Shown: one piece after another, positions 1 to 64,000 of the stretch
How the letters are laid out: each line of letters opens with the position of its first letter
Numbering within the stretch: the stretch's first letter is position 1
Source of the DNA: a virus
IMG/VR virus record: IMGVR_UViG_3300020442_002322
Coordinates: 1 to 64,000 of that record
Reading direction: 5' to 3' (one strand)
Length of the DNA stretch: 64,000 nt
Translations under genes and position numbers: made by a program
The notes under the pieces: model-generated
The model's database searches: none
What the model was told of the DNA's origin: nothing
The model's input: only the letters and a program-made list of their open reading frames with translations

Positions 1-1
1 C

Positions 2-445
2 ATTCCGCCAAAGTGGGATGAAACAAAGTATACTATTGATAATTTTACAGGTGTTACATATAGGTATTATAAAGATTTACAAGATATGGAACCAATCAAA
101 ACAATAAGAGAACAATTAAATTTTCCATATCTTGATTACACAACTACTCAATTATTAAAATTTCCGCCTCATAATGGTCCAACCATACATAGAGATACAG
201 AACGCCATACTGCAATACTTTTTCCAATTTATACAAACGAAAAATACGAACCAATTAAATTTTATCATGACGATACTTCAGAATGGTTTGAAGTAGATTA
301 TCATGACCAAGTTATTGTGTTTGATGCAAAAGTTTTACATGCTGTAGCAAACAAAAAAGATAATAGGTTTAGTTTACAGTTTGATTTTAAAGAACCCTAT
401 GCAGAAGTGTATAAAAAATATTGCGAAGGAGAATTCTTTGCTTAA
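2..445 (+). CDS. 2OG/Fe(II) oxygenase-like protein (5' end cut by window)
   Basis: The reading frame is open to the left edge, so the N-terminus lies outside the window; an ATG at 86 is only an internal Met. The visible part looks like the core of a double-stranded beta-helix dioxygenase: an H-R-D metal motif (His codon 188-190, Asp 194-196), a distal His (338-340, context KVLHAV) and an Arg nine codons later (365-367) that could bind 2-oxoglutarate. Such enzymes hydroxylate proteins or small molecules using Fe(II), O2 and 2OG. The gene overlaps the next one by 8 bases, so the two are probably co-translated. Family assignment comes from motif spacing only; the substrate is unknown. Confidence 0.6.
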   Translation: MPPKWDETKYTIDNFTGVTYRYYKDLQDMEPIKTIREQLNFPYLDYTTTQLLKFPPHNGPTIHRDTERHTAILFPIYTNEKYEPIKFYHDDTSEWFEVDYHDQVIVFDAKVLHAVANKKDNRFSLQFDFKEPYAEVYKKYCEGEFFA

Positions 446-2618
446 CGTTTTTGGAGTACAACTTGCATCGAACTATCATGTTACCTTACCTGTCAGTTTA
501 GGTACACTATGGGCTTATTTGTCTACAGTAAAAGATGTGTATAAACATCTTAATCTTACAGGCTGGGCTGTATATCATGCACCTGATAGTAGCGTATTAG
601 ATTTATTACCAGATGTTGACAAAAATGGTGAACCAGATGTTGTGCTTGTAAGTTTGTATATGTGGAATAGGAACAGGTCAATAAAACTTACAAAGGCAAT
701 AAAAGAAAAGTATCCTAATGTAAAAATTATTGTAGGTGGTAACGAAGTGCCACAAGACCCTGAACGCTTTGAGAAGTTTGTAGCAGATAATCCTCAGTTT
801 GATTATTATGTAAACAGCGAAGGAGAAGTTGCATTAGAAATGATGCTAAGAGAAATCCTTAAAGAAAAAAACATTTACAAATCAGATTACTACAATGATT
901 GTTTTCATAAAACTAAAAATGGAAAAGTAATAAGTAAACAAAGCACAAGAAGATATTTAAATCACAAAGCAGAACTAGATTATCCAAGTGCTTGTGCTAT
1001 GGGCATATTTGATGATCTAATTAAGTCCTTTCCTAAAGACATACAAATACAAGGTGTTTTAGAAACAAATAGAGGTTGCCCTTATACTTGTACTTTTTGT
1101 GATTGGGGGCTAGAAGAAAAATTAAGACGTTTTAGTATGAAACGCATCAAAGATGAAATAGATTGGTATGTGGGCAATGTTCATGAAATAATGCTTTCAG
1201 ATGCTAACTTTGGAATTTTACATAGAGATTTAGATATTGCAAAATATCTAGTCAAAGCAAAACTAAAACACCCTAATCCTAAACTGCATACCACAGCAAT
1301 TACGTATGCAAAAAATAATAAAGAACGTGTTTTACGAATTGCTGAAATATTAGAAAAGTTTGATTTCAGTAGAAGCGGTGCAACATTTAGTTTACAAAGT
1401 TTGCATACACCTACATTAGAAGCAATACGCAGAGATAATCTAAGTATTACCAAAGATTTTGAATGGATTGCTAGAAATTTTATTGCTAAAGGTATTCCTT
1501 ACTACCACGAAATGATTATGGGAATGCCATTAGAAACTAAAGAAAGTTTTCTAAGTGGAATTAGTAAATTACTTCAATTTAATCCTCTAGAAGTAAATGT
1601 ATATAAACTTGCATGGCTAGAAAACAGTGAAATAAGTTTAGCAAAGCACGAAGATATTTACAAACTAGAATGGGACGAATTTGAACAAGGCCCTAGTCCA
1701 TATGCAGATGAAAAAGAATACGCATATATTATTGGTAGTACTAGTACAATTTCACGTAGTGATATGAAATACATTAGAGATATTAGAGACTTAATCCAAA
1801 TACTTTGGCTCGGCAGAACTATATTTTACATTGGCAGATACATGCAAAATGAATATAATATTGAAGCATGTGATATGATTGAAAAAATTGTTGATTGGTT
1901 TAATACAAAAGGTGACAAAGAATTTTTTGATACACTTATGGCAAGCAAAGAAGACCTAAGAGATGAAAAATATAATGTGCCATTATGGTTTCCATTTCAA
2001 AAAGACAAATACAAATTCCATAGATATGCAAATGCATGGTTGTATATACACGGCACAAAAGAAAGAAAAAATCATTTTTACAATCAAATAACACAATTTT
2101 TTCTCGATACATATAAACAAGTAGATAAAGATGTATTATTAGATCTAATACATTTTAATAAGAATATTATGATTGATGGCGAACAAAAAGATTTTATTAC
2201 TAGTTTCAAAACAAAATACAGCTGGATTGATTATTTTACAAATCATGATTTAGAAAAATTAGAAACAACATACAATGCAAAAATCGAAGTTGCAGGAAAT
2301 ACTAAAGTTTCTAAAGGTTCAGTAGATAGAGATATTTTTGTTTATTATATTGCTGGCGGACATGAATTTATGTTTAACAAACAGAACGCATTTTATTATC
2401 CTGAAGGTACATATACAAATCAAAATGGCAGTCACGATTACATAAGTAGAATAGGAACATTCTATCCTGCAAATACATATTTTGAAAGTGCTGAAGATAT
2501 TATAGATAGTATTATGGAAGAAGATGATATTGACATCAAAGATTATAAAACAAATGCTACACTAAAAATCTTAAAGAACATTAACCAAGAAAATAATCCG
2601 TTCAAAGTTTCTGCTTGA
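438..2618 (+). CDS. B12-binding-type radical SAM protein
   Basis: I choose the TTG at 438 as start because a strong ribosome site (GAAGGAG, 425-431) lies 6 bases before it; the ATG at 381 has none and would overlap the upstream gene by 65 bases. The product is 726 residues. Residues about 60-130 look like a Rossmann-type cobalamin-binding domain (IIVGGNEVP near 98-106) but lack a clear DxHxxG motif. The radical SAM cluster motif is C214-x3-C218-x2-C221 (RGCPYTCTFC), followed by a TIM-barrel-like stretch and a long C-terminal region I cannot assign. Members of this class carry out radical methylations or ring chemistry. It converges on, and overlaps by 17 bases, the last gene of the minus-strand island. 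Confidence 0.8.
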   Translation: MLNVFGVQLASNYHVTLPVSLGTLWAYLSTVKDVYKHLNLTGWAVYHAPDSSVLDLLPDVDKNGEPDVVLVSLYMWNRNRSIKLTKAIKEKYPNVKIIVGGNEVPQDPERFEKFVADNPQFDYYVNSEGEVALEMMLREILKEKNIYKSDYYNDCFHKTKNGKVISKQSTRRYLNHKAELDYPSACAMGIFDDLIKSFPKDIQIQGVLETNRGCPYTCTFCDWGLEEKLRRFSMKRIKDEIDWYVGNVHEIMLSDANFGILHRDLDIAKYLVKAKLKHPNPKLHTTAITYAKNNKERVLRIAEILEKFDFSRSGATFSLQSLHTPTLEAIRRDNLSITKDFEWIARNFIAKGIPYYHEMIMGMPLETKESFLSGISKLLQFNPLEVNVYKLAWLENSEISLAKHEDIYKLEWDEFEQGPSPYADEKEYAYIIGSTSTISRSDMKYIRDIRDLIQILWLGRTIFYIGRYMQNEYNIEACDMIEKIVDWFNTKGDKEFFDTLMASKEDLRDEKYNVPLWFPFQKDKYKFHRYANAWLYIHGTKERKNHFYNQITQFFLDTYKQVDKDVLLDLIHFNKNIMIDGEQKDFITSFKTKYSWIDYFTNHDLEKLETTYNAKIEVAGNTKVSKGSVDRDIFVYYIAGGHEFMFNKQNAFYYPEGTYTNQNGSHDYISRIGTFYPANTYFESAEDIIDSIMEEDDIDIKDYKTNATLKILKNINQENNPFKVSA

Positions 2619-3282
2619 ATTCTGTAACACCTAATCCTATTTTATTTTGATTATCAAATCTAGGATCGTTCCATTCTTTTTTTATCTCTTTAGGAAAAGG
2701 TATAGTAGTATATTCTAAATTTTCTATATTGCTATAATAATCATTGTTAGGTTGCCATGGGGATCCAATACAGACTGTTAATTTTATATCATTGCCTGTG
2801 TTTGTCATACCGTGAGGATGTGAACCATTTATTACATATGCATCTGTTTGCGGCTCGTAGTAATGTTTGTTACTGTTTTCGTCAAAGAAATATAGTGTGC
2901 TTTCTTTTTTACCTTTGACTACCCATCTAAATTTGTGTTGCATACCGCCAACTTCATCTGGTGCACTGTCAACATGATCATTTAACATTTCTCCAGGTTT
3001 TGTTTTTATCACTGTAACATTTCCTACACCACCAATATATGGAAAAATGTAATCTCTTAATGCTGTAACACATGCAGAATCTTCTGCTAAATTTGGATTA
3101 AAACTAAATTGTTCAAACCAACCCACATCCGGTCTAGCATTATATAAACTGCACATCCATGCTCCGTGAAACTTAATCCAATACCAATCATCTTCAGGCA
3201 AAGATAATATTTCGTCAGCAACTTGTTCTTTGTTAGGAATATTTAGATTTACAAGATCCATGTATGTGATTATTCTGTCCAT
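2602..3282 (-). CDS. Aspartyl/asparaginyl hydroxylase-like 2OG oxygenase
   Basis: 226 residues. A PGEMLNDHVDS segment gives the H103-x-D105 metal pair and a GSHPHG segment gives the distal His (155 or 157), the arrangement of cupin-type 2OG/Fe(II) oxygenases of the aspartyl/asparaginyl beta-hydroxylase kind. The ATG at 3282 has AAGGAG 5 bases upstream. It is the last gene of the leftward island, overlaps the previous gene by 13 bases, and its 3' end overlaps the convergent radical SAM gene; no terminator hairpin is visible there. Hydroxylation of a protein or peptide side chain is plausible from the family, but the target is unknown. Confidence 0.65.
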   Translation of the reverse strand: MDRIITYMDLVNLNIPNKEQVADEILSLPEDDWYWIKFHGAWMCSLYNARPDVGWFEQFSFNPNLAEDSACVTALRDYIFPYIGGVGNVTVIKTKPGEMLNDHVDSAPDEVGGMQHKFRWVVKGKKESTLYFFDENSNKHYYEPQTDAYVINGSHPHGMTNTGNDIKLTVCIGSPWQPNNDYYSNIENLEYTTIPFPKEIKKEWNDPRFDNQNKIGLGVTEFKQKL

Positions 3283-4058
3283 TCATACTCCTTGCCACAA
3301 TTTACTCTGTATAATAATCTATTAGGATTGTCTGTGGGCGGACGTCTATGTTGTGTAAACAAACTTTCAGTAATAAAAAGATCTCCTTCGTCCCATGTAT
3401 GTTTATATATAGGAACCTTTCTAAACTGTGCTTGCAACATTTCAAAAAGGTATGTGTTGTGATTTGTTCCTCTGATTTCTGTACAAAATAAATGTGGAAA
3501 AAATAATCCTTCTTTACCTGTAGGATCTTTTATTACAAGTTTCTTCCAGTTAGTATGTGGTTTTATTAAATCTTCTAAATCGTTTTGAAAGACATCATGA
3601 TTGAAATAAAAATTTCCTTCTGCGTTTCTAAGTCTTTTTTTATCTTGTTCTGAAAGTCTATCCCATACCATGTTATTACTTAGATACTCCTGAGTGCCGT
3701 TATCTAAATTTTCTATGCCTTGAAACATTATGAAGGGTGCTAATTTTTTGTTTACACAATTATCACTGTGCCATCCTACTTCGCCCGATTTACCCATACG
3801 TCCTTTAGGTGAACCATCTTCATACTTTTGTCCTGTAATTTGGCCTACATAATTACATTCAGGATGGTCTACAGGACTAGCATCTGCAACATTGCCTAGT
3901 TTATGTGCAATGTCATTTATTGTAGACCAGTGTGTGTCTAACTTTTTAAGTACAACAAAGCCATTTTCCCAAATTAAACTTTCTAAATCTAGCCAAGGAT
4001 TATCTATTTCGTATTCTTCTATTTGTAGTCCAAAAGGCTCTAATTTTTTCAATTTCAT
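3270..4058 (-). CDS. TauD/TfdA-type 2OG dioxygenase
   Basis: 262 residues, the usual length for this family. It shows the N-terminal pattern of TauD-like enzymes (ENGFVVLKKL, residues 31-40), a GWHSDN motif supplying H97 and D99, a distal His at 237 (FTQHRRPP) and Arg 247/251 in the last strand for 2OG binding. TauD/gamma-butyrobetaine-hydroxylase relatives hydroxylate small acids, amino acids or natural-product intermediates. Its ATG overlaps the upstream stop (ATGA), so translation is coupled. It is one of three different 2OG-oxygenase subfamilies placed side by side here. The substrate cannot be told from sequence. Confidence 0.78.
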   Translation of the reverse strand: MKLKKLEPFGLQIEEYEIDNPWLDLESLIWENGFVVLKKLDTHWSTINDIAHKLGNVADASPVDHPECNYVGQITGQKYEDGSPKGRMGKSGEVGWHSDNCVNKKLAPFIMFQGIENLDNGTQEYLSNNMVWDRLSEQDKKRLRNAEGNFYFNHDVFQNDLEDLIKPHTNWKKLVIKDPTGKEGLFFPHLFCTEIRGTNHNTYLFEMLQAQFRKVPIYKHTWDEGDLFITESLFTQHRRPPTDNPNRLLYRVNCGKEYEWTE

Positions 4059-4618
4059 TGTTTATTCTCTACTGTTGTTACAAGATGTATTCTTTGTTCA
4101 AAACTACCATTAAATGCAGTATGTGGTTGTGTTGTATCAACCCAATACAATGTTCCTTCGGGCATATGTACAGTTTTATTATCCCATACCATCATGCAAC
4201 GTTCGTTAGTAATAATAGGTATGTGTAATCTATATGTACTATCTTGATGCCATGTTAAACATGTTTTAGGCTCCATTAGTAGTAGTCTTGTTCTACCAAT
4301 AGTGAATTTATTTTGAAGATCTACAAGTAAATCGTATAGGTATGTGCCTTTGAGGTCAGGCACAATTTTATTAAAATCCTTTTCTGCTACTTTGTTTTTG
4401 CGAGGGGGAGGATTTCCTTCACCATCCCAATTTTCATAATCCCAATCTAAACTGCCTACTGCATCTAGATATTTGTTTTTAGATTTTTCGTTAGCATACG
4501 TTACACCTAATTGTGTTTTAAATACATGAGAAAATAAATCTCTATTTTCAAAAAGTAAAACTGTTTCAGTTTTAAGTCGTTCTATATCAATTTTGTAATT
4601 TATAATTTGCTTGTACAT
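4055..4618 (-). CDS. 2OG/Fe(II) oxygenase, Asp/Asn beta-hydroxylase type
   Basis: 187 residues. LTWHQDSTYR provides H124-x-D126, TTQPHTAFN the distal His 166, and R176 lies exactly ten residues later, the classical position for the 2OG-binding Arg. This is the most canonical beta-hydroxylase-like member of the cluster. Start and stop overlap both neighbours (TAATG with the SDR gene upstream, ATGA with the TauD-like gene downstream), so it is firmly embedded in the operon. Probable role: hydroxylation of a peptide, protein or amino-acid substrate; no partner is identifiable. Confidence 0.72.
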   Translation of the reverse strand: MYKQIINYKIDIERLKTETVLLFENRDLFSHVFKTQLGVTYANEKSKNKYLDAVGSLDWDYENWDGEGNPPPRKNKVAEKDFNKIVPDLKGTYLYDLLVDLQNKFTIGRTRLLLMEPKTCLTWHQDSTYRLHIPIITNERCMMVWDNKTVHMPEGTLYWVDTTQPHTAFNGSFEQRIHLVTTVENKQ

Positions 4619-5043
4619 TATTGTGGGACTACTGTTATTTCTTTTATAGAGTGGGGTTGTTGTAATACCCAGTCAACTATTCCTACTGCATATTCTAAAG
4701 ACATTTTTTTAACTTCCTTGTCTTTTTGACTTTCAGTATCAATGTGTCCAAAATTTATACACGTAGTTTTAATTCCATCTGAAAACAATTGATGGTTTGC
4801 TTCTCTTAGTGCTTTCTTTTCAACTGCATATTTAAAATTAAAAGTATAATCACTTGCATGTGATCCTATGTTTATTATTTGTTTGCCTAACTCTGCCGCT
4901 TGGTACAAAAGTTCTACTTGATTAAATCCATCATGTTTACAATTAATAAAAATATCACAATCTTCTAATTTATTGACAGTGCCATATTTGTCCAGTAATG
5001 CTTTTCCTAATCCTCTTCTAGTGCCTGTTATAAAATACTTCAT
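4618..5043 (-). CDS. Miniature short-chain dehydrogenase/reductase (SDR)
   Basis: 141 residues against about 250 for normal SDRs. It keeps the N-terminal nucleotide-binding Gly motif TGTRRGLG (G7, G11, G13), a Ser in the GSHAS segment (about residue 61) and a Y72-x3-K76 pair (YAVEK), then an INFGHIDTE strand like the PGxxxT region of SDRs. The distance from Gly motif to Tyr is only about 60 residues instead of about 140, so the middle of the Rossmann fold is shortened. It may be an active minimal reductase or a degenerate one. The ATG overlaps the upstream stop (ATGA) and has GGAG before it, which argues that it is translated. Confidence 0.6.
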   Translation of the reverse strand: MKYFITGTRRGLGKALLDKYGTVNKLEDCDIFINCKHDGFNQVELLYQAAELGKQIINIGSHASDYTFNFKYAVEKKALREANHQLFSDGIKTTCINFGHIDTESQKDKEVKKMSLEYAVGIVDWVLQQPHSIKEITVVPQ

Positions 5044-5690
5044 GTATATTCTCCAGCAAAACGCAAACTTAAACCTATTTTGTGATCAGTAATCATACTA
5101 CCAGTGCAATGTATAAATTTACTATCAAAAATAATAATATCGCCTGGAGCAAAGTCTATAGCATGTCCTGTACAACCATAAAACATTTTTTCGTCTCTAT
5201 ATTCGTGTTGTAAGTAATCATTATAAAACTTTTGATCAATAGGATTATTTGTTAAACCTTTCACGTCTTTATCCTCACTAATATAAGTTGTGCTTGTGTT
5301 AGTTTCAAACTCTTTGCTTATTTTTATATCACCCATATATGTTCTAGGTGTATATTCTGTAACATATTGATCAAAAATAATAAATTTTTGTGGGCCTTGC
5401 ACATATAAAGGCACGAGAACATTTACACAAGGATAACCGCCATGTGTGTCAACATGTGGAAAGTAAGGAAAGGTATGTTTGTAAATGTTATCGCCAAGAT
5501 TAAGAGAAGTATCTACGTGTGGCGAAATAATACTATCTAAATTTTTTACAGTATCGAATGACCAAGGTTGGTTAAGTTTTTCCCAACCATTGTCTTGTTG
5601 TTGAATTAGGTGTCTATATTCATTATAAAAATCAAGAATAGATTCAATATGCTCGTGTGATAGAACATTTTTTAGAATTTTGTACTGCAT
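5040..5690 (-). CDS. Prolyl-hydroxylase-like 2OG/Fe(II) oxygenase
   Basis: 216 residues. H79-x-D81 (FPHVDTHGG), distal His 194 (KFIHCTG) and Lys 204 ten residues later match the prolyl-4-hydroxylase arrangement, where a Lys binds 2OG. It is a clear paralogue of 9289-9978: both share NIYKHT before the HxD, a DQY strand, an FYNxYL segment and a YGxTG...DF.PG stretch before the distal His. No ribosome site precedes the ATG; instead a late-promoter-like octamer ends 5 bases upstream, so the mRNA could be leaderless. The substrate is unknown. Confidence 0.7.
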   Translation of the reverse strand: MQYKILKNVLSHEHIESILDFYNEYRHLIQQQDNGWEKLNQPWSFDTVKNLDSIISPHVDTSLNLGDNIYKHTFPYFPHVDTHGGYPCVNVLVPLYVQGPQKFIIFDQYVTEYTPRTYMGDIKISKEFETNTSTTYISEDKDVKGLTNNPIDQKFYNDYLQHEYRDEKMFYGCTGHAIDFAPGDIIIFDSKFIHCTGSMITDHKIGLSLRFAGEYT

Positions 5691-5695
5691 ACAAG

Positions 5696-5703
5696 TACTT
5701 ATC
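5696..5703 (-). promoter_or_regulatory. Late-promoter-like octamer GATAAGTA
   Basis: The sense-strand octamer fits NATAARTA, close to the T4 late consensus TATAAATA used by gp55 polymerase. It ends only 5 bases before the ATG at 5690; with T4-like spacing the transcript would begin at or next to the start codon. No Shine-Dalgarno sequence is present. Function is inferred. Confidence 0.4.
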
Positions 5704-5722
5704 GTACAGTATAATCAACAAA

Positions 5723-6370
5723 TTACTTTATGAAAGTAGTTTCTATTTCTTGCTTGGCTTTTGTAGGAAAAACAAAGTCTGACTTATGATGAACACGTCT
5801 ATTCTTATCAACATTTTTGAATCCTACACCCATAAGTAATTTAATAGGATTTTTTGCACCAATAGTTTCTGCAATATCGTTTTCATTAAAACATGCACAA
5901 CACCCTGTACCGTAACCTAGCATACTAGCAGTTAAATTTACGTAACCTGCCGCAATACCTATAGCCATAAACCTATCTCTAGCTAAAACATCTTTTTGTT
6001 TTTGAGTGATTTCATCATTGTCATGTGCAAGCAATTCGTCATTCCTAAACACTGTATCAGTGGTATGTCTATCAATGTAATCTTCTTCTTCAAATGCAAT
6101 CAATAAATTTGCAAGAGTTTGACTATTTGTTTCACTACCGCCTGTTTCGTAGTTTGTAAATCCTGCTGTTTTATCGTGAACTGATTCGATTACGTCTCTA
6201 TTTGTGATAAAATGAACTTTGTAAAATGCAACATTTTGTTTGCTAGGACACTGCGTTGCCGCATGTACTATTAAATCTAAATCTTCTTGTGGAATTTCTT
6301 TGTTAAGATCCCAGTTACGTTGGCAGTGTTGACTTCTAATAACTGCTTTTTTGATTTCGGTGTGTTCCAT
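5723..6370 (-). CDS. Nitroreductase-family flavoprotein
   Basis: 215 residues. The N-terminal QHCQRNWD (14-21) takes the place of the usual RRSxRxF FMN-binding motif; CPSKQN and a Gly/Ala-rich helix followed by GYGTGCCACFNE fit the nitroreductase/FMN-dehydrogenase fold, as does LLMGVGF near the C-terminus. Such proteins reduce or dehydrogenate substrates with FMN and NAD(P)H; some act on peptides (for example azoline oxidases). It is closely related to 8640-9296, which has the same QHCQRNWD at the same residues. The ATG has a strong AGGGGAGG site, and a late-promoter-like octamer lies 21 bases upstream. Confidence 0.75.
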   Translation of the reverse strand: MEHTEIKKAVIRSQHCQRNWDLNKEIPQEDLDLIVHAATQCPSKQNVAFYKVHFITNRDVIESVHDKTAGFTNYETGGSETNSQTLANLLIAFEEEDYIDRHTTDTVFRNDELLAHDNDEITQKQKDVLARDRFMAIGIAAGYVNLTASMLGYGTGCCACFNENDIAETIGAKNPIKLLMGVGFKNVDKNRRVHHKSDFVFPTKAKQEIETTFIK

Positions 6371-6390
6371 GTAATACCTCCCCTGTAAAG

Positions 6391-6398
6391 TATTTATC
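6391..6398 (-). promoter_or_regulatory. Late-promoter-like octamer GATAAATA
   Basis: Sense-strand match to NATAARTA, 7 of 8 to T4 TATAAATA, 21 bases before the nitroreductase ATG at 6370. It overlaps the stop codon of the upstream radical SAM gene and sits in the loop of a small 6-bp inverted repeat (GTAAAG/CTTTAC). It is inferred to allow late expression of the downstream genes. Confidence 0.45.
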
Positions 6399-7506
6399 GC
6401 TTTACTTTTGGGATCTTACTATCTGCTGAACTTACACAACTTTTTGTTATACACGTTTTTGGTTCTTTAAATAGGTTAAAACCTGTTTCGATGTTGCCAA
6501 GAGGTGCATCGTGGCAAGAATAACTCCTTTTTACCGAACCGTCAGGCTCGCGTATTATTATTCCGCTGTAACCGGCGTTACACCGCCATCCTTCAAAATT
6601 GTTGAAATTAAAGGCATTAAAGCGTTCTGCTTGGTCCATATACCACTTCTTGCCTTTAGAGTCTTTTAACTCTACTTGCATGTGCCATGGCACACTAGCA
6701 TCGTTCTTACCTTCTACTCCTTTAGGAATTTGGAATGTGGGCTTGGGCCTTTCTTCCCACTGCCTTTTGCTTTCTGTGTAGGCTCGCTGTGGCATTCCGT
6801 TCCAGAGTCTTTCGAGTTGTTCTTTTGTGTATCCTTCAACGACTCGTGATGCAGTTGGATCAGACTGGGGTTTGAGAGTAACGTTAATGCCTCTGGTATG
6901 GAAGTATAAGGCATTCCTCCAGTCTCGTTCAAACCATTCTGGAACCATAACCATATTGATCGTAACTTGGACATCATGTTCTTGACATAGGATGAGTTTA
7001 TTTGCAAACTCTTCCATCCTTTCAGTTGTATTTACATGTTCTGTATGTAAACTAGCAGTTATGCTGGCTCTATGAAATGGCTTTGCATACTCTACATACT
7101 CTTCAAACCATTTCATAGGTCTGCTACAGTTGCTTGTCATGTGTATGCTTGTATAGTTTGTATTTGGCACATCATCTGCCAAATGCTTTAGTATGTCCAA
7201 GTATCCAGGATGGAAAGTAGGCTCTCCTCCCGACAAGGAGAAGTGGAAACTGTTAAAACCGTTGTCTCTGGCTTGACGTTTAATTTCATCCACTGTAAGC
7301 AAGCAGAGCTCGGTAGGACGGTGGTCTTTACGATCACTTCTTGCGTAAGGCCAGCAGTAGGAACATCTGTAGTTGCAGAACCTTCCAAGTAGCCATGATA
7401 CAGTAAAAAGATCACGATAAAGCAAAGTCCGTTGACCCACACTAACAATGTCGTCAAAGGGAATTTTTGTAAAATCGTAATTACTCCATTTTAAATCTTC
7501 AGTCAT
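6394..7506 (-). CDS. Radical SAM protein with C-terminal SPASM/twitch-like domain
   Basis: 370 residues. The [4Fe-4S]-SAM motif is C44-x3-C48-x2-C51 (FCNYRCSYCW), with GGEP at 93-96. The C-terminal part has GWRCNAGY, a DGSVKRSYSC strand, a GNIETG segment and a final CITKSC, resembling a twitch/SPASM auxiliary-cluster domain; enzymes of this design often modify peptides. Same architecture as 7534-8640 and 15324-16223. Base use is unlike its neighbours: much of 6530-7400 is visibly richer in GC (about 48% in a hand-counted 60-base line), giving long spurious frames on both strands. Recent transfer or recombination is possible. Confidence 0.8.
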   Translation of the reverse strand: MTEDLKWSNYDFTKIPFDDIVSVGQRTLLYRDLFTVSWLLGRFCNYRCSYCWPYARSDRKDHRPTELCLLTVDEIKRQARDNGFNSFHFSLSGGEPTFHPGYLDILKHLADDVPNTNYTSIHMTSNCSRPMKWFEEYVEYAKPFHRASITASLHTEHVNTTERMEEFANKLILCQEHDVQVTINMVMVPEWFERDWRNALYFHTRGINVTLKPQSDPTASRVVEGYTKEQLERLWNGMPQRAYTESKRQWEERPKPTFQIPKGVEGKNDASVPWHMQVELKDSKGKKWYMDQAERFNAFNFNNFEGWRCNAGYSGIIIREPDGSVKRSYSCHDAPLGNIETGFNLFKEPKTCITKSCVSSADSKIPKVKR

Positions 7507-7533
7507 GTTGTTATAATAACACCTTGTACTAGA

Positions 7534-8640
7534 TTAGTCAACCATAAGTGGCTGTATATCTCTTGTTTTTTCATAAAAAATTTGTTTAGCGTCTTTAATA
7601 TCTTTTGCTTTAGGACTACACATACCACATCCGCAATAAAATTTAGGGCATTTTATTACAGGAAAATTTCCTGTATCAAACTGTTTTTGGAATTTAGATA
7701 TAATACTATCAAAATTATCAGCATTACCTATAGGTCCTATTTCTCCATCTAAATTTACTTTACAAGTTTGATGAAAATATACTTGATTGGTTTCACTATT
7801 GATGTATAAGAAGTCCCAATTAACCATACAATGCCAACCATTAAAGTTGTTATTAGAAACATATTTTTGTTTTTTCCATATATCATTATTTTTTACATTC
7901 AAACACTTTCCGTTACAACATGGTCTTCCTATAGTCTGTGATGATGTTTTTTTAGTAGCCATTGCCATAACGCTATTAGGCAAAACACTCCAATCTTTGT
8001 TAAAATATCTTAATTGCTCCGGAGTATATTCATGAGCATGACCTTTCTCAACATCTTGCTTGTTAGAACTATCACCAATTGGTCTAGCAATCGATTTAAT
8101 GCCCAATGTTTTACAAAGTTTCACAACATTTTTACATTCGTCAAAATAGTCTTTATGAAACATTACATTAACAGTCACAGTAAAATTATTATCAACCATT
8201 GTTTGTAAGTTATCTAGTACAAGTTCCTTTTCTTTTATACTTGCTTCTGGATGGTAACTTATTGTTGCACTATGTAAATTTTGAATAATTTTCACACATT
8301 TGTCTTCAGAGTAGCAACCATTAGTTGTAACATTTGTTTTAAGGAAAGGATAGGTTGTTTTACAATATTCAATAAAATCAAAAAATCCAGGATGTACAGT
8401 AGGTTCACCTCCTGTAAAATTTAAATCCACAACTTTATGTTGGCTTCTAAATCTATTTAATAGATAGGTATACTGGACTACTCCATCTAATGTTTTTTTT
8501 AAAGATTCAAAATTTATAATAGGACTAGTTTTATTGCTACGGTGAGGACCACAATAACTACAAGCATATGTGCATCTTCTACCTAAGTCCCATACAACAT
8601 GAAATCTTTCGTTTGCTGTATGATTGATTGCGGATAACAT
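7534..8640 (-). CDS. Radical SAM protein with C-terminal Cys-rich domain
   Basis: 368 residues. C23-x3-C27-x2-C30 (RRCTYACSYC) is the radical SAM site and GGEP is at 77-80 (FTGGEPTVHPG, shared with the 6394-7506 protein in nearly the same form). The C-terminal domain has GWHCMVN, a QTC strand, IGPIGN and a terminal Cys cluster (CPKFYCGCGMC) that could bind one or more auxiliary Fe-S clusters. Its stop and the next gene overlap at 8640. It lies between nitroreductase and oxygenase genes, which suggests steps of one pathway. The substrate is unknown; peptide or small-molecule maturation is the best family-based guess. Confidence 0.8.
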   Translation of the reverse strand: MLSAINHTANERFHVVWDLGRRCTYACSYCGPHRSNKTSPIINFESLKKTLDGVVQYTYLLNRFRSQHKVVDLNFTGGEPTVHPGFFDFIEYCKTTYPFLKTNVTTNGCYSEDKCVKIIQNLHSATISYHPEASIKEKELVLDNLQTMVDNNFTVTVNVMFHKDYFDECKNVVKLCKTLGIKSIARPIGDSSNKQDVEKGHAHEYTPEQLRYFNKDWSVLPNSVMAMATKKTSSQTIGRPCCNGKCLNVKNNDIWKKQKYVSNNNFNGWHCMVNWDFLYINSETNQVYFHQTCKVNLDGEIGPIGNADNFDSIISKFQKQFDTGNFPVIKCPKFYCGCGMCSPKAKDIKDAKQIFYEKTRDIQPLMVD

Positions 8641-9296
8641 TATACAATAATTTTTTCGTATTCCGCTTTTGGATATGATTCTTTGTAATTTTTATTATTA
8701 AAAATTCTATGGTCATCTAATAAAGGATACCCTACGCCAAACATTACGGATAAGTCATCCTTTTCTACGCCCCAGCCTGATGTCCATTCATCTGGAATAA
8801 TATCATGCCATATGCATCCACAAAATCCAGACCTCATACCTTTCATATTTGCGGCAATACCAATTGCACTTGCCGCCAAGCCAATTTCTAAATTTTTATC
8901 TATTCTCCATTGCTTAGGTGTAGGATCAGTTCCTCTTTCTCTATTGCGTCTGCGTTCACTAGTGCGTTCATTTTGATTAACAAAAAATAAAAAAAGTAGA
9001 TTAGCATCAGTTTGGGGATTTTGAAATATACCTTTGTCCATTAAGGCTTTTGTTTCAACACCTACATTTCTAATTGTATCATCAGAATTACGTGCTACAC
9101 TAGCCCATTTACGTACTTCATCTCTGTCTTTTATACAAACAATTTTAAAACTATTTAAATTTTGCTTTGTAGGAACATTGTATCCTGCTTCTAATAAAAA
9201 ATCAATTGTTTCGTTATCTATTACTTTAGAATAATCCCAATTACGTTGACAATGTTGAAAGTTTTCAATGATTCCTAAATATTCTTCATTATTCAT
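8640..9296 (-). CDS. Nitroreductase-family flavoprotein
   Basis: 218 residues, paralogous to 5723-6370: QHCQRNWD is at residues 14-21 in both, followed by a VPTKQN segment equivalent to CPSKQN, an Ala-rich helix (IGLAASAIGIAAN) and GFCGCIWHD. FMN binding and NAD(P)H-dependent redox chemistry are expected from the family. The gene overlaps its upstream neighbour (a 2OG oxygenase) by 8 bases and touches the radical SAM gene downstream. The pairing of one of these flavoproteins with a prolyl-hydroxylase-like oxygenase occurs twice in the island. Confidence 0.72.
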   Translation of the reverse strand: MNNEEYLGIIENFQHCQRNWDYSKVIDNETIDFLLEAGYNVPTKQNLNSFKIVCIKDRDEVRKWASVARNSDDTIRNVGVETKALMDKGIFQNPQTDANLLFLFFVNQNERTSERRRNRERGTDPTPKQWRIDKNLEIGLAASAIGIAANMKGMRSGFCGCIWHDIIPDEWTSGWGVEKDDLSVMFGVGYPLLDDHRIFNNKNYKESYPKAEYEKIIV

Positions 9297-9978
9297 TTAT
9301 TAACTCCTCTAGTGTTCCTTCAAATTGAATAAGCAGTCCCATTTTCCAAGGTCCAATAAGTTTTCCTGTACTGTGAATATTATTACTATTAAAAACAACC
9401 ATGTTACCAGGAATAAAATCATATGCTGTTCCTGTTAAGCCATAAAATAATTCAGGAGTATGATTGTTGAATTCAAGATATTCATTGTAAAAATTTTCAT
9501 CAATGGGTTTGTCTAAACAACCATATACCCTTTCATCTTCATACGGAGTCATTGGAATCTTATGATTACGATCAAAGTCTCCATGTTTTTTTATATCTTT
9601 GCGCTTTCCATACCATGTTTGTCCAAATCCATTATCAGTATATTGGTCAAATACAATAAGTTGTTGCTTAGGCTCCTCAACTTCTAAATGGATAGGTATA
9701 GTAACATTCATAAGTTGCCAAGGTTCGTCACTGTCAACATGCAAACTATACAAATTGGTATGTTTGTAAATATTGCCGCCTTGTCCTTTGTTTGTTTTAA
9801 AATATTTGCTTAGAATTGGATTTAAAACTTCATGTAAGTGTGACCACGGACTATTAATTTTGATCACATCTGGATTGTTAGGCTTGTGTACATGTAAATC
9901 AGGATTATTGTCAAAAAATTCTTTTATATACTTGCATACATCTAACGGAATACTATTTTCAAAACAAGTATGTCTCAT
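9289..9978 (-). CDS. Prolyl-hydroxylase-like 2OG/Fe(II) oxygenase
   Basis: 229 residues. H80-x-D82 (YSLHVDSDE), distal His 192 (NNIHSTGK) and Lys 202 at +10 are the metal and 2OG ligands of a prolyl-4-hydroxylase-like fold. It is paralogous to 5040-5690 over its length; the Arg near the C-terminus of that protein is Gln here, but the Lys at +10 is kept in both. It is followed at once by a nitroreductase gene, as in the other copy. Target unknown. Confidence 0.7.
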   Translation of the reverse strand: MRHTCFENSIPLDVCKYIKEFFDNNPDLHVHKPNNPDVIKINSPWSHLHEVLNPILSKYFKTNKGQGGNIYKHTNLYSLHVDSDEPWQLMNVTIPIHLEVEEPKQQLIVFDQYTDNGFGQTWYGKRKDIKKHGDFDRNHKIPMTPYEDERVYGCLDKPIDENFYNEYLEFNNHTPELFYGLTGTAYDFIPGNMVVFNSNNIHSTGKLIGPWKMGLLIQFEGTLEELINE

Positions 9979-10596
9979 TTACCACCTATAAGTTACAATA
10001 TTATCTAATGTAGGACGCTTGTGATGATGTTCTATATAAACATCTTTTGTTGTATTTGTTCTTGGATCTAAAAAAGTTTTTGCATCACTTTTATATCCTA
10101 CACCCATCATTAATTCTACAGGATTATCTATTCCTAATTCATTTGCCAAGTCTTGCTTATTCATAATACATTGACAAAATCCTGTAGAAAGTCCTGCGTT
10201 TTCAAACGCCATCATAAGCATCATGCTTACAATTCCCATTTCCATAAAAATAATTCGCTGATCTGTAAATCCCCATACATCATTTGCTTTTGACATATTA
10301 TTTGTATCAACAGTCCTACGACTAAACACAAGCAAATGAGGAGCAAGTGTTTGAGGATTTCCATAATCATCCTCTACAGTTGCATCTTCATCTCTATGAG
10401 TATATTCAAATATTCTATTTCTTAATTGTTGATTTGAATTATCAAATACATCAATTTTATATGGCATTCTTTTTTGTTTGCTAGGAACTTTTGACAAGAC
10501 ATTGTTTATTATATCTACTATTTTTTTATTACTAGGAACTTCTTCTGTCCAAGTAAAATTTGTTTTTCTGTTGTCTAGTAGTGTGTTAAATTCCAT
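9979..10596 (-). CDS. Nitroreductase-like protein
   Basis: 205 residues from the ATG at 10596, which has GGAGG 9 bases upstream; another in-frame ATG at 10602 is only 3 bases from it. The protein has KVPSKQKRMPYKIDVFD near the start (compare CPSKQN of the paralogues), a helix rich in Met (GIVSMMLMMAFENAG), GFCQCIMNKQD and LMMGVGY, all in nitroreductase order. It lacks the QHCQRNWD motif of the other two, so it is more diverged and its flavin site is less certain. It overlaps the upstream radical SAM gene by 11 bases. Confidence 0.65.
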   Translation of the reverse strand: MEFNTLLDNRKTNFTWTEEVPSNKKIVDIINNVLSKVPSKQKRMPYKIDVFDNSNQQLRNRIFEYTHRDEDATVEDDYGNPQTLAPHLLVFSRRTVDTNNMSKANDVWGFTDQRIIFMEMGIVSMMLMMAFENAGLSTGFCQCIMNKQDLANELGIDNPVELMMGVGYKSDAKTFLDPRTNTTKDVYIEHHHKRPTLDNIVTYRW

Positions 10597-11758
10597 ATCC
10601 ATTCCCCTCCAGATAAGCAACTAGCTCAGGATTATAATCCTTTATTCTAGTGTTGTAAAATCCATCAAGTTTTTTAGTTGTATATAAAAACTCCAACCAA
10701 TGCTTCTCATTGTACTTACCGCTTTTTACAAATGTATTTACAAGTTTTGACGCGGTGGTATTATTGCTATTTTTTTCTAATATCCAATCTACATAAGACT
10801 GTGGTGCGTATAATAAAGATAGATACCTAGGATATCTAACAAAATCTACACTCACATGATATTTGTTTTCTTCAATGAGAAAATTCAAACTATCTGACAG
10901 TTTATTTGCTGTTAGTAAACTTACTGCACAATGAAAACTAACATGTATATTATCTAATATTTTTTCATATGTTTTTGCATTATTATATGTTTGCTTGTAA
11001 TCACTTCCATAGCGTTGATAATCATTTGCTTTATCATAAGCATCTAAACTTACATTTATATAAAGCATTTCATATTTGTTAAGTTTGTCTATTATTTTTT
11101 TGTTGGGTATTGTTGTTCCGTTAGTGGCTATTTCTAATTTAATTTTACTAGGGTCGGCTCTTTTTTCTATGTAATCTAAAAATTTAATAAAGTTAGGTGA
11201 AATAAAAGGCTCCCCTCCTAATAATTTTATGTAAACTAAATTAGATAAATCTACACTATCAAATTTATCAAAACTTGGTTCTAATTTTTTAAAAACATCT
11301 TCTTCTAAAAATTTATCTCTAAGTTGTAGTTTACTACTAAACTTGCTATCACACATTTTACATTGTAGATTACAAATGTTATCTAAACTCATTTCTATAT
11401 ATCTAACACTGTCAAATTCGTTTGTGTAATTATCTTTCAAATAAGATGAAAATCTCCAATTCAAAAATCTTCTCAAACTTGCTCTATCAGTCAGTTCGTT
11501 GTTTTGTTCTTGTACAAAACATTTAGTGCATTCAGGACGCTTTACACCATCTAACATATCTTGGCGTAGATTTTTTAGATAGTCATTGTTCATTTCAGAT
11601 ATACCGTTTGCTTTTAATGCATCTAAATTTACATTTACAGGATCATCTTTTGCTTGATATCTGCAACAAGGCTTTAGGCTTTCATCTGGACGAACACATA
11701 GGTGTATCCATGGTAACATACAAAATGTATCACTGTTTTTGTAATCTTTTTTACTCAT
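10586..11758 (-). CDS. Radical SAM protein with N-terminal SPASM-like domain
   Basis: 390 residues. The N-terminus carries a motif usually found at the C-terminus of SPASM enzymes: C13-x-LPW, a PDESLKPCC strand (C31, C32) and, after an LRQDMLDGVKRP helix, C77-x2-C80. The radical SAM core follows, with C129-x3-C133-x2-C136 (ICNLQCKMC) and GGEP at 181-184. This permuted order recurs in three other proteins of the island. The N-terminal cysteines probably hold an auxiliary Fe-S cluster. The ATG overlaps the upstream stop (TAATG). Function by family: radical modification of a peptide or small molecule; substrate not identified. Confidence 0.8.
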   Translation of the reverse strand: MSKKDYKNSDTFCMLPWIHLCVRPDESLKPCCRYQAKDDPVNVNLDALKANGISEMNNDYLKNLRQDMLDGVKRPECTKCFVQEQNNELTDRASLRRFLNWRFSSYLKDNYTNEFDSVRYIEMSLDNICNLQCKMCDSKFSSKLQLRDKFLEEDVFKKLEPSFDKFDSVDLSNLVYIKLLGGEPFISPNFIKFLDYIEKRADPSKIKLEIATNGTTIPNKKIIDKLNKYEMLYINVSLDAYDKANDYQRYGSDYKQTYNNAKTYEKILDNIHVSFHCAVSLLTANKLSDSLNFLIEENKYHVSVDFVRYPRYLSLLYAPQSYVDWILEKNSNNTTASKLVNTFVKSGKYNEKHWLEFLYTTKKLDGFYNTRIKDYNPELVAYLEGNGYGI

Positions 11759-12495
11759 TATCTATCAACGTCTATACTTGCAAAACCAATAATACTACGT
11801 TTGTATTCTGTGCTTGTATCTGGAAGCATTTTGTCTTTTATAAACCAACTACTGCTATGCCACCTACGTGTATCAAAAACCATTGCTGTGCCAACTTTCC
11901 ATTTGTATGCACTATGAAAATTTAAATCTGCATACTCTTTATAATATTCTGTACCAGATGGATTATATTTTAAAACTTCTTCATCGTATAGATAATCTGT
12001 TCTATAATTGTATACTTCGTCGTTGTCTTGATAACGCATTTCACCTTTTCTAAATTTTAACTTGCGAGGACTTTCTGCAATCTTGTTATAATTAACAGTG
12101 TAAGGTTGTTTGCAATTCCATTCCAAAGGTATTATAATTCCCATTACAACATAACAATCGTGTGTTATATAATCTTTATTAGGCTTCCAACTATTTGGAA
12201 AACTTAAATAATCTGTATGTAGTCCTGCAGGCTCTCCACTGTGGAAATATTCCCAAGTCCAATCATAATCTAATTCAAAAGTTTTGTTCCAATAATCTAC
12301 AAGATATTTTTTTGTGTGTTTGCTTACATTATTAAATCTGTTAAAGTCGTTGCGTCCACTAACTTTTGCATCTTTACTATCGTATGTTGCACGGGCTTCT
12401 GGCAAATACTGCAAAGGATCAAAGTCTAATTTGTAAGAACCATATGTAGGTCTATGATTTTCATAATCTTCTAGTTTTATAAATCCTTGTTCCAT
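11758..12495 (-). CDS. 2OG/Fe(II) oxygenase-like protein
   Basis: 245 residues. An HSGEPAGLHTDY segment gives H93-x-D95; RRWHSSSWF gives distal His 213; YKRSIIGF provides a basic residue (K232/R233) on the last strand. The order is that of a double-stranded beta-helix oxygenase with a long insert between strands (about residues 115-195). It does not closely resemble the two prolyl-hydroxylase-like paralogues, so it is a separate subfamily. It is sandwiched without gap between a radical SAM gene and a PLP-enzyme gene. Substrate unknown. Confidence 0.6.
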   Translation of the reverse strand: MEQGFIKLEDYENHRPTYGSYKLDFDPLQYLPEARATYDSKDAKVSGRNDFNRFNNVSKHTKKYLVDYWNKTFELDYDWTWEYFHSGEPAGLHTDYLSFPNSWKPNKDYITHDCYVVMGIIIPLEWNCKQPYTVNYNKIAESPRKLKFRKGEMRYQDNDEVYNYRTDYLYDEEVLKYNPSGTEYYKEYADLNFHSAYKWKVGTAMVFDTRRWHSSSWFIKDKMLPDTSTEYKRSIIGFASIDVDR

Positions 12496-13425
12496 TTACT
12501 TTCTTTCTTCTCTCTCAATTTTGTTTAATCCTTTGTCTGTTCCTCGTTCGTCAAATATTCCTTCTATTAAAAAACGCAAAGGTGTTCGCACACCAAATTG
12601 ATGTTTACCGTTTTTGTCTTTTAACCAACCAACATGTATACTGTCTGTTTCTTCAAGATTAAAATCTGCACACACCTTTGAATATAGATCTCCATAATTT
12701 GCCCACCAATAGTCTGTGCCAAAATGTTTCATTGCTTCTACACCCAACCACATATCACTTACATTAGCATAAGCGAAATCATTCATAATAGCAATAGGCC
12801 CATTTACTCTTTCTTTTGTATATCTTATTCCAATACGCTGACTTCCCATTCCTAGTGCTTTACTTAAACTTACACTAACACTCTGTACAGCAGGATGTGT
12901 AACATCAAATTCAAAATTACGACACTGACCAAACCATGCGCCGTCAATATGCACAGGTATATCTCCCATATGACAGTAATCTAAAAGTTTATCAAACTCA
13001 TTGTGATAATTGGTTGTGATACAACTAGGATAACTTGCTATAAAAACATCGCCCCTTCCTAAATCACTATAGTGTGTGATTTCTTTTACTGTAAAATCAG
13101 TTAAACGTCTATGATACTTGTATTCCCCTTTATAAACAGCTATATTACGACCGTGTAGCTGGTGTAACTCATCTAGTTGATGTGTAGTGCCTAAGATTGC
13201 ATCTCTGCGTGTAAAGGTCTCTAAACCTGCATAGTGTACATGTTTATGCGACATAATCCATTCATCTATTGTTTTTAAAAATGTTTCTGTGTATGCATGA
13301 GGATCTTTAGGATATGTATTCATATCTAGATTTTGTCTAAATTTTGTAAACTTACTTAGGTACATAGGACGCTGTCTGCGTGTACCAAGCATTTCAAATG
13401 TTATATCTTCATACTTCATATTCAT
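12496..13425 (-). CDS. PLP-dependent enzyme, fold type I (aminotransferase/decarboxylase-like)
   Basis: 309 residues, short for the fold (350-450). HIDGAWFG (159-166) matches the Asp-containing strand whose Asp (D161) contacts the pyridine nitrogen of PLP, and SLSKALGMG (186-194) gives a candidate Schiff-base Lys, K189, followed by RIG. Before these, a segment GDVFIASYPSC resembles the strand preceding the active site. The C-terminal small domain looks reduced. Possible reactions are transamination, decarboxylation or C-S/C-C lyase chemistry; nothing distinguishes them. ATG codons at 13425 and 13419 are both possible starts; the 5' end overlaps the upstream radical SAM gene by 17 bases. Confidence 0.62.
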   Translation of the reverse strand: MNMKYEDITFEMLGTRRQRPMYLSKFTKFRQNLDMNTYPKDPHAYTETFLKTIDEWIMSHKHVHYAGLETFTRRDAILGTTHQLDELHQLHGRNIAVYKGEYKYHRRLTDFTVKEITHYSDLGRGDVFIASYPSCITTNYHNEFDKLLDYCHMGDIPVHIDGAWFGQCRNFEFDVTHPAVQSVSVSLSKALGMGSQRIGIRYTKERVNGPIAIMNDFAYANVSDMWLGVEAMKHFGTDYWWANYGDLYSKVCADFNLEETDSIHVGWLKDKNGKHQFGVRTPLRFLIEGIFDERGTDKGLNKIEREERK

Positions 13426-14635
13426 CTAACCAAGGCCAAAGTTTTTTCCAGTTTGTTCCTCTACGTGCATCAATTTCATTGAGAGTAACTTTTAATTGTT
13501 TAATTTTTTTATTATCCTGTTTTTGATTGTTTACTTTAGACCAAAATCCCTGTAGCCATTTAATTGTAGTAGGATTATTATGGTTTTTAATTGATTGTTC
13601 AAATTGTTTATCAAAAAACCCTGTAGGAAATACACCTACATCCATACCAGGTCTACCACTGGCAAAACTTATACTATGTTTTATAGGTCTAAAGTTGTGC
13701 CATTCTGCAACTTTTGCACATAAATCAGGTAATGTGTCCATAGTCAAACTAATTATAGTTCCATGAATTTCTATTGTAATGCTAGGATATTCATGTAATA
13801 TAGTTTCAAAATTTTCTTCCCATTGTTTTAAATTCAAGCCTGTTCTTATATATTCTTGTTGAGGTCCCCAACAATCAAAACTACACACAAGTTGAAAATC
13901 TTTAATATGTTTGCGTTTTTGTAAATCTACTACTTTGTCTAATAATTTACGCATTCTCTTATTTTCGACTTTAAGATTAGAAAAAATAATAAATCTTGTA
14001 TCAGGACAAGGGTTATTAAAAAAGAAATCAATATTTTGTTCAAACTCAGGCTGAAAAAACGGTTCGCCGCCTAATATTCTATACTCGGCAATATATTTTG
14101 CATGTTCTTCCATCCATTTCCAATGAGCCTTTAACATTTCTGGATATTGTTTTCTACTTCTTTCCATTTCTGCTAATTCGGCCGGATCTCTCAAACCAAA
14201 TTTCTTTTCTTCAGCTTCCCATACTGTACTATATTCGCCGCTACAATATATACAATTTAAATTACATAAATTATTAAAATATACTTCAACCATACGTGGC
14301 GTCAATCTTACTTTTCTAGGATCTTTGTCCATCTCTACAGGTGCAAGATAATCATCTTGTTGTAGATCAGTTCTATCACTCATACCTCCTGCAAGTTCAA
14401 TATCTCTACAGTACTCACACCCGTCTCCAGGCCATTTGCCTGCTTGCATTAATCTTCTATGTTTTATTTTTGTTGGTGTATTATGAAAATCAGAATAATT
14501 AGCTGGACTTATTGTATCAGATTTTACTCTATGACAACTGTTTGTACTACCTTCCATTAATCGTATAGTGCTCCATGTCCATTTGTACAAACACACAGGA
14601 TCTTTTAATCCATATTTTTTTAAAAAGTCACCCAT
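13409..14635 (-). CDS. Radical SAM protein with N-terminal SPASM-like domain
   Basis: 408 residues. The radical SAM motif is C124-x3-C128-x2-C131 (LCNLNCIYC) and GGEP is at 189-192. The N-terminal part has C15, C34 and a helix plus GDGCEYC (C73, C76), in the same layout as the N-terminal SPASM-like domains of the proteins at 10586, 16207 and 17565, though without the LPW and CC signatures. A helical insert (residues about 136-180, rich in Glu/Lys/Trp) separates the cluster motif from GGEP. It is translationally coupled to the PP-loop gene upstream through a TAATG overlap. Confidence 0.75.
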   Translation of the reverse strand: MGDFLKKYGLKDPVCLYKWTWSTIRLMEGSTNSCHRVKSDTISPANYSDFHNTPTKIKHRRLMQAGKWPGDGCEYCRDIELAGGMSDRTDLQQDDYLAPVEMDKDPRKVRLTPRMVEVYFNNLCNLNCIYCSGEYSTVWEAEEKKFGLRDPAELAEMERSRKQYPEMLKAHWKWMEEHAKYIAEYRILGGEPFFQPEFEQNIDFFFNNPCPDTRFIIFSNLKVENKRMRKLLDKVVDLQKRKHIKDFQLVCSFDCWGPQQEYIRTGLNLKQWEENFETILHEYPSITIEIHGTIISLTMDTLPDLCAKVAEWHNFRPIKHSISFASGRPGMDVGVFPTGFFDKQFEQSIKNHNNPTTIKWLQGFWSKVNNQKQDNKKIKQLKVTLNEIDARRGTNWKKLWPWLDEYEV

Positions 14636-15327
14636 TATATAATCCTATCAAACCCATACCATCTTTCTAAACAAAAAAAGCAATTTCCGCAATGAACAGG
14701 AATTTTATTTTGTCCTAACTTCCAAGGAGGAGATTCACAACTGAATGTGTAAGGATACAACAATTCCATCATATTATAGCGTCTATATGCTTCTGCTACT
14801 CTTTTTTTATCATGGTTTACAAAAACTAAACCAGAAGAATCAAAACTCTTTGGTAATTTAATAGCCATATCTCTACTTATATCTCTAGTGGCTATTGCTT
14901 CATATGCTAACCTTTTATCAAAATTACATCTAACAATGTTATGATCAACAAGTTTTTTTAATTGATCAGCAGGCGGGTTTATAGTTAATCCACTATACAT
15001 TCTTGTGATAGGATATCTTGTGTACGCTACTTTTACTAGTGCGTCTTGTCCATTGACATAATTTGTTTCACTGTGCCTGACAGACCTTGTTATATGATCT
15101 ATAGGTGCTTTTCCAGTCAAATTTCTTACTATTCTTATAATTCTTTTAGCACTAGCTATGTACTGATTTTTAAAATTAGTGTCTAAGGTTACAACAACAA
15201 TTTTTACATCGTCACGATCCTTAAACTTGTCACATACTGCATAGTATACAATAGAACTGTCAGCGCCTCCACTAAGTTTTATTAATACATATTGCTCACC
15301 TTGTGGCAAGTCTTGAATTAAGTTCAT
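14635..15327 (-). CDS. QueC-like PP-loop ATP pyrophosphatase
   Basis: 230 residues from ATG 15327, which overlaps the upstream stop as ATGA and has GGAG 6 bases before it (a GTG 12 bases further up is less likely). The PP-loop SGGADSS is at 19-25, so the enzyme should adenylate a carbonyl or acid substrate. The C-terminus has C197 and a CGNCFFCLER motif (C213, C216, C219), like the zinc site of QueC, the nitrile-forming enzyme of 7-deazaguanine synthesis. No QueD, QueE or FolE homologue is recognisable in the window, so preQ0 synthesis is not supported here. An amide- or nitrile-forming step in the island pathway is an alternative. Confidence 0.65.
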   Translation of the reverse strand: MNLIQDLPQGEQYVLIKLSGGADSSIVYYAVCDKFKDRDDVKIVVVTLDTNFKNQYIASAKRIIRIVRNLTGKAPIDHITRSVRHSETNYVNGQDALVKVAYTRYPITRMYSGLTINPPADQLKKLVDHNIVRCNFDKRLAYEAIATRDISRDMAIKLPKSFDSSGLVFVNHDKKRVAEAYRRYNMMELLYPYTFSCESPPWKLGQNKIPVHCGNCFFCLERWYGFDRII

Positions 15328-16223
15328 GCTACACTCCACTTTTCAACAACTGCATCTAGTTTACAAGGACATGCTTCGTAATTACACAGAATAGGATCAT
15401 CAGGCAGTGTGTACCCTGTAAACAAATTACCAATACTGCCGCCAACATTTTTTGTACAACGTTTCATATTTCCATTTGGTTCAATCATTAATCTTTTTAT
15501 ACCTGCTGTACACATATAACCTTTAAACTTGTGCAGTCCTTGATCAAGAACTGTCATAAATTTTTTCTTTTCTCCGTTAAAATGTAAATTTCGTGGTATT
15601 TCCCAATCAATACCAAAAGGTTTCATTTTACTGTAATAACTGTTTTGTATCCATTCTCGCTGTTCATCTGTATATTCAAAGTAACTGTGGCCATGAATAC
15701 TAGTTCTAGTAAATTTAGGAGTAATTTCTACATTAAGATCTTTAAGGCGTTCGTACAACTTAACTGCACGATCATAGTTGTCTGGAACGACCATTAGTGG
15801 AATACTTACACTTGCCTTGTGTTGCATAATCTTTGCTACTTCATAAAAATGATCGTCATTCATTTCTTCATAATGCCAACTTAAAAATACAAAAGCTCTG
15901 TGTGTTCTAAATTGTTCCCAATAACGCAAAGTTCTGCTTGCATTGGTACTAAACTCTACAAACACTCTATCATCACTTATTGTATCAACAAAATCTTGAA
16001 ACTGCGGCCATACAGTTGGTTCGCCGCCTAGCACTTCGATGTATAGATATTTGTTACGTTGTTTTAATTTTTCGATTAATTTTAGATATGGTGTCCAATC
16101 TTTAGGCCAGCGACTTGTTCCGTCTCTATGATAATCACTGCAATAACTACAATTAAAATTGCAAACATTGTGTACAAACATTGTTACTATGCAACAATCT
16201 AAATTTTCACTTGTTATGTGCAT
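15324..16223 (-). CDS. Radical SAM protein with C-terminal SPASM/twitch-like domain
   Basis: 299 residues from the ATG at 16223 (AAGGA 8 bases upstream); a TTG 27 bases earlier is less likely. Radical SAM motif C21-x3-C25-x2-C28 (VCNFNCSYC), GGEP at 66-69. The C-terminal domain has YMCTAGIKRLMIEPNG, a KRC strand, SIGNLFTG and a CNYEACPC end, the same layout as in 6394-7506 and 7534-8640, and consistent with one auxiliary Fe-S cluster. It overlaps its neighbours on both sides (17 bases upstream, ATGA downstream). Confidence 0.8.
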   Translation of the reverse strand: MHITSENLDCCIVTMFVHNVCNFNCSYCSDYHRDGTSRWPKDWTPYLKLIEKLKQRNKYLYIEVLGGEPTVWPQFQDFVDTISDDRVFVEFSTNASRTLRYWEQFRTHRAFVFLSWHYEEMNDDHFYEVAKIMQHKASVSIPLMVVPDNYDRAVKLYERLKDLNVEITPKFTRTSIHGHSYFEYTDEQREWIQNSYYSKMKPFGIDWEIPRNLHFNGEKKKFMTVLDQGLHKFKGYMCTAGIKRLMIEPNGNMKRCTKNVGGSIGNLFTGYTLPDDPILCNYEACPCKLDAVVEKWSVA

Positions 16224-17565
16224 CAAATAAATCCTTGTATTGCGGAACAATATCTAAAATATTTTGATTACGTACTTCGTCAAGTTTTTTAGTTTGATCT
16301 ACAAAATGTTCTAACCATTCTTCAGAATAGTCTTCACTCATCATAAATTTCTCTACGCCGCCTAGCACTTTAAGCCAGTTATTTTTTACTTTGTCAGAAA
16401 AATCCGTAGTTTGTATCCAATCGTTATACTCTGCATAATGCTCAGAAACTTTTTGTTTTAACTCTGGTGGTAGAACTTTAATATTAAAATATTTAGGACT
16501 ATGACACATGTGATGTGTAAGTATAGGCCTCATGCCGTCAATAGGATTAAATTTTGTAAGTCCGCTTTCAGTAAGTTTCCATTTCATAAATTCTGCCATA
16601 TGAAAAACATTGTAAGGTGTAACTGTAAAAGCAAACCATGCTTTTAAATTTATCTTATCATTGTTTTGCAGTGTCATCATGTTTTTATATACTGCATCAA
16701 ACTTAGCAGGTGTTCTTTGATAATTAAACACATCTCCAATTCCGTCAATACTTACACCTATACGAATTTGTTTGAACTGTTCCCATAAATGTACTAACCT
16801 GTCAGGAACCATTGTAAGATTACTGTTGTATTCAAGTTGAATCTTTTTACTTTTACCACTTGCTACTAAACGTTCTAAACTTTCTTGATGCTCTTCAATT
16901 ATAAGAGGTTCGCCTCCTACAATATATAATTTTTTTGCATTAGGAGCATACTGTTCAAAGTTTGACCAATATCTATTGTTATTTTGAAACCAATCATATT
17001 GATCTGTGAACCATCTACCTTTTTTATTTTTTTGTAATTTAATACGTTCGTGTGTATCTTTGTATTCTGTCTTGCCTGTAACTTTAACAAAGTCATCATA
17101 CCATTGATGGCTATCAGTAGGTCCGCACATACGACATTTTAAATTACAAAAATTTCCATAACGTATATCAATAAATTCTACTGGTAATTTTTTAGCATCA
17201 ATAGTTCCATCTTCTTTTGTGTGCGGCAATACTTTTTCTAAACTAATATCACCAAACCATTTGCCCCAGTCATCATTTTCATATTCGCGTCTACTACGGA
17301 TGCCATTTTTTTCCTCTTGTCTACAACGTTCACATTCTGGATGCCATTCACCTTTCATCATAGATTGCCGAACTTCTTTTAATATTTCTGCGTTACGTGC
17401 TTCGTCCCAATCATCTTTACCTGCATTATAAGGAGTACCATCTTTTTTCTTCATGATACCACGTTGAGGACTGTAGCTATTGGTATTACAACAAATACGC
17501 AAATCACCGTTATTACGCATATTAATACTGTTCCACGGAAGTGGGCAAAATGTACAATTACTCAT
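16207..17565 (-). CDS. Radical SAM protein with N-terminal SPASM-like domain
   Basis: 452 residues. N-terminal SPASM-like block: C7-x-LPW, NGDLRICC (C25, C26), a VRQSMMKGEW helix and CERC (C78, C81). Radical SAM motif C140-x3-C144-x2-C147 (FCNLKCRMC) and GGEP at 217-220 (VGGEPLIIEEH). It is a sister of the next gene upstream, 17565-18971, sharing the long linker between the two domains and the LIIEEH continuation. Two adjacent paralogues suggest either a heterodimer or two successive modifications. Translation is coupled by TAATG. Confidence 0.82.
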   Translation of the reverse strand: MSNCTFCPLPWNSINMRNNGDLRICCNTNSYSPQRGIMKKKDGTPYNAGKDDWDEARNAEILKEVRQSMMKGEWHPECERCRQEEKNGIRSRREYENDDWGKWFGDISLEKVLPHTKEDGTIDAKKLPVEFIDIRYGNFCNLKCRMCGPTDSHQWYDDFVKVTGKTEYKDTHERIKLQKNKKGRWFTDQYDWFQNNNRYWSNFEQYAPNAKKLYIVGGEPLIIEEHQESLERLVASGKSKKIQLEYNSNLTMVPDRLVHLWEQFKQIRIGVSIDGIGDVFNYQRTPAKFDAVYKNMMTLQNNDKINLKAWFAFTVTPYNVFHMAEFMKWKLTESGLTKFNPIDGMRPILTHHMCHSPKYFNIKVLPPELKQKVSEHYAEYNDWIQTTDFSDKVKNNWLKVLGGVEKFMMSEDYSEEWLEHFVDQTKKLDEVRNQNILDIVPQYKDLFDAHNK

Positions 17566-18971
17566 TATACGTCCTTAAAAATATCTTTCATTTCTGGAAA
17601 TGTTTTTGCAAAACTAATTCCGCGTTGTTGATCACAGCGTTCTAAAAATTCTTTAGTTTCTGGCAAACGTACACTCCAATCTTCTGATTCCATAAACTGT
17701 AGCATACCTTCTAGTCTGCTAATTCCATAACTTGCTTCACGCCATTTGTCATATGTTACTTTTCCTTTGTGCCAACTAGGAACACCTTTTTCCCAATTAG
17801 CTTCCCACCAAGGATAAAATTCTTCATACTTACGACGGCATTCGTCTTTAAACCACTTAGGCAATACTTTTACATTTAGGTGAGGTGGGTGATAAACAAA
17901 ATGATAATTTATACCTCCTGCACCAAACGGCCACATATTAATTTTATTAAATCCTTCGTTTAGTTTCCATTTAATAAAATCTGGAATATAATAAATGTTT
18001 AGTGCTTGTACTGCACAAGCAACTGTAACTTCTACATTGTTACCTGTTTGCTTGTCAAGTATATGAAATACTTCTCTTGTGCGATCCCATTTGCTAGGAT
18101 AGCGTATATAATCGTTCATGCTTTCAATGCTGTCAACGCTGTAATGAAAACGTACCAATTTAAAGTGCTTCCAGAGCTCGAATAAATCTTCTCTCCATTC
18201 AACACCATTGCTGTTGTAACGCAATTCAAGATCTTTTGCATATCCTTGACGAATACATTCTTCAAGTATTTCATAATGTTCCTCAATAATTAAACTTTCA
18301 CCGCCTGCAAAATAAATCTGTTGCATGTTTGGAATTTGTTCATAGAACTGTTTCCAAAAAATTGGATTTTGTTTGTGCCAATTATAGCTACTGCCGTTGT
18401 AACTACCTTTGTCTTTCCATTGCATAGTTTCTTTAAGACTTGCGTTTTCAACTGCTGGAAATACTGCTTTCCAATCTTTGATCCAGCCTGAACTGTCATG
18501 TGGGCTACACATTACACAGGCAAGTTGACATTTAGTACCAAAGCGTAAATCAATGTAAGTTAGCTCAGGTGGCACACTGCCATCTTTATCTGTGTTTGCA
18601 ACAAGCCTGTCTACATCAACACGTTGACTCCAGTAGTTTGTTTCCCACATACGTTTACTGTTATGTCCAGCGGCTTCTTCTTTGTAACATTTTAAACAAC
18701 TAGGCGGCATTTCTCCGTTAAGCATTTGCTTACGGACATTTTTCATGTATGTACTATTCCAACTTGTTAAAAAATCACTTACATTTAGATTGTTAGGTTT
18801 GCCGTCTTCTGTTTTAAGGATACCTACTTGTCCGCCATGTTCTTTATCATTTGTTTTGCCAACCGAACTTGCATTAGCAGTACAGCATACTCGCATACTT
18901 CCGTCTGGTCTTGTGCTAAGGTGTACCCATGGAAGGATACAAAATGTGTCTGAGGGTGCTTTGTAATTCAT
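17565..18971 (-). CDS. Radical SAM protein with N-terminal SPASM-like domain
   Basis: 468 residues. N-terminal block: C11-x-LPWVHL, RPDGSMRVCC (C29, C30), a KNVRKQMLNGEMP helix and CLKC (C92, C95), almost a textbook SPASM signature but placed before the core. Core motif C148-x3-C152-x2-C155 (KCQLACVMC); the SAM-binding GGEP is changed to GGES (223-226). Paralogue of 16207-17565. The ATG at 18971 has no nearby ribosome site; a late-promoter-like octamer lies 8 bases upstream, so a nearly leaderless late mRNA is possible. Confidence 0.82.
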   Translation of the reverse strand: MNYKAPSDTFCILPWVHLSTRPDGSMRVCCTANASSVGKTNDKEHGGQVGILKTEDGKPNNLNVSDFLTSWNSTYMKNVRKQMLNGEMPPSCLKCYKEEAAGHNSKRMWETNYWSQRVDVDRLVANTDKDGSVPPELTYIDLRFGTKCQLACVMCSPHDSSGWIKDWKAVFPAVENASLKETMQWKDKGSYNGSSYNWHKQNPIFWKQFYEQIPNMQQIYFAGGESLIIEEHYEILEECIRQGYAKDLELRYNSNGVEWREDLFELWKHFKLVRFHYSVDSIESMNDYIRYPSKWDRTREVFHILDKQTGNNVEVTVACAVQALNIYYIPDFIKWKLNEGFNKINMWPFGAGGINYHFVYHPPHLNVKVLPKWFKDECRRKYEEFYPWWEANWEKGVPSWHKGKVTYDKWREASYGISRLEGMLQFMESEDWSVRLPETKEFLERCDQQRGISFAKTFPEMKDIFKDV

Positions 18972-18979
18972 TATATACG

Positions 18980-18987
18980 TACTTATT
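18980..18987 (-). promoter_or_regulatory. Late-promoter-like octamer AATAAGTA
   Basis: A sense-strand NATAARTA match in the 23-base space between two radical SAM genes, 8 bases before the ATG at 18971. With T4-like spacing the leader would be about 3 bases long. No Shine-Dalgarno sequence lies between it and the ATG. Function inferred. Confidence 0.42.
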
Positions 18988-18994
18988 TCCTATA

Positions 18995-20062
18995 CTATTT
19001 AAATTGCTCCGTAAATGGATCCCATTCAACGCCACACTTTTGAGCGCAAACTTTTAATTTACCATCTGCACAACTAGACTTATTCCAGCTAGTTTCTATG
19101 CGGTTGAATATACCTGTTTCAAAAACTTTCCATAATCCATTGCGTGTATCTAAAGATTTTTTATCTCCAATAAAATCCCATATTTGTTCTTTTGTTGGAT
19201 CTTCTAACCACCATTTGTACATGCGTCCGGCAGTCCAACAGCAAGGCATAGCAAGCCCTTCTGCTGTAATATATAAACTATTATCTTTTTTAACTTTACA
19301 ATCGACAGGCACTGCATCATAATAGTTGTCCATACTACCATATTTCTCTAAGAGTTTTTCTTGCTTGGTAAGTGCTTTGTTTTGGTATTTTGCTTCTGGT
19401 TTTTTGAGCTCTGTTGTATCTTTGCCTTTGCGATTTTTGGCTTGATGAGTTTCTTTTTTATTGGTTTTAGCATCTACAAATCTTCCTGTTTTCTTTGCTA
19501 CAAATTTTTCAAAGCCCCATTCTTTTGACAGTGCTTCTGCTTCATCTACTTGATGTTGGTTATGTTCAAATATTAAAAAGTCCCATCTAGCTCTGCCGCC
19601 TGCTTTTGTAAAAGCTCGCATACTGCGTTCTACATTGTTCCAAACAACACCTTGCCTGTACAAATGATTAGTATCGCTAAGACCATCCACACTAAAAATA
19701 ACTGCACCCATTCTACCAAAGACTTGAGCTAATTCAGTCCACCACACTTCGTCTCTTGCTCCTGCATTTGTATTCATGCTTAGCCAAATGTTTGTATTAT
19801 GCTCTCTAAAATAACGGAAAATTTCTAGTGTATCACGTGCTACTATCGGGTCACCATGATTGCCGCACATATACATTGTTTTTAATTGAGAAATAAATTC
19901 AGGACTAAAAATTTTTTTACAATCTTCTAATGTAAGTTCATCTAAATTGAGGTGTGGATTTAATCCTTCTCCATTCATGTTGCGATCACACATAGGACAA
20001 GAGGCTTGACAATTTTGTGTTACCTCTAAGTGTATTGTTTTTATATCTTCGTATCTATACAT
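18995..20062 (-). CDS. Radical SAM protein with C-terminal SPASM-like domain
   Basis: 355 residues. The motif is C18-x3-C22-x2-C25 (NCQASCPMC); in place of GGEP it has GNHGDP (about 67-72), a variant seen in another radical SAM/SPASM branch. A Lys-rich linker (about residues 205-245) leads to a C-terminal domain with AMPCCWTAG and a CAQKCG end that could bind auxiliary clusters. It differs clearly from the other seven minus-strand radical SAM proteins. It overlaps a 74-residue unknown gene upstream by 8 bases, so the two may act together. Confidence 0.8.
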   Translation of the reverse strand: MYRYEDIKTIHLEVTQNCQASCPMCDRNMNGEGLNPHLNLDELTLEDCKKIFSPEFISQLKTMYMCGNHGDPIVARDTLEIFRYFREHNTNIWLSMNTNAGARDEVWWTELAQVFGRMGAVIFSVDGLSDTNHLYRQGVVWNNVERSMRAFTKAGGRARWDFLIFEHNQHQVDEAEALSKEWGFEKFVAKKTGRFVDAKTNKKETHQAKNRKGKDTTELKKPEAKYQNKALTKQEKLLEKYGSMDNYYDAVPVDCKVKKDNSLYITAEGLAMPCCWTAGRMYKWWLEDPTKEQIWDFIGDKKSLDTRNGLWKVFETGIFNRIETSWNKSSCADGKLKVCAQKCGVEWDPFTEQFK

Positions 20063-20279
20063 CGTAAACTAATTTTATTTCTTTTCCTGGACCTACACGA
20101 CTTGGTAAATCTCCGTATTGTTCTACATACCATTTAATTACAGCCTTGTACCAGTTTTCACTATTGTGATGTGCTTGCTTGTTAAACTGGTATATGTTGT
20201 TATTTGTTGCTTGCATTGTGCTTAGTGCCCTAGCACTTTCTTTTTGCAGTTCACGTCTTGTTAAATTACTTATATCCAA
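20055..20279 (-). CDS. Small unknown protein
   Basis: 74 residues if it starts at the TTG at 20279, the first possible start after an in-frame stop; a GGAGG lies about 15 bases upstream, which is far. It overlaps the 1008-residue gene by 14 bases and the radical SAM gene by 8, so the frame is kept open in a tight operon. The sequence is rich in Asn, Gln, Lys and His, has no Cys, no signal peptide and no membrane segment. I do not recognise it. Being small and next to a SPASM-type enzyme, it could be a partner, carrier or substrate, but nothing in it proves this. Confidence 0.45.
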   Translation of the reverse strand: MDISNLTRRELQKESARALSTMQATNNNIYQFNKQAHHNSENWYKAVIKWYVEQYGDLPSRVGPGKEIKLVYDV

Positions 20280-23200
20280 TTTTCATAAACCTCCTGTACG
20301 TTACTAAATCTAACGTACCTTCAAATAGTGTTTGTGTCATCGGTGTTGATTTACTAAACATTTCAATATCTTTTGAACAGTTTACATGTTCTTCAACATC
20401 AATATAATCATTGCTTTGTAATATTACTAATTTACCTGCAGGTATTTTTCTATACCATTCGTCAAAGTTTACTATGTGTTCACAACTTGTGTTTACGATT
20501 GTATCTGGACTGTCACTTAAACTTGTTTCTACACCTTCGCTTTTTTGTACGGTATAATAATGTGTATTATAATCAATATCAAATATATCTTGCGTAGATG
20601 CTTTAAACTTCCAGCCGTCTAGTGCAAGATCACGATTAAACATTTCTGCAATATTAGCAACACCAGGATCAATATCAAAACTACGAATTTTGTTAAATTT
20701 AATATCTGCTTCTTGTATCATAGGAACAAGTGTAGCATACCAACCTGCACATAAAAATACAGTGCCTAAATCTACATCAAGACTTTTTAAATTATCTATA
20801 AGCCATTTTTTACTTTTAAGTTGTCCACGACTCAAACAGTCTAGATCAAATTCTATATTATTATTGACTAGATATTTCAAAGGTTTTACAAACTTACTTT
20901 GTGTATGTTTGTCAAGAACGCTCCACAACACATCTTTATTGTTTTCCATAGCAAGAATAATTTCATTTTTTACTTCAGGCTCAATTCTTTTCAATGCCCA
21001 GACATTTTTATCAAATGCAAGTTTTTTAAGATCTGTTGCTGTATCATGTTCTTCTAACAATCTAAACAGACTGTATGGATTTTCATCAACTAGTATTTTT
21101 CGTAAATCTTCGTTGCCTTGAATATATTTAAAAATACTAGTTGGGTTTTTTGTAAGAACTGCTTTTCGTAGTTCGTCATAGTCTTCGCCTAACACTCTAA
21201 ACAAACTATACAAATTTTTATCAAAAATTGCTTTGCGAAGTTCTTCTTGCTCAGGAATAAGATTAAAAACTTCTGCCATGTTTTCTTGTATTACTGCTTG
21301 ACGTAGTGTTTCATGTTCTTCACCTAACAGTCTAAACAAACTATGTATATTCTTTTCGAGAAAAACTTTACGTTCATCTTCTAGTTCTATACCTTTATCT
21401 TCTAGATATCTAAACAAACTATGATAGTTTTTTTCTTCTACAAACTTACGTAGATCTTCGTTACCTAATATACGTAACACATCAAGTAAATGACCATCAT
21501 TGTAAAATCTTCTTAAGTTAGTTACTTTGTCACCGTATAATATTTCAAATCTATCAAGTAAATCTACTATAAAACTATCACGTGGTGCAAGTTGTAGTGT
21601 GTTTTGTTTAGACTGTACCTTAATCGGTACACTTTCTTGCGGTACATTTTCCGCTTTTGGAGCACTTTCTTGCACATCAATATCTGGATAGTCCTCATGG
21701 AAACGTTTTCTTAACCATGCAAAGTCATTTATTAGCCCCAGATTGTCCCTGCTAGAAAGGCCAAACTCCATACCAGCGGTAGCACCTGCCACAGCGTATT
21801 CCCCAAAAGGTCTATCGTGTCCCACGGTTGTCCAAGTTTTGAGTCTTTCATTAGTTTCGTCCTCCTTTTGTCTATCAATTACTTTACTGCTTAATTTTGC
21901 ACATTCTCTAAATCCACTTTTCCAAGTTTCAAAAGGCCCTGTGTTGAATCTTGTTACTACACTTATCTGATCCATTTTCTTAAATTTAGTGCTAAGGCTA
22001 GTTGTCATATCCTTTGTTGTGGTGTCCATGTCTCTTGCCATTTGTGTAGGAAATAATTTAATACCACCATAACCGTAAACAAGATCATTTACAGGATTTT
22101 CACTGCGCCATACATGCACTGTATCTGTTTGTGTAGTTACATAATCAAAATTAAAGTCGTCTTTTAGTTCTGCATCGCCATCTATAATCCAAAACATTTC
22201 TGTTTCACAAATGTTTGCCGCGGCAACGTGTGCATTGTGTATACCTTTTACTCCGTGTATACGTTTTGCACGAGGATAGCGTTTTAACAAACGTTGATAG
22301 TTTTCATCTGCGTTTGGTTCCGCATAACTGATCATGACTATATCATATTCATTAGATTTGTTTTCAGGTTCTGGAACGTATTCTGCTGTAACATATGGAT
22401 GCTCTGGACGTGGCGGGTTTCTATATGTTAGTTTATAGAATTTGCTTTGTTCACTTGTAAAAGGATGTGCAGGAATATCTACATCTAATTCGTAGCGTAG
22501 TTTTTCTCCTTGTGCAATTATTTCGTATGGTAGTTGTGCGTCAGGAACTTTGCTATACGTGTCTTTCCACAAACTATTTAGGTACTCAAAGTCACGTACA
22601 TTTACATAGTTCCAATCTGTACACATTGTTTTGTACAAACCTTCTCTAGCACCAAAAATTGCCCACTTGCCGTTTTCTACATCTGTGCCTACTGTACACC
22701 AAACATATAAACGTTCTAAATTTTTAGCATGTACACTTCTCACATCTTGTGGTTTGATACCTTCTATCAAGGACATCTTTACGCCTTCTCTAAATCCTGC
22801 TCGCCATGCTTGTTGTGGTGTAGCATTGTTATGTACTGTACTCATTAGACTATTGATTTGTATGTACTCAAGGTCCCAACAAAAGTCAATACCAGCCGCA
22901 ATATTATCAGGATCAGCATTTTCATGTGTTTTCATACGTAGAACTGTTTCTCTATCCCAGCATTTGATACCGCCATTGCCATAACGTAGCCCGTTGATGA
23001 TATTATCAGCTGTCCAACTGATTACATGTCTGGACAAATCTACGCCTGGTTTAAAATTAACTGCTTGATTAAGAAATTGTTCATCAATTTGATTATCACC
23101 GTCAATTGTTATAAATCTTTTTGTGTCAGATATCTCTGCACAAGCCTTGTGTGCGGCATCTGATCCTTCTACACCATGTATGCGTTTTGCCCAAGGCACT

Positions 23201-23292
23201 TTTGTAAGAAGATTAGCATAATTTTCTTCCGCATTAGGTTCATCATATGAAAGATAGATTATATCGTAGTCAATAACTTTAAACTGTGCCAT
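20266..23292 (-). CDS. Tandem glycosyltransferase-like domains + 22-residue repeats + methyltransferase-like domain
   Basis: 1008 residues with four parts. Residues about 7-240 and 316-530 are two related GT-A-like domains: each begins with YDI and an SYxEPNAxENY strand, continues with AKRIHGV and has an IDGD acid motif (63-66 and 370-373) suited to metal-nucleotide-sugar binding. Residues about 590-795 form nine or so copies of a 22-residue helical repeat. Residues about 815-1005 resemble a class I SAM methyltransferase (FLCAGWYATL near 846-855, DIDP 873-876). It could glycosylate and methylate a target held by the repeats. A short patch near 21740-21860 is richer in GC than its surroundings. 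Domain names come from motifs only. Confidence 0.62.
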   Translation of the reverse strand: MAQFKVIDYDIIYLSYDEPNAEENYANLLTKVPWAKRIHGVEGSDAAHKACAEISDTKRFITIDGDNQIDEQFLNQAVNFKPGVDLSRHVISWTADNIINGLRYGNGGIKCWDRETVLRMKTHENADPDNIAAGIDFCWDLEYIQINSLMSTVHNNATPQQAWRAGFREGVKMSLIEGIKPQDVRSVHAKNLERLYVWCTVGTDVENGKWAIFGAREGLYKTMCTDWNYVNVRDFEYLNSLWKDTYSKVPDAQLPYEIIAQGEKLRYELDVDIPAHPFTSEQSKFYKLTYRNPPRPEHPYVTAEYVPEPENKSNEYDIVMISYAEPNADENYQRLLKRYPRAKRIHGVKGIHNAHVAAANICETEMFWIIDGDAELKDDFNFDYVTTQTDTVHVWRSENPVNDLVYGYGGIKLFPTQMARDMDTTTKDMTTSLSTKFKKMDQISVVTRFNTGPFETWKSGFRECAKLSSKVIDRQKEDETNERLKTWTTVGHDRPFGEYAVAGATAGMEFGLSSRDNLGLINDFAWLRKRFHEDYPDIDVQESAPKAENVPQESVPIKVQSKQNTLQLAPRDSFIVDLLDRFEILYGDKVTNLRRFYNDGHLLDVLRILGNEDLRKFVEEKNYHSLFRYLEDKGIELEDERKVFLEKNIHSLFRLLGEEHETLRQAVIQENMAEVFNLIPEQEELRKAIFDKNLYSLFRVLGEDYDELRKAVLTKNPTSIFKYIQGNEDLRKILVDENPYSLFRLLEEHDTATDLKKLAFDKNVWALKRIEPEVKNEIILAMENNKDVLWSVLDKHTQSKFVKPLKYLVNNNIEFDLDCLSRGQLKSKKWLIDNLKSLDVDLGTVFLCAGWYATLVPMIQEADIKFNKIRSFDIDPGVANIAEMFNRDLALDGWKFKASTQDIFDIDYNTHYYTVQKSEGVETSLSDSPDTIVNTSCEHIVNFDEWYRKIPAGKLVILQSNDYIDVEEHVNCSKDIEMFSKSTPMTQTLFEGTLDLVTYRRFMKIGYK
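20893..21525 (-). repeat. Protein-level 22-residue repeat array within the 1008-residue gene
   Basis: Nine or so units at residues 590-800 follow the pattern acidic-x-L-R-K, four variable residues, K/E-N, two variable residues, S-L-F-R-x-L-G-E, with period 22 to 26. The best units contain LRKAIFDKNLYSLFRVLGE and ERKVFLEKNIHSLFRLLGE. They look like two-helix solenoid units, suited to protein binding or spacing. The DNA copies are diverged, so the array is old rather than freshly duplicated. Confidence 0.75.
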
Positions 23293-23797
23293 GTACTAGT
23301 CCGTAAGAATCAAACACCATAGGTGTGTATATACTTACATCTCCCTTTTCTTCTTCGTCAATGAACTGAACTGTATGTCCATTTGTAATTTGTTCTACTG
23401 TTGCTTCAAATGTTCTAATCAACATATGTAAATCTCTTTTGTGTGTTACACTGAACCTACAAAGCCTATTAGGCTCCAGCAAAATATCTGTATTTCCCAT
23501 TGTAACTTGCCAACTGCTGTTGTTTTTAGTAATCAAACAGTCTGCACTATCTATTGTAGGTACATGATGTATGATATCCTTGATATCATACGACACTTTA
23601 GGTTGCACATATGGTAATAATTTGTATTTCTTTTGTGCTACACTGTATTTTACAACATGTCTGTCTCTTAATGACTTATCTTCTGCAAACTTTACGTATA
23701 GGTCTTCATCAACCTCACAAAAATTGTCATCCTTGGGCGGCATATTTGTAAGTCCATTGATACGCCCAGTGTCTTTGTCAAATTTTACGTAATACAT
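23279..23797 (-). CDS. Unknown protein, possibly structural
   Basis: 172 residues, not recognised. The N-terminus (YYVKFDKDTGRINGLTNMP) reads like the short beta modules at the start of phage fibre or chaperone proteins; the rest alternates short strands and polar loops with no catalytic motif, signal peptide or membrane segment. It sits between the GT-GT-methyltransferase gene and two glycosyltransferase genes and overlaps both neighbours by about 13 bases. A role as acceptor or accessory for glycosylation is conceivable from position alone. Confidence 0.5.
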   Translation of the reverse strand: MYYVKFDKDTGRINGLTNMPPKDDNFCEVDEDLYVKFAEDKSLRDRHVVKYSVAQKKYKLLPYVQPKVSYDIKDIIHHVPTIDSADCLITKNNSSWQVTMGNTDILLEPNRLCRFSVTHKRDLHMLIRTFEATVEQITNGHTVQFIDEEEKGDVSIYTPMVFDSYGLVHGTV

Positions 23798-24591
23798 TCT
23801 TTGTACCTTTTCAACATTACATCACAAAAGTCTTTTTCTGTATAATGGAATACACCTTCTTGCTTGTAGTTGCCTATTTTCAAATCATTGTTCATATACC
23901 AATCAACTTTGTGTTGCCAACTTTCACCTACAGTATCCCAATTTTGTGCATGTAACTTCATATGTACAAAATTTACAAGATCTTTTGCTCTATCTTCATG
24001 TAATTGTAGCATGTCACACACAATAGCCGCACATACATCGATACTTACATGTTGCGGTTTGTGGTCTTTACAGTAAATGCTGTAAAATTCTTGCCACTCT
24101 TCTATAACAACTTCAAGTATAGCAAAAAATTGTTGTGCAGTTCTACATTTTTTGAAGTAATACATACCTACATACACATCTGGTAATAAATTCATTTCAA
24201 ATGTCTTTCTATAATATCCACTTGACACTGGTTCACCTCTGTATGTTACAGGATTTTGTGTAAAGTAGATATCATAATCTGCAAAAAGATACCAATCTAT
24301 TTTGTCTAACACTAATACGTCACTGTCTAGTACAATAGTTTCGTCATAAGGCGACAGTTCAAATGCTTTATATCTATTTTCAATTTTCCAATCACTGTCT
24401 TTTGCCTTGTCATCTGCCATTACAATTACCCTATCAAACACAAGATAGTATTCTTGTGGTACAGGATTATCAGTTACTAGTGTAAAATTTTTATTTCCAC
24501 TGTATGTTCCACTTAATGCACACAAATATGCCTGTTTGACATAATCATCTTTTTCATTGTTTTGTGCAAAAATTAAAAAACCTTTACTCAT
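23785..24591 (-). CDS. GT-A/GT8-like glycosyltransferase
   Basis: 268 residues. Opens with a GFLIFAQNNEKDDYVKQA strand-helix typical of nucleotide-sugar binding folds and has SPYDETIVLDSDVLVLD with the DSD metal motif at 89-91, as in glycogenin/GT8-like enzymes. A conserved VFHYTEKDF near the C-terminus fits a late His ligand. It is paralogous to the next gene upstream (24588-25388) and preceded by a strong GGAGGAG site. It probably transfers a sugar to a protein or glycan; donor and acceptor are unknown. Its presence with the double-GT protein suggests a multi-sugar decoration. Confidence 0.68.
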   Translation of the reverse strand: MSKGFLIFAQNNEKDDYVKQAYLCALSGTYSGNKNFTLVTDNPVPQEYYLVFDRVIVMADDKAKDSDWKIENRYKAFELSPYDETIVLDSDVLVLDKIDWYLFADYDIYFTQNPVTYRGEPVSSGYYRKTFEMNLLPDVYVGMYYFKKCRTAQQFFAILEVVIEEWQEFYSIYCKDHKPQHVSIDVCAAIVCDMLQLHEDRAKDLVNFVHMKLHAQNWDTVGESWQHKVDWYMNNDLKIGNYKQEGVFHYTEKDFCDVMLKRYKECIT

Positions 24592-25388
24592 AATAACTCC
24601 TCCAATGAAAATTTGTTCATAGCATGTATTGTCATGTCTTTTGTTTTTATAGGTGTAAATTTATTATTGCCATCATCTACCAAGAATGTTAATCTTCTGT
24701 TTGTCATTTTAAGTAAAATGTCTTTGTCTAGTGTGTAAAACAATTTGCCTGGCATAGGATGTACAAAGTCTCCTTTTGTATGTCCATTCATAATATGTGC
24801 CGCAATACTAAACGCAAAATCATTCCTAAATGTAGACTGTGTAATTTGATAGGTCATGCGATAGTGTTTCCAGTTTTCAGCAATATGTTTTACTAGATCA
24901 AAAAATATTTTGTTGACTACTGTTTTTCTAAAAAATACACAAGTAGCCCAATAAAAGTCTACTCCTGTTTCACTAATCTTATCAAACTCTTTGTAGTTTC
25001 TTGTTTGTGCAAGATCATAAGCATCTCTATACATACACAAATCATTAGGCTGGTCAAAGCAGTTGTGCAGTTGGCTATCGCAAACAATTACATCACTGTC
25101 AACTACTAATGTTTCATCATACGGTGAAAGATCAAAACTTTCAGCTCTTGCTGTATTTTTAAAACTTAGAGATTCAGAACCATGTCCGTTGTTATAAATT
25201 TTTGCTGTGTAGTCTTTTACATCTACTTTTATTACTCTGTCAAATAACGTGGTTCTGACATCTATATCTGTAACTATACTTGTAGGAAGATTACAAAATC
25301 TTTCCATACGCATTGCAAGATTTTTTGCCTGTTTTACATAGTCTATAGATTCGTTATTAAAAGCAAAGACTAATACGCCTTTAGTCAT
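24588..25388 (-). CDS. GT-A/GT8-like glycosyltransferase
   Basis: 266 residues, paralogue of 23785-24591: same opening (GVLVFAFNNESIDYVKQA) and the same SPYDETLVVDSDV with DSD at 97-99. The C-terminal portion (HAMNKFSLEELL) is in the place of the VFHYTEKDF segment of its sister. Start ATG 25388 overlaps the upstream gene by 8 bases. Probable metal-dependent sugar transferase; the pair may add successive sugars or recognise different acceptors. Confidence 0.66.
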   Translation of the reverse strand: MTKGVLVFAFNNESIDYVKQAKNLAMRMERFCNLPTSIVTDIDVRTTLFDRVIKVDVKDYTAKIYNNGHGSESLSFKNTARAESFDLSPYDETLVVDSDVIVCDSQLHNCFDQPNDLCMYRDAYDLAQTRNYKEFDKISETGVDFYWATCVFFRKTVVNKIFFDLVKHIAENWKHYRMTYQITQSTFRNDFAFSIAAHIMNGHTKGDFVHPMPGKLFYTLDKDILLKMTNRRLTFLVDDGNNKFTPIKTKDMTIHAMNKFSLEELL

Positions 25389-25719
25389 TAAGCAACCCTT
25401 CTACACTTCTTTTGCTTTTTAACATTTTTCCATATTCTATGCCATATGATGTTGTTGCTCTTTTGTGTGTATTTTTAAGTTGTGTGTAGAAGTCTAACAC
25501 TTCATCAATATACAAAGGAACTCCGTTAGCATCAACAATCCAATAAGGCTCTCCTTGGTTGAGTGCGAAAGTTATAAGTTCTAATGTTGTTTTGAAAGCA
25601 TGACCTTTGTAGTAAAGCATAAGGTCTTTTTCGTACTTTTGTTCTAAAATACGTTTCTTGTTTTTGAATGCTTTTACGTAATCAGCATACTCAAGTGCTT
25701 TAGATAATCGTTTGTCCAT
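25381..25719 (-). CDS. Small unknown protein, first gene of the enzyme-island operon
   Basis: 112 residues. No recognised family. It is charged and probably helical in residues 1-35 and 85-112 (many Lys/Glu), with a central YWIVDANGVPLYIDEVLDF that looks like a small alpha/beta unit. No Cys pairs, membrane segment or signal. It is the promoter-proximal gene, with GGAG close before the ATG and a strong promoter immediately upstream; a regulator or an assembly factor would both suit that position, but the sequence does not decide. Confidence 0.6.
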   Translation of the reverse strand: MDKRLSKALEYADYVKAFKNKKRILEQKYEKDLMLYYKGHAFKTTLELITFALNQGEPYWIVDANGVPLYIDEVLDFYTQLKNTHKRATTSYGIEYGKMLKSKRSVEGLLND

Positions 25720-25735
25720 TTAGAGCTCCATTTGT

Positions 25736-25750
25736 ATGCTAGTTTAGCAT
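25736..25750. promoter_or_regulatory. 15-base dyad covering the -10 element
   Basis: ATGCTAAACTAGCAT (minus strand) has perfect 6-base arms around a 3-base centre and contains the whole -10 hexamer of the island promoter. A DNA-binding protein on this dyad would block RNA polymerase, so an operator is plausible; a chance palindrome cannot be excluded. Confidence 0.4.
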
Positions 25751-25769
25751 ATCACGCCCTATTTGTCAA
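25741..25769 (-). promoter_or_regulatory. Sigma70-type promoter of the enzyme island
   Basis: A consensus -35 TTGACA (25769-25764), a 17-base spacer and -10 TAAACT (25746-25741 by spacing) preceded by TGC, an extended -10. It lies 22 bases before the first island gene at 25719 in a 53-base gap. This type should be read by host polymerase, so early or middle expression of the 23-kb operon is expected from here. Confidence 0.72.
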
Positions 25770-25772
25770 CTA

Positions 25773-26714
25773 TTAACTGCCCGAAAAGTTTGATTGTCTT
25801 GTAATTGTTGGTGCCGCTACAGATACATATGACCCACTTGCTGTAACATATCCTGCATGATGGGTTAAATTTCCTTGCACATATTCATCAATTGGTACAG
25901 TGCCTTTAGCAGAACTTGTACTACCTGTATCAGCTTCGTCCATTAGGATGCGGAATTCAATAACCGAGTCGCTAATATTTTTTCCTCTAATATAATAGTT
26001 GTTATCTGCATAAACACCACTTCCTGATTTACGGTATAGTTGTTGTTCGCTGTTTGTTAACTGATAGTTACCAATTGCACTGCCGGTACCACTATTGTCA
26101 CTGCTTGTGTAGTTGTGGCCAAAACTTACTGTACCAGAATTACTAAGCATTGTTGCCCAGTCGTTTGTTTTTGCAACATTTCCACCTGATGCTGTGCTTA
26201 CTAGATTTACTTTGAAAGTTATGCGTCCGCCTGCATTAAAAAAATAACGTCTTGCATTTGCACTAGTAAATGTTGCTCTGTAATATCCATTTAAACTTGC
26301 ACGCCATTGAGAACCGAATGTAAGATTTGCTACTTCATCATCTGTTGTACTTTGTGTAGCATGAAGTCTAAATCTGTTAGGATCTGTTGAAATACTTGTT
26401 GTAAAAGCCTCATAATCTGCATAACCTTTTAGAATGTCACTAGGTTCATTATCATCATCTGCAATTAAATCTTCAACTGCTAGTGTAGCAATTGATGCTC
26501 CAGGGCCTAAATTTACTTGGTGTCTATAGATCCTATCTAAATCCGTAAACAAGTTATTCATATCACTTGCTGTAACAATTTTTTCTACAGGGACTTGATT
26601 GCTTGCTGTACTTCCACCGTATCCGAAGTTTCCAGAACCAACACCTAATACATCTTCGACAGTATTTTGTATGTTGTTGTATCTTACTGCTGTGATAATA
26701 TCACCAACTGCCAT
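25773..26714 (-). CDS. Virion structural protein (fibre/tail type), paralogue A
   Basis: 313 residues. MAVGDIITAVRYNNIQ at the start, a GSGNFGYG loop, then Ser/Thr/Gly/Asn-rich beta sequence, as in phage fibre or appendage proteins. It is a full-length paralogue of 26798-27709: both share GDxITAxRYNN, YFFNAGG/FFNSGG, the LSNSGTVSF segment, SGVYxxNNYYIR and the GYVxASG ending. No enzyme motif. It has its own sigma70-like promoter, and a late-type octamer farther upstream. It probably sits in the virion tail, but exact location is not visible. Confidence 0.65.
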   Translation of the reverse strand: MAVGDIITAVRYNNIQNTVEDVLGVGSGNFGYGGSTASNQVPVEKIVTASDMNNLFTDLDRIYRHQVNLGPGASIATLAVEDLIADDDNEPSDILKGYADYEAFTTSISTDPNRFRLHATQSTTDDEVANLTFGSQWRASLNGYYRATFTSANARRYFFNAGGRITFKVNLVSTASGGNVAKTNDWATMLSNSGTVSFGHNYTSSDNSGTGSAIGNYQLTNSEQQLYRKSGSGVYADNNYYIRGKNISDSVIEFRILMDEADTGSTSSAKGTVPIDEYVQGNLTHHAGYVTASGSYVSVAAPTITRQSNFSGS

Positions 26715-26740
26715 TCATTCTCTCCACGTACATTTTATAT

Positions 26741-26769
26741 ACTATAGCAAATTTGTTTTACAAAGTCAA
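26741..26769 (-). promoter_or_regulatory. Sigma70-type promoter before structural paralogue A
   Basis: TTGACT (26769-26764), a 17-base spacer and TATAGT (26746-26741), with TGC directly before the -10 (extended -10). It sits 27 bases before the ATG at 26714. A host-type promoter in front of a structural gene is unusual; it may mainly feed the enzyme island downstream. Confidence 0.7.
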
Positions 26770-26776
26770 CCATTAA

Positions 26777-26784
26777 TACTTATT
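26777..26784 (-). promoter_or_regulatory. Late-promoter-like octamer AATAAGTA
   Basis: A NATAARTA match on the sense strand, 62 bases before the ATG at 26714 and just upstream of the -35 TTGACT. If active it would give late transcription of structural paralogue A alongside the host-type promoter. Confidence 0.4.
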
Positions 26785-26797
26785 TAAATAAAACAAA

Positions 26798-27709
26798 TTA
26801 CGCTAGAGAATTGACAACTGCAAAAGCAGGCGCCTCTACATCAACATGAATGCCGCTGGCTCTGACATAGCCCATTTTAGCTTCAAGCAACCCTTGAATA
26901 GGTTCATCAATCTTGTAACCGCCTGGATTATGGTCGAAATATTCAATTTGTATTTGGATAGTCTTTGAATCAATTTCTTTTGCTCTGATGTAATAGTTGT
27001 TATTGCCATAAACACCAGTAGCTGATTTTCTAAAAATTTCTTGATAACTTGTTGTAAGATCATAATTACCAATACTCTGAACTACTCCTGTTCCGGAGGT
27101 AGTTGTTTCATTATAATTAAAACTAACTGTACCTGAATTACTTAATATATTTTGCCAATCTTGACTCTTTGCAACACTGTCACCACTTGTTGGTGGATTA
27201 GACAAAGAACTTACAACTGTTAAACTGCCTCCGCTGTTAAAAAAATGTCTACGATGATCAGCATCAGTAAAAGTAATTTTAAATTCTGTATCAATTGGTG
27301 CTGTCCATTGATTGCGTCTTTGATCTACTTTAGCATCAACGTCTGTACTACTTTGTGTCGATGCTAATAAAAATCTTTGACCAACTGTTTCTATAGTACT
27401 AATAATAGTTTCATAATCTGCAAAACCTTTTGTGACGTCACCGTCACTGTCAGCATCTCCTATAGTATCACCTACTGATATCTGGCTGATACTATTTGGA
27501 ATGCCACCTGTTTGATGCACTCTAATTTTTTTTATATCTTCGAATAGATTGTTTATATCTTGTGCTGTTACTCTATTAGAACTGTTGACAATAGAACTTG
27601 ATACTGTTTGACCGTAGCCTTCGTCACCGCTTCCTGTGCCTAATACAGCTTGTACTCTACTTTGAGCATTGTTATACCGCGCCGCGGTAATTAAATCTCC
27701 TGATGCCAT
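26798..27709 (-). CDS. Virion structural protein (fibre/tail type), paralogue B
   Basis: 303 residues, paralogue of 25773-26714 throughout: MASGDLITAARYNNAQ start, a GSGDEGYG loop, FFNSGGSLTV, LSNSGTVSFNY, TGVYGNNNYYIR and a GYVRASG near the C-terminus. The protein is Ser/Thr/Asn-rich beta sequence without Cys, which suits an extracellular virion part. A GGAAGG site and a late-promoter-like octamer (27728-27735) precede it. The pair may be alternative or heteromeric fibre components. Confidence 0.65.
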   Translation of the reverse strand: MASGDLITAARYNNAQSRVQAVLGTGSGDEGYGQTVSSSIVNSSNRVTAQDINNLFEDIKKIRVHQTGGIPNSISQISVGDTIGDADSDGDVTKGFADYETIISTIETVGQRFLLASTQSSTDVDAKVDQRRNQWTAPIDTEFKITFTDADHRRHFFNSGGSLTVVSSLSNPPTSGDSVAKSQDWQNILSNSGTVSFNYNETTTSGTGVVQSIGNYDLTTSYQEIFRKSATGVYGNNNYYIRAKEIDSKTIQIQIEYFDHNPGGYKIDEPIQGLLEAKMGYVRASGIHVDVEAPAFAVVNSLA

Positions 27710-27727
27710 TTGCCTTCCTCTTCACAG

Positions 27728-27735
27728 TACTTATA
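27728..27735 (-). promoter_or_regulatory. Late-promoter-like octamer TATAAGTA
   Basis: Seven of eight bases of the T4 late consensus TATAAATA, 18 bases before the ATG at 27709; it overlaps the stop codon of the upstream fibre gene. Well placed for a short late leader. Confidence 0.5.
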
Positions 27736-29209
27736 CTTTAAGTACACACTCGATAATTTTTTCTTCTTGTTCTGTACTTGACTCTAATGCTACTCCAACT
27801 AATCCATTGCTTGCAATAGTAGAAGCTACTCCGTCTGCCCATGCATACACTGCCTGTCCTTTTGAAACTGGGCCAGTTACTCTCACAGGAACACGACCTT
27901 TAAGTGCTATTGCTTGTCCTTCGCTGTCTTCGTTCATTATCATTGCTGGATTTTCAGAAATAACTCCTATAGCAAAATCACTTGTTTTTGCCGCTCTAGC
28001 TTCTTCTTTGCCTCCAACTGCCATAACAGTTCCAACAGGATATTCTTGATCTGTTGTATACTTTTCTGCAATATCAGCATATTGAGCGGCAATCGCTGTT
28101 CCTCTAAAGAAATTAGCAGTAATATCACCACTGCTATCTCTCAAAGCAACTGTGCTTGCGTTTGCACTAGTTTGTCCTAGGTAAGTATTACCGTCAAACT
28201 TAATTGCTGTTGCTGTGTCTGCTGTACCTCTAAAGAAGTCTGCATAAACATCTGACCATCTTAATGCTGTTGTTCCAAGTGTATATGTTTGTGTTGCTCC
28301 TGGATTCATTCCTGTTGATGTGAATGTTGCACTGTTTGTTTGTTGACTTGATCCATTGTTTAATTGAATCTTAATTGCATTTGAAGTACCTTGCTCATTT
28401 GCAATTACACCTGTGTTACCAGTTACATAGATATGTAAACCTAAACTATCACCAATTTTTAAACCATTATTATTTTCAATATTAACTAATTCGTTAAATG
28501 ATGTAGATTGACCAGCTTGCTGTGTAACAAAGTCTGCGGCATCAACACCGTTTAGTTTTAGTGCATTAGATGCTGTTCCCCAAAAATAATGGTTAGTGCT
28601 TGTGACACCGCCTGTGCTTGCAATAGTGTTTATAAGTGTAATACCTTTTTTGACAGTATCAAATCCTGTAATTGCATTAGCTGGATCTGTACCATCAATA
28701 GTAAATTCTTGTGGGCTAATAATAAAAATAACTTCATCATCAATTGTAGCAGTAATTACACTGTGATTAGTATTTTGTGTATCTCTAATAGTTTGACTAC
28801 GCATCTGTGTTAAACCGCTACCAGTTCCTTGCGGTCCTACTAGGATCCAACTTGATCCATCATATGCATATAATTGATTATTACCACTATCAAACCAAAA
28901 ATCACCTGATACTGCTGTTGCTGGTTGGGTTGAAGATACTTCAGCACCGCCTGTTGGCTTAAACACGGAACCGTCGTAGAATTTTATTTTACCAGTAGTA
29001 CTATCATGCCAAATTTGACCTGCGATTGGTTTAGGTGGTTGTGAACTTCCACTAAAATTTTCTAATAAAAACAAGAAGTTTTCATTTTGTATTTCGCCAT
29101 ATCCAGCATAGTTCTTTCCAACAAACGTAAGATCTGTTGTAGTGTCTATGGTCCCGTCTTGCACAACAACTAAAGTTGCTCCGCTGTATTTGTTAATTGT
29201 ATAAGCCAT
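27731..29209 (-). CDS. Fibre-like virion protein
   Basis: 492 residues. The first 120 residues form a module shared with the next two genes: LxxNFLxLLENF, then PxxPIAGQIWHDSTTG, then KFYDGSVFKPTGG and a second FWFDSGNNQLYAYDG unit. The middle is repetitive beta sequence. The C-terminal domain (QYADIAEKYTTDQEYPVGTV onward, to the end) is a compact head seen in many marine phage fibres, including GRVPVRVTGPVSKGQAVYA. Probably a baseplate-attached fibre with a receptor-binding or capping tip. A late-promoter-like octamer lies 23 bases upstream. Confidence 0.75.
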   Translation of the reverse strand: MAYTINKYSGATLVVVQDGTIDTTTDLTFVGKNYAGYGEIQNENFLFLLENFSGSSQPPKPIAGQIWHDSTTGKIKFYDGSVFKPTGGAEVSSTQPATAVSGDFWFDSGNNQLYAYDGSSWILVGPQGTGSGLTQMRSQTIRDTQNTNHSVITATIDDEVIFIISPQEFTIDGTDPANAITGFDTVKKGITLINTIASTGGVTSTNHYFWGTASNALKLNGVDAADFVTQQAGQSTSFNELVNIENNNGLKIGDSLGLHIYVTGNTGVIANEQGTSNAIKIQLNNGSSQQTNSATFTSTGMNPGATQTYTLGTTALRWSDVYADFFRGTADTATAIKFDGNTYLGQTSANASTVALRDSSGDITANFFRGTAIAAQYADIAEKYTTDQEYPVGTVMAVGGKEEARAAKTSDFAIGVISENPAMIMNEDSEGQAIALKGRVPVRVTGPVSKGQAVYAWADGVASTIASNGLVGVALESSTEQEEKIIECVLKV

Positions 29210-29232
29210 TGTTTTTCAACCCTTTATTTACA

Positions 29233-29240
29233 TATTTATC
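29233..29240 (-). promoter_or_regulatory. Late-promoter-like octamer GATAAATA
   Basis: Seven of eight to T4 TATAAATA, 23 bases before the fibre ATG at 29209, in a 31-base gap. Good position for a late promoter. Confidence 0.5.
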
Positions 29241-31064
29241 TTAAACACTAGATACAAGATCTTGGTCAAATGTCCATGATCCACTGCTTTTCACATACCT
29301 TTTCAATGCTCTAGATACTGAAACTGTAACAGTACCCGTTGCATCTGTAAATCCAATATCCTGCATTACTGATTCGTTTTGCACTCCTGCTGAATCAACA
29401 GCAATAAACGATTTTGTAGCAACCGCAGTAATATCAATACCTGTCACGCTTGCACCGCCTAGTGTAGTACAGTGTATACGTGCATAAGTTCCATCTGATA
29501 CATTAGCCGCAGGAACTAGATCTTCTAGTACTAGTCCAATTTGTGTATCATTAAGTCCTGTTGAGTCCATACTAAATGAAATACCAGCACCTGCAATTTC
29601 TTCATCAACATATTGTTTTGTTGCCGCATCTGTTGGGCTACCTGGTACACCTAGTCCGGAAATTCTGTTTGTGTTTGTAAATGTTATATCACCTGCAAGG
29701 TCAAAAGTAAGCCCTCCTAGGCTGTTAGTAATTGTGTTACCATCAATGGTTATGTTATCAACTGTCAATGCTGTAAGTGTGCCAACATTTGTAAGACTAG
29801 AATTTACAACTCCTGATCCTAGTGTTGTTCCTGTAAGAACATTTGTTCCATCAACCTTGTAACTATTACCACTTGTTACATTTAAATTTTCTGTTGTTGT
29901 CCATGCGTTTGGTGTTTGTCTCCAAGTAAACTTTTTATCTGTGCCAGTAACACGTACAATTAAGCCTGCATCATCTACATCTGCTTCAGGTAAAAGTGTA
30001 CTATCACTTGTTATAGCAAGTTCAATATTTTTATCCTCAACACGCATACTAGAAACATCTATGCTTGTGCTAGAACCTTCTACAATCAAATTGCCTGTAA
30101 TACGCATGTCTCCTGTCAAATCAAGTGTATGTGCAGGTGTACTATTCCAAATACCAACTCTTTTGTTTGTAGCATCTATATAAATTGCATCAGTTGCCTG
30201 TGCGCCATCTAATGTTGAAGTTATTCTAAATCTTAGATCATTATCTGTTACTGTTTGCGTCATAGCAAAAGTGTCGCCAATAACTTTTTGTTCTAAGTCT
30301 GTGTTAGGTCCGATTGTAACACCGTCACTATTTTGTACTGTAATTGTACCTGCAACAATCTGATCACCTGTTGTGCTTAAGAAACTATCTGCTGTAACTT
30401 TTGTGCCGTTTGATTTTAACAAACTTTTTGCAGAATCAACTGTACCTTCGTAAATAAAATTATCTTTATCAATAATGTTAATACCTTTTTTAACATTTCC
30501 TGTTATGCCATCAATTCTATATCCTACTGCTGGCTCAAATTCAACATTACTACTTACAGCAACTCTAGTTGTACCACTGTTACTATCACCAATGTATAAA
30601 CTTGCTATTGTCCTAGCTCTATCAGTAGTATCTCTTATACTTTCAATTACCCAACCAGACACACCTTGTTGTTTTGTGTAAACTGGTCCTGCCAAAACAG
30701 GATCGCCTACACCATCATAAAAATATATTTGATCATTTACGTTGTCAATCCATAAATCACCAGCAACCATAGCAGGTTGTTCTTTTTGTACAAAAGGTCC
30801 ACCTACTGCTTTAAAGATTGATCCTTCATAAACTTTTAAACGGGCATCACTTTTATCCCACCACAGTTGTCCTTCAATAGGATTGCTTGGAGAACTTGTG
30901 TTTGCAAAGTTTTCCAATATTTTAACAAAGTTTTCATTCAATGCTTCGCCAAATCCTGTGTAGTTTCTTCCAATTAATGAAATACTTGTGCTTGCAGTAT
31001 CTAAAGTACCGTCAATTAAGTCTACAAGTAATGTGCCGTCTGTTTTATTAAGTTTATATGCCAT
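29241..31064 (-). CDS. Fibre-like virion protein
   Basis: 607 residues from ATG 31064, which overlaps the upstream stop as TAATG (a TTG 27 bases earlier is less likely). It has the same N-terminal module as its neighbours (FGEALNENFVKILENF, NPIEGQLWWDKSDARLKVYEG). The long middle has beta-rich, repeat-like sequence (for example SLTNVGTLTALTVDNITIDG) typical of trimeric phage fibres. No collar or chaperone domain is evident at the C-terminus. A role in host attachment is inferred from architecture and position. Confidence 0.72.
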   Translation of the reverse strand: MAYKLNKTDGTLLVDLIDGTLDTASTSISLIGRNYTGFGEALNENFVKILENFANTSSPSNPIEGQLWWDKSDARLKVYEGSIFKAVGGPFVQKEQPAMVAGDLWIDNVNDQIYFYDGVGDPVLAGPVYTKQQGVSGWVIESIRDTTDRARTIASLYIGDSNSGTTRVAVSSNVEFEPAVGYRIDGITGNVKKGINIIDKDNFIYEGTVDSAKSLLKSNGTKVTADSFLSTTGDQIVAGTITVQNSDGVTIGPNTDLEQKVIGDTFAMTQTVTDNDLRFRITSTLDGAQATDAIYIDATNKRVGIWNSTPAHTLDLTGDMRITGNLIVEGSSTSIDVSSMRVEDKNIELAITSDSTLLPEADVDDAGLIVRVTGTDKKFTWRQTPNAWTTTENLNVTSGNSYKVDGTNVLTGTTLGSGVVNSSLTNVGTLTALTVDNITIDGNTITNSLGGLTFDLAGDITFTNTNRISGLGVPGSPTDAATKQYVDEEIAGAGISFSMDSTGLNDTQIGLVLEDLVPAANVSDGTYARIHCTTLGGASVTGIDITAVATKSFIAVDSAGVQNESVMQDIGFTDATGTVTVSVSRALKRYVKSSGSWTFDQDLVSSV

Positions 31065-33106
31065 TATACGTTCCCAGTGTAAATTATCCAATTTAAGGAC
31101 ATAAACGGATTCATAATGTCCAGAGGTTGCCCTGTAGTTCCTGCTACACTACCACTTGTGGTTGCCGCTTGTCCTTGGTTGTTTCCAGTAGGTGCATCGT
31201 ATACCTGTGCTCCTGCTACAGATCCAGATCCTTTTACAGCATCTAATATTGTATAGAACTGTTGTTTTGCACCCGGATCACCAACTTGTAAATCGTGTTC
31301 GTGATCTGGTATTTGATTACCCGCGATTGTTACTTGTTCAACACCGCCTCCGTTACCAAGTTCATTACCTCTTACACCTGTAACTCTGTTTGCGGCTGTA
31401 CCGCCCATATCGTCAAGACCCATAATTGTTCTGCCTCTTAAATCAGGTAAACAAAATAATTGGACACCGTTATCTGAAACTTCGTTACTTGGTTTAAAGT
31501 TAAAACCAATAGCTAGAAATAATTTTTGATAATCTGCTTGTAATACTTCACTACCATCACAAAGTAACCAATGTGTTGGTGCTTGCAATCCTGCATATGG
31601 CATTATAATGCCCGGCGGGTTGGTAGGAACTTTGTCAAGTAAATTTTCTACACGTAATCTATATAAACCTGTTGCACCCTGGACTCTGTTTACTAAGAAT
31701 TCGTCTGAATCTTGTGCTGATGATGTTGAAGTTTTATTTGATATAAAACTATTACTTACAACTGTGTTAAATGTTTTTGTATTGCCGCCTTGTTGTCCGT
31801 CAAAAGTAATTGTAGGAGCACTTACTTCTCCTATCATTTGGAAACTTGTACTGCTAGATAGTTTATCAGCAGTTTGTGATGTACCACTAATGTTACCTGT
31901 TAAGTTACCTACAAATTGTCCTGTAAATTGTGTGGCGTATATATTCGCATATTTGTTTGCATCTGATCCAATAGTCCTTACATTTGTTGCATCTGGTAAT
32001 ACATTTCTAGTTTCAATGTTTCCAATAATATCTACATTGCCACCTACGTTTAGGTCTCCTGCAATACCTGCTCCGCCTTTTACAATTAAAGATCCAGTAC
32101 CAAAGTTTGTACTTGCTGTAGTACCATCTATAGTTATTGAATCACTTACTTTAATTTTACCTGTTACATCTAATGCTTCACTAGGCGCCGTATTGTTAAT
32201 ACCTATATTAGTTGTGCTATCAATACGCATCACTGTTTTAGTTGTGCCTTGATCGTTTACACGAACATCTAAACTAGAACCTGTTGCACTATGAGTAATA
32301 ACACCTGTTTGACCTTCAACTGTCAAACGCATTTGGTTACCGCTACCTACAATAATACCTTCGTCACTGTTTACTTTTAATTGGTGTGTAGTTGTGCTAA
32401 CTTTATCACCTCTTAAGAAGTCACTTGCTAACACAGGTGTATCTTCACCAGCAACAATTAAACTTTCTGCTTTTTCAGCAACACCGTAATATTTTCCTGC
32501 ACCGTCACCTGTAATATTTGCTGTGCTTAAATTGACACCAGGTTTAATTTCTGAAAATCCGTTAATAACTGCTCTTGGTGAAAAAGTTTTTGTGCTTATA
32601 ATTGCAATAGGTTTTGCTTCAACTTCAATTTGTAAAACATTGTAGTCAATGTTATCTTGACCACGAATTGTTTTTACATTTACACCTGTATTCAATCCTC
32701 CGGAAAATTCCGGACCAACTAATGTCCAACCCGAACCTGTATACAAATATAATTGCTGATTGTCTGTATCAACCCAAAGGTCTCCAGTTACACTTGCACT
32801 TGCTTGTGGTGCATTGGTTGCTTTTTTCAATCCGCCTGCCGCAATCCATTGAGTACCATCGTATACTTTAAGTCCTTCTTCTCCAGAAGAACTGTCCCAC
32901 CAAAGTTGTCCTTCAACAGGATTTGCTGGTGGAGTAGTGTTTGCAAAATTTTCTAAAAGTTTTAAAAAGTTTTGATTAAATTCAACACCATAACTTGTTG
33001 TATTACGTCCAACTAAGTTTAAACTTGTTTGTGTGTTAATATCATTATCTTCAACAGTTAGACTACCTTTGTTGACCAAATCAGTAAAATTAATAGTATA
33101 TGCCAT
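31064..33106 (-). CDS. Short-tail-fibre-like protein with tail-collar domain
   Basis: 680 residues. N-terminal module as in the two genes downstream (FNQNFLKLLENFANTTPP, NPVEGQLWWDSS). The C-terminal third has a phage tail-collar domain: PYAG...PTHWLLCDGSEV followed by LFCLPDLRGR, as in T4 gp12 and related fibres, and then a Gly-rich loop region with DHEHDLQV and a final SLNWIIYTG, as in the receptor-binding head of collar fibres. The His pair in DHEHD may bind metal, as in gp12. AGGAG precedes the ATG. Probably a short or side tail fibre contacting the cell surface. Confidence 0.82.
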   Translation of the reverse strand: MAYTINFTDLVNKGSLTVEDNDINTQTSLNLVGRNTTSYGVEFNQNFLKLLENFANTTPPANPVEGQLWWDSSSGEEGLKVYDGTQWIAAGGLKKATNAPQASASVTGDLWVDTDNQQLYLYTGSGWTLVGPEFSGGLNTGVNVKTIRGQDNIDYNVLQIEVEAKPIAIISTKTFSPRAVINGFSEIKPGVNLSTANITGDGAGKYYGVAEKAESLIVAGEDTPVLASDFLRGDKVSTTTHQLKVNSDEGIIVGSGNQMRLTVEGQTGVITHSATGSSLDVRVNDQGTTKTVMRIDSTTNIGINNTAPSEALDVTGKIKVSDSITIDGTTASTNFGTGSLIVKGGAGIAGDLNVGGNVDIIGNIETRNVLPDATNVRTIGSDANKYANIYATQFTGQFVGNLTGNISGTSQTADKLSSSTSFQMIGEVSAPTITFDGQQGGNTKTFNTVVSNSFISNKTSTSSAQDSDEFLVNRVQGATGLYRLRVENLLDKVPTNPPGIIMPYAGLQAPTHWLLCDGSEVLQADYQKLFLAIGFNFKPSNEVSDNGVQLFCLPDLRGRTIMGLDDMGGTAANRVTGVRGNELGNGGGVEQVTIAGNQIPDHEHDLQVGDPGAKQQFYTILDAVKGSGSVAGAQVYDAPTGNNQGQAATTSGSVAGTTGQPLDIMNPFMSLNWIIYTGNV

Positions 33107-33109
33107 TTA

Positions 33110-33715
33110 TTATACTCCTGATAAACTTTGTACTCTTACTGTATAATCTATCTGTACAAGTCTGTTTAAAGACTTTTGTACTGGATGGAAAATAACATGT
33201 GTTAATAATCTTCCGCTACCATTCGGATTATAGCTCTTTAAACCAAGCTCATCAAATACATACAAGCTATTTGTATCACTTGCATTATCAAATGCATCTT
33301 GTCCTTCTGGTTCACCGTAATCTAGTAGTGCAGTAACAACAATATCTGTATAGTTAGTACCACTGACATGACGTGTTTCTGTTTTGTTTCTAACTGGATC
33401 AGTATTTGCTGTGCTTCTGTCATCTACAACTTTAGTAAATGTCTGGTTATACAAACTTGCATTTGTACCTGTTGAGTTTGGTGTTAGATATGTAATAATA
33501 CCTGTGGGATCAACATTTGTTCCCCCATTACCAAAGCTCATTTCATAAATCATACCTTGTCCTTGGTTAGCAAGGCTTTCTGCTAACGCAATACTCATAT
33601 TTTCATAGTGAATAGCATTTTTCTTGTCCACATACACTTCTTTGGTCATAGGATCAAAGATCTTTATGTGTCCACTTACTGCTACACCTGAATTTTCTTT
33701 TATTTTGTCTGTCAT
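33110..33715 (-). CDS. Small virion structural protein
   Basis: 201 residues. It opens with a beta strand set (SGHIKIFDPMTKEVYVDKK), then an N-A-I-H-Y segment and an Ala-rich helix, then GQGMIYEMSFGNGG and a beta-rich rest ending VQIDYTVRVQSLSG. This is the look of small tail-completion or baseplate-periphery proteins found between the giant baseplate gene and fibre genes in marine T4-like phages. No enzyme motif. A late-promoter-like octamer precedes it. Confidence 0.6.
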   Translation of the reverse strand: MTDKIKENSGVAVSGHIKIFDPMTKEVYVDKKNAIHYENMSIALAESLANQGQGMIYEMSFGNGGTNVDPTGIITYLTPNSTGTNASLYNQTFTKVVDDRSTANTDPVRNKTETRHVSGTNYTDIVVTALLDYGEPEGQDAFDNASDTNSLYVFDELGLKSYNPNGSGRLLTHVIFHPVQKSLNRLVQIDYTVRVQSLSGV

Positions 33716-33736
33716 GTCACTTTCTCGCTGTTACTG

Positions 33737-33744
33737 TATTTATT
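33737..33744 (-). promoter_or_regulatory. Late-promoter-like octamer AATAAATA
   Basis: Seven of eight to T4 TATAAATA, 21 bases before the ATG at 33715. The 12-base context AATAAATACAGT is identical to that before gp6 (52167-52174 and the next four bases), which supports a shared regulatory element. Confidence 0.58.
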
Positions 33745-36700
33745 TAGGTAACTCCGTTGTATTTTCTCTTAGGAAGTCAGCTATGTCATTTTTTGCGTCT
33801 GCTAGGCTAGTTCCTGGTGTAGTCCATGTCTGTCCTAAGCGTCTAACAACCACAATTTTTTCTTCTTCTTCAGGTGTGCGGTACAATGTAAGCGTACTTC
33901 CACTGAGTGTAAACTCTGGATCTAGCGTTACATCGCCTTCTGGACTATCTTGATCAATAAATCTAGTCACAAAAGTGCCTGCACTGTCCTTTTTGTCAAC
34001 TTGATAATTGCTTATAGCATTTTTACGTAGTCTACGCCCTGCCATAAACACCTCAAACTCGTTGACGCTTGTTGGAGTAAAATCTAGCTCAAATACACCA
34101 GTTGTACCGTCTGGAGTGTACACTGTTGTATAAATCTCATCTTTGTATGGAACAGTATTCTGTGGGCTTTGATCTTCTACCTCAGTGCCTGCTGTTAACA
34201 AAGCATTTACTCCTGTACCTAGTGTGCCTCTTCTTAGCTGTCTTAAAGAATTACCCTGTTTAACAAGATATTCAATACGCTCGCCGTTTATAAACACAAC
34301 ACCCGGAATACGTGATGTTTTGTTTGGCTCAGCTAATCCAGTAGCACTTACTAGATCAATCTTTGTGTCGTACCAATTCAAATCATTAGCAAGTTTATAC
34401 ATTGATTTATCATCAATTCGCTTGTAATGTGTTCTATTCAGAACGTCTTTGAATACTCTGTACCCAAATTTTTGTGTAAGTTTTTCACCTGCAAATTCAA
34501 TAAATTCTATTTTGTCATTTGCACTAATTGGTTTAACAATACGTAAATAATTTTTATCTTCAGTCAAATAGTAATCTACATTAGGCACAAGTCTATCACC
34601 ATTAATAATAACCCAAACATATTCTGTATCTACTGCATCATTTCTAAGTTTTAATATACCATTGCTTAGATTATAATAATCTGCATAACTTTGTGTGCCA
34701 GGTACAAGAGTTTTTCTTGTAAGCATATCATATTTGGTTCTAGAAATATCTTGGCTATCATGATTACTTAAAGTTGTTACTTTTACTGTTGCGCCTAATG
34801 CGGGTGCAGTATCAAAATATAATTTATCTCTTGATTGAATAAATCTACGTGTGCTATCATCTGCTATACCTATGTATCCAAATGCATACTGGCCATCATT
34901 TATAACAAATATTTCTAAGTTATCTCCTACATTTCCAACGCCCGGCGATAGTGTAACACTCCCGTTAGCACCATTCCATCTATAATCAACATTTTTAACA
35001 ATTAATTCATTATTTAAATAAACTTCAACTTCAGCATTTTGTATTTCACCTGCATAAAACTGCCAATCATCAACAGCATATTCTCTTGCACTTGTCATTG
35101 TAAAGTCAATATTATATCCTGTGTCTTGTAATACATCATCTACAGTTACAATAGTGTTTTGTTGTACAGGTAATCCTCCAGTAATTGCACTATTAAGTGT
35201 GAATATGGTTGTACTGCCGTCGCCTGTAAATGTTTGAGTGCTTGTTGCACTATAGGATTGAGATGCACTATAAAATAAACCGTAATCAACAAGTTCACCA
35301 TTTTGTGGCGGATGATTAAACTGTATAGCAATTAATCCAGCATCGTCACCGTATGTGCTATCAGTTTTGAACAATGTTGAAGTAATAGGTTCTCCGTTGA
35401 TGTTTACAAAGTGTGTTGCATTGTCTACCCAAGTAACATTTGTAACAAAAGTATTTGTACTTCCATCTGCTACAAAATTATTAATGTCTAGAATTTTAGT
35501 TGCACTTTCACCTACAACAACAATACTTAACACTTGTCCTGAAGCTGGTGCTGTTGCAAATGTAATTGATTCATTTCTATAATCAACTGTATAATTTGTA
35601 ACAGTGTTACTTCCTAATTTTACAAATACACCATCATTATTCATAGGTTTCATACCCATGTTAAATGTTGTAGTTGTGCCATCTGTAGTGTAAAAATTAC
35701 TTTGGATATTACTTGCACCGTCATCTGGTCTATGATAAACTTTTATATCTACTGTATCAGCAATTTTTCCTGGTACTAATTCTTCAGGTCCAGTTGTGTT
35801 TACTGGTGTAATAAAATTGTCACCGTCAACAACTATTTCTGCGGCATCAATACCTTTTGCATTACTATAATTTAACTGCCCGCCTGTAAGTTGTGTATCA
35901 TAACTTGCAGTGTCAGGTTTGAAACTTCCATCACTTGTTGTTTTCCTTATAATAAATGTATCACCATCTACTGTTGAAATACCAAGCGTATCTAGATCTA
36001 ATTCAGTTTGTCCGGCGCCTGTAATACTTTGCATTAGAGCATTTTTGTTTGCACCAGGATTACTTAAATCAACAAAATTAGGGTCGTCAATTCTAACATT
36101 GTTTTTGTATATGTTGTATGTTACACCACTATCTAATGCATCTTCGGAAGCCCATTCCATAATAGTTGTAGAACCATCTATGTAAATTACAATATCTTCG
36201 TAAGTGTTATCATATAAATCGTATGGTTCAATACCATAACCTTTCGCTTCAAAACCTGCTGTTGCACTAAAGTCGAAACTTTTTACTTCTACGCCGCCAA
36301 AGTCAATTCCGTCCATTAGTTGTGTTACATCTTTACCAACCATTCCATCTGTTGGTTTGTAGTAACTTTCTATTCTGTCTTGTGCATTTAACAATGCTGG
36401 AGAAATTTCATAATTTACAGTAATAGCAGAACCTACCTTTGGAGGTGTAGTAAACAAAATTCTACCTTTTTCTCTTGTATATGTTTTTGTTGTATCTACA
36501 ATATTACTATAACTATATTCACTTCTCAATAATTCTACATTATCAATTATTATTTGTATCTTATTTGCATTAATTGTAAGTGGCCATTTCAGATCGAAAA
36601 TTTGCTGTGCGCCTGTACCTACAAAAGTTTCAGATTTCTTCACACTTAAGATGTATGGTGTGCCGGATACTCTGTCAAATTTGCTAATAACTTTGACCCC

Positions 36701-39700
36701 TCTTGCCTTACCTCTACCCATTACTGCTGTTGCTTTGGCATCTTTGCCTCCATCTTTGATGCTACCGTTGATTACAACTTCTGGTGCAGTTTTATAATTT
36801 TTACCAGGATTAGTTACTTCAATATAACTAATTTTATCTCCATTCAAAAATGCTATTGCAGTCGCTCCGGAGCCGCCGCCACCTTCAAGTGTAATTTTAG
36901 GAGCAAGTAAATAACCTTCACCTTTATCACCAATTTCTATACTTGTAATTTCGTGCCCTACATTATCTCTCCACCATTTATCTGGATAGTCACTAGTGCT
37001 ATTACGTAGAGAAATAACAGTATCATTTTTTATAGTTGCTTTGCTAGGTTCAATTTGTTTTGTATTAAAATTATAACGTGGTGGTAAATCAAAATCTGTA
37101 ACAACACTTCTCGTTGCTTCAGTTTTTTCATAAGCACTTACGTATTGACGTATTTTTGTTTTGAACGGTTTGACTTCGCTTATATAATCTTGGAAACTAT
37201 CAATGTTATCGTTTTTATATGTAATTTTTTGTTGTAGTTCTCCAACATTATGAGTTGCATTTATAAAACTTGTTTTAAATGCCCAATCTAAATTAGGCTG
37301 TTCACTAAACGCATATCTTAAACTTGATAAGAACAATTCATTGTATTCAGTTTCTAAATCGTCAACAAATAAACTATCTCTAATTACTTCTAAAATAATA
37401 CGTGTTTCTTCCACAGGCTGGTTATCATAAAATTCTGTATCAAAAGTATTTGTATCAAAACCAGTTTTATTTAAATCAGTATTATAAAGTGTGTCTAAAA
37501 ATTGTATTGTAGCATCTTGTTTACCAATAACTTTGTAATTAACAGTGTAATCTTCATTTTCTTGGTTATCAATTTTTTCTAGAAGCAACCAACCGCCTGT
37601 GCCTACGCTGTTAATTTTAACTGTGCTTCCAATTGCATTTTCTAAACCACTCAATTGATAACTAAAATCTATTAAATTATCAATTTCTGTGAATTGATTA
37701 TATCCAGTTGCATACCAATCAATATATTTCCAATATTGACTTACATTGTACCTTTGAGAAATAGTTCTATTGAATTTTGTACCATTAAAATTGTACGTGC
37801 TCCATTTACCTGCAACATTACTATCACTATCAATTAATACAGTAAAGTTTCTTACAGTTAGTGTAGTATTGTTGTCATAACCTTCGCCAGGATCAACTAT
37901 ATTCACACTAGTTATTTTGCCAACTTCGTCGATAGTAGTTTCAATAATTGCATCTCTACCAATACCATTTACAGTAACTTTGGGTCCTAGTCTATTTCTT
38001 GTTGTTGTACCAACTACATAACTTGGATCTTCATATCCTCTTCCTGCTTTTGTAATTGCTACACTCTGTATTTTACCGTCAGCAATAGTAGGAGTCAATT
38101 CAGCAGTTTCTCTTTTTGCTGTTCCTACGTATTGTAAGTCTTGATATGTATCAATATTAACATCATACTCACGTCCTGTAATCAAAGGTTTAGGATCATT
38201 TAATGATAATTTCGAAATATCAAATTCGTCTACAATTATATTATCTTTTACAACTGTGTTCACTCTTTCTATAGCCTGTTTTAGAGCTTCTGTTCTATTA
38301 ATAAACATGCTTTGTCTTGGACTATTTTGTATACCGTATTTTGCTTTTGCACTTAAAGCAGGATCAGGCACAGTTCTACGTTTTGTATCGTAACCTATTA
38401 AACTATCAAACCATTTACGTTCAATATCTCTAGTAGGTTTACTGCTACCTAGACCTTGTGTGAGTAAACTATATTCATTATGAATATTTTGTGTTTTGTT
38501 ATCTAAAGTATAATATCTAAGATTTAATGCAATATTTCTATCATCCATTACACTTGCACAATTAAACAATGTATATCTATTCTTGCCCATTAATGCAACA
38601 AATTTGTAACCTTGTCCTGCAGGATTTTGAATTAAATTTGTAACTTCATTTGCACTAATTTTTCTAAAGTCTACCGCTGGCACTGTTTTTTTATTTGCTA
38701 CCCAATAAAAGTATTTTGCTTTACTTGTTTTTGCAATCGGATCCCATACTAAACGTTGAGAATACACACTATCATCATATCTAGTAACACCACTTATGCC
38801 TCTGCTGATGCCTTCATTAGTATCCGCAAGTTCATTCCATTCACTAGGCAATAGATCACTTTGCACCCATTCATACACTTGTACTCTTGTGCTTGGAAAT
38901 ACTTCTCCCCAATAATTTGTTTGATATGTAATATCATTCATTTGATAGTTGTAAAATTTAGCAGAACCTACATCCCACCATAACTTCCCTACATATGCAT
39001 CGCCCCATGCATTTTCTTCATCAACCACTACATTACTATCACCTATGCTATAGGTAGCAGGATCATAATATGTTTTGAAACTTAATTCTTGTTCTGCTGT
39101 ACCAGCAATCTTTCCTTGAACAGGATCAATAAAATCTAAATCTTCAACAATTACATTTGTTTTTGTATTGTACAAGAATACATTTTTAATGTTATCTATA
39201 TCAACTTGGTCTATAGGAGTTCTGTGTTGCTTCCATGCTTTAGCACCAACAGTTTTTCTAAAGTCAACAATCTGACCTATAAACGTAACACCATCTGTAC
39301 GTCTTGGCATTGCAGTATAAACGTGGTTTTCTCGTACAAGTAAATTTTTTCCAAAGAACATACTATCATCATCTTCGTAAATAAATTCTTGTGCATAAAC
39401 AAGCGTATCGTTAATACGCTCGTACATGTATACCGCACCACTATCTTTTTGAATTGTTTTAAATCTTGTAAATTCGTTGTCAAACACTGTTGAACTTGCA
39501 TCAAATGTTGTTGCAATATTAATATCACCTTGTAAACTATTAACTGCTAATTGATTGCCATCAAAGTTAATTGCGTTTCCAAAGTTTTCATTTTGTTCAC
39601 CACTAGGACTATTAAGAATTTGTGACTGTACAAATTGTCCGCTTTGCAATGTGTAGATATACACACGACCTTGATTTTCTTTAAGTGCATCGTTATATGG

Positions 39701-42700
39701 TTCGCCAATTGCAATCATTTCGCCATCTTTTGCAATGCTAACACTGTCACCAAAACCTGTATAACTTCCTGTTGATAGATCTAGATACGGTGCTTCTAAA
39801 GTTTGTGAAAGAATATATTGTCCTTGTGGTAATCTTCTATAAATGTTTACAACTCTTTCGCCAGTACTATCATTACCTTGAATACGTGTGCTTACAATCA
39901 TCACACTACCATCTGGTGTTTGATCAAAACTACGTGCAAACTCTCTAATGCCAAACTGCGGATCAAAGAAATTTTCACCGTTCAATTGCTGTACTCCTAA
40001 ATTTGGAATTTTACCTGTGTGTGCAATACCAACATCTACTGTATCCCAGTCAGTAGTAACAAAGGCACTACCGCTTGCAATATTTCTATTAGCTTGATAT
40101 AAATCACCATTGTAATCTACAATCTCGTCTTTAATATAGAAAGTAGATGTGTCAAACTCTCCTCTATAATTTGGATTGATATCTAATTCCCATTCGTATG
40201 TGTTGGCTCCTTCTTTACCGTGCCTAATAAAATGTATGCTTCCAGGCAATGCTCCACTGCCGTCACCTTTAGAACCAACTGATAGAGTATATTTTAATCC
40301 ATCTTTTGCAAATTGAATTTCGTCCCCTAGCTTCGCATAATCTGCTCTATCAGGAACAGTGTATGCATTTGAAAAAGCAAACTGTCCTGTTGTGCCTTTT
40401 TCATATACAGAAAATAATCCTTCGTACGTAAGTCCACTTCTTGATGCCGCTTGACTATCTGTTAATGGAAGATTCTTCACAATTTCCCAATCTCTATTAT
40501 TTGACGCAGGTATATTTGGTTCTCTTGCAATACCTTGCAAAGTAGTTTTATTGTAGAACCAATATTCAAAATTAGTAAGTTCAGTTGTTGGAGCAGTTGG
40601 GAAGTCTGATGTTTCTTGTAGGACAATAATTTTACCAATGTTTCCGTATCTAGGAAGTGAAGTTGCTTTAATTTCTCCCATAGGACGATCGGTACCTCTG
40701 CGTCTTACAATTCTGTTCATATCACCAAAATCGTCACCTAAACACCACTGTCCTGAAACATTTTTTACATAGACCCTAACATCGTTAAACTGTCTTCTAT
40801 AGAATACTATTTCAGCAGTGCCGCCTAAAACTTCATCTACTATTATATCACCAACAACGGGTTCGAAAGGAAGTTGTGTAACAGTTTCAAATTCTGTAAA
40901 TTCAAAATCAATATATCCATCCCATAAATCATATACAGTGTGTTCTTTGTTTATCAATGCACTACTAAAAGTTGTATCAGTAAAATCGGTTTGACCACTG
41001 AAGTCATCTACAATCATTCTAAATGTATCACCTACTGATAGTGTGCTTGTAAATGAAGCAGGACCTCTGACTGTCCATAGATCGGAAGATTGTAAAGCAA
41101 ACACATTTAACGGATCGCCTTCATAAGTTAGTGTTTCCATAAATGCCGCTTGATCATTTTTATTAATGACTCTACTTTGTTGTGTAGCGAGAGTTCTGCC
41201 TGCTTCTTTGGCATCAATTATGTTGTGATAAAAATTAGGTGTAGTTCTGCCACTGCTTGTTGTAAGCAAATCTTGATAGACTAAACTGTGCCCTGGATCA
41301 ATAAAAACATTAGTGCTATCTGCACTAGTTTGATATGATGGAGAATTAATCATCCAATAACCACCTAGTGTTCCTGTAGCATCTTGATAGTCTTCTGTAT
41401 AGTCACCAATTCGTAAAGAACCAACAAATAAAGAACCTGATTGTTGGAAGGTTCCATTAACATCACTTACATAAACCACTAAGTCGTTCAAGTTGTTAGA
41501 AACATAAACAATAGTACCACTTGCAACTGCACTGCTTATAGTTTCACCTACAGCAGGTACATTTACAAAATTTTCTACAAACAAAACATTGTCAACTTTG
41601 TTTTCAATATTATGAGTGCCAGTGATAAAGTTATTGTCTATACCATTAAACTCGCCATCAAAAGGTTGTACATCTACAGTATCACCTTGAATGTTAATGT
41701 AACTATGATTATTCCATTTTAAAACAATGTCATCGCCTGCTGTGCTTCCTTCGTATGCCGCTAAAGGTGCTCTTACAAGTACATGATCAACAATTCTGTT
41801 ATTTAATTTATAGTCAGCTGTTTGCAATAGGTTTAATAGACTACTATCTGTTTCTTTAATAATTTGCAAGTAACTGTTAAAACTTTCAAAATTTACTGCA
41901 TTTACACTTGGATCAATATTTTGCACTGCTCTAAATAACACAGGTCCATATTGAACTATGTCAGCTTTACTGTAAGGTGTTCCTTGATTAAATTTACCTT
42001 TGTAAAAACTTACTGTATTAGAGGCTTGTGGACTACCGACTACAATATATTTTCCGTCTGGACTTACAGCAACACTTTCGCCAAAGTTTTGACTGCTACC
42101 GGAGCTACCGTCATAGGCATCGCAAAATCCTGTCTCAGCTACAATTTCCTGATCCAGTACAAAGTTTGTGCTGTCACTTGGACGCTTGTAAATATGCACT
42201 TCACCGTTTCCTTTGAAAGGTAATCCTACTGCCATTACTGTATTGTTTTGATTAACACTTATACTATGGCCAAAACCGTGATATGTGCTATCTAAATCTG
42301 CTGTGCTTCTAATAACTTGGTGTTCATTATAAATTTTATTATTTTTATATACTGCCCATTTACCAGTATCGTCATTATCAACCCAAATTATTTCGTTGTC
42401 TTTAATATTTGCTGTAACATTATTGTTTGCTTCTTTTAAGTCAGCTACTCTGTTGCTTGTAAAAATACTGATACTGCCTGTTGGATTGGTCTCATCATAG
42501 TTGTTCCAATCTGATGTTGACGCAGTAAATTCTACTGCATTTAAATATACATTTGTTGCTTTGTAAAATCCATCTAGTGTTTTGAATTTTTCGGTATTCA
42601 TATTATTGATACCAAATATATCGTCTTTTGCAAATTCTGTAATTGTTTTGTTCATGGTCAATGTTACAGTATCGCCACGCTTTTCAAATCCTTGTATAGT

Positions 42701-45700
42701 AAGCCTAGTGTTTTCATGCTGTAGTACGTCCCAAGACTGTTTATCTGTTGCTACCCAAATATAACTAGATTCATTAATTTCATTTATATCAAATTCTAAT
42801 ATCCCATCTTTATTTGCAACAGCTCGATTAACATCGTCTCCTGTAACGTACCCTACTGTCTTAACAAATTCTTCGTCTGTATATTTTGTTGGAATACGTG
42901 TTTTTGCATAATCGTCTGGTGCTAAAAATAGTTCATGGTCTGCAATTCTGTAAATTAGATCTGTAGGATCAACAGGTTTTGTTTGAACTAATTCAACCGG
43001 CTGTGGTTCTAATTTAAACTGTGATTCGTCAAGTTGCCATTCTATTTCATCAAAATTATCAGTAGCACCATATTGTGAATTTTTAATTGCCCATTCTTCA
43101 TAGAAGTCAACACTTTCTTTATTAGCACTAGCTAGACTGTCAAATAATTTATCAATAGCATTTCTAGTGCCTTTGTCTTGAATAAAACCTTGATAAAATT
43201 TATACTGACTAACATCATCTTGGATAATGTTATCTAAGTATTGTCTTTTCTGATATCCAATAAGGTGTTGTGCTAACTTTTGCTGACCAGCGTCAAAGTT
43301 ATCACTTTCAAGATCATAAAAGTCAGTAAACTGATTAATTCTATAATCAAAGTTTGTTTTTAATTTTGGTTGTGGTCTTTGATCTAGCTTTTTCCATTCA
43401 ACAGCATTAAAAGACTGTTGACCAATAATTTTTACATTTGCACTGTAATAAAATTCTTTATATTTTACAATAGTTCCAATGTCGTAATCTTTATATTGTT
43501 CCCAATCTACAACTTCACCTTTATCAAAAATAAATCCTTTGATATTTAAACTACCATCCCAGTCGTCACTGATATATCCTAAAGCACGAATTCTATTTTG
43601 CTTGTACCCTGTAACAGGTTCATAAATGATATCACCAAAAATACTTGTATTATCAAAAAGTACAACGTGTTCATTTTGCACTGTTGGCAAGTCAACCATG
43701 TAAACACCGTTAGCACTTTCAGCAATATCCATTGTGAATTCATTACCATCTCTATTAATTCTAGTAAATGTATAACTTAGTGGATTGCCAGAACTATCCT
43801 TAATGCTGTAGCCATAAAATGGATCTAGCAAATCATCTACAACATGATAATCTTTACGAAATTTTAACCTATTAGCGTTAGGACTTAATGCAATAACTGT
43901 GCCGGCCGCCCAATTTTGTGTAGTCCAAAACATAAATTCTTTAGCACTTGCACGCCAATCTTCTACTTTTTGTGTATCGTTATTGTAATAATCAAAAGTA
44001 AATCCTGCAGATTCTAAATAAGAGTTATATCCTAAAATAAACGATACAACTTCATCTACTGTTTCATATACAGTTCCGTAAGGAACTTCAGTAATTTTTG
44101 TTGAAAAGTTTTTAGGAAACTTTGCAGTCACTCCGCCTCTGACAGGAAGTGCATCAAGCTCTACAAATTTAGTTGCATCAAATGTTTGTGTGCTTACATG
44201 GGCTTCTGTAACTCTATAAAATTTAACTCCATATCTTACAAACTTGTCGTCTGTGTATCTTCTACCTTCTTCCCATTCAACAAAAGGTTCTGATATGCCT
44301 CCAATGTTAACATTTGGATCACTTTGTCTTGTTACTGCTTCATTAATTTTAAATATAGGATTATCTAAGTTATATCCTCTTACAACATATCCGTAGGATT
44401 GTTTTTCAACAATAACACCACTATATGTAACAATATCTGTAGCTGTGCTTTTGTTTAAAAATACTTGATAATTTTCTTTAGGTAAAAATACGTTTCCTTT
44501 ATTTAGAGGCGTTCTACTGTCTAAAATAAATCTAAGTTTATCATTATCTGTATATGCACCTAATTTTAATCCTAACTGAATAAAAATAGATTGCAAATTA
44601 CTTCTATAATCATTAACTGTTTTTGCTCCATTTTCTAAAACATAACCTACTACATAATTTACTAAGCCGCTTGTAAATATTCTTGTAGTATCATCAATTA
44701 TGTTTGTAAACTGTAAATTTTTTGCACTTATTGGTTTTATTTTATCATAAACAATTTGACCGCTTAAATTTTTGCTGATTCTTGATAGGTCCCAACCAAT
44801 ACCAAAAACTTTCGCAGGTTGATTCAATAGCCATGCTTTAATTATACTAAAAGGATAGTCACTGCTTTTACGCCATGCATACTCTGCAGGACTACTGTCT
44901 CCAAATACAAATCCTAATTTTGTAAACTGTAAAACATGACCACTAGCATAATTACTTGCCAGCGGACTTATTAAATTACCTTCATCATCTACAGGAATAT
45001 GTTTTGTTAATCCAGGGCGAACAAACCTTTTATCGTAAATAATTGCTTTATTAGGTTCTGCAATTTTTCCTTGCTCTAAATCTTCCCAAAGAATAAGATT
45101 ATTATTTGTGTAAGGTGCAGGTCCGTATACATCGTCCCACCATTTTGGCTTGACTGAAAATCCTAACATCTCCCACGGATGTGTATGCGGACGATCTGTA
45201 TCGTATGCTTCTTGATAAACTTCTCTCCAAAAACCTGCAAGTGTTTCACCGTTAGGTCCTGACATGCGTGAATAGTTAAATGTGAAGCTGTTTGTTTCAT
45301 TCCAATTACTATTTGTTGTATAATCTACTGTGCCTAAGCTCTCACTCCATCTTACAAAGTCTCTGATTAAAACATTATCAATTTGCTTTTTTGTAAACTT
45401 TGTATTTCTATATTTGCTAGGAATAAAGTCTTTTACATTTAATTCTTCGTGTGTAGACACTTTTATATTATTATAGATTCTTTTTTCTAATTCTAAAATT
45501 AGATCATCTCTATAGTCATTGTACGCAACAGTCTTACTTCCATCGTGTCCTATAATAACACCTGTATCTACTAGGTAAGTATTATCAACTATTTTTTCAG
45601 GTGTATATTTAGGATACAATCCTAACTTTGTAGGTGTAGGTGGAATATAGTTTGCATCTGTCGATTCATATTCATATATTTCAATTTTGTCGCCCTCAGC

Positions 45701-48556
45701 TTTGGTTGCTGTAATTACAGCAAAACCATCACTATTAAAAGTATAATCTCTACCATAACATAATTGCACTCCATTCTGATAAATTAATACTGCTTTTTGA
45801 CTTAACTTTGTAATATCAAAAACTTCTGAAAGACTGAAAAAATTATTTTCTATGTCATATACTATAAACTCTAATCTCTTGTTACCTTGATAAGGTACCA
45901 TATCACTAAAATAAAACGGACTTGTACTAGGTTTATCTTTAAATATTTCTTGTAAAATTTTATCAACATGTGCTTTACTAGTTCCATCAAAACCAAGTGT
46001 TTCAGACACCCTAATAAACTCAGATTTAAAACTTCTGTATTCATTTTGTGCAAACTCTAGTGCTTTGACTATGTTTGCATCTCTATCCGCAATATGATAA
46101 AGTGGTAAACTTATAGGTCCTGCGTGTTGTACAAAGTTCTTGCCTTTTCCTGTAACATTTCCTAGATTATCTAAATTACTCGGCCCAGGAAATGTGCCAT
46201 TAAATTCTTTTAAATCTTCTATCATACTAAACACATGATCTGTAATATTACCTAGTGTAAAAGAAGATAGATCTTCGTTGTTACTATTTCTTTCTAAGTT
46301 TATAGGAAAGTCATAAGCACCATTTGCATTTTTTTCTGTTGCACTTTTTGTTTTGATAGTAACGACATCACCACTGTCTAAATTAGAATCAAATTTAACA
46401 TATGCAATACCGTCTTGTCTTATTATACTGTAATCAAATCTATGGATGCTGTTTACAAATACTGCTTCATCTAAATCATTTAAATCTCCGCTTTTGTCAT
46501 ATACGTCAATAGCAAAAGTAGTAGCAGGTGTATCTACATCATATTGTCTCACAACCTTCTGCGTGGTTAGTGTGTCGGCTTTCTGCCAGCCGTTTTTATA
46601 ATCAAAATCAGTTCTTGTTTTATACTTTCTTAAAAATCCTGTTCTTGTTTCTACATTGTTTACTTCTGTAAGAACTTGGTACGTAAAAGTATCACTTGTA
46701 AGATTAAAATCAAATTCGATATCACCTACGTTTTCAATAGCACGATATGAAATAGGAAATCCTAATTCTACATCATTTGTTCCTGTGCCCTGTCTATAAG
46801 AAAATAGTTTTGTGCCTTTGAATGACGAAGCAGTGTACATACTTTCATCTGCAAACCAGTTTCCATCTCGGTCATACATATCAAACAATGGTTGTTGATT
46901 GGTCTGTGATTTAATTTGACCTAACTTCCATTTATTTTGTGTGTAATAATAATTTTTGCCAGCATTTTCTGTACCTCTTTTAATAAGAACTACATCATTT
47001 TCTTGCGGTTGTACTGTGTCCTCTACTAGAGCAATTTGCGGTACATCACTGTTGTGTTCTATAAACTTTACAGTATAAATTTTACCATTCGCTCTGATAT
47101 CAGTATCACCAGTAAACAATATTTTCATACCGTCTGTTATTGTTACTCCGTCAATTACATAACCATTAGCACCTTCTATGTCTGAAAAGATATCTGTTGT
47201 AAGTGTATCAACAAGATCAATATCTGTTGTATTTGCAAAGGTACCAAAATTCCATAATTTTATTCCTGCATCAAACTCAATAATAGGACGCTTCGCACGT
47301 TGATCTTGATCAATATCTACAAAACGCTTGTTAATTTCTGCTGTCTTTTCGATTACGTTTTTGTGAAACCATTTATTATTTCTTGCCCAAGGATTTCTAT
47401 CTGGTGAACATCTGTTCATTACAATGTAATCTTTTACAGCAGGATAACTAGCGGCATTACCAAAAGGCAATGCGTCAAAACTATTGTTATCAAACTGAAC
47501 AGGAACATCATCAGAATATGCATTGTTTATAGTCAGATCGGAATATTTTACAAGTTCAATTTTATCCCCAACACCTTCTACATACCAATAGTCTTCAGCA
47601 TATTTTGCAGGTGTAACTTCTCCAACAAATTGAAGTTTCATTCCATTCTGTAACTCGTATCCGCCAGCAGTAAGATATTTTTCTTTACCAATAATTTCTG
47701 CTTCAACATCTATTTCTGTTGCTTCATTGACATCACTTATTCTAATAATACCACCGTTTTCAACATTGTTGCTATCGACATAATATAATCTGTTTGGTGC
47801 ATCTAAAGGAATTGTAAATGTAAATGTGCCTTCTTCATTAATTTCATTTGCACTTAAATTTTCATCTTCGTATAATGTGTCTGCATCAACTGATCTAGAC
47901 GTTCTTATGCTAAATTTTATATCCGGTGTGCTTACATTAAAAGTATATGTTTGACCTTTGAATAGTTCGATTGTCCTGTTTTTTTCTAAGTTGCCGTTAA
48001 AAACAAATGCAGGGCTTTCGCCATCGGAAACACTTACAACATTCCATGTGCTTGTTATATTTCTACTGTTACCAAATACACTAATAGGTTCTGGTCCTGT
48101 TGGTAGCCAATAGTATTCTCTAAAGTTTACTAGTTTGTCCCAATCAATATTAGGGTTCCATGCATGGTATTCTGCACTATTTAATCTGTCATGGTTAGTA
48201 ACATCTCCTCCAAAGTTCTTAATTTGATTAATATAATCATTATAGTCTTTAAAGAATGTTATGTTATCTAAAGTGTCTTTTGTTACTACAGATGGTTCAA
48301 ATTGATAATCTTGTCTTTCTTTTGATACAGCACCTATATAGTTGTCTGATGTTCTATAAGACTTTGTAAATTTACTACCATAATACCCATTAATCTTTTC
48401 AACAACTCCAGGTTGTAGTACTTGATCAAGTGTTGCATCTAAAAATTTTGTATTTTTAGGAGTTCTGAAATATTTAGGAAGCAAGTCTTTAGACTTGCGA
48501 TTTCTCTTTCCGCCTGCAGGTAATGCACTTTCGTTTTGATCGTTATCGAATGCCAT
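33740..48556 (-). CDS. Giant baseplate-region structural protein (4938 residues)
   Basis: One uninterrupted frame of 14.8 kb, directly after gp6 and coupled to it by TAATG; T4 has gp7-gp10 in this position. The N-terminus has LLPKYFRTPKNTKFLDATLD and then mixed beta modules. About residues 2090-2190 and 2880-3100 contain FG-GAP-like propeller blades (GFGHSISVNQ, NFGESVAVSPDGK, GFGDSVSIAKDGE, NFGNAINFDG). Residues about 3485-3570 and 3860-3950 contain Gly-rich units (GRGYEDP, GGGGSGATAI, NPGKNYKTAP). The C-terminal quarter has repeated beta-sandwich modules beginning DGSTTxF. No catalytic site is recognised. Role inferred: wedge scaffold or outer baseplate, possibly with glycan contact. Confidence 0.75.
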   Translation of the reverse strand: MAFDNDQNESALPAGGKRNRKSKDLLPKYFRTPKNTKFLDATLDQVLQPGVVEKINGYYGSKFTKSYRTSDNYIGAVSKERQDYQFEPSVVTKDTLDNITFFKDYNDYINQIKNFGGDVTNHDRLNSAEYHAWNPNIDWDKLVNFREYYWLPTGPEPISVFGNSRNITSTWNVVSVSDGESPAFVFNGNLEKNRTIELFKGQTYTFNVSTPDIKFSIRTSRSVDADTLYEDENLSANEINEEGTFTFTIPLDAPNRLYYVDSNNVENGGIIRISDVNEATEIDVEAEIIGKEKYLTAGGYELQNGMKLQFVGEVTPAKYAEDYWYVEGVGDKIELVKYSDLTINNAYSDDVPVQFDNNSFDALPFGNAASYPAVKDYIVMNRCSPDRNPWARNNKWFHKNVIEKTAEINKRFVDIDQDQRAKRPIIEFDAGIKLWNFGTFANTTDIDLVDTLTTDIFSDIEGANGYVIDGVTITDGMKILFTGDTDIRANGKIYTVKFIEHNSDVPQIALVEDTVQPQENDVVLIKRGTENAGKNYYYTQNKWKLGQIKSQTNQQPLFDMYDRDGNWFADESMYTASSFKGTKLFSYRQGTGTNDVELGFPISYRAIENVGDIEFDFNLTSDTFTYQVLTEVNNVETRTGFLRKYKTRTDFDYKNGWQKADTLTTQKVVRQYDVDTPATTFAIDVYDKSGDLNDLDEAVFVNSIHRFDYSIIRQDGIAYVKFDSNLDSGDVVTIKTKSATEKNANGAYDFPINLERNSNNEDLSSFTLGNITDHVFSMIEDLKEFNGTFPGPSNLDNLGNVTGKGKNFVQHAGPISLPLYHIADRDANIVKALEFAQNEYRSFKSEFIRVSETLGFDGTSKAHVDKILQEIFKDKPSTSPFYFSDMVPYQGNKRLEFIVYDIENNFFSLSEVFDITKLSQKAVLIYQNGVQLCYGRDYTFNSDGFAVITATKAEGDKIEIYEYESTDANYIPPTPTKLGLYPKYTPEKIVDNTYLVDTGVIIGHDGSKTVAYNDYRDDLILELEKRIYNNIKVSTHEELNVKDFIPSKYRNTKFTKKQIDNVLIRDFVRWSESLGTVDYTTNSNWNETNSFTFNYSRMSGPNGETLAGFWREVYQEAYDTDRPHTHPWEMLGFSVKPKWWDDVYGPAPYTNNNLILWEDLEQGKIAEPNKAIIYDKRFVRPGLTKHIPVDDEGNLISPLASNYASGHVLQFTKLGFVFGDSSPAEYAWRKSSDYPFSIIKAWLLNQPAKVFGIGWDLSRISKNLSGQIVYDKIKPISAKNLQFTNIIDDTTRIFTSGLVNYVVGYVLENGAKTVNDYRSNLQSIFIQLGLKLGAYTDNDKLRFILDSRTPLNKGNVFLPKENYQVFLNKSTATDIVTYSGVIVEKQSYGYVVRGYNLDNPIFKINEAVTRQSDPNVNIGGISEPFVEWEEGRRYTDDKFVRYGVKFYRVTEAHVSTQTFDATKFVELDALPVRGGVTAKFPKNFSTKITEVPYGTVYETVDEVVSFILGYNSYLESAGFTFDYYNNDTQKVEDWRASAKEFMFWTTQNWAAGTVIALSPNANRLKFRKDYHVVDDLLDPFYGYSIKDSSGNPLSYTFTRINRDGNEFTMDIAESANGVYMVDLPTVQNEHVVLFDNTSIFGDIIYEPVTGYKQNRIRALGYISDDWDGSLNIKGFIFDKGEVVDWEQYKDYDIGTIVKYKEFYYSANVKIIGQQSFNAVEWKKLDQRPQPKLKTNFDYRINQFTDFYDLESDNFDAGQQKLAQHLIGYQKRQYLDNIIQDDVSQYKFYQGFIQDKGTRNAIDKLFDSLASANKESVDFYEEWAIKNSQYGATDNFDEIEWQLDESQFKLEPQPVELVQTKPVDPTDLIYRIADHELFLAPDDYAKTRIPTKYTDEEFVKTVGYVTGDDVNRAVANKDGILEFDINEINESSYIWVATDKQSWDVLQHENTRLTIQGFEKRGDTVTLTMNKTITEFAKDDIFGINNMNTEKFKTLDGFYKATNVYLNAVEFTASTSDWNNYDETNPTGSISIFTSNRVADLKEANNNVTANIKDNEIIWVDNDDTGKWAVYKNNKIYNEHQVIRSTADLDSTYHGFGHSISVNQNNTVMAVGLPFKGNGEVHIYKRPSDSTNFVLDQEIVAETGFCDAYDGSSGSSQNFGESVAVSPDGKYIVVGSPQASNTVSFYKGKFNQGTPYSKADIVQYGPVLFRAVQNIDPSVNAVNFESFNSYLQIIKETDSSLLNLLQTADYKLNNRIVDHVLVRAPLAAYEGSTAGDDIVLKWNNHSYINIQGDTVDVQPFDGEFNGIDNNFITGTHNIENKVDNVLFVENFVNVPAVGETISSAVASGTIVYVSNNLNDLVVYVSDVNGTFQQSGSLFVGSLRIGDYTEDYQDATGTLGGYWMINSPSYQTSADSTNVFIDPGHSLVYQDLLTTSSGRTTPNFYHNIIDAKEAGRTLATQQSRVINKNDQAAFMETLTYEGDPLNVFALQSSDLWTVRGPASFTSTLSVGDTFRMIVDDFSGQTDFTDTTFSSALINKEHTVYDLWDGYIDFEFTEFETVTQLPFEPVVGDIIVDEVLGGTAEIVFYRRQFNDVRVYVKNVSGQWCLGDDFGDMNRIVRRRGTDRPMGEIKATSLPRYGNIGKIIVLQETSDFPTAPTTELTNFEYWFYNKTTLQGIAREPNIPASNNRDWEIVKNLPLTDSQAASRSGLTYEGLFSVYEKGTTGQFAFSNAYTVPDRADYAKLGDEIQFAKDGLKYTLSVGSKGDGSGALPGSIHFIRHGKEGANTYEWELDINPNYRGEFDTSTFYIKDEIVDYNGDLYQANRNIASGSAFVTTDWDTVDVGIAHTGKIPNLGVQQLNGENFFDPQFGIREFARSFDQTPDGSVMIVSTRIQGNDSTGERVVNIYRRLPQGQYILSQTLEAPYLDLSTGSYTGFGDSVSIAKDGEMIAIGEPYNDALKENQGRVYIYTLQSGQFVQSQILNSPSGEQNENFGNAINFDGNQLAVNSLQGDINIATTFDASSTVFDNEFTRFKTIQKDSGAVYMYERINDTLVYAQEFIYEDDDSMFFGKNLLVRENHVYTAMPRRTDGVTFIGQIVDFRKTVGAKAWKQHRTPIDQVDIDNIKNVFLYNTKTNVIVEDLDFIDPVQGKIAGTAEQELSFKTYYDPATYSIGDSNVVVDEENAWGDAYVGKLWWDVGSAKFYNYQMNDITYQTNYWGEVFPSTRVQVYEWVQSDLLPSEWNELADTNEGISRGISGVTRYDDSVYSQRLVWDPIAKTSKAKYFYWVANKKTVPAVDFRKISANEVTNLIQNPAGQGYKFVALMGKNRYTLFNCASVMDDRNIALNLRYYTLDNKTQNIHNEYSLLTQGLGSSKPTRDIERKWFDSLIGYDTKRRTVPDPALSAKAKYGIQNSPRQSMFINRTEALKQAIERVNTVVKDNIIVDEFDISKLSLNDPKPLITGREYDVNIDTYQDLQYVGTAKRETAELTPTIADGKIQSVAITKAGRGYEDPSYVVGTTTRNRLGPKVTVNGIGRDAIIETTIDEVGKITSVNIVDPGEGYDNNTTLTVRNFTVLIDSDSNVAGKWSTYNFNGTKFNRTISQRYNVSQYWKYIDWYATGYNQFTEIDNLIDFSYQLSGLENAIGSTVKINSVGTGGWLLLEKIDNQENEDYTVNYKVIGKQDATIQFLDTLYNTDLNKTGFDTNTFDTEFYDNQPVEETRIILEVIRDSLFVDDLETEYNELFLSSLRYAFSEQPNLDWAFKTSFINATHNVGELQQKITYKNDNIDSFQDYISEVKPFKTKIRQYVSAYEKTEATRSVVTDFDLPPRYNFNTKQIEPSKATIKNDTVISLRNSTSDYPDKWWRDNVGHEITSIEIGDKGEGYLLAPKITLEGGGGSGATAIAFLNGDKISYIEVTNPGKNYKTAPEVVINGSIKDGGKDAKATAVMGRGKARGVKVISKFDRVSGTPYILSVKKSETFVGTGAQQIFDLKWPLTINANKIQIIIDNVELLRSEYSYSNIVDTTKTYTREKGRILFTTPPKVGSAITVNYEISPALLNAQDRIESYYKPTDGMVGKDVTQLMDGIDFGGVEVKSFDFSATAGFEAKGYGIEPYDLYDNTYEDIVIYIDGSTTIMEWASEDALDSGVTYNIYKNNVRIDDPNFVDLSNPGANKNALMQSITGAGQTELDLDTLGISTVDGDTFIIRKTTSDGSFKPDTASYDTQLTGGQLNYSNAKGIDAAEIVVDGDNFITPVNTTGPEELVPGKIADTVDIKVYHRPDDGASNIQSNFYTTDGTTTTFNMGMKPMNNDGVFVKLGSNTVTNYTVDYRNESITFATAPASGQVLSIVVVGESATKILDINNFVADGSTNTFVTNVTWVDNATHFVNINGEPITSTLFKTDSTYGDDAGLIAIQFNHPPQNGELVDYGLFYSASQSYSATSTQTFTGDGSTTIFTLNSAITGGLPVQQNTIVTVDDVLQDTGYNIDFTMTSAREYAVDDWQFYAGEIQNAEVEVYLNNELIVKNVDYRWNGANGSVTLSPGVGNVGDNLEIFVINDGQYAFGYIGIADDSTRRFIQSRDKLYFDTAPALGATVKVTTLSNHDSQDISRTKYDMLTRKTLVPGTQSYADYYNLSNGILKLRNDAVDTEYVWVIINGDRLVPNVDYYLTEDKNYLRIVKPISANDKIEFIEFAGEKLTQKFGYRVFKDVLNRTHYKRIDDKSMYKLANDLNWYDTKIDLVSATGLAEPNKTSRIPGVVFINGERIEYLVKQGNSLRQLRRGTLGTGVNALLTAGTEVEDQSPQNTVPYKDEIYTTVYTPDGTTGVFELDFTPTSVNEFEVFMAGRRLRKNAISNYQVDKKDSAGTFVTRFIDQDSPEGDVTLDPEFTLSGSTLTLYRTPEEEEKIVVVRRLGQTWTTPGTSLADAKNDIADFLRENTTELPK

Positions 48557-51500
48557 TAGTAACCATATCCTCCGCCACTACTGCCGCTACTGCCGCTACT
48601 ACTGCTACTGCCGCTAGAACTACTGCTAGAGCTACTGCTAGAGCTACTGCTAAAACTATATCCGCCGCCTGATTGTGTTGAACTTGATAACGTAGTACTT
48701 TGTACGCCTGCATTTGCTGTAACACTTGCACTTACTACATTTCCTGATGCTTTTAGTTTACTTGCTGTTAATGAATCTATAATTTCTACATCAGCTACAG
48801 ACGCTGAACTAATAAAAATTTCATCTGATTCAGCTTTTATTTCAAACAAACTACCAAAAGTTTGGTTATCTGATTTAGGAACAATTACAACATTTACAAT
48901 ATCAGGAGTAAGTTCATTCATGATATATGTTGATAGTTCAGTAAAATAAAATGCTTCACCAAATTCCCAATTATCTAAAGTGAAAAATTGATTAATTGCA
49001 TTTATAACTCTTGTTTTAATATCGTTGTCATTGACAACCACATCTGGATTTTTAACTATTTTAAATGTTGCTTGCAATGCTTCGTCCGCTTTTGTTCCAA
49101 ATAAAGGTTTGTATTTTACAGGATGATATATTACTTCATCACTTATACTTTTAATTTTTTGTAAGTCTGCACCGTAATTATAATAAAGTTGATCTGAGCT
49201 AGGTGGTAAAGGTTTTGCAACTATATCTCCCTGCAACCATCTTCTATAGTTTATGTCATAGTTTCTTGTTAATAGATACATATCCATTAAATTTGTGCTA
49301 GAAGGATCAATTCTTGTATTGTAATCAGCATTATGCACATAATGGAATTTAATTCCTTGTCTGCCAACAAACCCTAAGTAGTCGTTTATAACTGCAATAT
49401 TCTTTTTGTCATCACTAAGTTTATAAAACAAATTAGTGTCTTTGATGTAAAAAACTTGTCCTGCTGTGTATTGGCTGTATGCTCCTATACCGCCTAACAA
49501 TTCAAATATTTTGATAGTTTCATCTGAATTGTCCATAAATTTATAATCTTCTACTCCATCACTGCTAGTAAATTTTTCTAAGAAAATAATTTTTTTCAAA
49601 CTATCTGTATCTTCAGCAACAATGTCTAAGAAACTATCTGGATTATCAACTACTCCATCATCGTCTGCATCAAAAAATCCGACTTCAACTTTTTTACTAT
49701 TGACATAACCTTCTGCATCTCTGTATTCTTTAACAATTTCAAAGTTATATCCTAATGTAAAAGGATTTGTTACATCTGGTTTGTTATTAATATTCAAAAC
49801 TTCAATTTTGTCTTTTACTACTGTACCAGATTTGTTATCATAAATTTTATCAGAGCTGTCATAGTAGAATTTGATTTCTTTATCGCTTTCAAAAACATAT
49901 CTCAATGCTCTATAGGTTATAGTATATTTCTCGCCATCTGTTTTAAAATATAATAACCAACTAGCATCTAAGTTTTGATTACTTACATCTCCTGTTTTAC
50001 CTTGACTAAATTTGCTTACTGTATCTAAATTTTGATTAGTAATTACACGCCATTCTCTTGTTGTTACGTCATAGCGTAAACCAAAAGTATTTGTTGCGAA
50101 TGCTTGATCTACAATTTGTGTTTTCACACTATCAGTGATAACATTTGCTAACTTAGGTTTTATTTCCTGTAGTATAGGTGCAGTGTCATATGCTTGTGCA
50201 GGATTAGCAGGATCAGGTATAATATCACTTAGTACTATAGGTCCAAGTCCACTGTCAGCAACTGTTGTTCCGTCTGTTACTACACTTATAACTTTTGTCC
50301 AAATATATTCACTAGCAAAAGGATGATTTGCAGGGCCACTCATCAATTTGTTTTTATCATTAGTCATAAAATGATATCCAGTAGGTGCAACAAATTTTAC
50401 TAAAGAACCTGCTTCGATATATTTTAAATTATTTGCTGTAAATGCACCAACCTTAAACTTTTCTTCACTACTATTAATAAAGTATCCAGTGCTTCTATTA
50501 GTTTCTTTAGTGCTACTAATCCATTTAGCGCCTATATCACTACCAAATATTTTATTGAAGTTTGCAAGATAGTAATTTTTAATTTTTTGATCTCTTACAA
50601 TAGGTTCTACAACATTAGTAATGGCACTTTCTATGTCAGTTTGTGTAGCAAAAGTAAAACTATCTTTCAAATCATATTGCTGTTTGTATATAACACCATC
50701 ATTGCCAAAAAGATTTGTTTTACTATATTTTCCTGTGGCATCTATTAGATCAAAATATCTTGAAATACCACTTGCAACTCTGTTTACTGTTTTTGCTTTT
50801 ACTATTTCTTGACTTATTCCTAAAGGTGCAACATTATAATCTTCAGCTGTAATCATTCTGTTTTGTGTATAGAATGATGAAGGTGCATTTCTTTTAATAT
50901 TTTCATTTGTTTCAGAAGGTGCACCGTTACTAACAGTATATTTTAAACTACAAGTTAACTTTAGTGTTTCAGGAACACCTGTTTTGCTAAGATAAGGTAT
51001 TTCAACAATTATACCGTTCATGTCATTTGGCTTAATTGTTGATAATTGATTTGCACTACTTCTATATACTGCTTTAAATCTTCCTTGCGGCAGATTACCA
51101 AAAACGCCGTCACTAAAAACTAAACTTATTCTGTCAGAAACTCTTGTTTTTACTGCATATAAGTTTCTAATGTTTTTATTCAAACTATTGTAAATTACAT
51201 TATTGCCTTCAACAGCATCTACTTTTGTCCAATATTCTACTTCTTGCCCTTGATTGTTTAATTTAAACAACCAAACATCTTTGTCGTTAATATTTGTTGC
51301 GTCAATATCTATTGCTTGATTAGTGCTAGGATTAGTTACACTAAATTGTCCTGAATCTAATGATCCTTGTTTGAATTGAACAAAAAATCCTGTATTTGTA
51401 CTTCCTGCACCTTGACCATCATTTCTATAAACAGTAGCAAAACTATTGCCAACAATAGGAATTTCTTCTATAATCTGTCCATCGTTCAAATCACTGCTTA

Positions 51501-52143
51501 CTACTTCAAATGGTAAACTTGTACCTTGTACATTTTTTGTAAAACTGTAAATTGGAATATCTGTATTAATTGCATTGAAACGATATTGTTCATTTGGTAT
51601 GCCATTTACATTTTCTTTTTTAACTGGACTTCCAAATGTACCATTATTAGGTAATGCAGAATTCATTATCTTAATAAACTGCTCATACCAATACTGGTTG
51701 CTAGGATCATTCCAAGATACTTTTTGTCTAGATAAGTTAAAATTGTTACTGTCATAGATATCTTCAGATGTTGATACAGCATCAATTTTTAATAAGCCTT
51801 GTGCGGCTTGATTACGTCTTGGATTGTAAGATAATAAACGTGCAAGGCGTAAAACACTTTCTCTACGCTCTGCTAGTTCTAAAAAATTTTCTCTAGCGTT
51901 CAAGTCAATACGGAAAGATAAGTTTTGACCAAGGAATGCAATTAGGTCAATTAATGCAAGGTATTCACTTGATTCAATATAATCGTTAAAATCCTCAGGA
52001 TAGTTTTCCCTGAGGTAATTAATCATTGTTCTACGCAAATTATCAAAGTCATAGCTTTGAAATTCTGCATTTCTGTAGCTCTGATAGATACGTTTCCAAT
52101 CTTCTGCTACTAGTAGTCTATTTTGTCTATCTGTTGATGACAT
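48556..52143 (-). CDS. gp6: Baseplate wedge protein gp6-like
   Basis: 1195 residues, longer than T4 gp6 (660). The N-terminus (DWKRIYQSYR, then YLALIDLIAFLGQNLSFRID and LARLLSYNPRR) is characteristic of the gp6/baseplate J-like wedge family. gp6 forms the inner ring that joins wedges around the hub and works with gp25 and gp53, both encoded just upstream. The last about 40 residues are almost only Ser and Gly ending GGGYGY, a low-complexity tail absent from T4 gp6. AAGGAATG precedes the ATG, and a late-promoter-like octamer lies 23 bases upstream. Confidence 0.9.
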   Translation of the reverse strand: MSSTDRQNRLLVAEDWKRIYQSYRNAEFQSYDFDNLRRTMINYLRENYPEDFNDYIESSEYLALIDLIAFLGQNLSFRIDLNARENFLELAERRESVLRLARLLSYNPRRNQAAQGLLKIDAVSTSEDIYDSNNFNLSRQKVSWNDPSNQYWYEQFIKIMNSALPNNGTFGSPVKKENVNGIPNEQYRFNAINTDIPIYSFTKNVQGTSLPFEVVSSDLNDGQIIEEIPIVGNSFATVYRNDGQGAGSTNTGFFVQFKQGSLDSGQFSVTNPSTNQAIDIDATNINDKDVWLFKLNNQGQEVEYWTKVDAVEGNNVIYNSLNKNIRNLYAVKTRVSDRISLVFSDGVFGNLPQGRFKAVYRSSANQLSTIKPNDMNGIIVEIPYLSKTGVPETLKLTCSLKYTVSNGAPSETNENIKRNAPSSFYTQNRMITAEDYNVAPLGISQEIVKAKTVNRVASGISRYFDLIDATGKYSKTNLFGNDGVIYKQQYDLKDSFTFATQTDIESAITNVVEPIVRDQKIKNYYLANFNKIFGSDIGAKWISSTKETNRSTGYFINSSEEKFKVGAFTANNLKYIEAGSLVKFVAPTGYHFMTNDKNKLMSGPANHPFASEYIWTKVISVVTDGTTVADSGLGPIVLSDIIPDPANPAQAYDTAPILQEIKPKLANVITDSVKTQIVDQAFATNTFGLRYDVTTREWRVITNQNLDTVSKFSQGKTGDVSNQNLDASWLLYFKTDGEKYTITYRALRYVFESDKEIKFYYDSSDKIYDNKSGTVVKDKIEVLNINNKPDVTNPFTLGYNFEIVKEYRDAEGYVNSKKVEVGFFDADDDGVVDNPDSFLDIVAEDTDSLKKIIFLEKFTSSDGVEDYKFMDNSDETIKIFELLGGIGAYSQYTAGQVFYIKDTNLFYKLSDDKKNIAVINDYLGFVGRQGIKFHYVHNADYNTRIDPSSTNLMDMYLLTRNYDINYRRWLQGDIVAKPLPPSSDQLYYNYGADLQKIKSISDEVIYHPVKYKPLFGTKADEALQATFKIVKNPDVVVNDNDIKTRVINAINQFFTLDNWEFGEAFYFTELSTYIMNELTPDIVNVVIVPKSDNQTFGSLFEIKAESDEIFISSASVADVEIIDSLTASKLKASGNVVSASVTANAGVQSTTLSSSTQSGGGYSFSSSSSSSSSSSSSGSSSSSGSSGSSGGGYGY
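48562..48675 (-). repeat. Ser/Gly-codon low-complexity tract in the gp6 3' end
   Basis: A stretch built of short variants of AGT/AGC and GGC codons (plus-strand units such as actactgccgct and agagctactgct) encodes a run of 13 Ser followed by Ser-Gly clusters. Such triplet-like tracts change length easily by slippage. It yields an artificial Ala/Val-rich frame on the same strand that is not a gene. Confidence 0.85.
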
Positions 52144-52166
52144 TGCACATTCCTTATCTTACACTG

Positions 52167-52174
52167 TATTTATT
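52167..52174 (-). promoter_or_regulatory. Late-promoter-like octamer AATAAATA
   Basis: Seven of eight to TATAAATA, 23 bases before the gp6 ATG at 52143, in a 57-base gap. It shares the extended AATAAATACAGT with the site at 33737-33744. Confidence 0.6.
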
Positions 52175-52200
52175 CTACTTGGAAAAGTGCGTACTTAAAT

Positions 52201-52647
52201 CTATGCAGTAAGGCCAGCGGATTGATCAAAATCTAGTTTCATCTTTTCTGAAATATTATATGGCAAATATGTAAGATCTAATTGTATTTGTATACCACTT
52301 TCATATGTGTCAACTGCAACACTGTTTACTTGGACTCTTGGGTCGTAGTTTACAATAGTTGTAACATTTTCTGCTATTGCACTTTTTAAGTCTTCTGTAA
52401 AAGGTTCGAACAAAGCGTCCCATATAATTGTGCCAAATTCAGGATTTTCTAGTTTTTCACCTTGGCGTATGTGGAAATGATTTAGTATATCCTGCTTTAT
52501 TAATGCAAGATCGTACAGTGTACCTTGCCTGTTATCTGGATCGACCGTTGATAACCCTCTGTAGGCTTTACTTGCAACTACAGGAGCATCTTGTTGAGAT
52601 GGTTTTATTGCTATACGCTTATATAAATTCTTTTCCAATGTACTCAT
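52201..52647 (-). CDS. gp25: Baseplate wedge protein gp25-like
   Basis: 148 residues, close to T4 gp25 (132). It has the family features: DLALIKQDILNHFHIRQGEK, then NPEFGTIIWDALFEPF, then an IAENVTTIVNYDPRV helix-strand and a closing beta strand pair. gp25 joins the gp6 ring to the sheath; homologues occur in type VI secretion and R-type pyocins. It lies between the PAAR gene and gp6 as expected for a baseplate block. Confidence 0.92.
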   Translation of the reverse strand: MSTLEKNLYKRIAIKPSQQDAPVVASKAYRGLSTVDPDNRQGTLYDLALIKQDILNHFHIRQGEKLENPEFGTIIWDALFEPFTEDLKSAIAENVTTIVNYDPRVQVNSVAVDTYESGIQIQLDLTYLPYNISEKMKLDFDQSAGLTA

Positions 52648-52655
52648 ATTAGTAT

Positions 52656-52928
52656 TTAACCTATTTTTACTGCTGTAGAACCTGCGGCTCTAGTATGACC
52701 GCATGAATCATCATCGCCTTTTCTATTTACTGGCACGCCGCCTATTTTCACAACCGAACTGCCATTTGCAGTTTTTGGACTTGCATGTGGAGGTAAGCCA
52801 TGTGCCTCAACTGGATCGCCGTCTGTTGCAACAGGTTCGCCACCTATTTTAACTGCTGTTTGTTTTGTACTAGTAATTTTAGCACCTGCATCGTTTTTAT
52901 CATTTTTTCTGTGTACATCATTTGCCAT
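52656..52928 (-). CDS. PAAR-like spike-tip protein
   Basis: 90 residues from ATG 52928, which overlaps the upstream stop as TAATG; a longer upstream extension has no support. It contains two VKIGGxPV units, GDPVEAHG and a C-terminal CGHTRAAGSTAVKIG, with His residues suited to a metal-bound cone, as in PAAR-repeat tips (T4 gp5.4). It caps the membrane-piercing spike formed by gp5. Position next to gp5 and the CHAP gene agrees. Confidence 0.85.
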   Translation of the reverse strand: MANDVHRKNDKNDAGAKITSTKQTAVKIGGEPVATDGDPVEAHGLPPHASPKTANGSSVVKIGGVPVNRKGDDDSCGHTRAAGSTAVKIG

Positions 52929-53692
52929 TATACTGTTGTATCCGATCCTGCTACTGCGGCCGCTGTACCGTCTATAGGCACATCGTATGCAGATGGTACG
53001 CTCCAATTTCTGCGTACACTTTTAACATACTGACTTTTACTGTTAAATTGGTAATTACTTACTTTTGCATTATTACCCTGATTACCACCTAAAACTTTAA
53101 TGACTCCATTTGTTGTAATTTCTTGTATAAATCCTATATGTCCGCCTGAACGTGTTTTAGATTTAAAAATTACCACGTCCCATTTGCGAATATTTTTTGT
53201 ATCTCGCCAATCTACTTCGCCTCCCCAGCGTCCCCATCCTTGGCTTGACATTGTAGGTGTTCCTTGACCTAAAGGTATGCCTGCTGTGTATAATGCCCAG
53301 CTTACAAAAGCCGCACACCAAGCATATGCCATTGAACTGCTGTCTCTAGTATACGCATTACCACAAATTTTATAAGTTTCTAATATTCTAGGATTACCAG
53401 GATTTCCTCTTTCTCTCCAATCCTGTGTTAATACATTTGATAAAACTGCATCAAGTTTTTCCCAACCTGGATTTTCGGGTATATCTCCTGGAGTAATATT
53501 TGAATCTAGCGGAGGTAAATTTGAACTGTTAGAACCTGCATAAGATGTTGCACCTGGTCCTGTGCTAGGATAATCGCCTTCTAGGTCTAGATAATTAAAT
53601 CTTCCAGCTTCTAATAAATCATTCCATTGTTCATTATCTTGAATAAGTGAAGGACTTACAACTGGACTAAATGGTATTACTATTTGACACAT
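52928..53692 (-). CDS. CHAP/NlpC-P60-type peptidoglycan hydrolase
   Basis: 254 residues. AYAWCAAFVSWAL places the catalytic Cys at 126; SGGHIGFIQ gives His 185 and LGGNQGNN a third polar residue, as in CHAP-type amidases/endopeptidases. The first about 75 residues are Pro/Ser/Gly-rich and probably a linker. No signal peptide. Located between the hub gene gp5 and the PAAR tip, so it likely acts as a tail-associated enzyme cutting peptidoglycan during entry, although a lysis role is possible. It overlaps the PAAR gene (TAATG). Confidence 0.85.
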   Translation of the reverse strand: MCQIVIPFSPVVSPSLIQDNEQWNDLLEAGRFNYLDLEGDYPSTGPGATSYAGSNSSNLPPLDSNITPGDIPENPGWEKLDAVLSNVLTQDWRERGNPGNPRILETYKICGNAYTRDSSSMAYAWCAAFVSWALYTAGIPLGQGTPTMSSQGWGRWGGEVDWRDTKNIRKWDVVIFKSKTRSGGHIGFIQEITTNGVIKVLGGNQGNNAKVSNYQFNSKSQYVKSVRRNWSVPSAYDVPIDGTAAAVAGSDTTV

Positions 53693-53693
53693 A

Positions 53694-56282
53694 TTAAACT
53701 CCTATCGTTGGTGATCTAATCCAATCAGGATCAAACGTACCATCTGGCAAATACTTGGCCTGCAAATAACTTTGGTCTTTAGGATATCCTAAATTATAAC
53801 CGCCTTCGGTTCCTGCGATAGCCATTCTAAAGTTACCAAGTGTACCCCTACCAAAATCTTTATAACGTTCTTTTAAGTATGCCGCTGTTACTGCAACACT
53901 TTTTTCAACATCTGTAAGTAGTATTGTTGGATCGTCTACAATTTCTACACCAAATGGATTTGTGGTTGATATAAGACTATCTTTTACAAGCCCTGCAAGT
54001 TTACCATATCTTTGGTAATTTGCTTTCCCTGTCAATTGGATTAATCCTCTACCAATATATTTGCCGCCATCTCCGGGTGCTTTGTTACCCATGCCTGGAC
54101 CTATTTTACTTTGATATCCATAAACTAATTCAAAGAACAATGTTTTGTCTTTTTTGATTTCTGTAAGTTCAGCATCACTAACTGTTCTTGCCGCAGAGAA
54201 AATACTTCTAATTCTATCATTAGCAGTTCCGCCATAACCTGATTCAGTTTTTAATTGCAAGCCCGATTCTGTTTCTGCTGTAGCAATCGCGGCATAAACT
54301 TGCTGTTCGTTAAATCCTACTGCAAATAAAGCACTTGCAAATTTTCTTGAAAGTTCTTGCTTACTAATTTTGACTGCTGGCGGATCTTCTGGTATGTCAC
54401 TTGCTCCTGTAGGATCAAATCTTGCACTACCTTCTCCAACTTTTCCTGTGTCGTTATAACTGTTAGGTTGGCTTCCTGGTGTTCTAACAACTCCACCTGG
54501 ACCCCTATTGAATGTGTCAGGTGTGCTTGGTGGATATGTTTCTGGTTGTGTATTACCTGCTCTAATATTATCTGAACTATATTTTACTGGATCATAATTT
54601 TCGTGTTCAAACCAAGGTTCTTGTGAAGGAATTCTTGATGTTGTCAATGCTTGTTCTGGTGGTGTAGGATCAACTACAACTGGTGCTGGCGGAATAGTTG
54701 CCTCTTGTGGTGATTGAGGTGTTGATGGTATAATATTTTGTATGTCAATGTTACTGCCGTCTGAATACAAATATAAACTGCCACCAGCATGATTACTTAC
54801 ATTGGCATCTGATCTTAATTTTAAATCGCCAACTGCTTTTGCATGTAAAATATTTGCACTTTCTATACGTGTTGCAAGTTCACTTTTTTGATCATAGTTT
54901 CCTTCAGCAAGTATTTTAATATTGCCTAGTGTTTTTAGATCATAATCTCCGTCTGTTGTAACCTTGACATATGCACAGCCTTCTATACCAACTCCTGTTG
55001 CACTACCAAGTGCAAGATTTTCGTTGCTCATAACACTTTGTTGTGCGCCTGCAACAATGCTACCATTGTTTTGTGCATATAATACAAGATTAGCATTACT
55101 GTTAATACTACTATCTTGACCACTGTTTACACTCCATTGTGTACCACTAATCATATTAGTGCTATCAATAGAACTTGTTTTAATTTTATTTGCTACAATG
55201 TTTAAATTTGATCCTGCTGTTATATTCACATCATTATCAGCGGTAAAATTTATATCTTCTTGTGTGTGAATACTAATACTGTCTTTGGCATAAATGTCAA
55301 TTTTTCCATTTGATGTCATTTCGATCCAACTTGTACCTCTGCTATTACCGATGTATATTAGATCTTCTGTATTGTGTAAAAGTATTTGATGTCCTGTTCT
55401 GGTCTGTAGGCGCAATAACTCGTTGTGAGGCAGTGTGGGATCACCTCCTGTTTCACCTGCTTCTAAGTTAATATATTCTAAAGGTTTTTCCCAAGGCTTT
55501 CCTGTTCTTAAAAACTTATCGTCACCGTCATCCATAACAAACGATGAACCGCCTAATCTGCTTTTATACCAATTAGTTTTGTTGCCTCTAGGACCAATGT
55601 CTGCTTTTGGTGCGCCATCTCTTTTATCTAATGGTCCGGGTGTACTCCAGCCAAACACACTACTAGGAATTTCTCGTCTAGCACTAGAACTTGTTATTCC
55701 CCTTGTTTCATCTTCAATAAGGCCACGCTTGATATATCCTGCTAACAAATCTAAATGAGCTGGTTTAGGAAATGCTGTTGGTTCATTGTTTACACCTGTT
55801 GTAGTTAATTTGTTGTATTCAGCCGCAGGTGCTTTTTTATCAAAATCTTTTACTGTTGATGTTGCCGCATACCCAGGAACCATAAAGTTCATATATTCGT
55901 CTTGAATACAGCCTATCCAATAGCAGTTACTACTATTGCCTTCAGCAAAAATTACAAGTACTTTTGTTCCTGGATCAGGCGGTACTGCCCAAAATCCTGA
56001 ACTTTGTTGTGAATTTCTATAGCCTTCGTTTCTGCTACTTGCATTTACACTAGTTACATTATAAAAAGGACTTAAATATTTTGCTTCAAACAACTGTCCT
56101 GTAGTTTCTGGTTGGTTACCACTATCTGTCTGCTTTAACAATTCAACTTGCAATCTACCCATATACTGTGAGTCTAAAACATTAACTACAATAGCTTCAA
56201 AAGGTCCAGAACTTTCGACCCTCATTTTATCTTCAATAGTTCCGAATCTAGTTCTTATATCACGGTTTGGATTTCTTGCCAT
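53694..56282 (-). CDS. gp5: Baseplate hub/tail lysozyme gp5-like with C-terminal GH19-type domain
   Basis: 862 residues. N-terminal OB-fold (about 25-140: FEAIVVNVLDSQYMGRLQV, then PDPGTKVLVIFAEG), typical of gp5/VgrG hubs. About residues 320-510 look like the triple beta-helix needle (repeated short D-x-N-I-x-A segments). After a Pro-rich linker, residues about 640-860 resemble a GH19 chitinase/lysozyme: AETESGL with candidate catalytic Glu and YIGRGLIQLTGKANY. In T4 the lysozyme sits between OB and needle; here it is of another family and at the C-terminus. Start overlaps the upstream hub gene by TAATG. Confidence 0.88.
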   Translation of the reverse strand: MARNPNRDIRTRFGTIEDKMRVESSGPFEAIVVNVLDSQYMGRLQVELLKQTDSGNQPETTGQLFEAKYLSPFYNVTSVNASSRNEGYRNSQQSSGFWAVPPDPGTKVLVIFAEGNSSNCYWIGCIQDEYMNFMVPGYAATSTVKDFDKKAPAAEYNKLTTTGVNNEPTAFPKPAHLDLLAGYIKRGLIEDETRGITSSSARREIPSSVFGWSTPGPLDKRDGAPKADIGPRGNKTNWYKSRLGGSSFVMDDGDDKFLRTGKPWEKPLEYINLEAGETGGDPTLPHNELLRLQTRTGHQILLHNTEDLIYIGNSRGTSWIEMTSNGKIDIYAKDSISIHTQEDINFTADNDVNITAGSNLNIVANKIKTSSIDSTNMISGTQWSVNSGQDSSINSNANLVLYAQNNGSIVAGAQQSVMSNENLALGSATGVGIEGCAYVKVTTDGDYDLKTLGNIKILAEGNYDQKSELATRIESANILHAKAVGDLKLRSDANVSNHAGGSLYLYSDGSNIDIQNIIPSTPQSPQEATIPPAPVVVDPTPPEQALTTSRIPSQEPWFEHENYDPVKYSSDNIRAGNTQPETYPPSTPDTFNRGPGGVVRTPGSQPNSYNDTGKVGEGSARFDPTGASDIPEDPPAVKISKQELSRKFASALFAVGFNEQQVYAAIATAETESGLQLKTESGYGGTANDRIRSIFSAARTVSDAELTEIKKDKTLFFELVYGYQSKIGPGMGNKAPGDGGKYIGRGLIQLTGKANYQRYGKLAGLVKDSLISTTNPFGVEIVDDPTILLTDVEKSVAVTAAYLKERYKDFGRGTLGNFRMAIAGTEGGYNLGYPKDQSYLQAKYLPDGTFDPDWIRSPTIGV

Positions 56283-59200
56283 TATTTTAATCTCTCATTT
56301 AATGCCCTGATTGCCGCCGCTGAATCTGTTGCCGCTTGTTCAATTGCATTAGGAATATCTACTGGTACTCTACTTAACTGATCTTGTATGTTTCCTGTTT
56401 GATTTCCGAGATATCCTAAAATATCTTGCCCGTCTAAACCTAATTGGTTTAGTGTACCTGTAAGTTTACCGTCAATGGTACTAGTTATATCTTGAATAGT
56501 TGCAGATGCACCTATCATAGATTGGAAGTCCATGCCCACTTTAACAAGATTTCCTGCATCAAGCGCCGCTTGAGCGCCTGTTAATGCGTCACTGATTCTG
56601 CCAAATGCTTCTAATGCTCTGCTGTCTAAATTTTTCTTTTGTGCCTGTATAACACTATTCAAACTATTATATCCTGGTAAAATGTCTTTTACTGCATTAA
56701 GATAACTTTCATAGTTTGCTTCTATGCCTGCTGTAGCGGCCGCTTCAGAAACTTTATTACCAAATTCAGTCACTTTATCGTTGAGTGCCTTGGTAGGATC
56801 TGTCACAGGTACAAGAGCACCAATATTAGCCTTGCCATCATTTTGATATTGATTGTTTAATCTTACCATTGAAAGAGTTTGCGTAAATTGATTACCTGAT
56901 ATTCTATGTACTACTTTAGGCACATAGTATATTCCGCTGTATTGATCTACAACAATTAAATCCTCAGGAAAAATATAACTACCATCTAACGGGTTCAAAT
57001 CAACAGGAGACCTAAACATTAAATTTATATGTACTTGGCCGTTTGTATGATTCAAGTGTCCGTCTTTATTCATGTTTGTATAACTTGTATCTTTAGCGTG
57101 ATAATTTCCAATTCCGCTATCACTAATATAAAACGGATCCCCCATTATTGTCATGTCTACTCTAATCAGACCCGCAGTATCTGAATGCATTAATCTATCA
57201 TTGAATTGCCTTGCAACACTTATTGCACTATTATCTAATCCTGCACTTTGTCCTCCAGATGACGTGCCAACTACTTCTTTGCTTTTAGAGCCATCTTCGC
57301 TGTCGGCAGTACTACTACTTCCACTACCGCCAGATGATGTCGTAAGTTGCACATCTGGAGCACCAGCTGTCATTTGATTACTTGCTCCTTGAGCAGTGTT
57401 AGCATTGTTAGATCCTCTATCAGCTACAACAGGATGAACAAAAGCGTAATCGTATCTAATTTCAAAATCTAAAATGTCTTTGTTTTTGCCTGTGTAGATA
57501 TAATTGTATTGTTTTGCTACATCACGTTTTAGTTCACTTACTCCTACACTAGGATCTTTAGGATTTGCAAATACACTATGATGAACTTTGTATGGAACTA
57601 CTCTGTAAACATAAAGTTGAGGATAATTTCCACTACGTTTTAATTCTTCATCATCTGGTATAATATAAAGATCAGGCTCTATTCTAAACCAATCAATCAT
57701 GCCTTGTGGATCTTTTAGATCTTGTAATTGGTTTAATAAGTTTCTTCCATATTCACTTGTAATAACAACTTCTTCTACTATTTCACTTATTTTTGTGCCA
57801 CCTTTAAATTTAAAAACTCTAACATCATCGCTAACTTGTAATGCACTGTCTGTTCTATTAAATATTTCATATTTGTCTTTAAATTCTTGTTTAGCGTTTG
57901 TTTCAGCATTTTCTTGTTCAGAAACAAAACTATCTAGGCTTTGTCCTTTTCTAAATGCAGGCGGATTCATAGGCTGAATACCTGCCTCTACCGGATCTCC
58001 AATAATTTTTCCGGTACCTATTTTGTTTGCACTGTAGTCACTACCTGCATATTTTTTAAACATAAATTCTATTTTTTTTGCATTGTCTGCATTATTAGCT
58101 AGGTTTGCATAATATTCACCAAATGTGCTAGGTACTTCTGCATCTTGGCTTCCTACTATACTTTGATAAAGTGCTTCCATTCCTGTTCCTGAATATATAG
58201 GTCCTGACGGATCATAGTCTGGACCGTCATATCCTACAGTAGCAGATCCTACATCCTCTCCCGATCCACCAAATGCATCTAGTCCACTATCTTGACTGCT
58301 TGTATCTGAAGGGAAAACAATTACATATTGATCAGGTGTAACAATTTGATCTTTGCCTGCAAGTTCTTGTAAACGTTTATTCATTAATTCAGTTAGACTT
58401 TCGCCTCCTGTCTGCAAAATTTCTCTAACTGTCCTACCTTTAAGTGCAAGATCCGTTTTAATTTGTGTAACGCTGTCAGTCAGTGCAGAATCGTTGTATG
58501 CAATAGCAGTCATTGTATAAGTTGTACCGCCTTCGTTAGTTGCCATTTGTCCTGTAGTTAATTTGACTGGAAGCATTCTACGTGCATATGGTACTTCTTG
58601 TTCTTCACCGTCTACATTATATCCTTTGAAATCTAGCTGAAAACAAAATGGTGCAAGAGTGTAATCTGCATAGCCGTTTTCCAATGCCGCTACTTTTAGT
58701 GCTTGAAAAAATAATCCCATGCTATATGGTTCTGAAACTGTAAAATCAAATTTTGCGGCATTAGATGTTCTACCTCTTGCGTTTGGAGCCATTGTGCTAC
58801 TAAATTCAAAATCTTCTATAAAGAATTCAACATTTGCACCTAATGCTTGTTCGATTCTTGTTTTTGTTTTTCTGTTTGCTCCGCCACCACTACGCAAAAC
58901 AACAGTTTTCAGTCCTGTTTTTCTAAATGTGTTGTTAGGATCATTTATTTCTTTAGGTGAAAGACATGCTAGTGTAATAATACAGTTAAAACTTGCAAAC
59001 GGTTCTAATTCATTTGGCCAAGGCGGTGCAGAAACTCCAGGCACTAGTGTACCTGCTTTTGTTGTAAAACTAATTGGACTAGGCTTAGCCGGTAAGTTAC
59101 TTTTTAACATTTCAGGAGACATGCTTGCAAAATTTTCACCTGGTAAATTTAATCCTGGAATGTTAGGTATGTTAATATTTGCTTCTGCCTTGAAGTCATT

Positions 59201-59308
59201 CATTGTTTTTTCAAGACCTGCACGTATGTTTGCTCCAATATCAGGAAGCTGATTTGTTAAACTTTCAAACTTTTTTGTAACATTACCTAATAAGGCAGTA
59301 AAGCTCAT
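56282..59308 (-). CDS. Baseplate hub-like structural protein
   Basis: 1008 residues. No close T4 counterpart by eye. The N-terminal 60 residues are helical (coil-like) and the rest is beta-rich: FASFNCIITLACLSP, an FIEDFEFSSTMAP segment, YTMTAIAYNDSAL, later YPQLYVYRVVPYKVH, DPFYISDSG and SGIYYVPKVVHRISGNQF. This is the look of a gp27/gpD-type hub protein that binds the spike, and it is placed immediately upstream of gp5. The C-terminus (about 880-1008) is helical. AGGAG precedes the ATG. Hub role is inferred from position and fold impression. Confidence 0.6.
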   Translation of the reverse strand: MSFTALLGNVTKKFESLTNQLPDIGANIRAGLEKTMNDFKAEANINIPNIPGLNLPGENFASMSPEMLKSNLPAKPSPISFTTKAGTLVPGVSAPPWPNELEPFASFNCIITLACLSPKEINDPNNTFRKTGLKTVVLRSGGGANRKTKTRIEQALGANVEFFIEDFEFSSTMAPNARGRTSNAAKFDFTVSEPYSMGLFFQALKVAALENGYADYTLAPFCFQLDFKGYNVDGEEQEVPYARRMLPVKLTTGQMATNEGGTTYTMTAIAYNDSALTDSVTQIKTDLALKGRTVREILQTGGESLTELMNKRLQELAGKDQIVTPDQYVIVFPSDTSSQDSGLDAFGGSGEDVGSATVGYDGPDYDPSGPIYSGTGMEALYQSIVGSQDAEVPSTFGEYYANLANNADNAKKIEFMFKKYAGSDYSANKIGTGKIIGDPVEAGIQPMNPPAFRKGQSLDSFVSEQENAETNAKQEFKDKYEIFNRTDSALQVSDDVRVFKFKGGTKISEIVEEVVITSEYGRNLLNQLQDLKDPQGMIDWFRIEPDLYIIPDDEELKRSGNYPQLYVYRVVPYKVHHSVFANPKDPSVGVSELKRDVAKQYNYIYTGKNKDILDFEIRYDYAFVHPVVADRGSNNANTAQGASNQMTAGAPDVQLTTSSGGSGSSSTADSEDGSKSKEVVGTSSGGQSAGLDNSAISVARQFNDRLMHSDTAGLIRVDMTIMGDPFYISDSGIGNYHAKDTSYTNMNKDGHLNHTNGQVHINLMFRSPVDLNPLDGSYIFPEDLIVVDQYSGIYYVPKVVHRISGNQFTQTLSMVRLNNQYQNDGKANIGALVPVTDPTKALNDKVTEFGNKVSEAAATAGIEANYESYLNAVKDILPGYNSLNSVIQAQKKNLDSRALEAFGRISDALTGAQAALDAGNLVKVGMDFQSMIGASATIQDITSTIDGKLTGTLNQLGLDGQDILGYLGNQTGNIQDQLSRVPVDIPNAIEQAATDSAAAIRALNERLK

Positions 59309-59311
59309 TTG

Positions 59312-59617
59312 TTATACTCCTAATATTTCTTTAAGAGCAGGTCCTTTAGGAAGAAAAATTTTTGTTCCTGCTTCTATATCAAAAACAGGATCTTTAATAG
59401 TGTCCATATTTCTTTGTGCAAAAACCCACCATAGTTTTGAATTGCCGTATAAGTCATATGCTAATAAATCTGGACGATGTGTATACTGAGGTTCAATTTC
59501 ATAAAGGACATCGTCTGCTTCGGCAGGCACTGGTCTAATTGAAAGTATTGACAAATACTGTCCGTTTTGATAACCAGTATTTTTCCAAGGACTTGTATTA
59601 CCGTATGTAGCTGGCAT
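59312..59617 (-). CDS. gp53: Baseplate wedge protein gp53-like
   Basis: 101 residues (T4 gp53 is 196). The core YEIEPQYTHRPDLLAYDLYG, then KLWWVFAQRNMDTIKDP and an AGTKIFLPKG ending is the LysM-like signature of gp53, which fastens gp6 rings with gp25. It is coupled to gp48 upstream by TAATG (start 59617). The shorter form is known for marine T4-like phages by my recollection of the family. Confidence 0.85.
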   Translation of the reverse strand: MPATYGNTSPWKNTGYQNGQYLSILSIRPVPAEADDVLYEIEPQYTHRPDLLAYDLYGNSKLWWVFAQRNMDTIKDPVFDIEAGTKIFLPKGPALKEILGV

Positions 59618-60444
59618 TATAAAAATCCTCTCTTACTAATCAGTTTACCATTTACAAAATCATTCATATTAAACTGTTCAACATGTGTTCTGCTGTATAC
59701 AGGTTGTACAGTTACAGCAATTAAACTTTGCGCTGGTACCCATGTTCCAGCTTTTGCTTCATTACTAGGTTCAGCACCTTGTATATTGGTTTTAAAATAA
59801 TCAACGTCTTGAGGCATATCAATATTGAAACTTGTTATAACACAAGGTACATTTTTAAATACGTATTCTCCGTAACCATTTAGTTTTACTATTACTGGCG
59901 GATTTCCTGAATTTACTCCGTTGTCTCCATAAAACATTTTTGTTGCTGTACGTAAAAATGTTACAGCGGCGACCCAATATTCTGCATCTTCATTAGTTTC
60001 TGTAAAAAAGTCTCCTGAAATGGTAATAGCGTCCACAGTGCTGTTTCCATAATTGTAAAAAGGATAATTACTATGTACTGGTTGCATTGCTGAATAGCTT
60101 GCGCTGTGTGAAAAGATCACACTTGGTGTAAATGGGAATATCATACGATCACCTGTAACACCCAAAGGTTTTAACAAAGGCGATTCTAATTCTTTAATAA
60201 TAGGGGGAACACTTAAAGAAACACGCCAATCATTGTTGTTTTTACCATCTGCAATGATTGCCTCAGTATTAGTTTTGAACTGAGGAACACCATCAGAAGG
60301 CAAATTTTTGCTTCTGACGCCTTTCATGAATCCTTTGGAAGTACCATTACTAAACGGCACTAGAGACTTGGTTTTCTCTCTAATTTCGTTTTGTATGGTT
60401 CCACGTATATCACGTGCTACGTTACCGATCAAGTCTTTAAACAT
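59617..60444 (-). CDS. gp48: Baseplate tail-tube cap, gp48-like (or gp54-like)
   Basis: 275 residues. The pattern IFPFTPSVIFSHSASY, an HSNYPFYNYGNS segment, ISGDFFTETNEDAEYWVAAVTFLRTATKMFYG, a GYGEYVFKNVPCV strand and a TWVPAQS ending is that of the tail-tube-like cap proteins (gp48/gp54) that start tube assembly on the hub. gp48 versus gp54 cannot be settled here. First gene of the leftward baseplate block; AGGAG is 8 bases before the ATG and a late-promoter-like octamer about 57 bases upstream. Confidence 0.72.
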   Translation of the reverse strand: MFKDLIGNVARDIRGTIQNEIREKTKSLVPFSNGTSKGFMKGVRSKNLPSDGVPQFKTNTEAIIADGKNNNDWRVSLSVPPIIKELESPLLKPLGVTGDRMIFPFTPSVIFSHSASYSAMQPVHSNYPFYNYGNSTVDAITISGDFFTETNEDAEYWVAAVTFLRTATKMFYGDNGVNSGNPPVIVKLNGYGEYVFKNVPCVITSFNIDMPQDVDYFKTNIQGAEPSNEAKAGTWVPAQSLIAVTVQPVYSRTHVEQFNMNDFVNGKLISKRGFL

Positions 60445-60470
60445 AAGATATCTCCTACTACATTATTTAG

Positions 60471-60499
60471 TTGACTTTATTAACTGCGTAGTTTATAAT
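60471..60499 (+). promoter_or_regulatory. Sigma70-type promoter of gp55
   Basis: TTGACT (60471-60476), a 17-base spacer and a perfect TATAAT (60494-60499), 21 bases before the gp55 start. It lies in a 76-base divergent gap shared with the leftward baseplate block and should be read by unmodified host polymerase. Confidence 0.8.
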
Positions 60500-60500
60500 G

Positions 60501-60508
60501 TACTTATA
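60501..60508 (-). promoter_or_regulatory. Late-promoter-like octamer TATAAGTA
   Basis: Seven of eight to T4 TATAAATA on the minus strand, 56 bases before gp48. It overlaps the expected start site of the rightward gp55 promoter, so late leftward transcription would compete with gp55 transcription. Confidence 0.52.
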
Positions 60509-60520
60509 AAAATTGGAGAA

Positions 60521-61354
60521 ATGATGAGAAAAACAAATTACCTTAACAACAAAGACATACTTAAAGAGATACACAAGTCCAAAAGTAAGTTCTGTAGTTT
60601 TACAGATACGGACTATAATCAATATGATATAATCTTACCAAGCATTGAAAAAATTAACATTAGAACTATAGCAGAAGCAAAACGTAACAAGGCAAAAAGA
60701 CTAGGACAACAAGATTTTGAAGCACGTAAAGCAAACGGCGAAAAAATAAAACAAGCAGAATGCGAAGTAGACTACAGAAAAATTACAAAAGAAGAATTAA
60801 TTTTTAGAGTAATGACATTTGATCATATTCCAGATGATCCTACACGCAAGAAAAATCCTAAAACTGTAGCAGACACAAAAGTAAAACTTAACTTTCCTCC
60901 ATTTGTACATTATAAATTTAACGATGCAGGTGAACTTATTGTTGTTGGTAAAAGTCATTGGATTGGTGGTATGGAAAACGGTTACTTCTCAAAAGATCAC
61001 GGGCAAGCAACAAATAAACTTGCAATGATGTGGATGAAATTGTGTGATCGCTATGCAACACGAGGCAATGTGCGTGGGTACACATACAATGACGAAATGC
61101 GTGGACAAGCAATACTGCAACTTGCACAAATTGGTCTACAATTTGACGAATCTAAGTCAAATAATCCGTTTGCATACTATACTGCGGCTGTAACCAACAG
61201 TTTCGTACGTGTAATCAACATTGAAAAGAAAAATCAGAACATTAGAGACGATATTCTAGAAATGAATAATATGAATCCTAGCTATACTAGACAACATCAA
61301 GGCGAATGGGAAGCTTCTAAGAAAAGACAAGAAGAATTAGGACAAAACACTTGA
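60521..61354 (+). CDS. gp55: Late-transcription sigma factor gp55-like
   Basis: 277 residues from the first of two adjacent ATGs (60521, 60524); GGAG at 60515-60518 fits the second slightly better. gp55 replaces host sigma70 and directs polymerase to TATAAATA-type late promoters together with gp33 and the sliding clamp. The C-terminal half contains IGLQFDESKSNNPFAYYTAAVTNSF-like sequence characteristic of sigma region 2 (split here: FDESKSNNPFAYYT, then AAVTNSFVRVI). The N-terminal half is basic and longer than in T4 (185 residues). Its presence makes the NATAARTA sites on the other strand meaningful. Confidence 0.85.
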   Translation: MMRKTNYLNNKDILKEIHKSKSKFCSFTDTDYNQYDIILPSIEKINIRTIAEAKRNKAKRLGQQDFEARKANGEKIKQAECEVDYRKITKEELIFRVMTFDHIPDDPTRKKNPKTVADTKVKLNFPPFVHYKFNDAGELIVVGKSHWIGGMENGYFSKDHGQATNKLAMMWMKLCDRYATRGNVRGYTYNDEMRGQAILQLAQIGLQFDESKSNNPFAYYTAAVTNSFVRVINIEKKNQNIRDDILEMNNMNPSYTRQHQGEWEASKKRQEELGQNT

Positions 61355-61379
61355 CATTGTTGAACTTTTAGTATAATAT
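61351..61379 (+). promoter_or_regulatory. Probable sigma70-type promoter before gp47
   Basis: A consensus TTGACA (61351-61356) overlaps the gp55 stop codon. The -10 is ambiguous: TAATAT (61374-61379) gives a 17-base spacer, whereas a perfect TATAAT at 61372-61377 gives only 15. It lies 28 bases before the gp47 start. Confidence 0.55.
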
Positions 61380-61406
61380 AGTAAAAAATTATGAGAGGAT
61401 TCAACT

Positions 61407-62417
61407 TTGTTTAAGAAAGCGGCTGTCTTTACGGATATTCATTTCGGCCTTAAAGGCAACTCTAAAGTTCACAACGACGACTGTGAGCATTTTATTGATT
61501 GGTACATTGAGCAAGCCCAAGCAAACGGGTGTGAGACTGGCATCTTTTGTGGTGATTGGCATCACAATCGTAACAGTTTAAATCTTACAACAATGGATGC
61601 TACTATTCGTAGTTTAGAAAAACTAGGAAAAGCATTTGATAAATTTTATTTCTTTGATGGTAATCATGATTTGTACTATAAAGATAGGCGTGATGTAAAT
61701 TCTACGAGATTTGCTCCGTTTATTCCTGGTATTACATTTGTAGATGAAATTACTACTATTGAAGACGTTACACTTGTACCTTGGCTAGTAGGCGACGAGT
61801 GGAAAAAAATTGAAAAAATTAAATCCAAATATATGTTTGGACATTTTGAATTGCCAAACTTTTACATGAATGCTATGGTACAGATGCCTGATCATGGAGA
61901 ACTAAAAGGCGATCATTTTAAAAATCAAGAATACGTGTTCTCAGGACACTTTCATAAAAGACAAGTTCAGGGTAACATTCATTATATCGGTAACGCATTT
62001 CCTCACAACTATGCAGATGCATGGGACGACAAACGAGGTATGATGATACTTGACAGAGAAAACGATAAAGAACCAGAATTTTTAGACTGGCCGGATTGTC
62101 CTAAATACAGAACTACGACATTAAGCAAACTGCTTGATCCTAACAGTGAAGTTGTTAAACCTAATATGTATCTACGTGTTACACTAGATCTGCCAATTAG
62201 TTATGAAGAAGCGCAGTTTATTAAAGAAACATATATTAACAACCACCAATGTAGAGAGATTACACTTATTCCTCAGAAACAAGTTGAGGAAATTAGTACA
62301 GAACTTGATATAAGCAAATTTGAATCAGTTGATGAGATAGTATCAAAAGAGATTGCCGCTATTGACAGTGACAATTTTAATAAGAAAACACTGCTAGACA
62401 TATACAGCGAGCTATAA
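61407..62417 (+). CDS. gp47: Recombination nuclease subunit gp47-like (Mre11/SbcD family)
   Basis: 336 residues, close to T4 gp47 (339). It has the metallophosphoesterase motifs in order: DIHFG (9-13), GDWHHN (about 49-54), GNHD, then GHFELP and GHFHKR, which bind the two metal ions. With gp46 it resects DNA ends for recombination-dependent replication and degrades host DNA. The start is TTG 61407 with GAGAGGA 7 bases upstream; the nearby ATG at 61391 opens only a 7-codon frame. Coupled to gp46 by TAATG. Confidence 0.92.
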   Translation: MFKKAAVFTDIHFGLKGNSKVHNDDCEHFIDWYIEQAQANGCETGIFCGDWHHNRNSLNLTTMDATIRSLEKLGKAFDKFYFFDGNHDLYYKDRRDVNSTRFAPFIPGITFVDEITTIEDVTLVPWLVGDEWKKIEKIKSKYMFGHFELPNFYMNAMVQMPDHGELKGDHFKNQEYVFSGHFHKRQVQGNIHYIGNAFPHNYADAWDDKRGMMILDRENDKEPEFLDWPDCPKYRTTTLSKLLDPNSEVVKPNMYLRVTLDLPISYEEAQFIKETYINNHQCREITLIPQKQVEEISTELDISKFESVDEIVSKEIAAIDSDNFNKKTLLDIYSEL

Positions 62418-64000
62418 TGATAAAAGTAAAAGATTTAACAGTAAAAAACTTTATGAGTGTGGGTAACCAAACCCAAGCGGTTGACTTCAATAAGGAGCAA
62501 CTCACACTCGTGCTTGGTGAAAACTTAGATCAGGGAGGTGACGACCAAGGCTCAAGAAACGGTACAGGTAAGACAACCATTATCAATGCGTTATCATATG
62601 CCCTGTACGGCCAAGCACTGACCAACATCAAACGGAACAATCTTATCAACAAGACAAATTCCAAAGGTATGTTGGTCACCTTACACTTTGAGAAGGACGG
62701 TGTTGACTATAGGATTGAGCGAGGACGCTCTCCTAACGTGTTAAAGTTCTATATCAATGACCAAGAGCAGGAAATGCTCGATGAATCGCAAGGTGATAGT
62801 CGCAAAACGCAAGAGCAAATCAATACGTTGTTGGGTATGAGCCACGATATGTTCAAACATATTGTTGCACTAAACACATACACTGAACCGTTTCTTAGTT
62901 TGAAACAGAACGATCAACGTGCAATTATTGAACAGCTCTTGGGTATTACAATACTTTCAGAGAAAGCAGAAAATTTAAAAGAACATGTACGTCAAACAAA
63001 AGAAAAGATTACATCAGAAACACTAAAGATTGAAGCAATACAAACTGCAAACAGTAAAATTGAAACTACTATAGATAGTTTAAAAAACAATCAACGTGCT
63101 TGGAATAGCAAACAGTCACAGGACATAGAAAGATTAACAAAAAGTATTGAAGAGTTAGAAAAACTTGATATCGATCAAGAGCTTGAAGCACATGAAAAAT
63201 TACAAAACTGGAGTGAACAGAGTAATGCAATAACGGCTCTTAATAAAGAAAAAAGCACACTAGAGAGTGCATTACTACGTGCTACTAAGTCTGTAGAAAA
63301 AGCAGAAAAAGACATCGCAAATCTTGAAGATGCTGTGTGTTATACTTGTGGACAAGCATTGCATGACGACAAAAAAGCAGAAATTGAATCAAGAAAAACA
63401 AAAGAGTTGAACGATGCAATGGCATATCAAACTGAGGTTGCTGATAAACTTGAAGATATCTTAAAAGGACTAGATGAAATTGGTGATATCAACGGACGTC
63501 CTACTACATTTTATGAAACAATGCGTGAAGCATACGATCATAGAACTAATGTAGACGGATTGCGTAACACTCTTACTTCAAGACAACAAGAAACTGATCC
63601 TTACCAAGCACAAATTGACGAACTTTCAACTACAGCAATGCAAGAAATTGATTGGACGCCTGTAAACGAACTTACAAGTTTACAAGAACATCAAAATTTC
63701 TTGTACAAATTGCTAACAAACAAAGATAGTTTTATACGTAAGAAAATTATTGATCAAAATTTAGCATATTTGAATAATAGACTTACATATTATCTTGACA
63801 AACTAGGATTACCACATCAAGTAGAGTTTCAAAATGATCTTACTGTAATGATTACACAACTTGGACAGGATTTAGACTTTGATAACTTGAGTAGAGGTGA
63901 AAGAAATAGACTTATTCTTGGTATGAGCTTTGCATTCCGTGATGTTTGGGAAAGTTTATATCAAAATGTTAACCTATTGTTTATTGATGAGCTTATTGAC
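62417..64000 (+). CDS. gp46: Recombination nuclease subunit gp46-like (Rad50/SbcC family), 3' end cut
   Basis: 528 codons in frame to the right edge. The P-loop is expanded (residues about 33-53: LGENLDQGG, then a DDQGSRNGTGKTT end). Coiled-coil arms flank a zinc-hook C308-Y-T-C311; the ABC signature LSRGE is at 491-495 and Walker B LLFIDE ends at 525, so only a short C-terminus is missing. It is the ATPase that controls gp47. The first about 500 bases are richer in GC (47% in one hand-counted 60-base line) than the rest. Start ATG overlaps the gp47 stop. Confidence 0.92.
   Translation, partial: MIKVKDLTVKNFMSVGNQTQAVDFNKEQLTLVLGENLDQGGDDQGSRNGTGKTTIINALSYALYGQALTNIKRNNLINKTNSKGMLVTLHFEKDGVDYRIERGRSPNVLKFYINDQEQEMLDESQGDSRKTQEQINTLLGMSHDMFKHIVALNTYTEPFLSLKQNDQRAIIEQLLGITILSEKAENLKEHVRQTKEKITSETLKIEAIQTANSKIETTIDSLKNNQRAWNSKQSQDIERLTKSIEELEKLDIDQELEAHEKLQNWSEQSNAITALNKEKSTLESALLRATKSVEKAEKDIANLEDAVCYTCGQALHDDKKAEIESRKTKELNDAMAYQTEVADKLEDILKGLDEIGDINGRPTTFYETMREAYDHRTNVDGLRNTLTSRQQETDPYQAQIDELSTTAMQEIDWTPVNELTSLQEHQNFLYKLLTNKDSFIRKKIIDQNLAYLNNRLTYYLDKLGLPHQVEFQNDLTVMITQLGQDLDFDNLSRGERNRLILGMSFAFRDVWESLYQNVNLLFIDELID

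Follow-up and report, generated by a model that had tools for sequence, protein, structure and literature searches.

Phage islands rich in radical SAM (rSAM) genes are already known. The T4-like Campylobacter phages CP220 and CPt10 carry an interchangeable, phage-variable module downstream of the baseplate genes that comprises five rSAM genes, glycosyltransferase (GT)-like genes, and an amidinotransferase (Timms 2010, PMC2853527). The available part of the pelagimyophage study (PMC7029224) describes a hypervariable host-recognition cluster beside the tail-fiber genes, with GT8 and rSAM cassettes, and proposes a superinfection-blocking role for its glycosyltransferases. A marine T4-like genome, TARA_ERS488813_N000010, has 12 rSAM genes (PMC5332604), and the cultured Vibrio phage K566 possesses three twitch-rSAM genes next to GT-like genes.

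We analyzed a window of 64,000 nucleotides (positions 1–64,000 of IMG/VR record IMGVR_UViG_3300020442_002322). It belongs to a large uncultured jumbo T4-like phage, whose major capsid protein is closest to those of jumbo phages such as Phosso and 2.275.O (∼70%); pelagimyophages were compared by description only. The window contains an island of 28 genes (g01–g28), 26 of which lie on the minus strand from 25719 to 2602 (∼23 kb) with intergenic gaps of no more than 32 bp. This bears out the proposal of an earlier sequence-only reading that the minus-strand genes form one operon; the plus-strand genes g01 and g02 are not part of it. Features below are on the minus strand unless stated. The operon starts with g28 (25381–25719), a small fiber-adjacent protein, and adjoins the fiber genes, which encode the fiber-type structural proteins g29 and g30 of family F15 (25773–27709) and the tail-fiber proteins g31–g33 (27731–33106; g31 and g33 assigned by PHROG tail matches, g32 by its position and a shared N-terminal pattern). 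Baseplate genes lie upstream of the fibers (25773–33106), placing the island in the structural region. The island is located in a known hypervariable region.

Like the CP220 module, the island belongs to a T4-like phage and brings several rSAM genes together with GT-like genes in the tail region. However, the CP220 rSAMs are only ∼28% identical to their marine relatives, and among the CP220 GTs and further genes tested, the amidinotransferase alone matches marine or bacterial loci, distantly. Homology of the whole gene set was rejected because the matches are confined to the rSAMs and the amidinotransferase. K566 shows a similar arrangement, but at ∼20–28% identity and with the core order (see below) absent. 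The rSAM–GT clusters of CP220 and K566 are distant analogues of the island. The pelagimyophage cluster shares its hypervariability, position, and GT8 and rSAM content with the island, whereas the available text describes it as cassettes, with no conserved core. TARA_ERS488813_N000010, which may belong to the same group as the window phage, likewise combines many rSAMs in one phage, but the accessible part of its description mentions no operon, core, or bacterial counterpart. By megablast, the island has no match among cultured phages, and none of the cultured phages searched has a homologue of g09, g26, or the g24 GT domain. In the literature searched, neither the core nor the bacterial counterpart appears to have been described.

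The operon core looks like a real pathway common to phages and Bdellovibrionota, because the core order is fixed in the phages and the core enzymes occur together on Bdellovibrionota chromosomes. Dozens of related phage contigs share five genes in the order g24>g23>g22>g21>g09 on a single strand, and this order holds in every testable pair (85/85, 72/72, and 47/47). The three rSAMs of the core are g22 (18995–20062), the twitch rSAM g21 (17565–18971), and g09 (6394–7506; PF04055 59.7 bits), which has a conserved C-terminal Cys set. The core genes are under purifying selection, with dN/dS values of 0.06–0.19 versus 0.41 for the adjacent fiber family. For g21, 273 related stretches are found in viral contigs, the best 80 of which are 82–89% identical. 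In the viral records checked, g09 is single-copy (37/39), and every record (39/39) contains 6–21 matches to the twitch-rSAM family. An A-type Fe–S carrier was found in 2 of the 39 records, most of which are fragments, and Fe–S assembly genes were discarded as universal partners of the island.

Outside the core, gene content varies strongly between phages; in the sample of related loci, 750 rSAM-like ORFs fall into 80 clusters. Such variability, in a region known to be hypervariable, is what would be expected of a loose set of independent auxiliary genes held together by recombination. We consider this very unlikely, because the order and strand of the core are invariant and the core co-occurs in a bacterial phylum. 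The sequence-only reading had named lost co-occurrence or mutated active sites as grounds for refutation; this refutation failed, and the perfect core synteny and intact motifs support its view of the island as a coherent biosynthetic or tailoring pathway.

All nine rSAM genes that had been counted from the sequence are genuine. PF04055 matches g02, g09, g10, g14, g17, g19, g20, g21, and g22, with g17 (24.9 bits) and g22 (28.4 bits) slightly below the Pfam cut-off of 29.5. By score, g14 (10586–11758; 258 bits), g17 (13409–14635; 228 bits), g20 (16207–17565; 361 bits), and g21 (423 bits) are assigned to the twitch-rSAM family NF033640 (curated cut-off 170 bits). The others are g10 (7534–8640; PF04055 37.5 bits; 15 related viral loci), g19 (15324–16223; 45.4 bits), and g02 (381–2618, plus strand), a KedN5-like B12-binding rSAM with PF02310 and PF04055 above cut-off. 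An assignment of g02 as a KedN5 B12-rSAM C-methyltransferase was rejected (NF033712 188 bits versus a cut-off of 700), as was a viperin identity of g10 (46 bits) or g09 (38 bits; NF038283 cut-off 180 bits). Across 16 related families, virtually every member retains the CxxxCxxC motif (144/147 in the worst).

Bdellovibrionota are a phylum of predatory bacteria, and Bdellovibrio possesses phage-like fiber proteins of the MAT family (PMC10769870). The g21/g22/g09 triad is clustered on chromosomes of this same phylum, and g09 is 57–84% identical across phages and Bdellovibrionota. Among 241 Bdellovibrionota genomes, g09 is present in 16, g21 in 14 (all among those 16, each within ∼5 kb of g09), and g22 in 15 (14 of them among the g09 genomes), a co-occurrence with a Fisher p of ∼1e-20 that is not corrected for genome relatedness. 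Most of the triad loci have a g24-type GT or methyltransferase close by, and none of the Bdellovibrionota loci has g23. One bacterial chromosome (L119) carries a fiber-family gene beside the same module. A profile of the fiber family matched only 1 of the 241 genomes, and the phage fiber was therefore rejected as the acceptor shared by both groups. Such co-location could stem from shared ancestry and cassette exchange.

The GT and methyltransferase proteins predicted earlier were recovered as g24, g26, and g27, the last at motif level only. Sequence-profile searches of the PDB were empty for g24 and for the accessory protein g15, and we therefore used fold prediction. According to AlphaFold and Foldseek, g24 (20266–23292) consists of two GT-A-like domains, a helical segment, and a class I methyltransferase. 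Both GT domains contain a DxD motif; the Foldseek matches are weak at the scale of the whole protein (E ∼1e-5, low TM). The glycogenin-like GT8 protein g26 (23785–24591) has a PDB profile match (E 1e-7) and an invariant DxD (11/11), and g27 (24588–25388) is GT-like by its DSD motif, with relatives that sit beside g26 in phages and L119. A GT role is thus predicted for g24, g26, and g27, although their specificity is not readable from the fold. For g25 (23279–23797), HMM and PHROG searches gave no convincing family.

GTs at such a location might instead change the surface glycans of the infected cell and thereby block superinfection. The island is indeed placed like the pelagimyophage cluster with its GT8 genes and rSAM cassettes, as far as the available part of that study describes it (PMC7029224), and the triad also occurs on the chromosomes of Gram-negative bacteria. 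However, none of the 28 island genes encodes a membrane protein, and the hallmarks of O-antigen or capsule clusters (flippase, polymerase, lipid-carrier priming enzyme) were not found by Pfam or the membrane-protein check; the island also lacks an exporter, and the 115 related families contain almost no such proteins. Modification of the host envelope is thus quite unlikely.

The small core protein g23 (20055–20279; 74 amino acids) is present at 72 of 89 g21 loci and conserved along almost its full length. It bears on whether the pathway yields a soluble small molecule or peptide (a natural product, nucleotide analogue, or RiPP) directed against competitors or host defenses. The twitch rSAMs have the peptide maturase SkfB as their nearest relative in the PDB, and the enzyme mix resembles that of natural-product clusters (B12 rSAM, 2OG, PLP, and PP-loop enzymes, together with the carbamoyltransferase and AMP-binding proteins of the relatives). 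Against this, g23 is the only small core protein and is missing from the Bdellovibrionota loci; its conservation throughout, without a variable core region, led us to reject it as a RiPP precursor. The packed operon contains no recognizable precursor peptide, and neither Pfam matches nor membrane proteins indicate a RiPP exporter or protease in the island. The peptide product considered in the sequence-only reading is accordingly not favored, and we regard a small molecule or peptide as unlikely.

Many of the accessory enzymes are assigned by motif alone. Seven oxygenase-like genes had been proposed, of which two are firm, the TauD-family Fe/2OG dioxygenase g04 (3270–4058; PF02668 62 bits, above cut-off) and the Asp/Arg β-hydroxylase-like g05 (4055–4618; PF05118 49 bits, above cut-off). 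A third, g15 (11758–12495), had no HMM hit and is predicted by its AlphaFold model to adopt an Fe/2OG oxygenase fold with HxD...H; its top matches are all Fe/2OG oxygenases (SnoN, KanJ, and EvdO2; E ∼1e-4), and its nearest folds include enzymes that act on glycosylated natural products. The other four have only a motif or weak match: the Asp/Arg-hydroxylase-like g01, cut at the record edge (86–445, plus strand; PF05118 15.2 bits, cut-off 22.6), g03 (2602–3282), which has no match in HMM searches but whose HVD...H motif (HxD and distal His) is kept in two relatives, and the paralogues g07 (5040–5690) and g12 (9289–9978), in which HxD and the distal His are conserved in nine relatives. Two of the three proposed nitroreductases, g08 (5723–6370; PF00881 50.7 bits) and g11 (8640–9296; 34.4 bits), are well supported, and g13 (9979–10602; 22.3 bits) is slightly below the cut-off of 23.5. 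The SDR-like g06 (4618–5043; PF00106 16.7 bits, below cut-off, and short), the PLP-aminotransferase-like g16 (12496–13425; PDB match E 0.002, invariant Lys-189), and the QueC-like PP-loop protein g18 (14635–15339) all have matches that are weak in Pfam or the PDB, g18 being supported through PHROG (phrog_1550, E 4e-11).

2OG oxygenases, GTs, rSAM, and QueC-like proteins are known from phage base-modification pathways, and the island shares these enzyme types. Hypermodification of phage DNA or RNA is nevertheless highly improbable, given that the core triad resides on bacterial chromosomes and that Pfam detects no TET/JBP-type oxygenase or hydroxymethylase in the island.

The operon is preceded by a σ70-like promoter (TTGACA-17-TAAACT; 25741–25769). 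Upstream of g28 relatives, 10–12 of its 12 bases and the 17-base spacer are conserved at almost every viral locus whose upstream sequence is long enough; an exception is L059, where the promoter is missing. The window has only four late-type sites (VATAAATA, as [A/G]ATAAATA), against an expectation of 27.8. Each of them closely precedes a gene start, and only one is inside the island: GATAAATA, before g08 (6391–6398). The front promoter is σ70-like and TATAAATA is absent; for these reasons, late-only expression of the operon was rejected.

We favor, at about even odds (∼0.5), the reading that the minus-strand genes constitute a single modular and soluble pathway, by which a sugar-containing conjugate is built and tailored inside the infected cell. 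Such a pathway fits better than a RiPP, an envelope-glycan, or a DNA-modification reading. Within the core, g24 would transfer sugar together with g26 and g27, and the auxiliary-cluster rSAMs g22, g21, and g09, assisted by g23, would carry out radical modification of the sugar or the acceptor. The accessory rSAMs, 2OG oxygenases, flavin nitroreductases, PLP, and PP-loop enzymes, which vary per phage, might then install differing decorations. Transcription would start from the conserved σ70-type promoter before g28, with additional late promoters inside some islands. We infer that the genes work on a single product and that it is a glycoconjugate.

A virion acceptor is plausible, and a fiber or baseplate protein is our tentative first guess among several. 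The adjacent fiber genes, the fiber gene beside the module in L119, the lack of membrane proteins, and the recurrent pairing of rSAMs with GTs, in CP220 near tail genes, favor it. On the other hand, the triad bacteria mostly lack the phage fiber family (enzymes in 14/241 Bdellovibrionota genomes, fiber family in 1/241), and the conserved operon promoter is σ70-like; decoration of virion proteins, as suggested from the sequence, is thus not established. No collagen-like repeats were found in the fibers, and lysyl hydroxylation plus glycosylation of fibers was rejected. A more speculative and somewhat unlikely extension is an rSAM-centered protein–glycan modification system, common to jumbo phages and Bdellovibrionota, in which radical-made sugars or cross-links mature recognition fibers or other proteins of the virion and the surface, the variable cassettes providing phage-specific decoration.

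Phage rSAM gene clusters have been on record since 2010 without an assigned function. It is now possible to tell a fixed core apart from the variable cassettes, and enzymes of this core are present in a cellular phylum; the inventory therefore becomes a testable pathway, which offers five genes, defined active sites, the cultured analogue CP220, and candidate organisms. Should the product be a conjugate of the virion or cell surface, it would add a new level to the recognition chemistry of phages and predators; should it be a metabolite, these islands would constitute a large reservoir of radical enzymes that is still untapped.

The nine radical SAM (rSAM) genes counted in the enzyme island (g01–g28, window start to 25719) by the sequence-only reading are all real, as judged by family-model matches, and their cysteine motif is retained in essentially all rSAMs. 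Of the seven proposed oxygenase-like genes, g04 and g05 score above the Pfam cut-off and g15 is recognized by its fold, whereas g01 (weak HMM match) and g03, g07, and g12 (HxD and distal H retained among relatives) are assigned on weaker evidence. Two of three nitroreductase-like genes are firm and the third is borderline; support for the PP-loop, PLP, and SDR assignments is weak to moderate. The glycosyltransferase (GT) and methyltransferase assignments are supported: g26 shows a profile match to glycogenin, and Foldseek matches of the g24 AlphaFold model include chondroitin polymerase (a two-domain GT) and many SAM methyltransferases. The GT DxD motifs are intact. A single minus-strand operon comprises the 26 genes g28–g03 (largest gap ≤32 bp) but not g01 and g02, which lie on the opposite strand.

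Five of these genes, g24 (GT–GT–methyltransferase), g23 (a 74-amino acid protein), and the rSAMs g22, g21, and g09, keep one invariant order and strand across the related loci fetched (g22–g21, 85/85; g24–g21, 72/72; g21–g09, 47/47), although overlapping or near-identical contigs account for some of these loci, so that not all counts are independent. Interspersed with this core are other genes that vary between loci, rSAM, PP-loop, SDR, and nitroreductase genes among them. When viral contigs were scanned with g21, 273 stretches matched, the best 80 of them at 82–89% identity. All 39 viral records examined contain 6–21 matches to the twitch-rSAM family, and 37 of the 39 have a single g09. Median dN/dS values relative to the window copy are 0.06 (g09), 0.07 (g21), 0.08 (g23), 0.15 (g22), and 0.19 (g24), whereas the fibre family (g29/g30 type) reaches 0.41; these figures are rough because synonymous sites are near saturation.

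Several islands (L084:2270–3259 and relatives) encode AMP-binding-like (TSGTTG) proteins next to a fibre gene on the minus strand and an acetyltransferase-like protein, and some encode a carbamoyltransferase-like protein (L072:2524–4032) that is distantly matched in several bacterial loci. An amidinotransferase and two neighbours (F346–F348) are common to one marine phage island (L037:13664–16977) and Bdellovibrionota loci (L148, L150); this amidinotransferase also matches gp086 of Campylobacter phage CP220. Six contigs labelled Neisseriaceae, Planctomycetota, Rickettsiales, Gammaproteobacteria, Chloroflexi, and Acidimicrobiaceae (L101, L102, L114, L116, L117, and L118) are apparent phage contigs mis-binned into MAGs.

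A genome scan found full-length g21 orthologues (∼58–62% identity) on Bdellovibrionota contigs of up to 936 kb, neighboured by g22, g09, and g24-type GT and methyltransferase genes. Among 241 Bdellovibrionota genomes, g09 occurs in 16, g22 in 15 (14 also with g09), and close g21 orthologues in 14, each with g09 within ∼5 kb on the same contig (Fisher p ∼1e-20 for co-occurrence, relatedness ignored). In the g09 tree, rooted by midpoint only, phage sequences group in a single clade (100/99), with marine Bacteriovoracaceae and Halobacteriovoraceae as its neighbours; a g21 tree built with a quicker method gives a broadly similar picture. On a Bdellovibrionales chromosome contig (L119:14293–18704), a phage-type fibre-family gene occurs with g28-, g27-, g26-, and GT-like genes, adjoining pheT-, trmD-, and rnhB-like genes that read as housekeeping.

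Modules rich in rSAM genes are already known from Campylobacter phages (PMC2853527), from pelagimyophage host-recognition clusters (PMC7029224), and from a marine T4-like genome carrying 12 rSAM genes (PMC5332604). In the open-access papers searched, we found neither the conserved core nor its counterpart in Bdellovibrionota described. In the cultured-phage collection, the only matches to g21 and g22 are distant ones (∼20–22% identity), and none are detectable for g09, g26, or the g24 GT domain.

The window represents bases 1–64000 of an 88,807-base viral record, whose major capsid protein, encoded outside the window, is ∼70% identical to its counterparts in jumbo T4-like phages, among them Vibrio phage 2.275.O and Sinorhizobium phage Phosso. 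A related capsid gene, 73–93% identical to that of the record, is present in five further viral records tested. Baseplate and fibre genes occupy 25773–60444, with the fibre genes directly adjoining the start of the island. A single 4938-amino acid open reading frame (33740–48556), between the fibres and a baseplate wedge gene, is possibly positioned like VrlC of pelagimyophages. The remark on late-type promoters was only partly right. No copy of the T4-type late motif TATAAATA occurs in the window (11.4 copies expected), and a sigma70-type promoter (TTGACA, 17-base spacer, TATAAT-like) precedes g28, conserved at 10–12 of 12 bases with the same spacer in nearly all loci with sufficient upstream sequence, L059 lacking it. 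The variant VATAAATA is strongly depleted (4 copies versus 27.8 expected), and every remaining copy lies immediately upstream of a gene start: those of island gene g08, of g31, of g34, and of the baseplate wedge gene. In relatives, sites of this type are often found ahead of fibre genes and of some genes within the islands.

In the invariant core, enzymes for sugar transfer are combined with auxiliary-cluster rSAMs. From this core, the recurrence of rSAM–GT pairing in the cultured phages CP220 and K566 (a Vibrio phage), and the absence of a membrane protein, exporter, polymerase, or precursor peptide among the island genes, we infer a soluble pathway that would yield a radical-tailored glycoconjugate. 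Decoration of virion proteins had been suggested as a possible role. The bacterial data give no support to the known fibre family as acceptor: its profile matched only L119 among the 241 Bdellovibrionota genomes, which is the weightiest piece of evidence against a universal acceptor role for the fibre. Given the position of the island, a virion protein is nevertheless an attractive putative acceptor.
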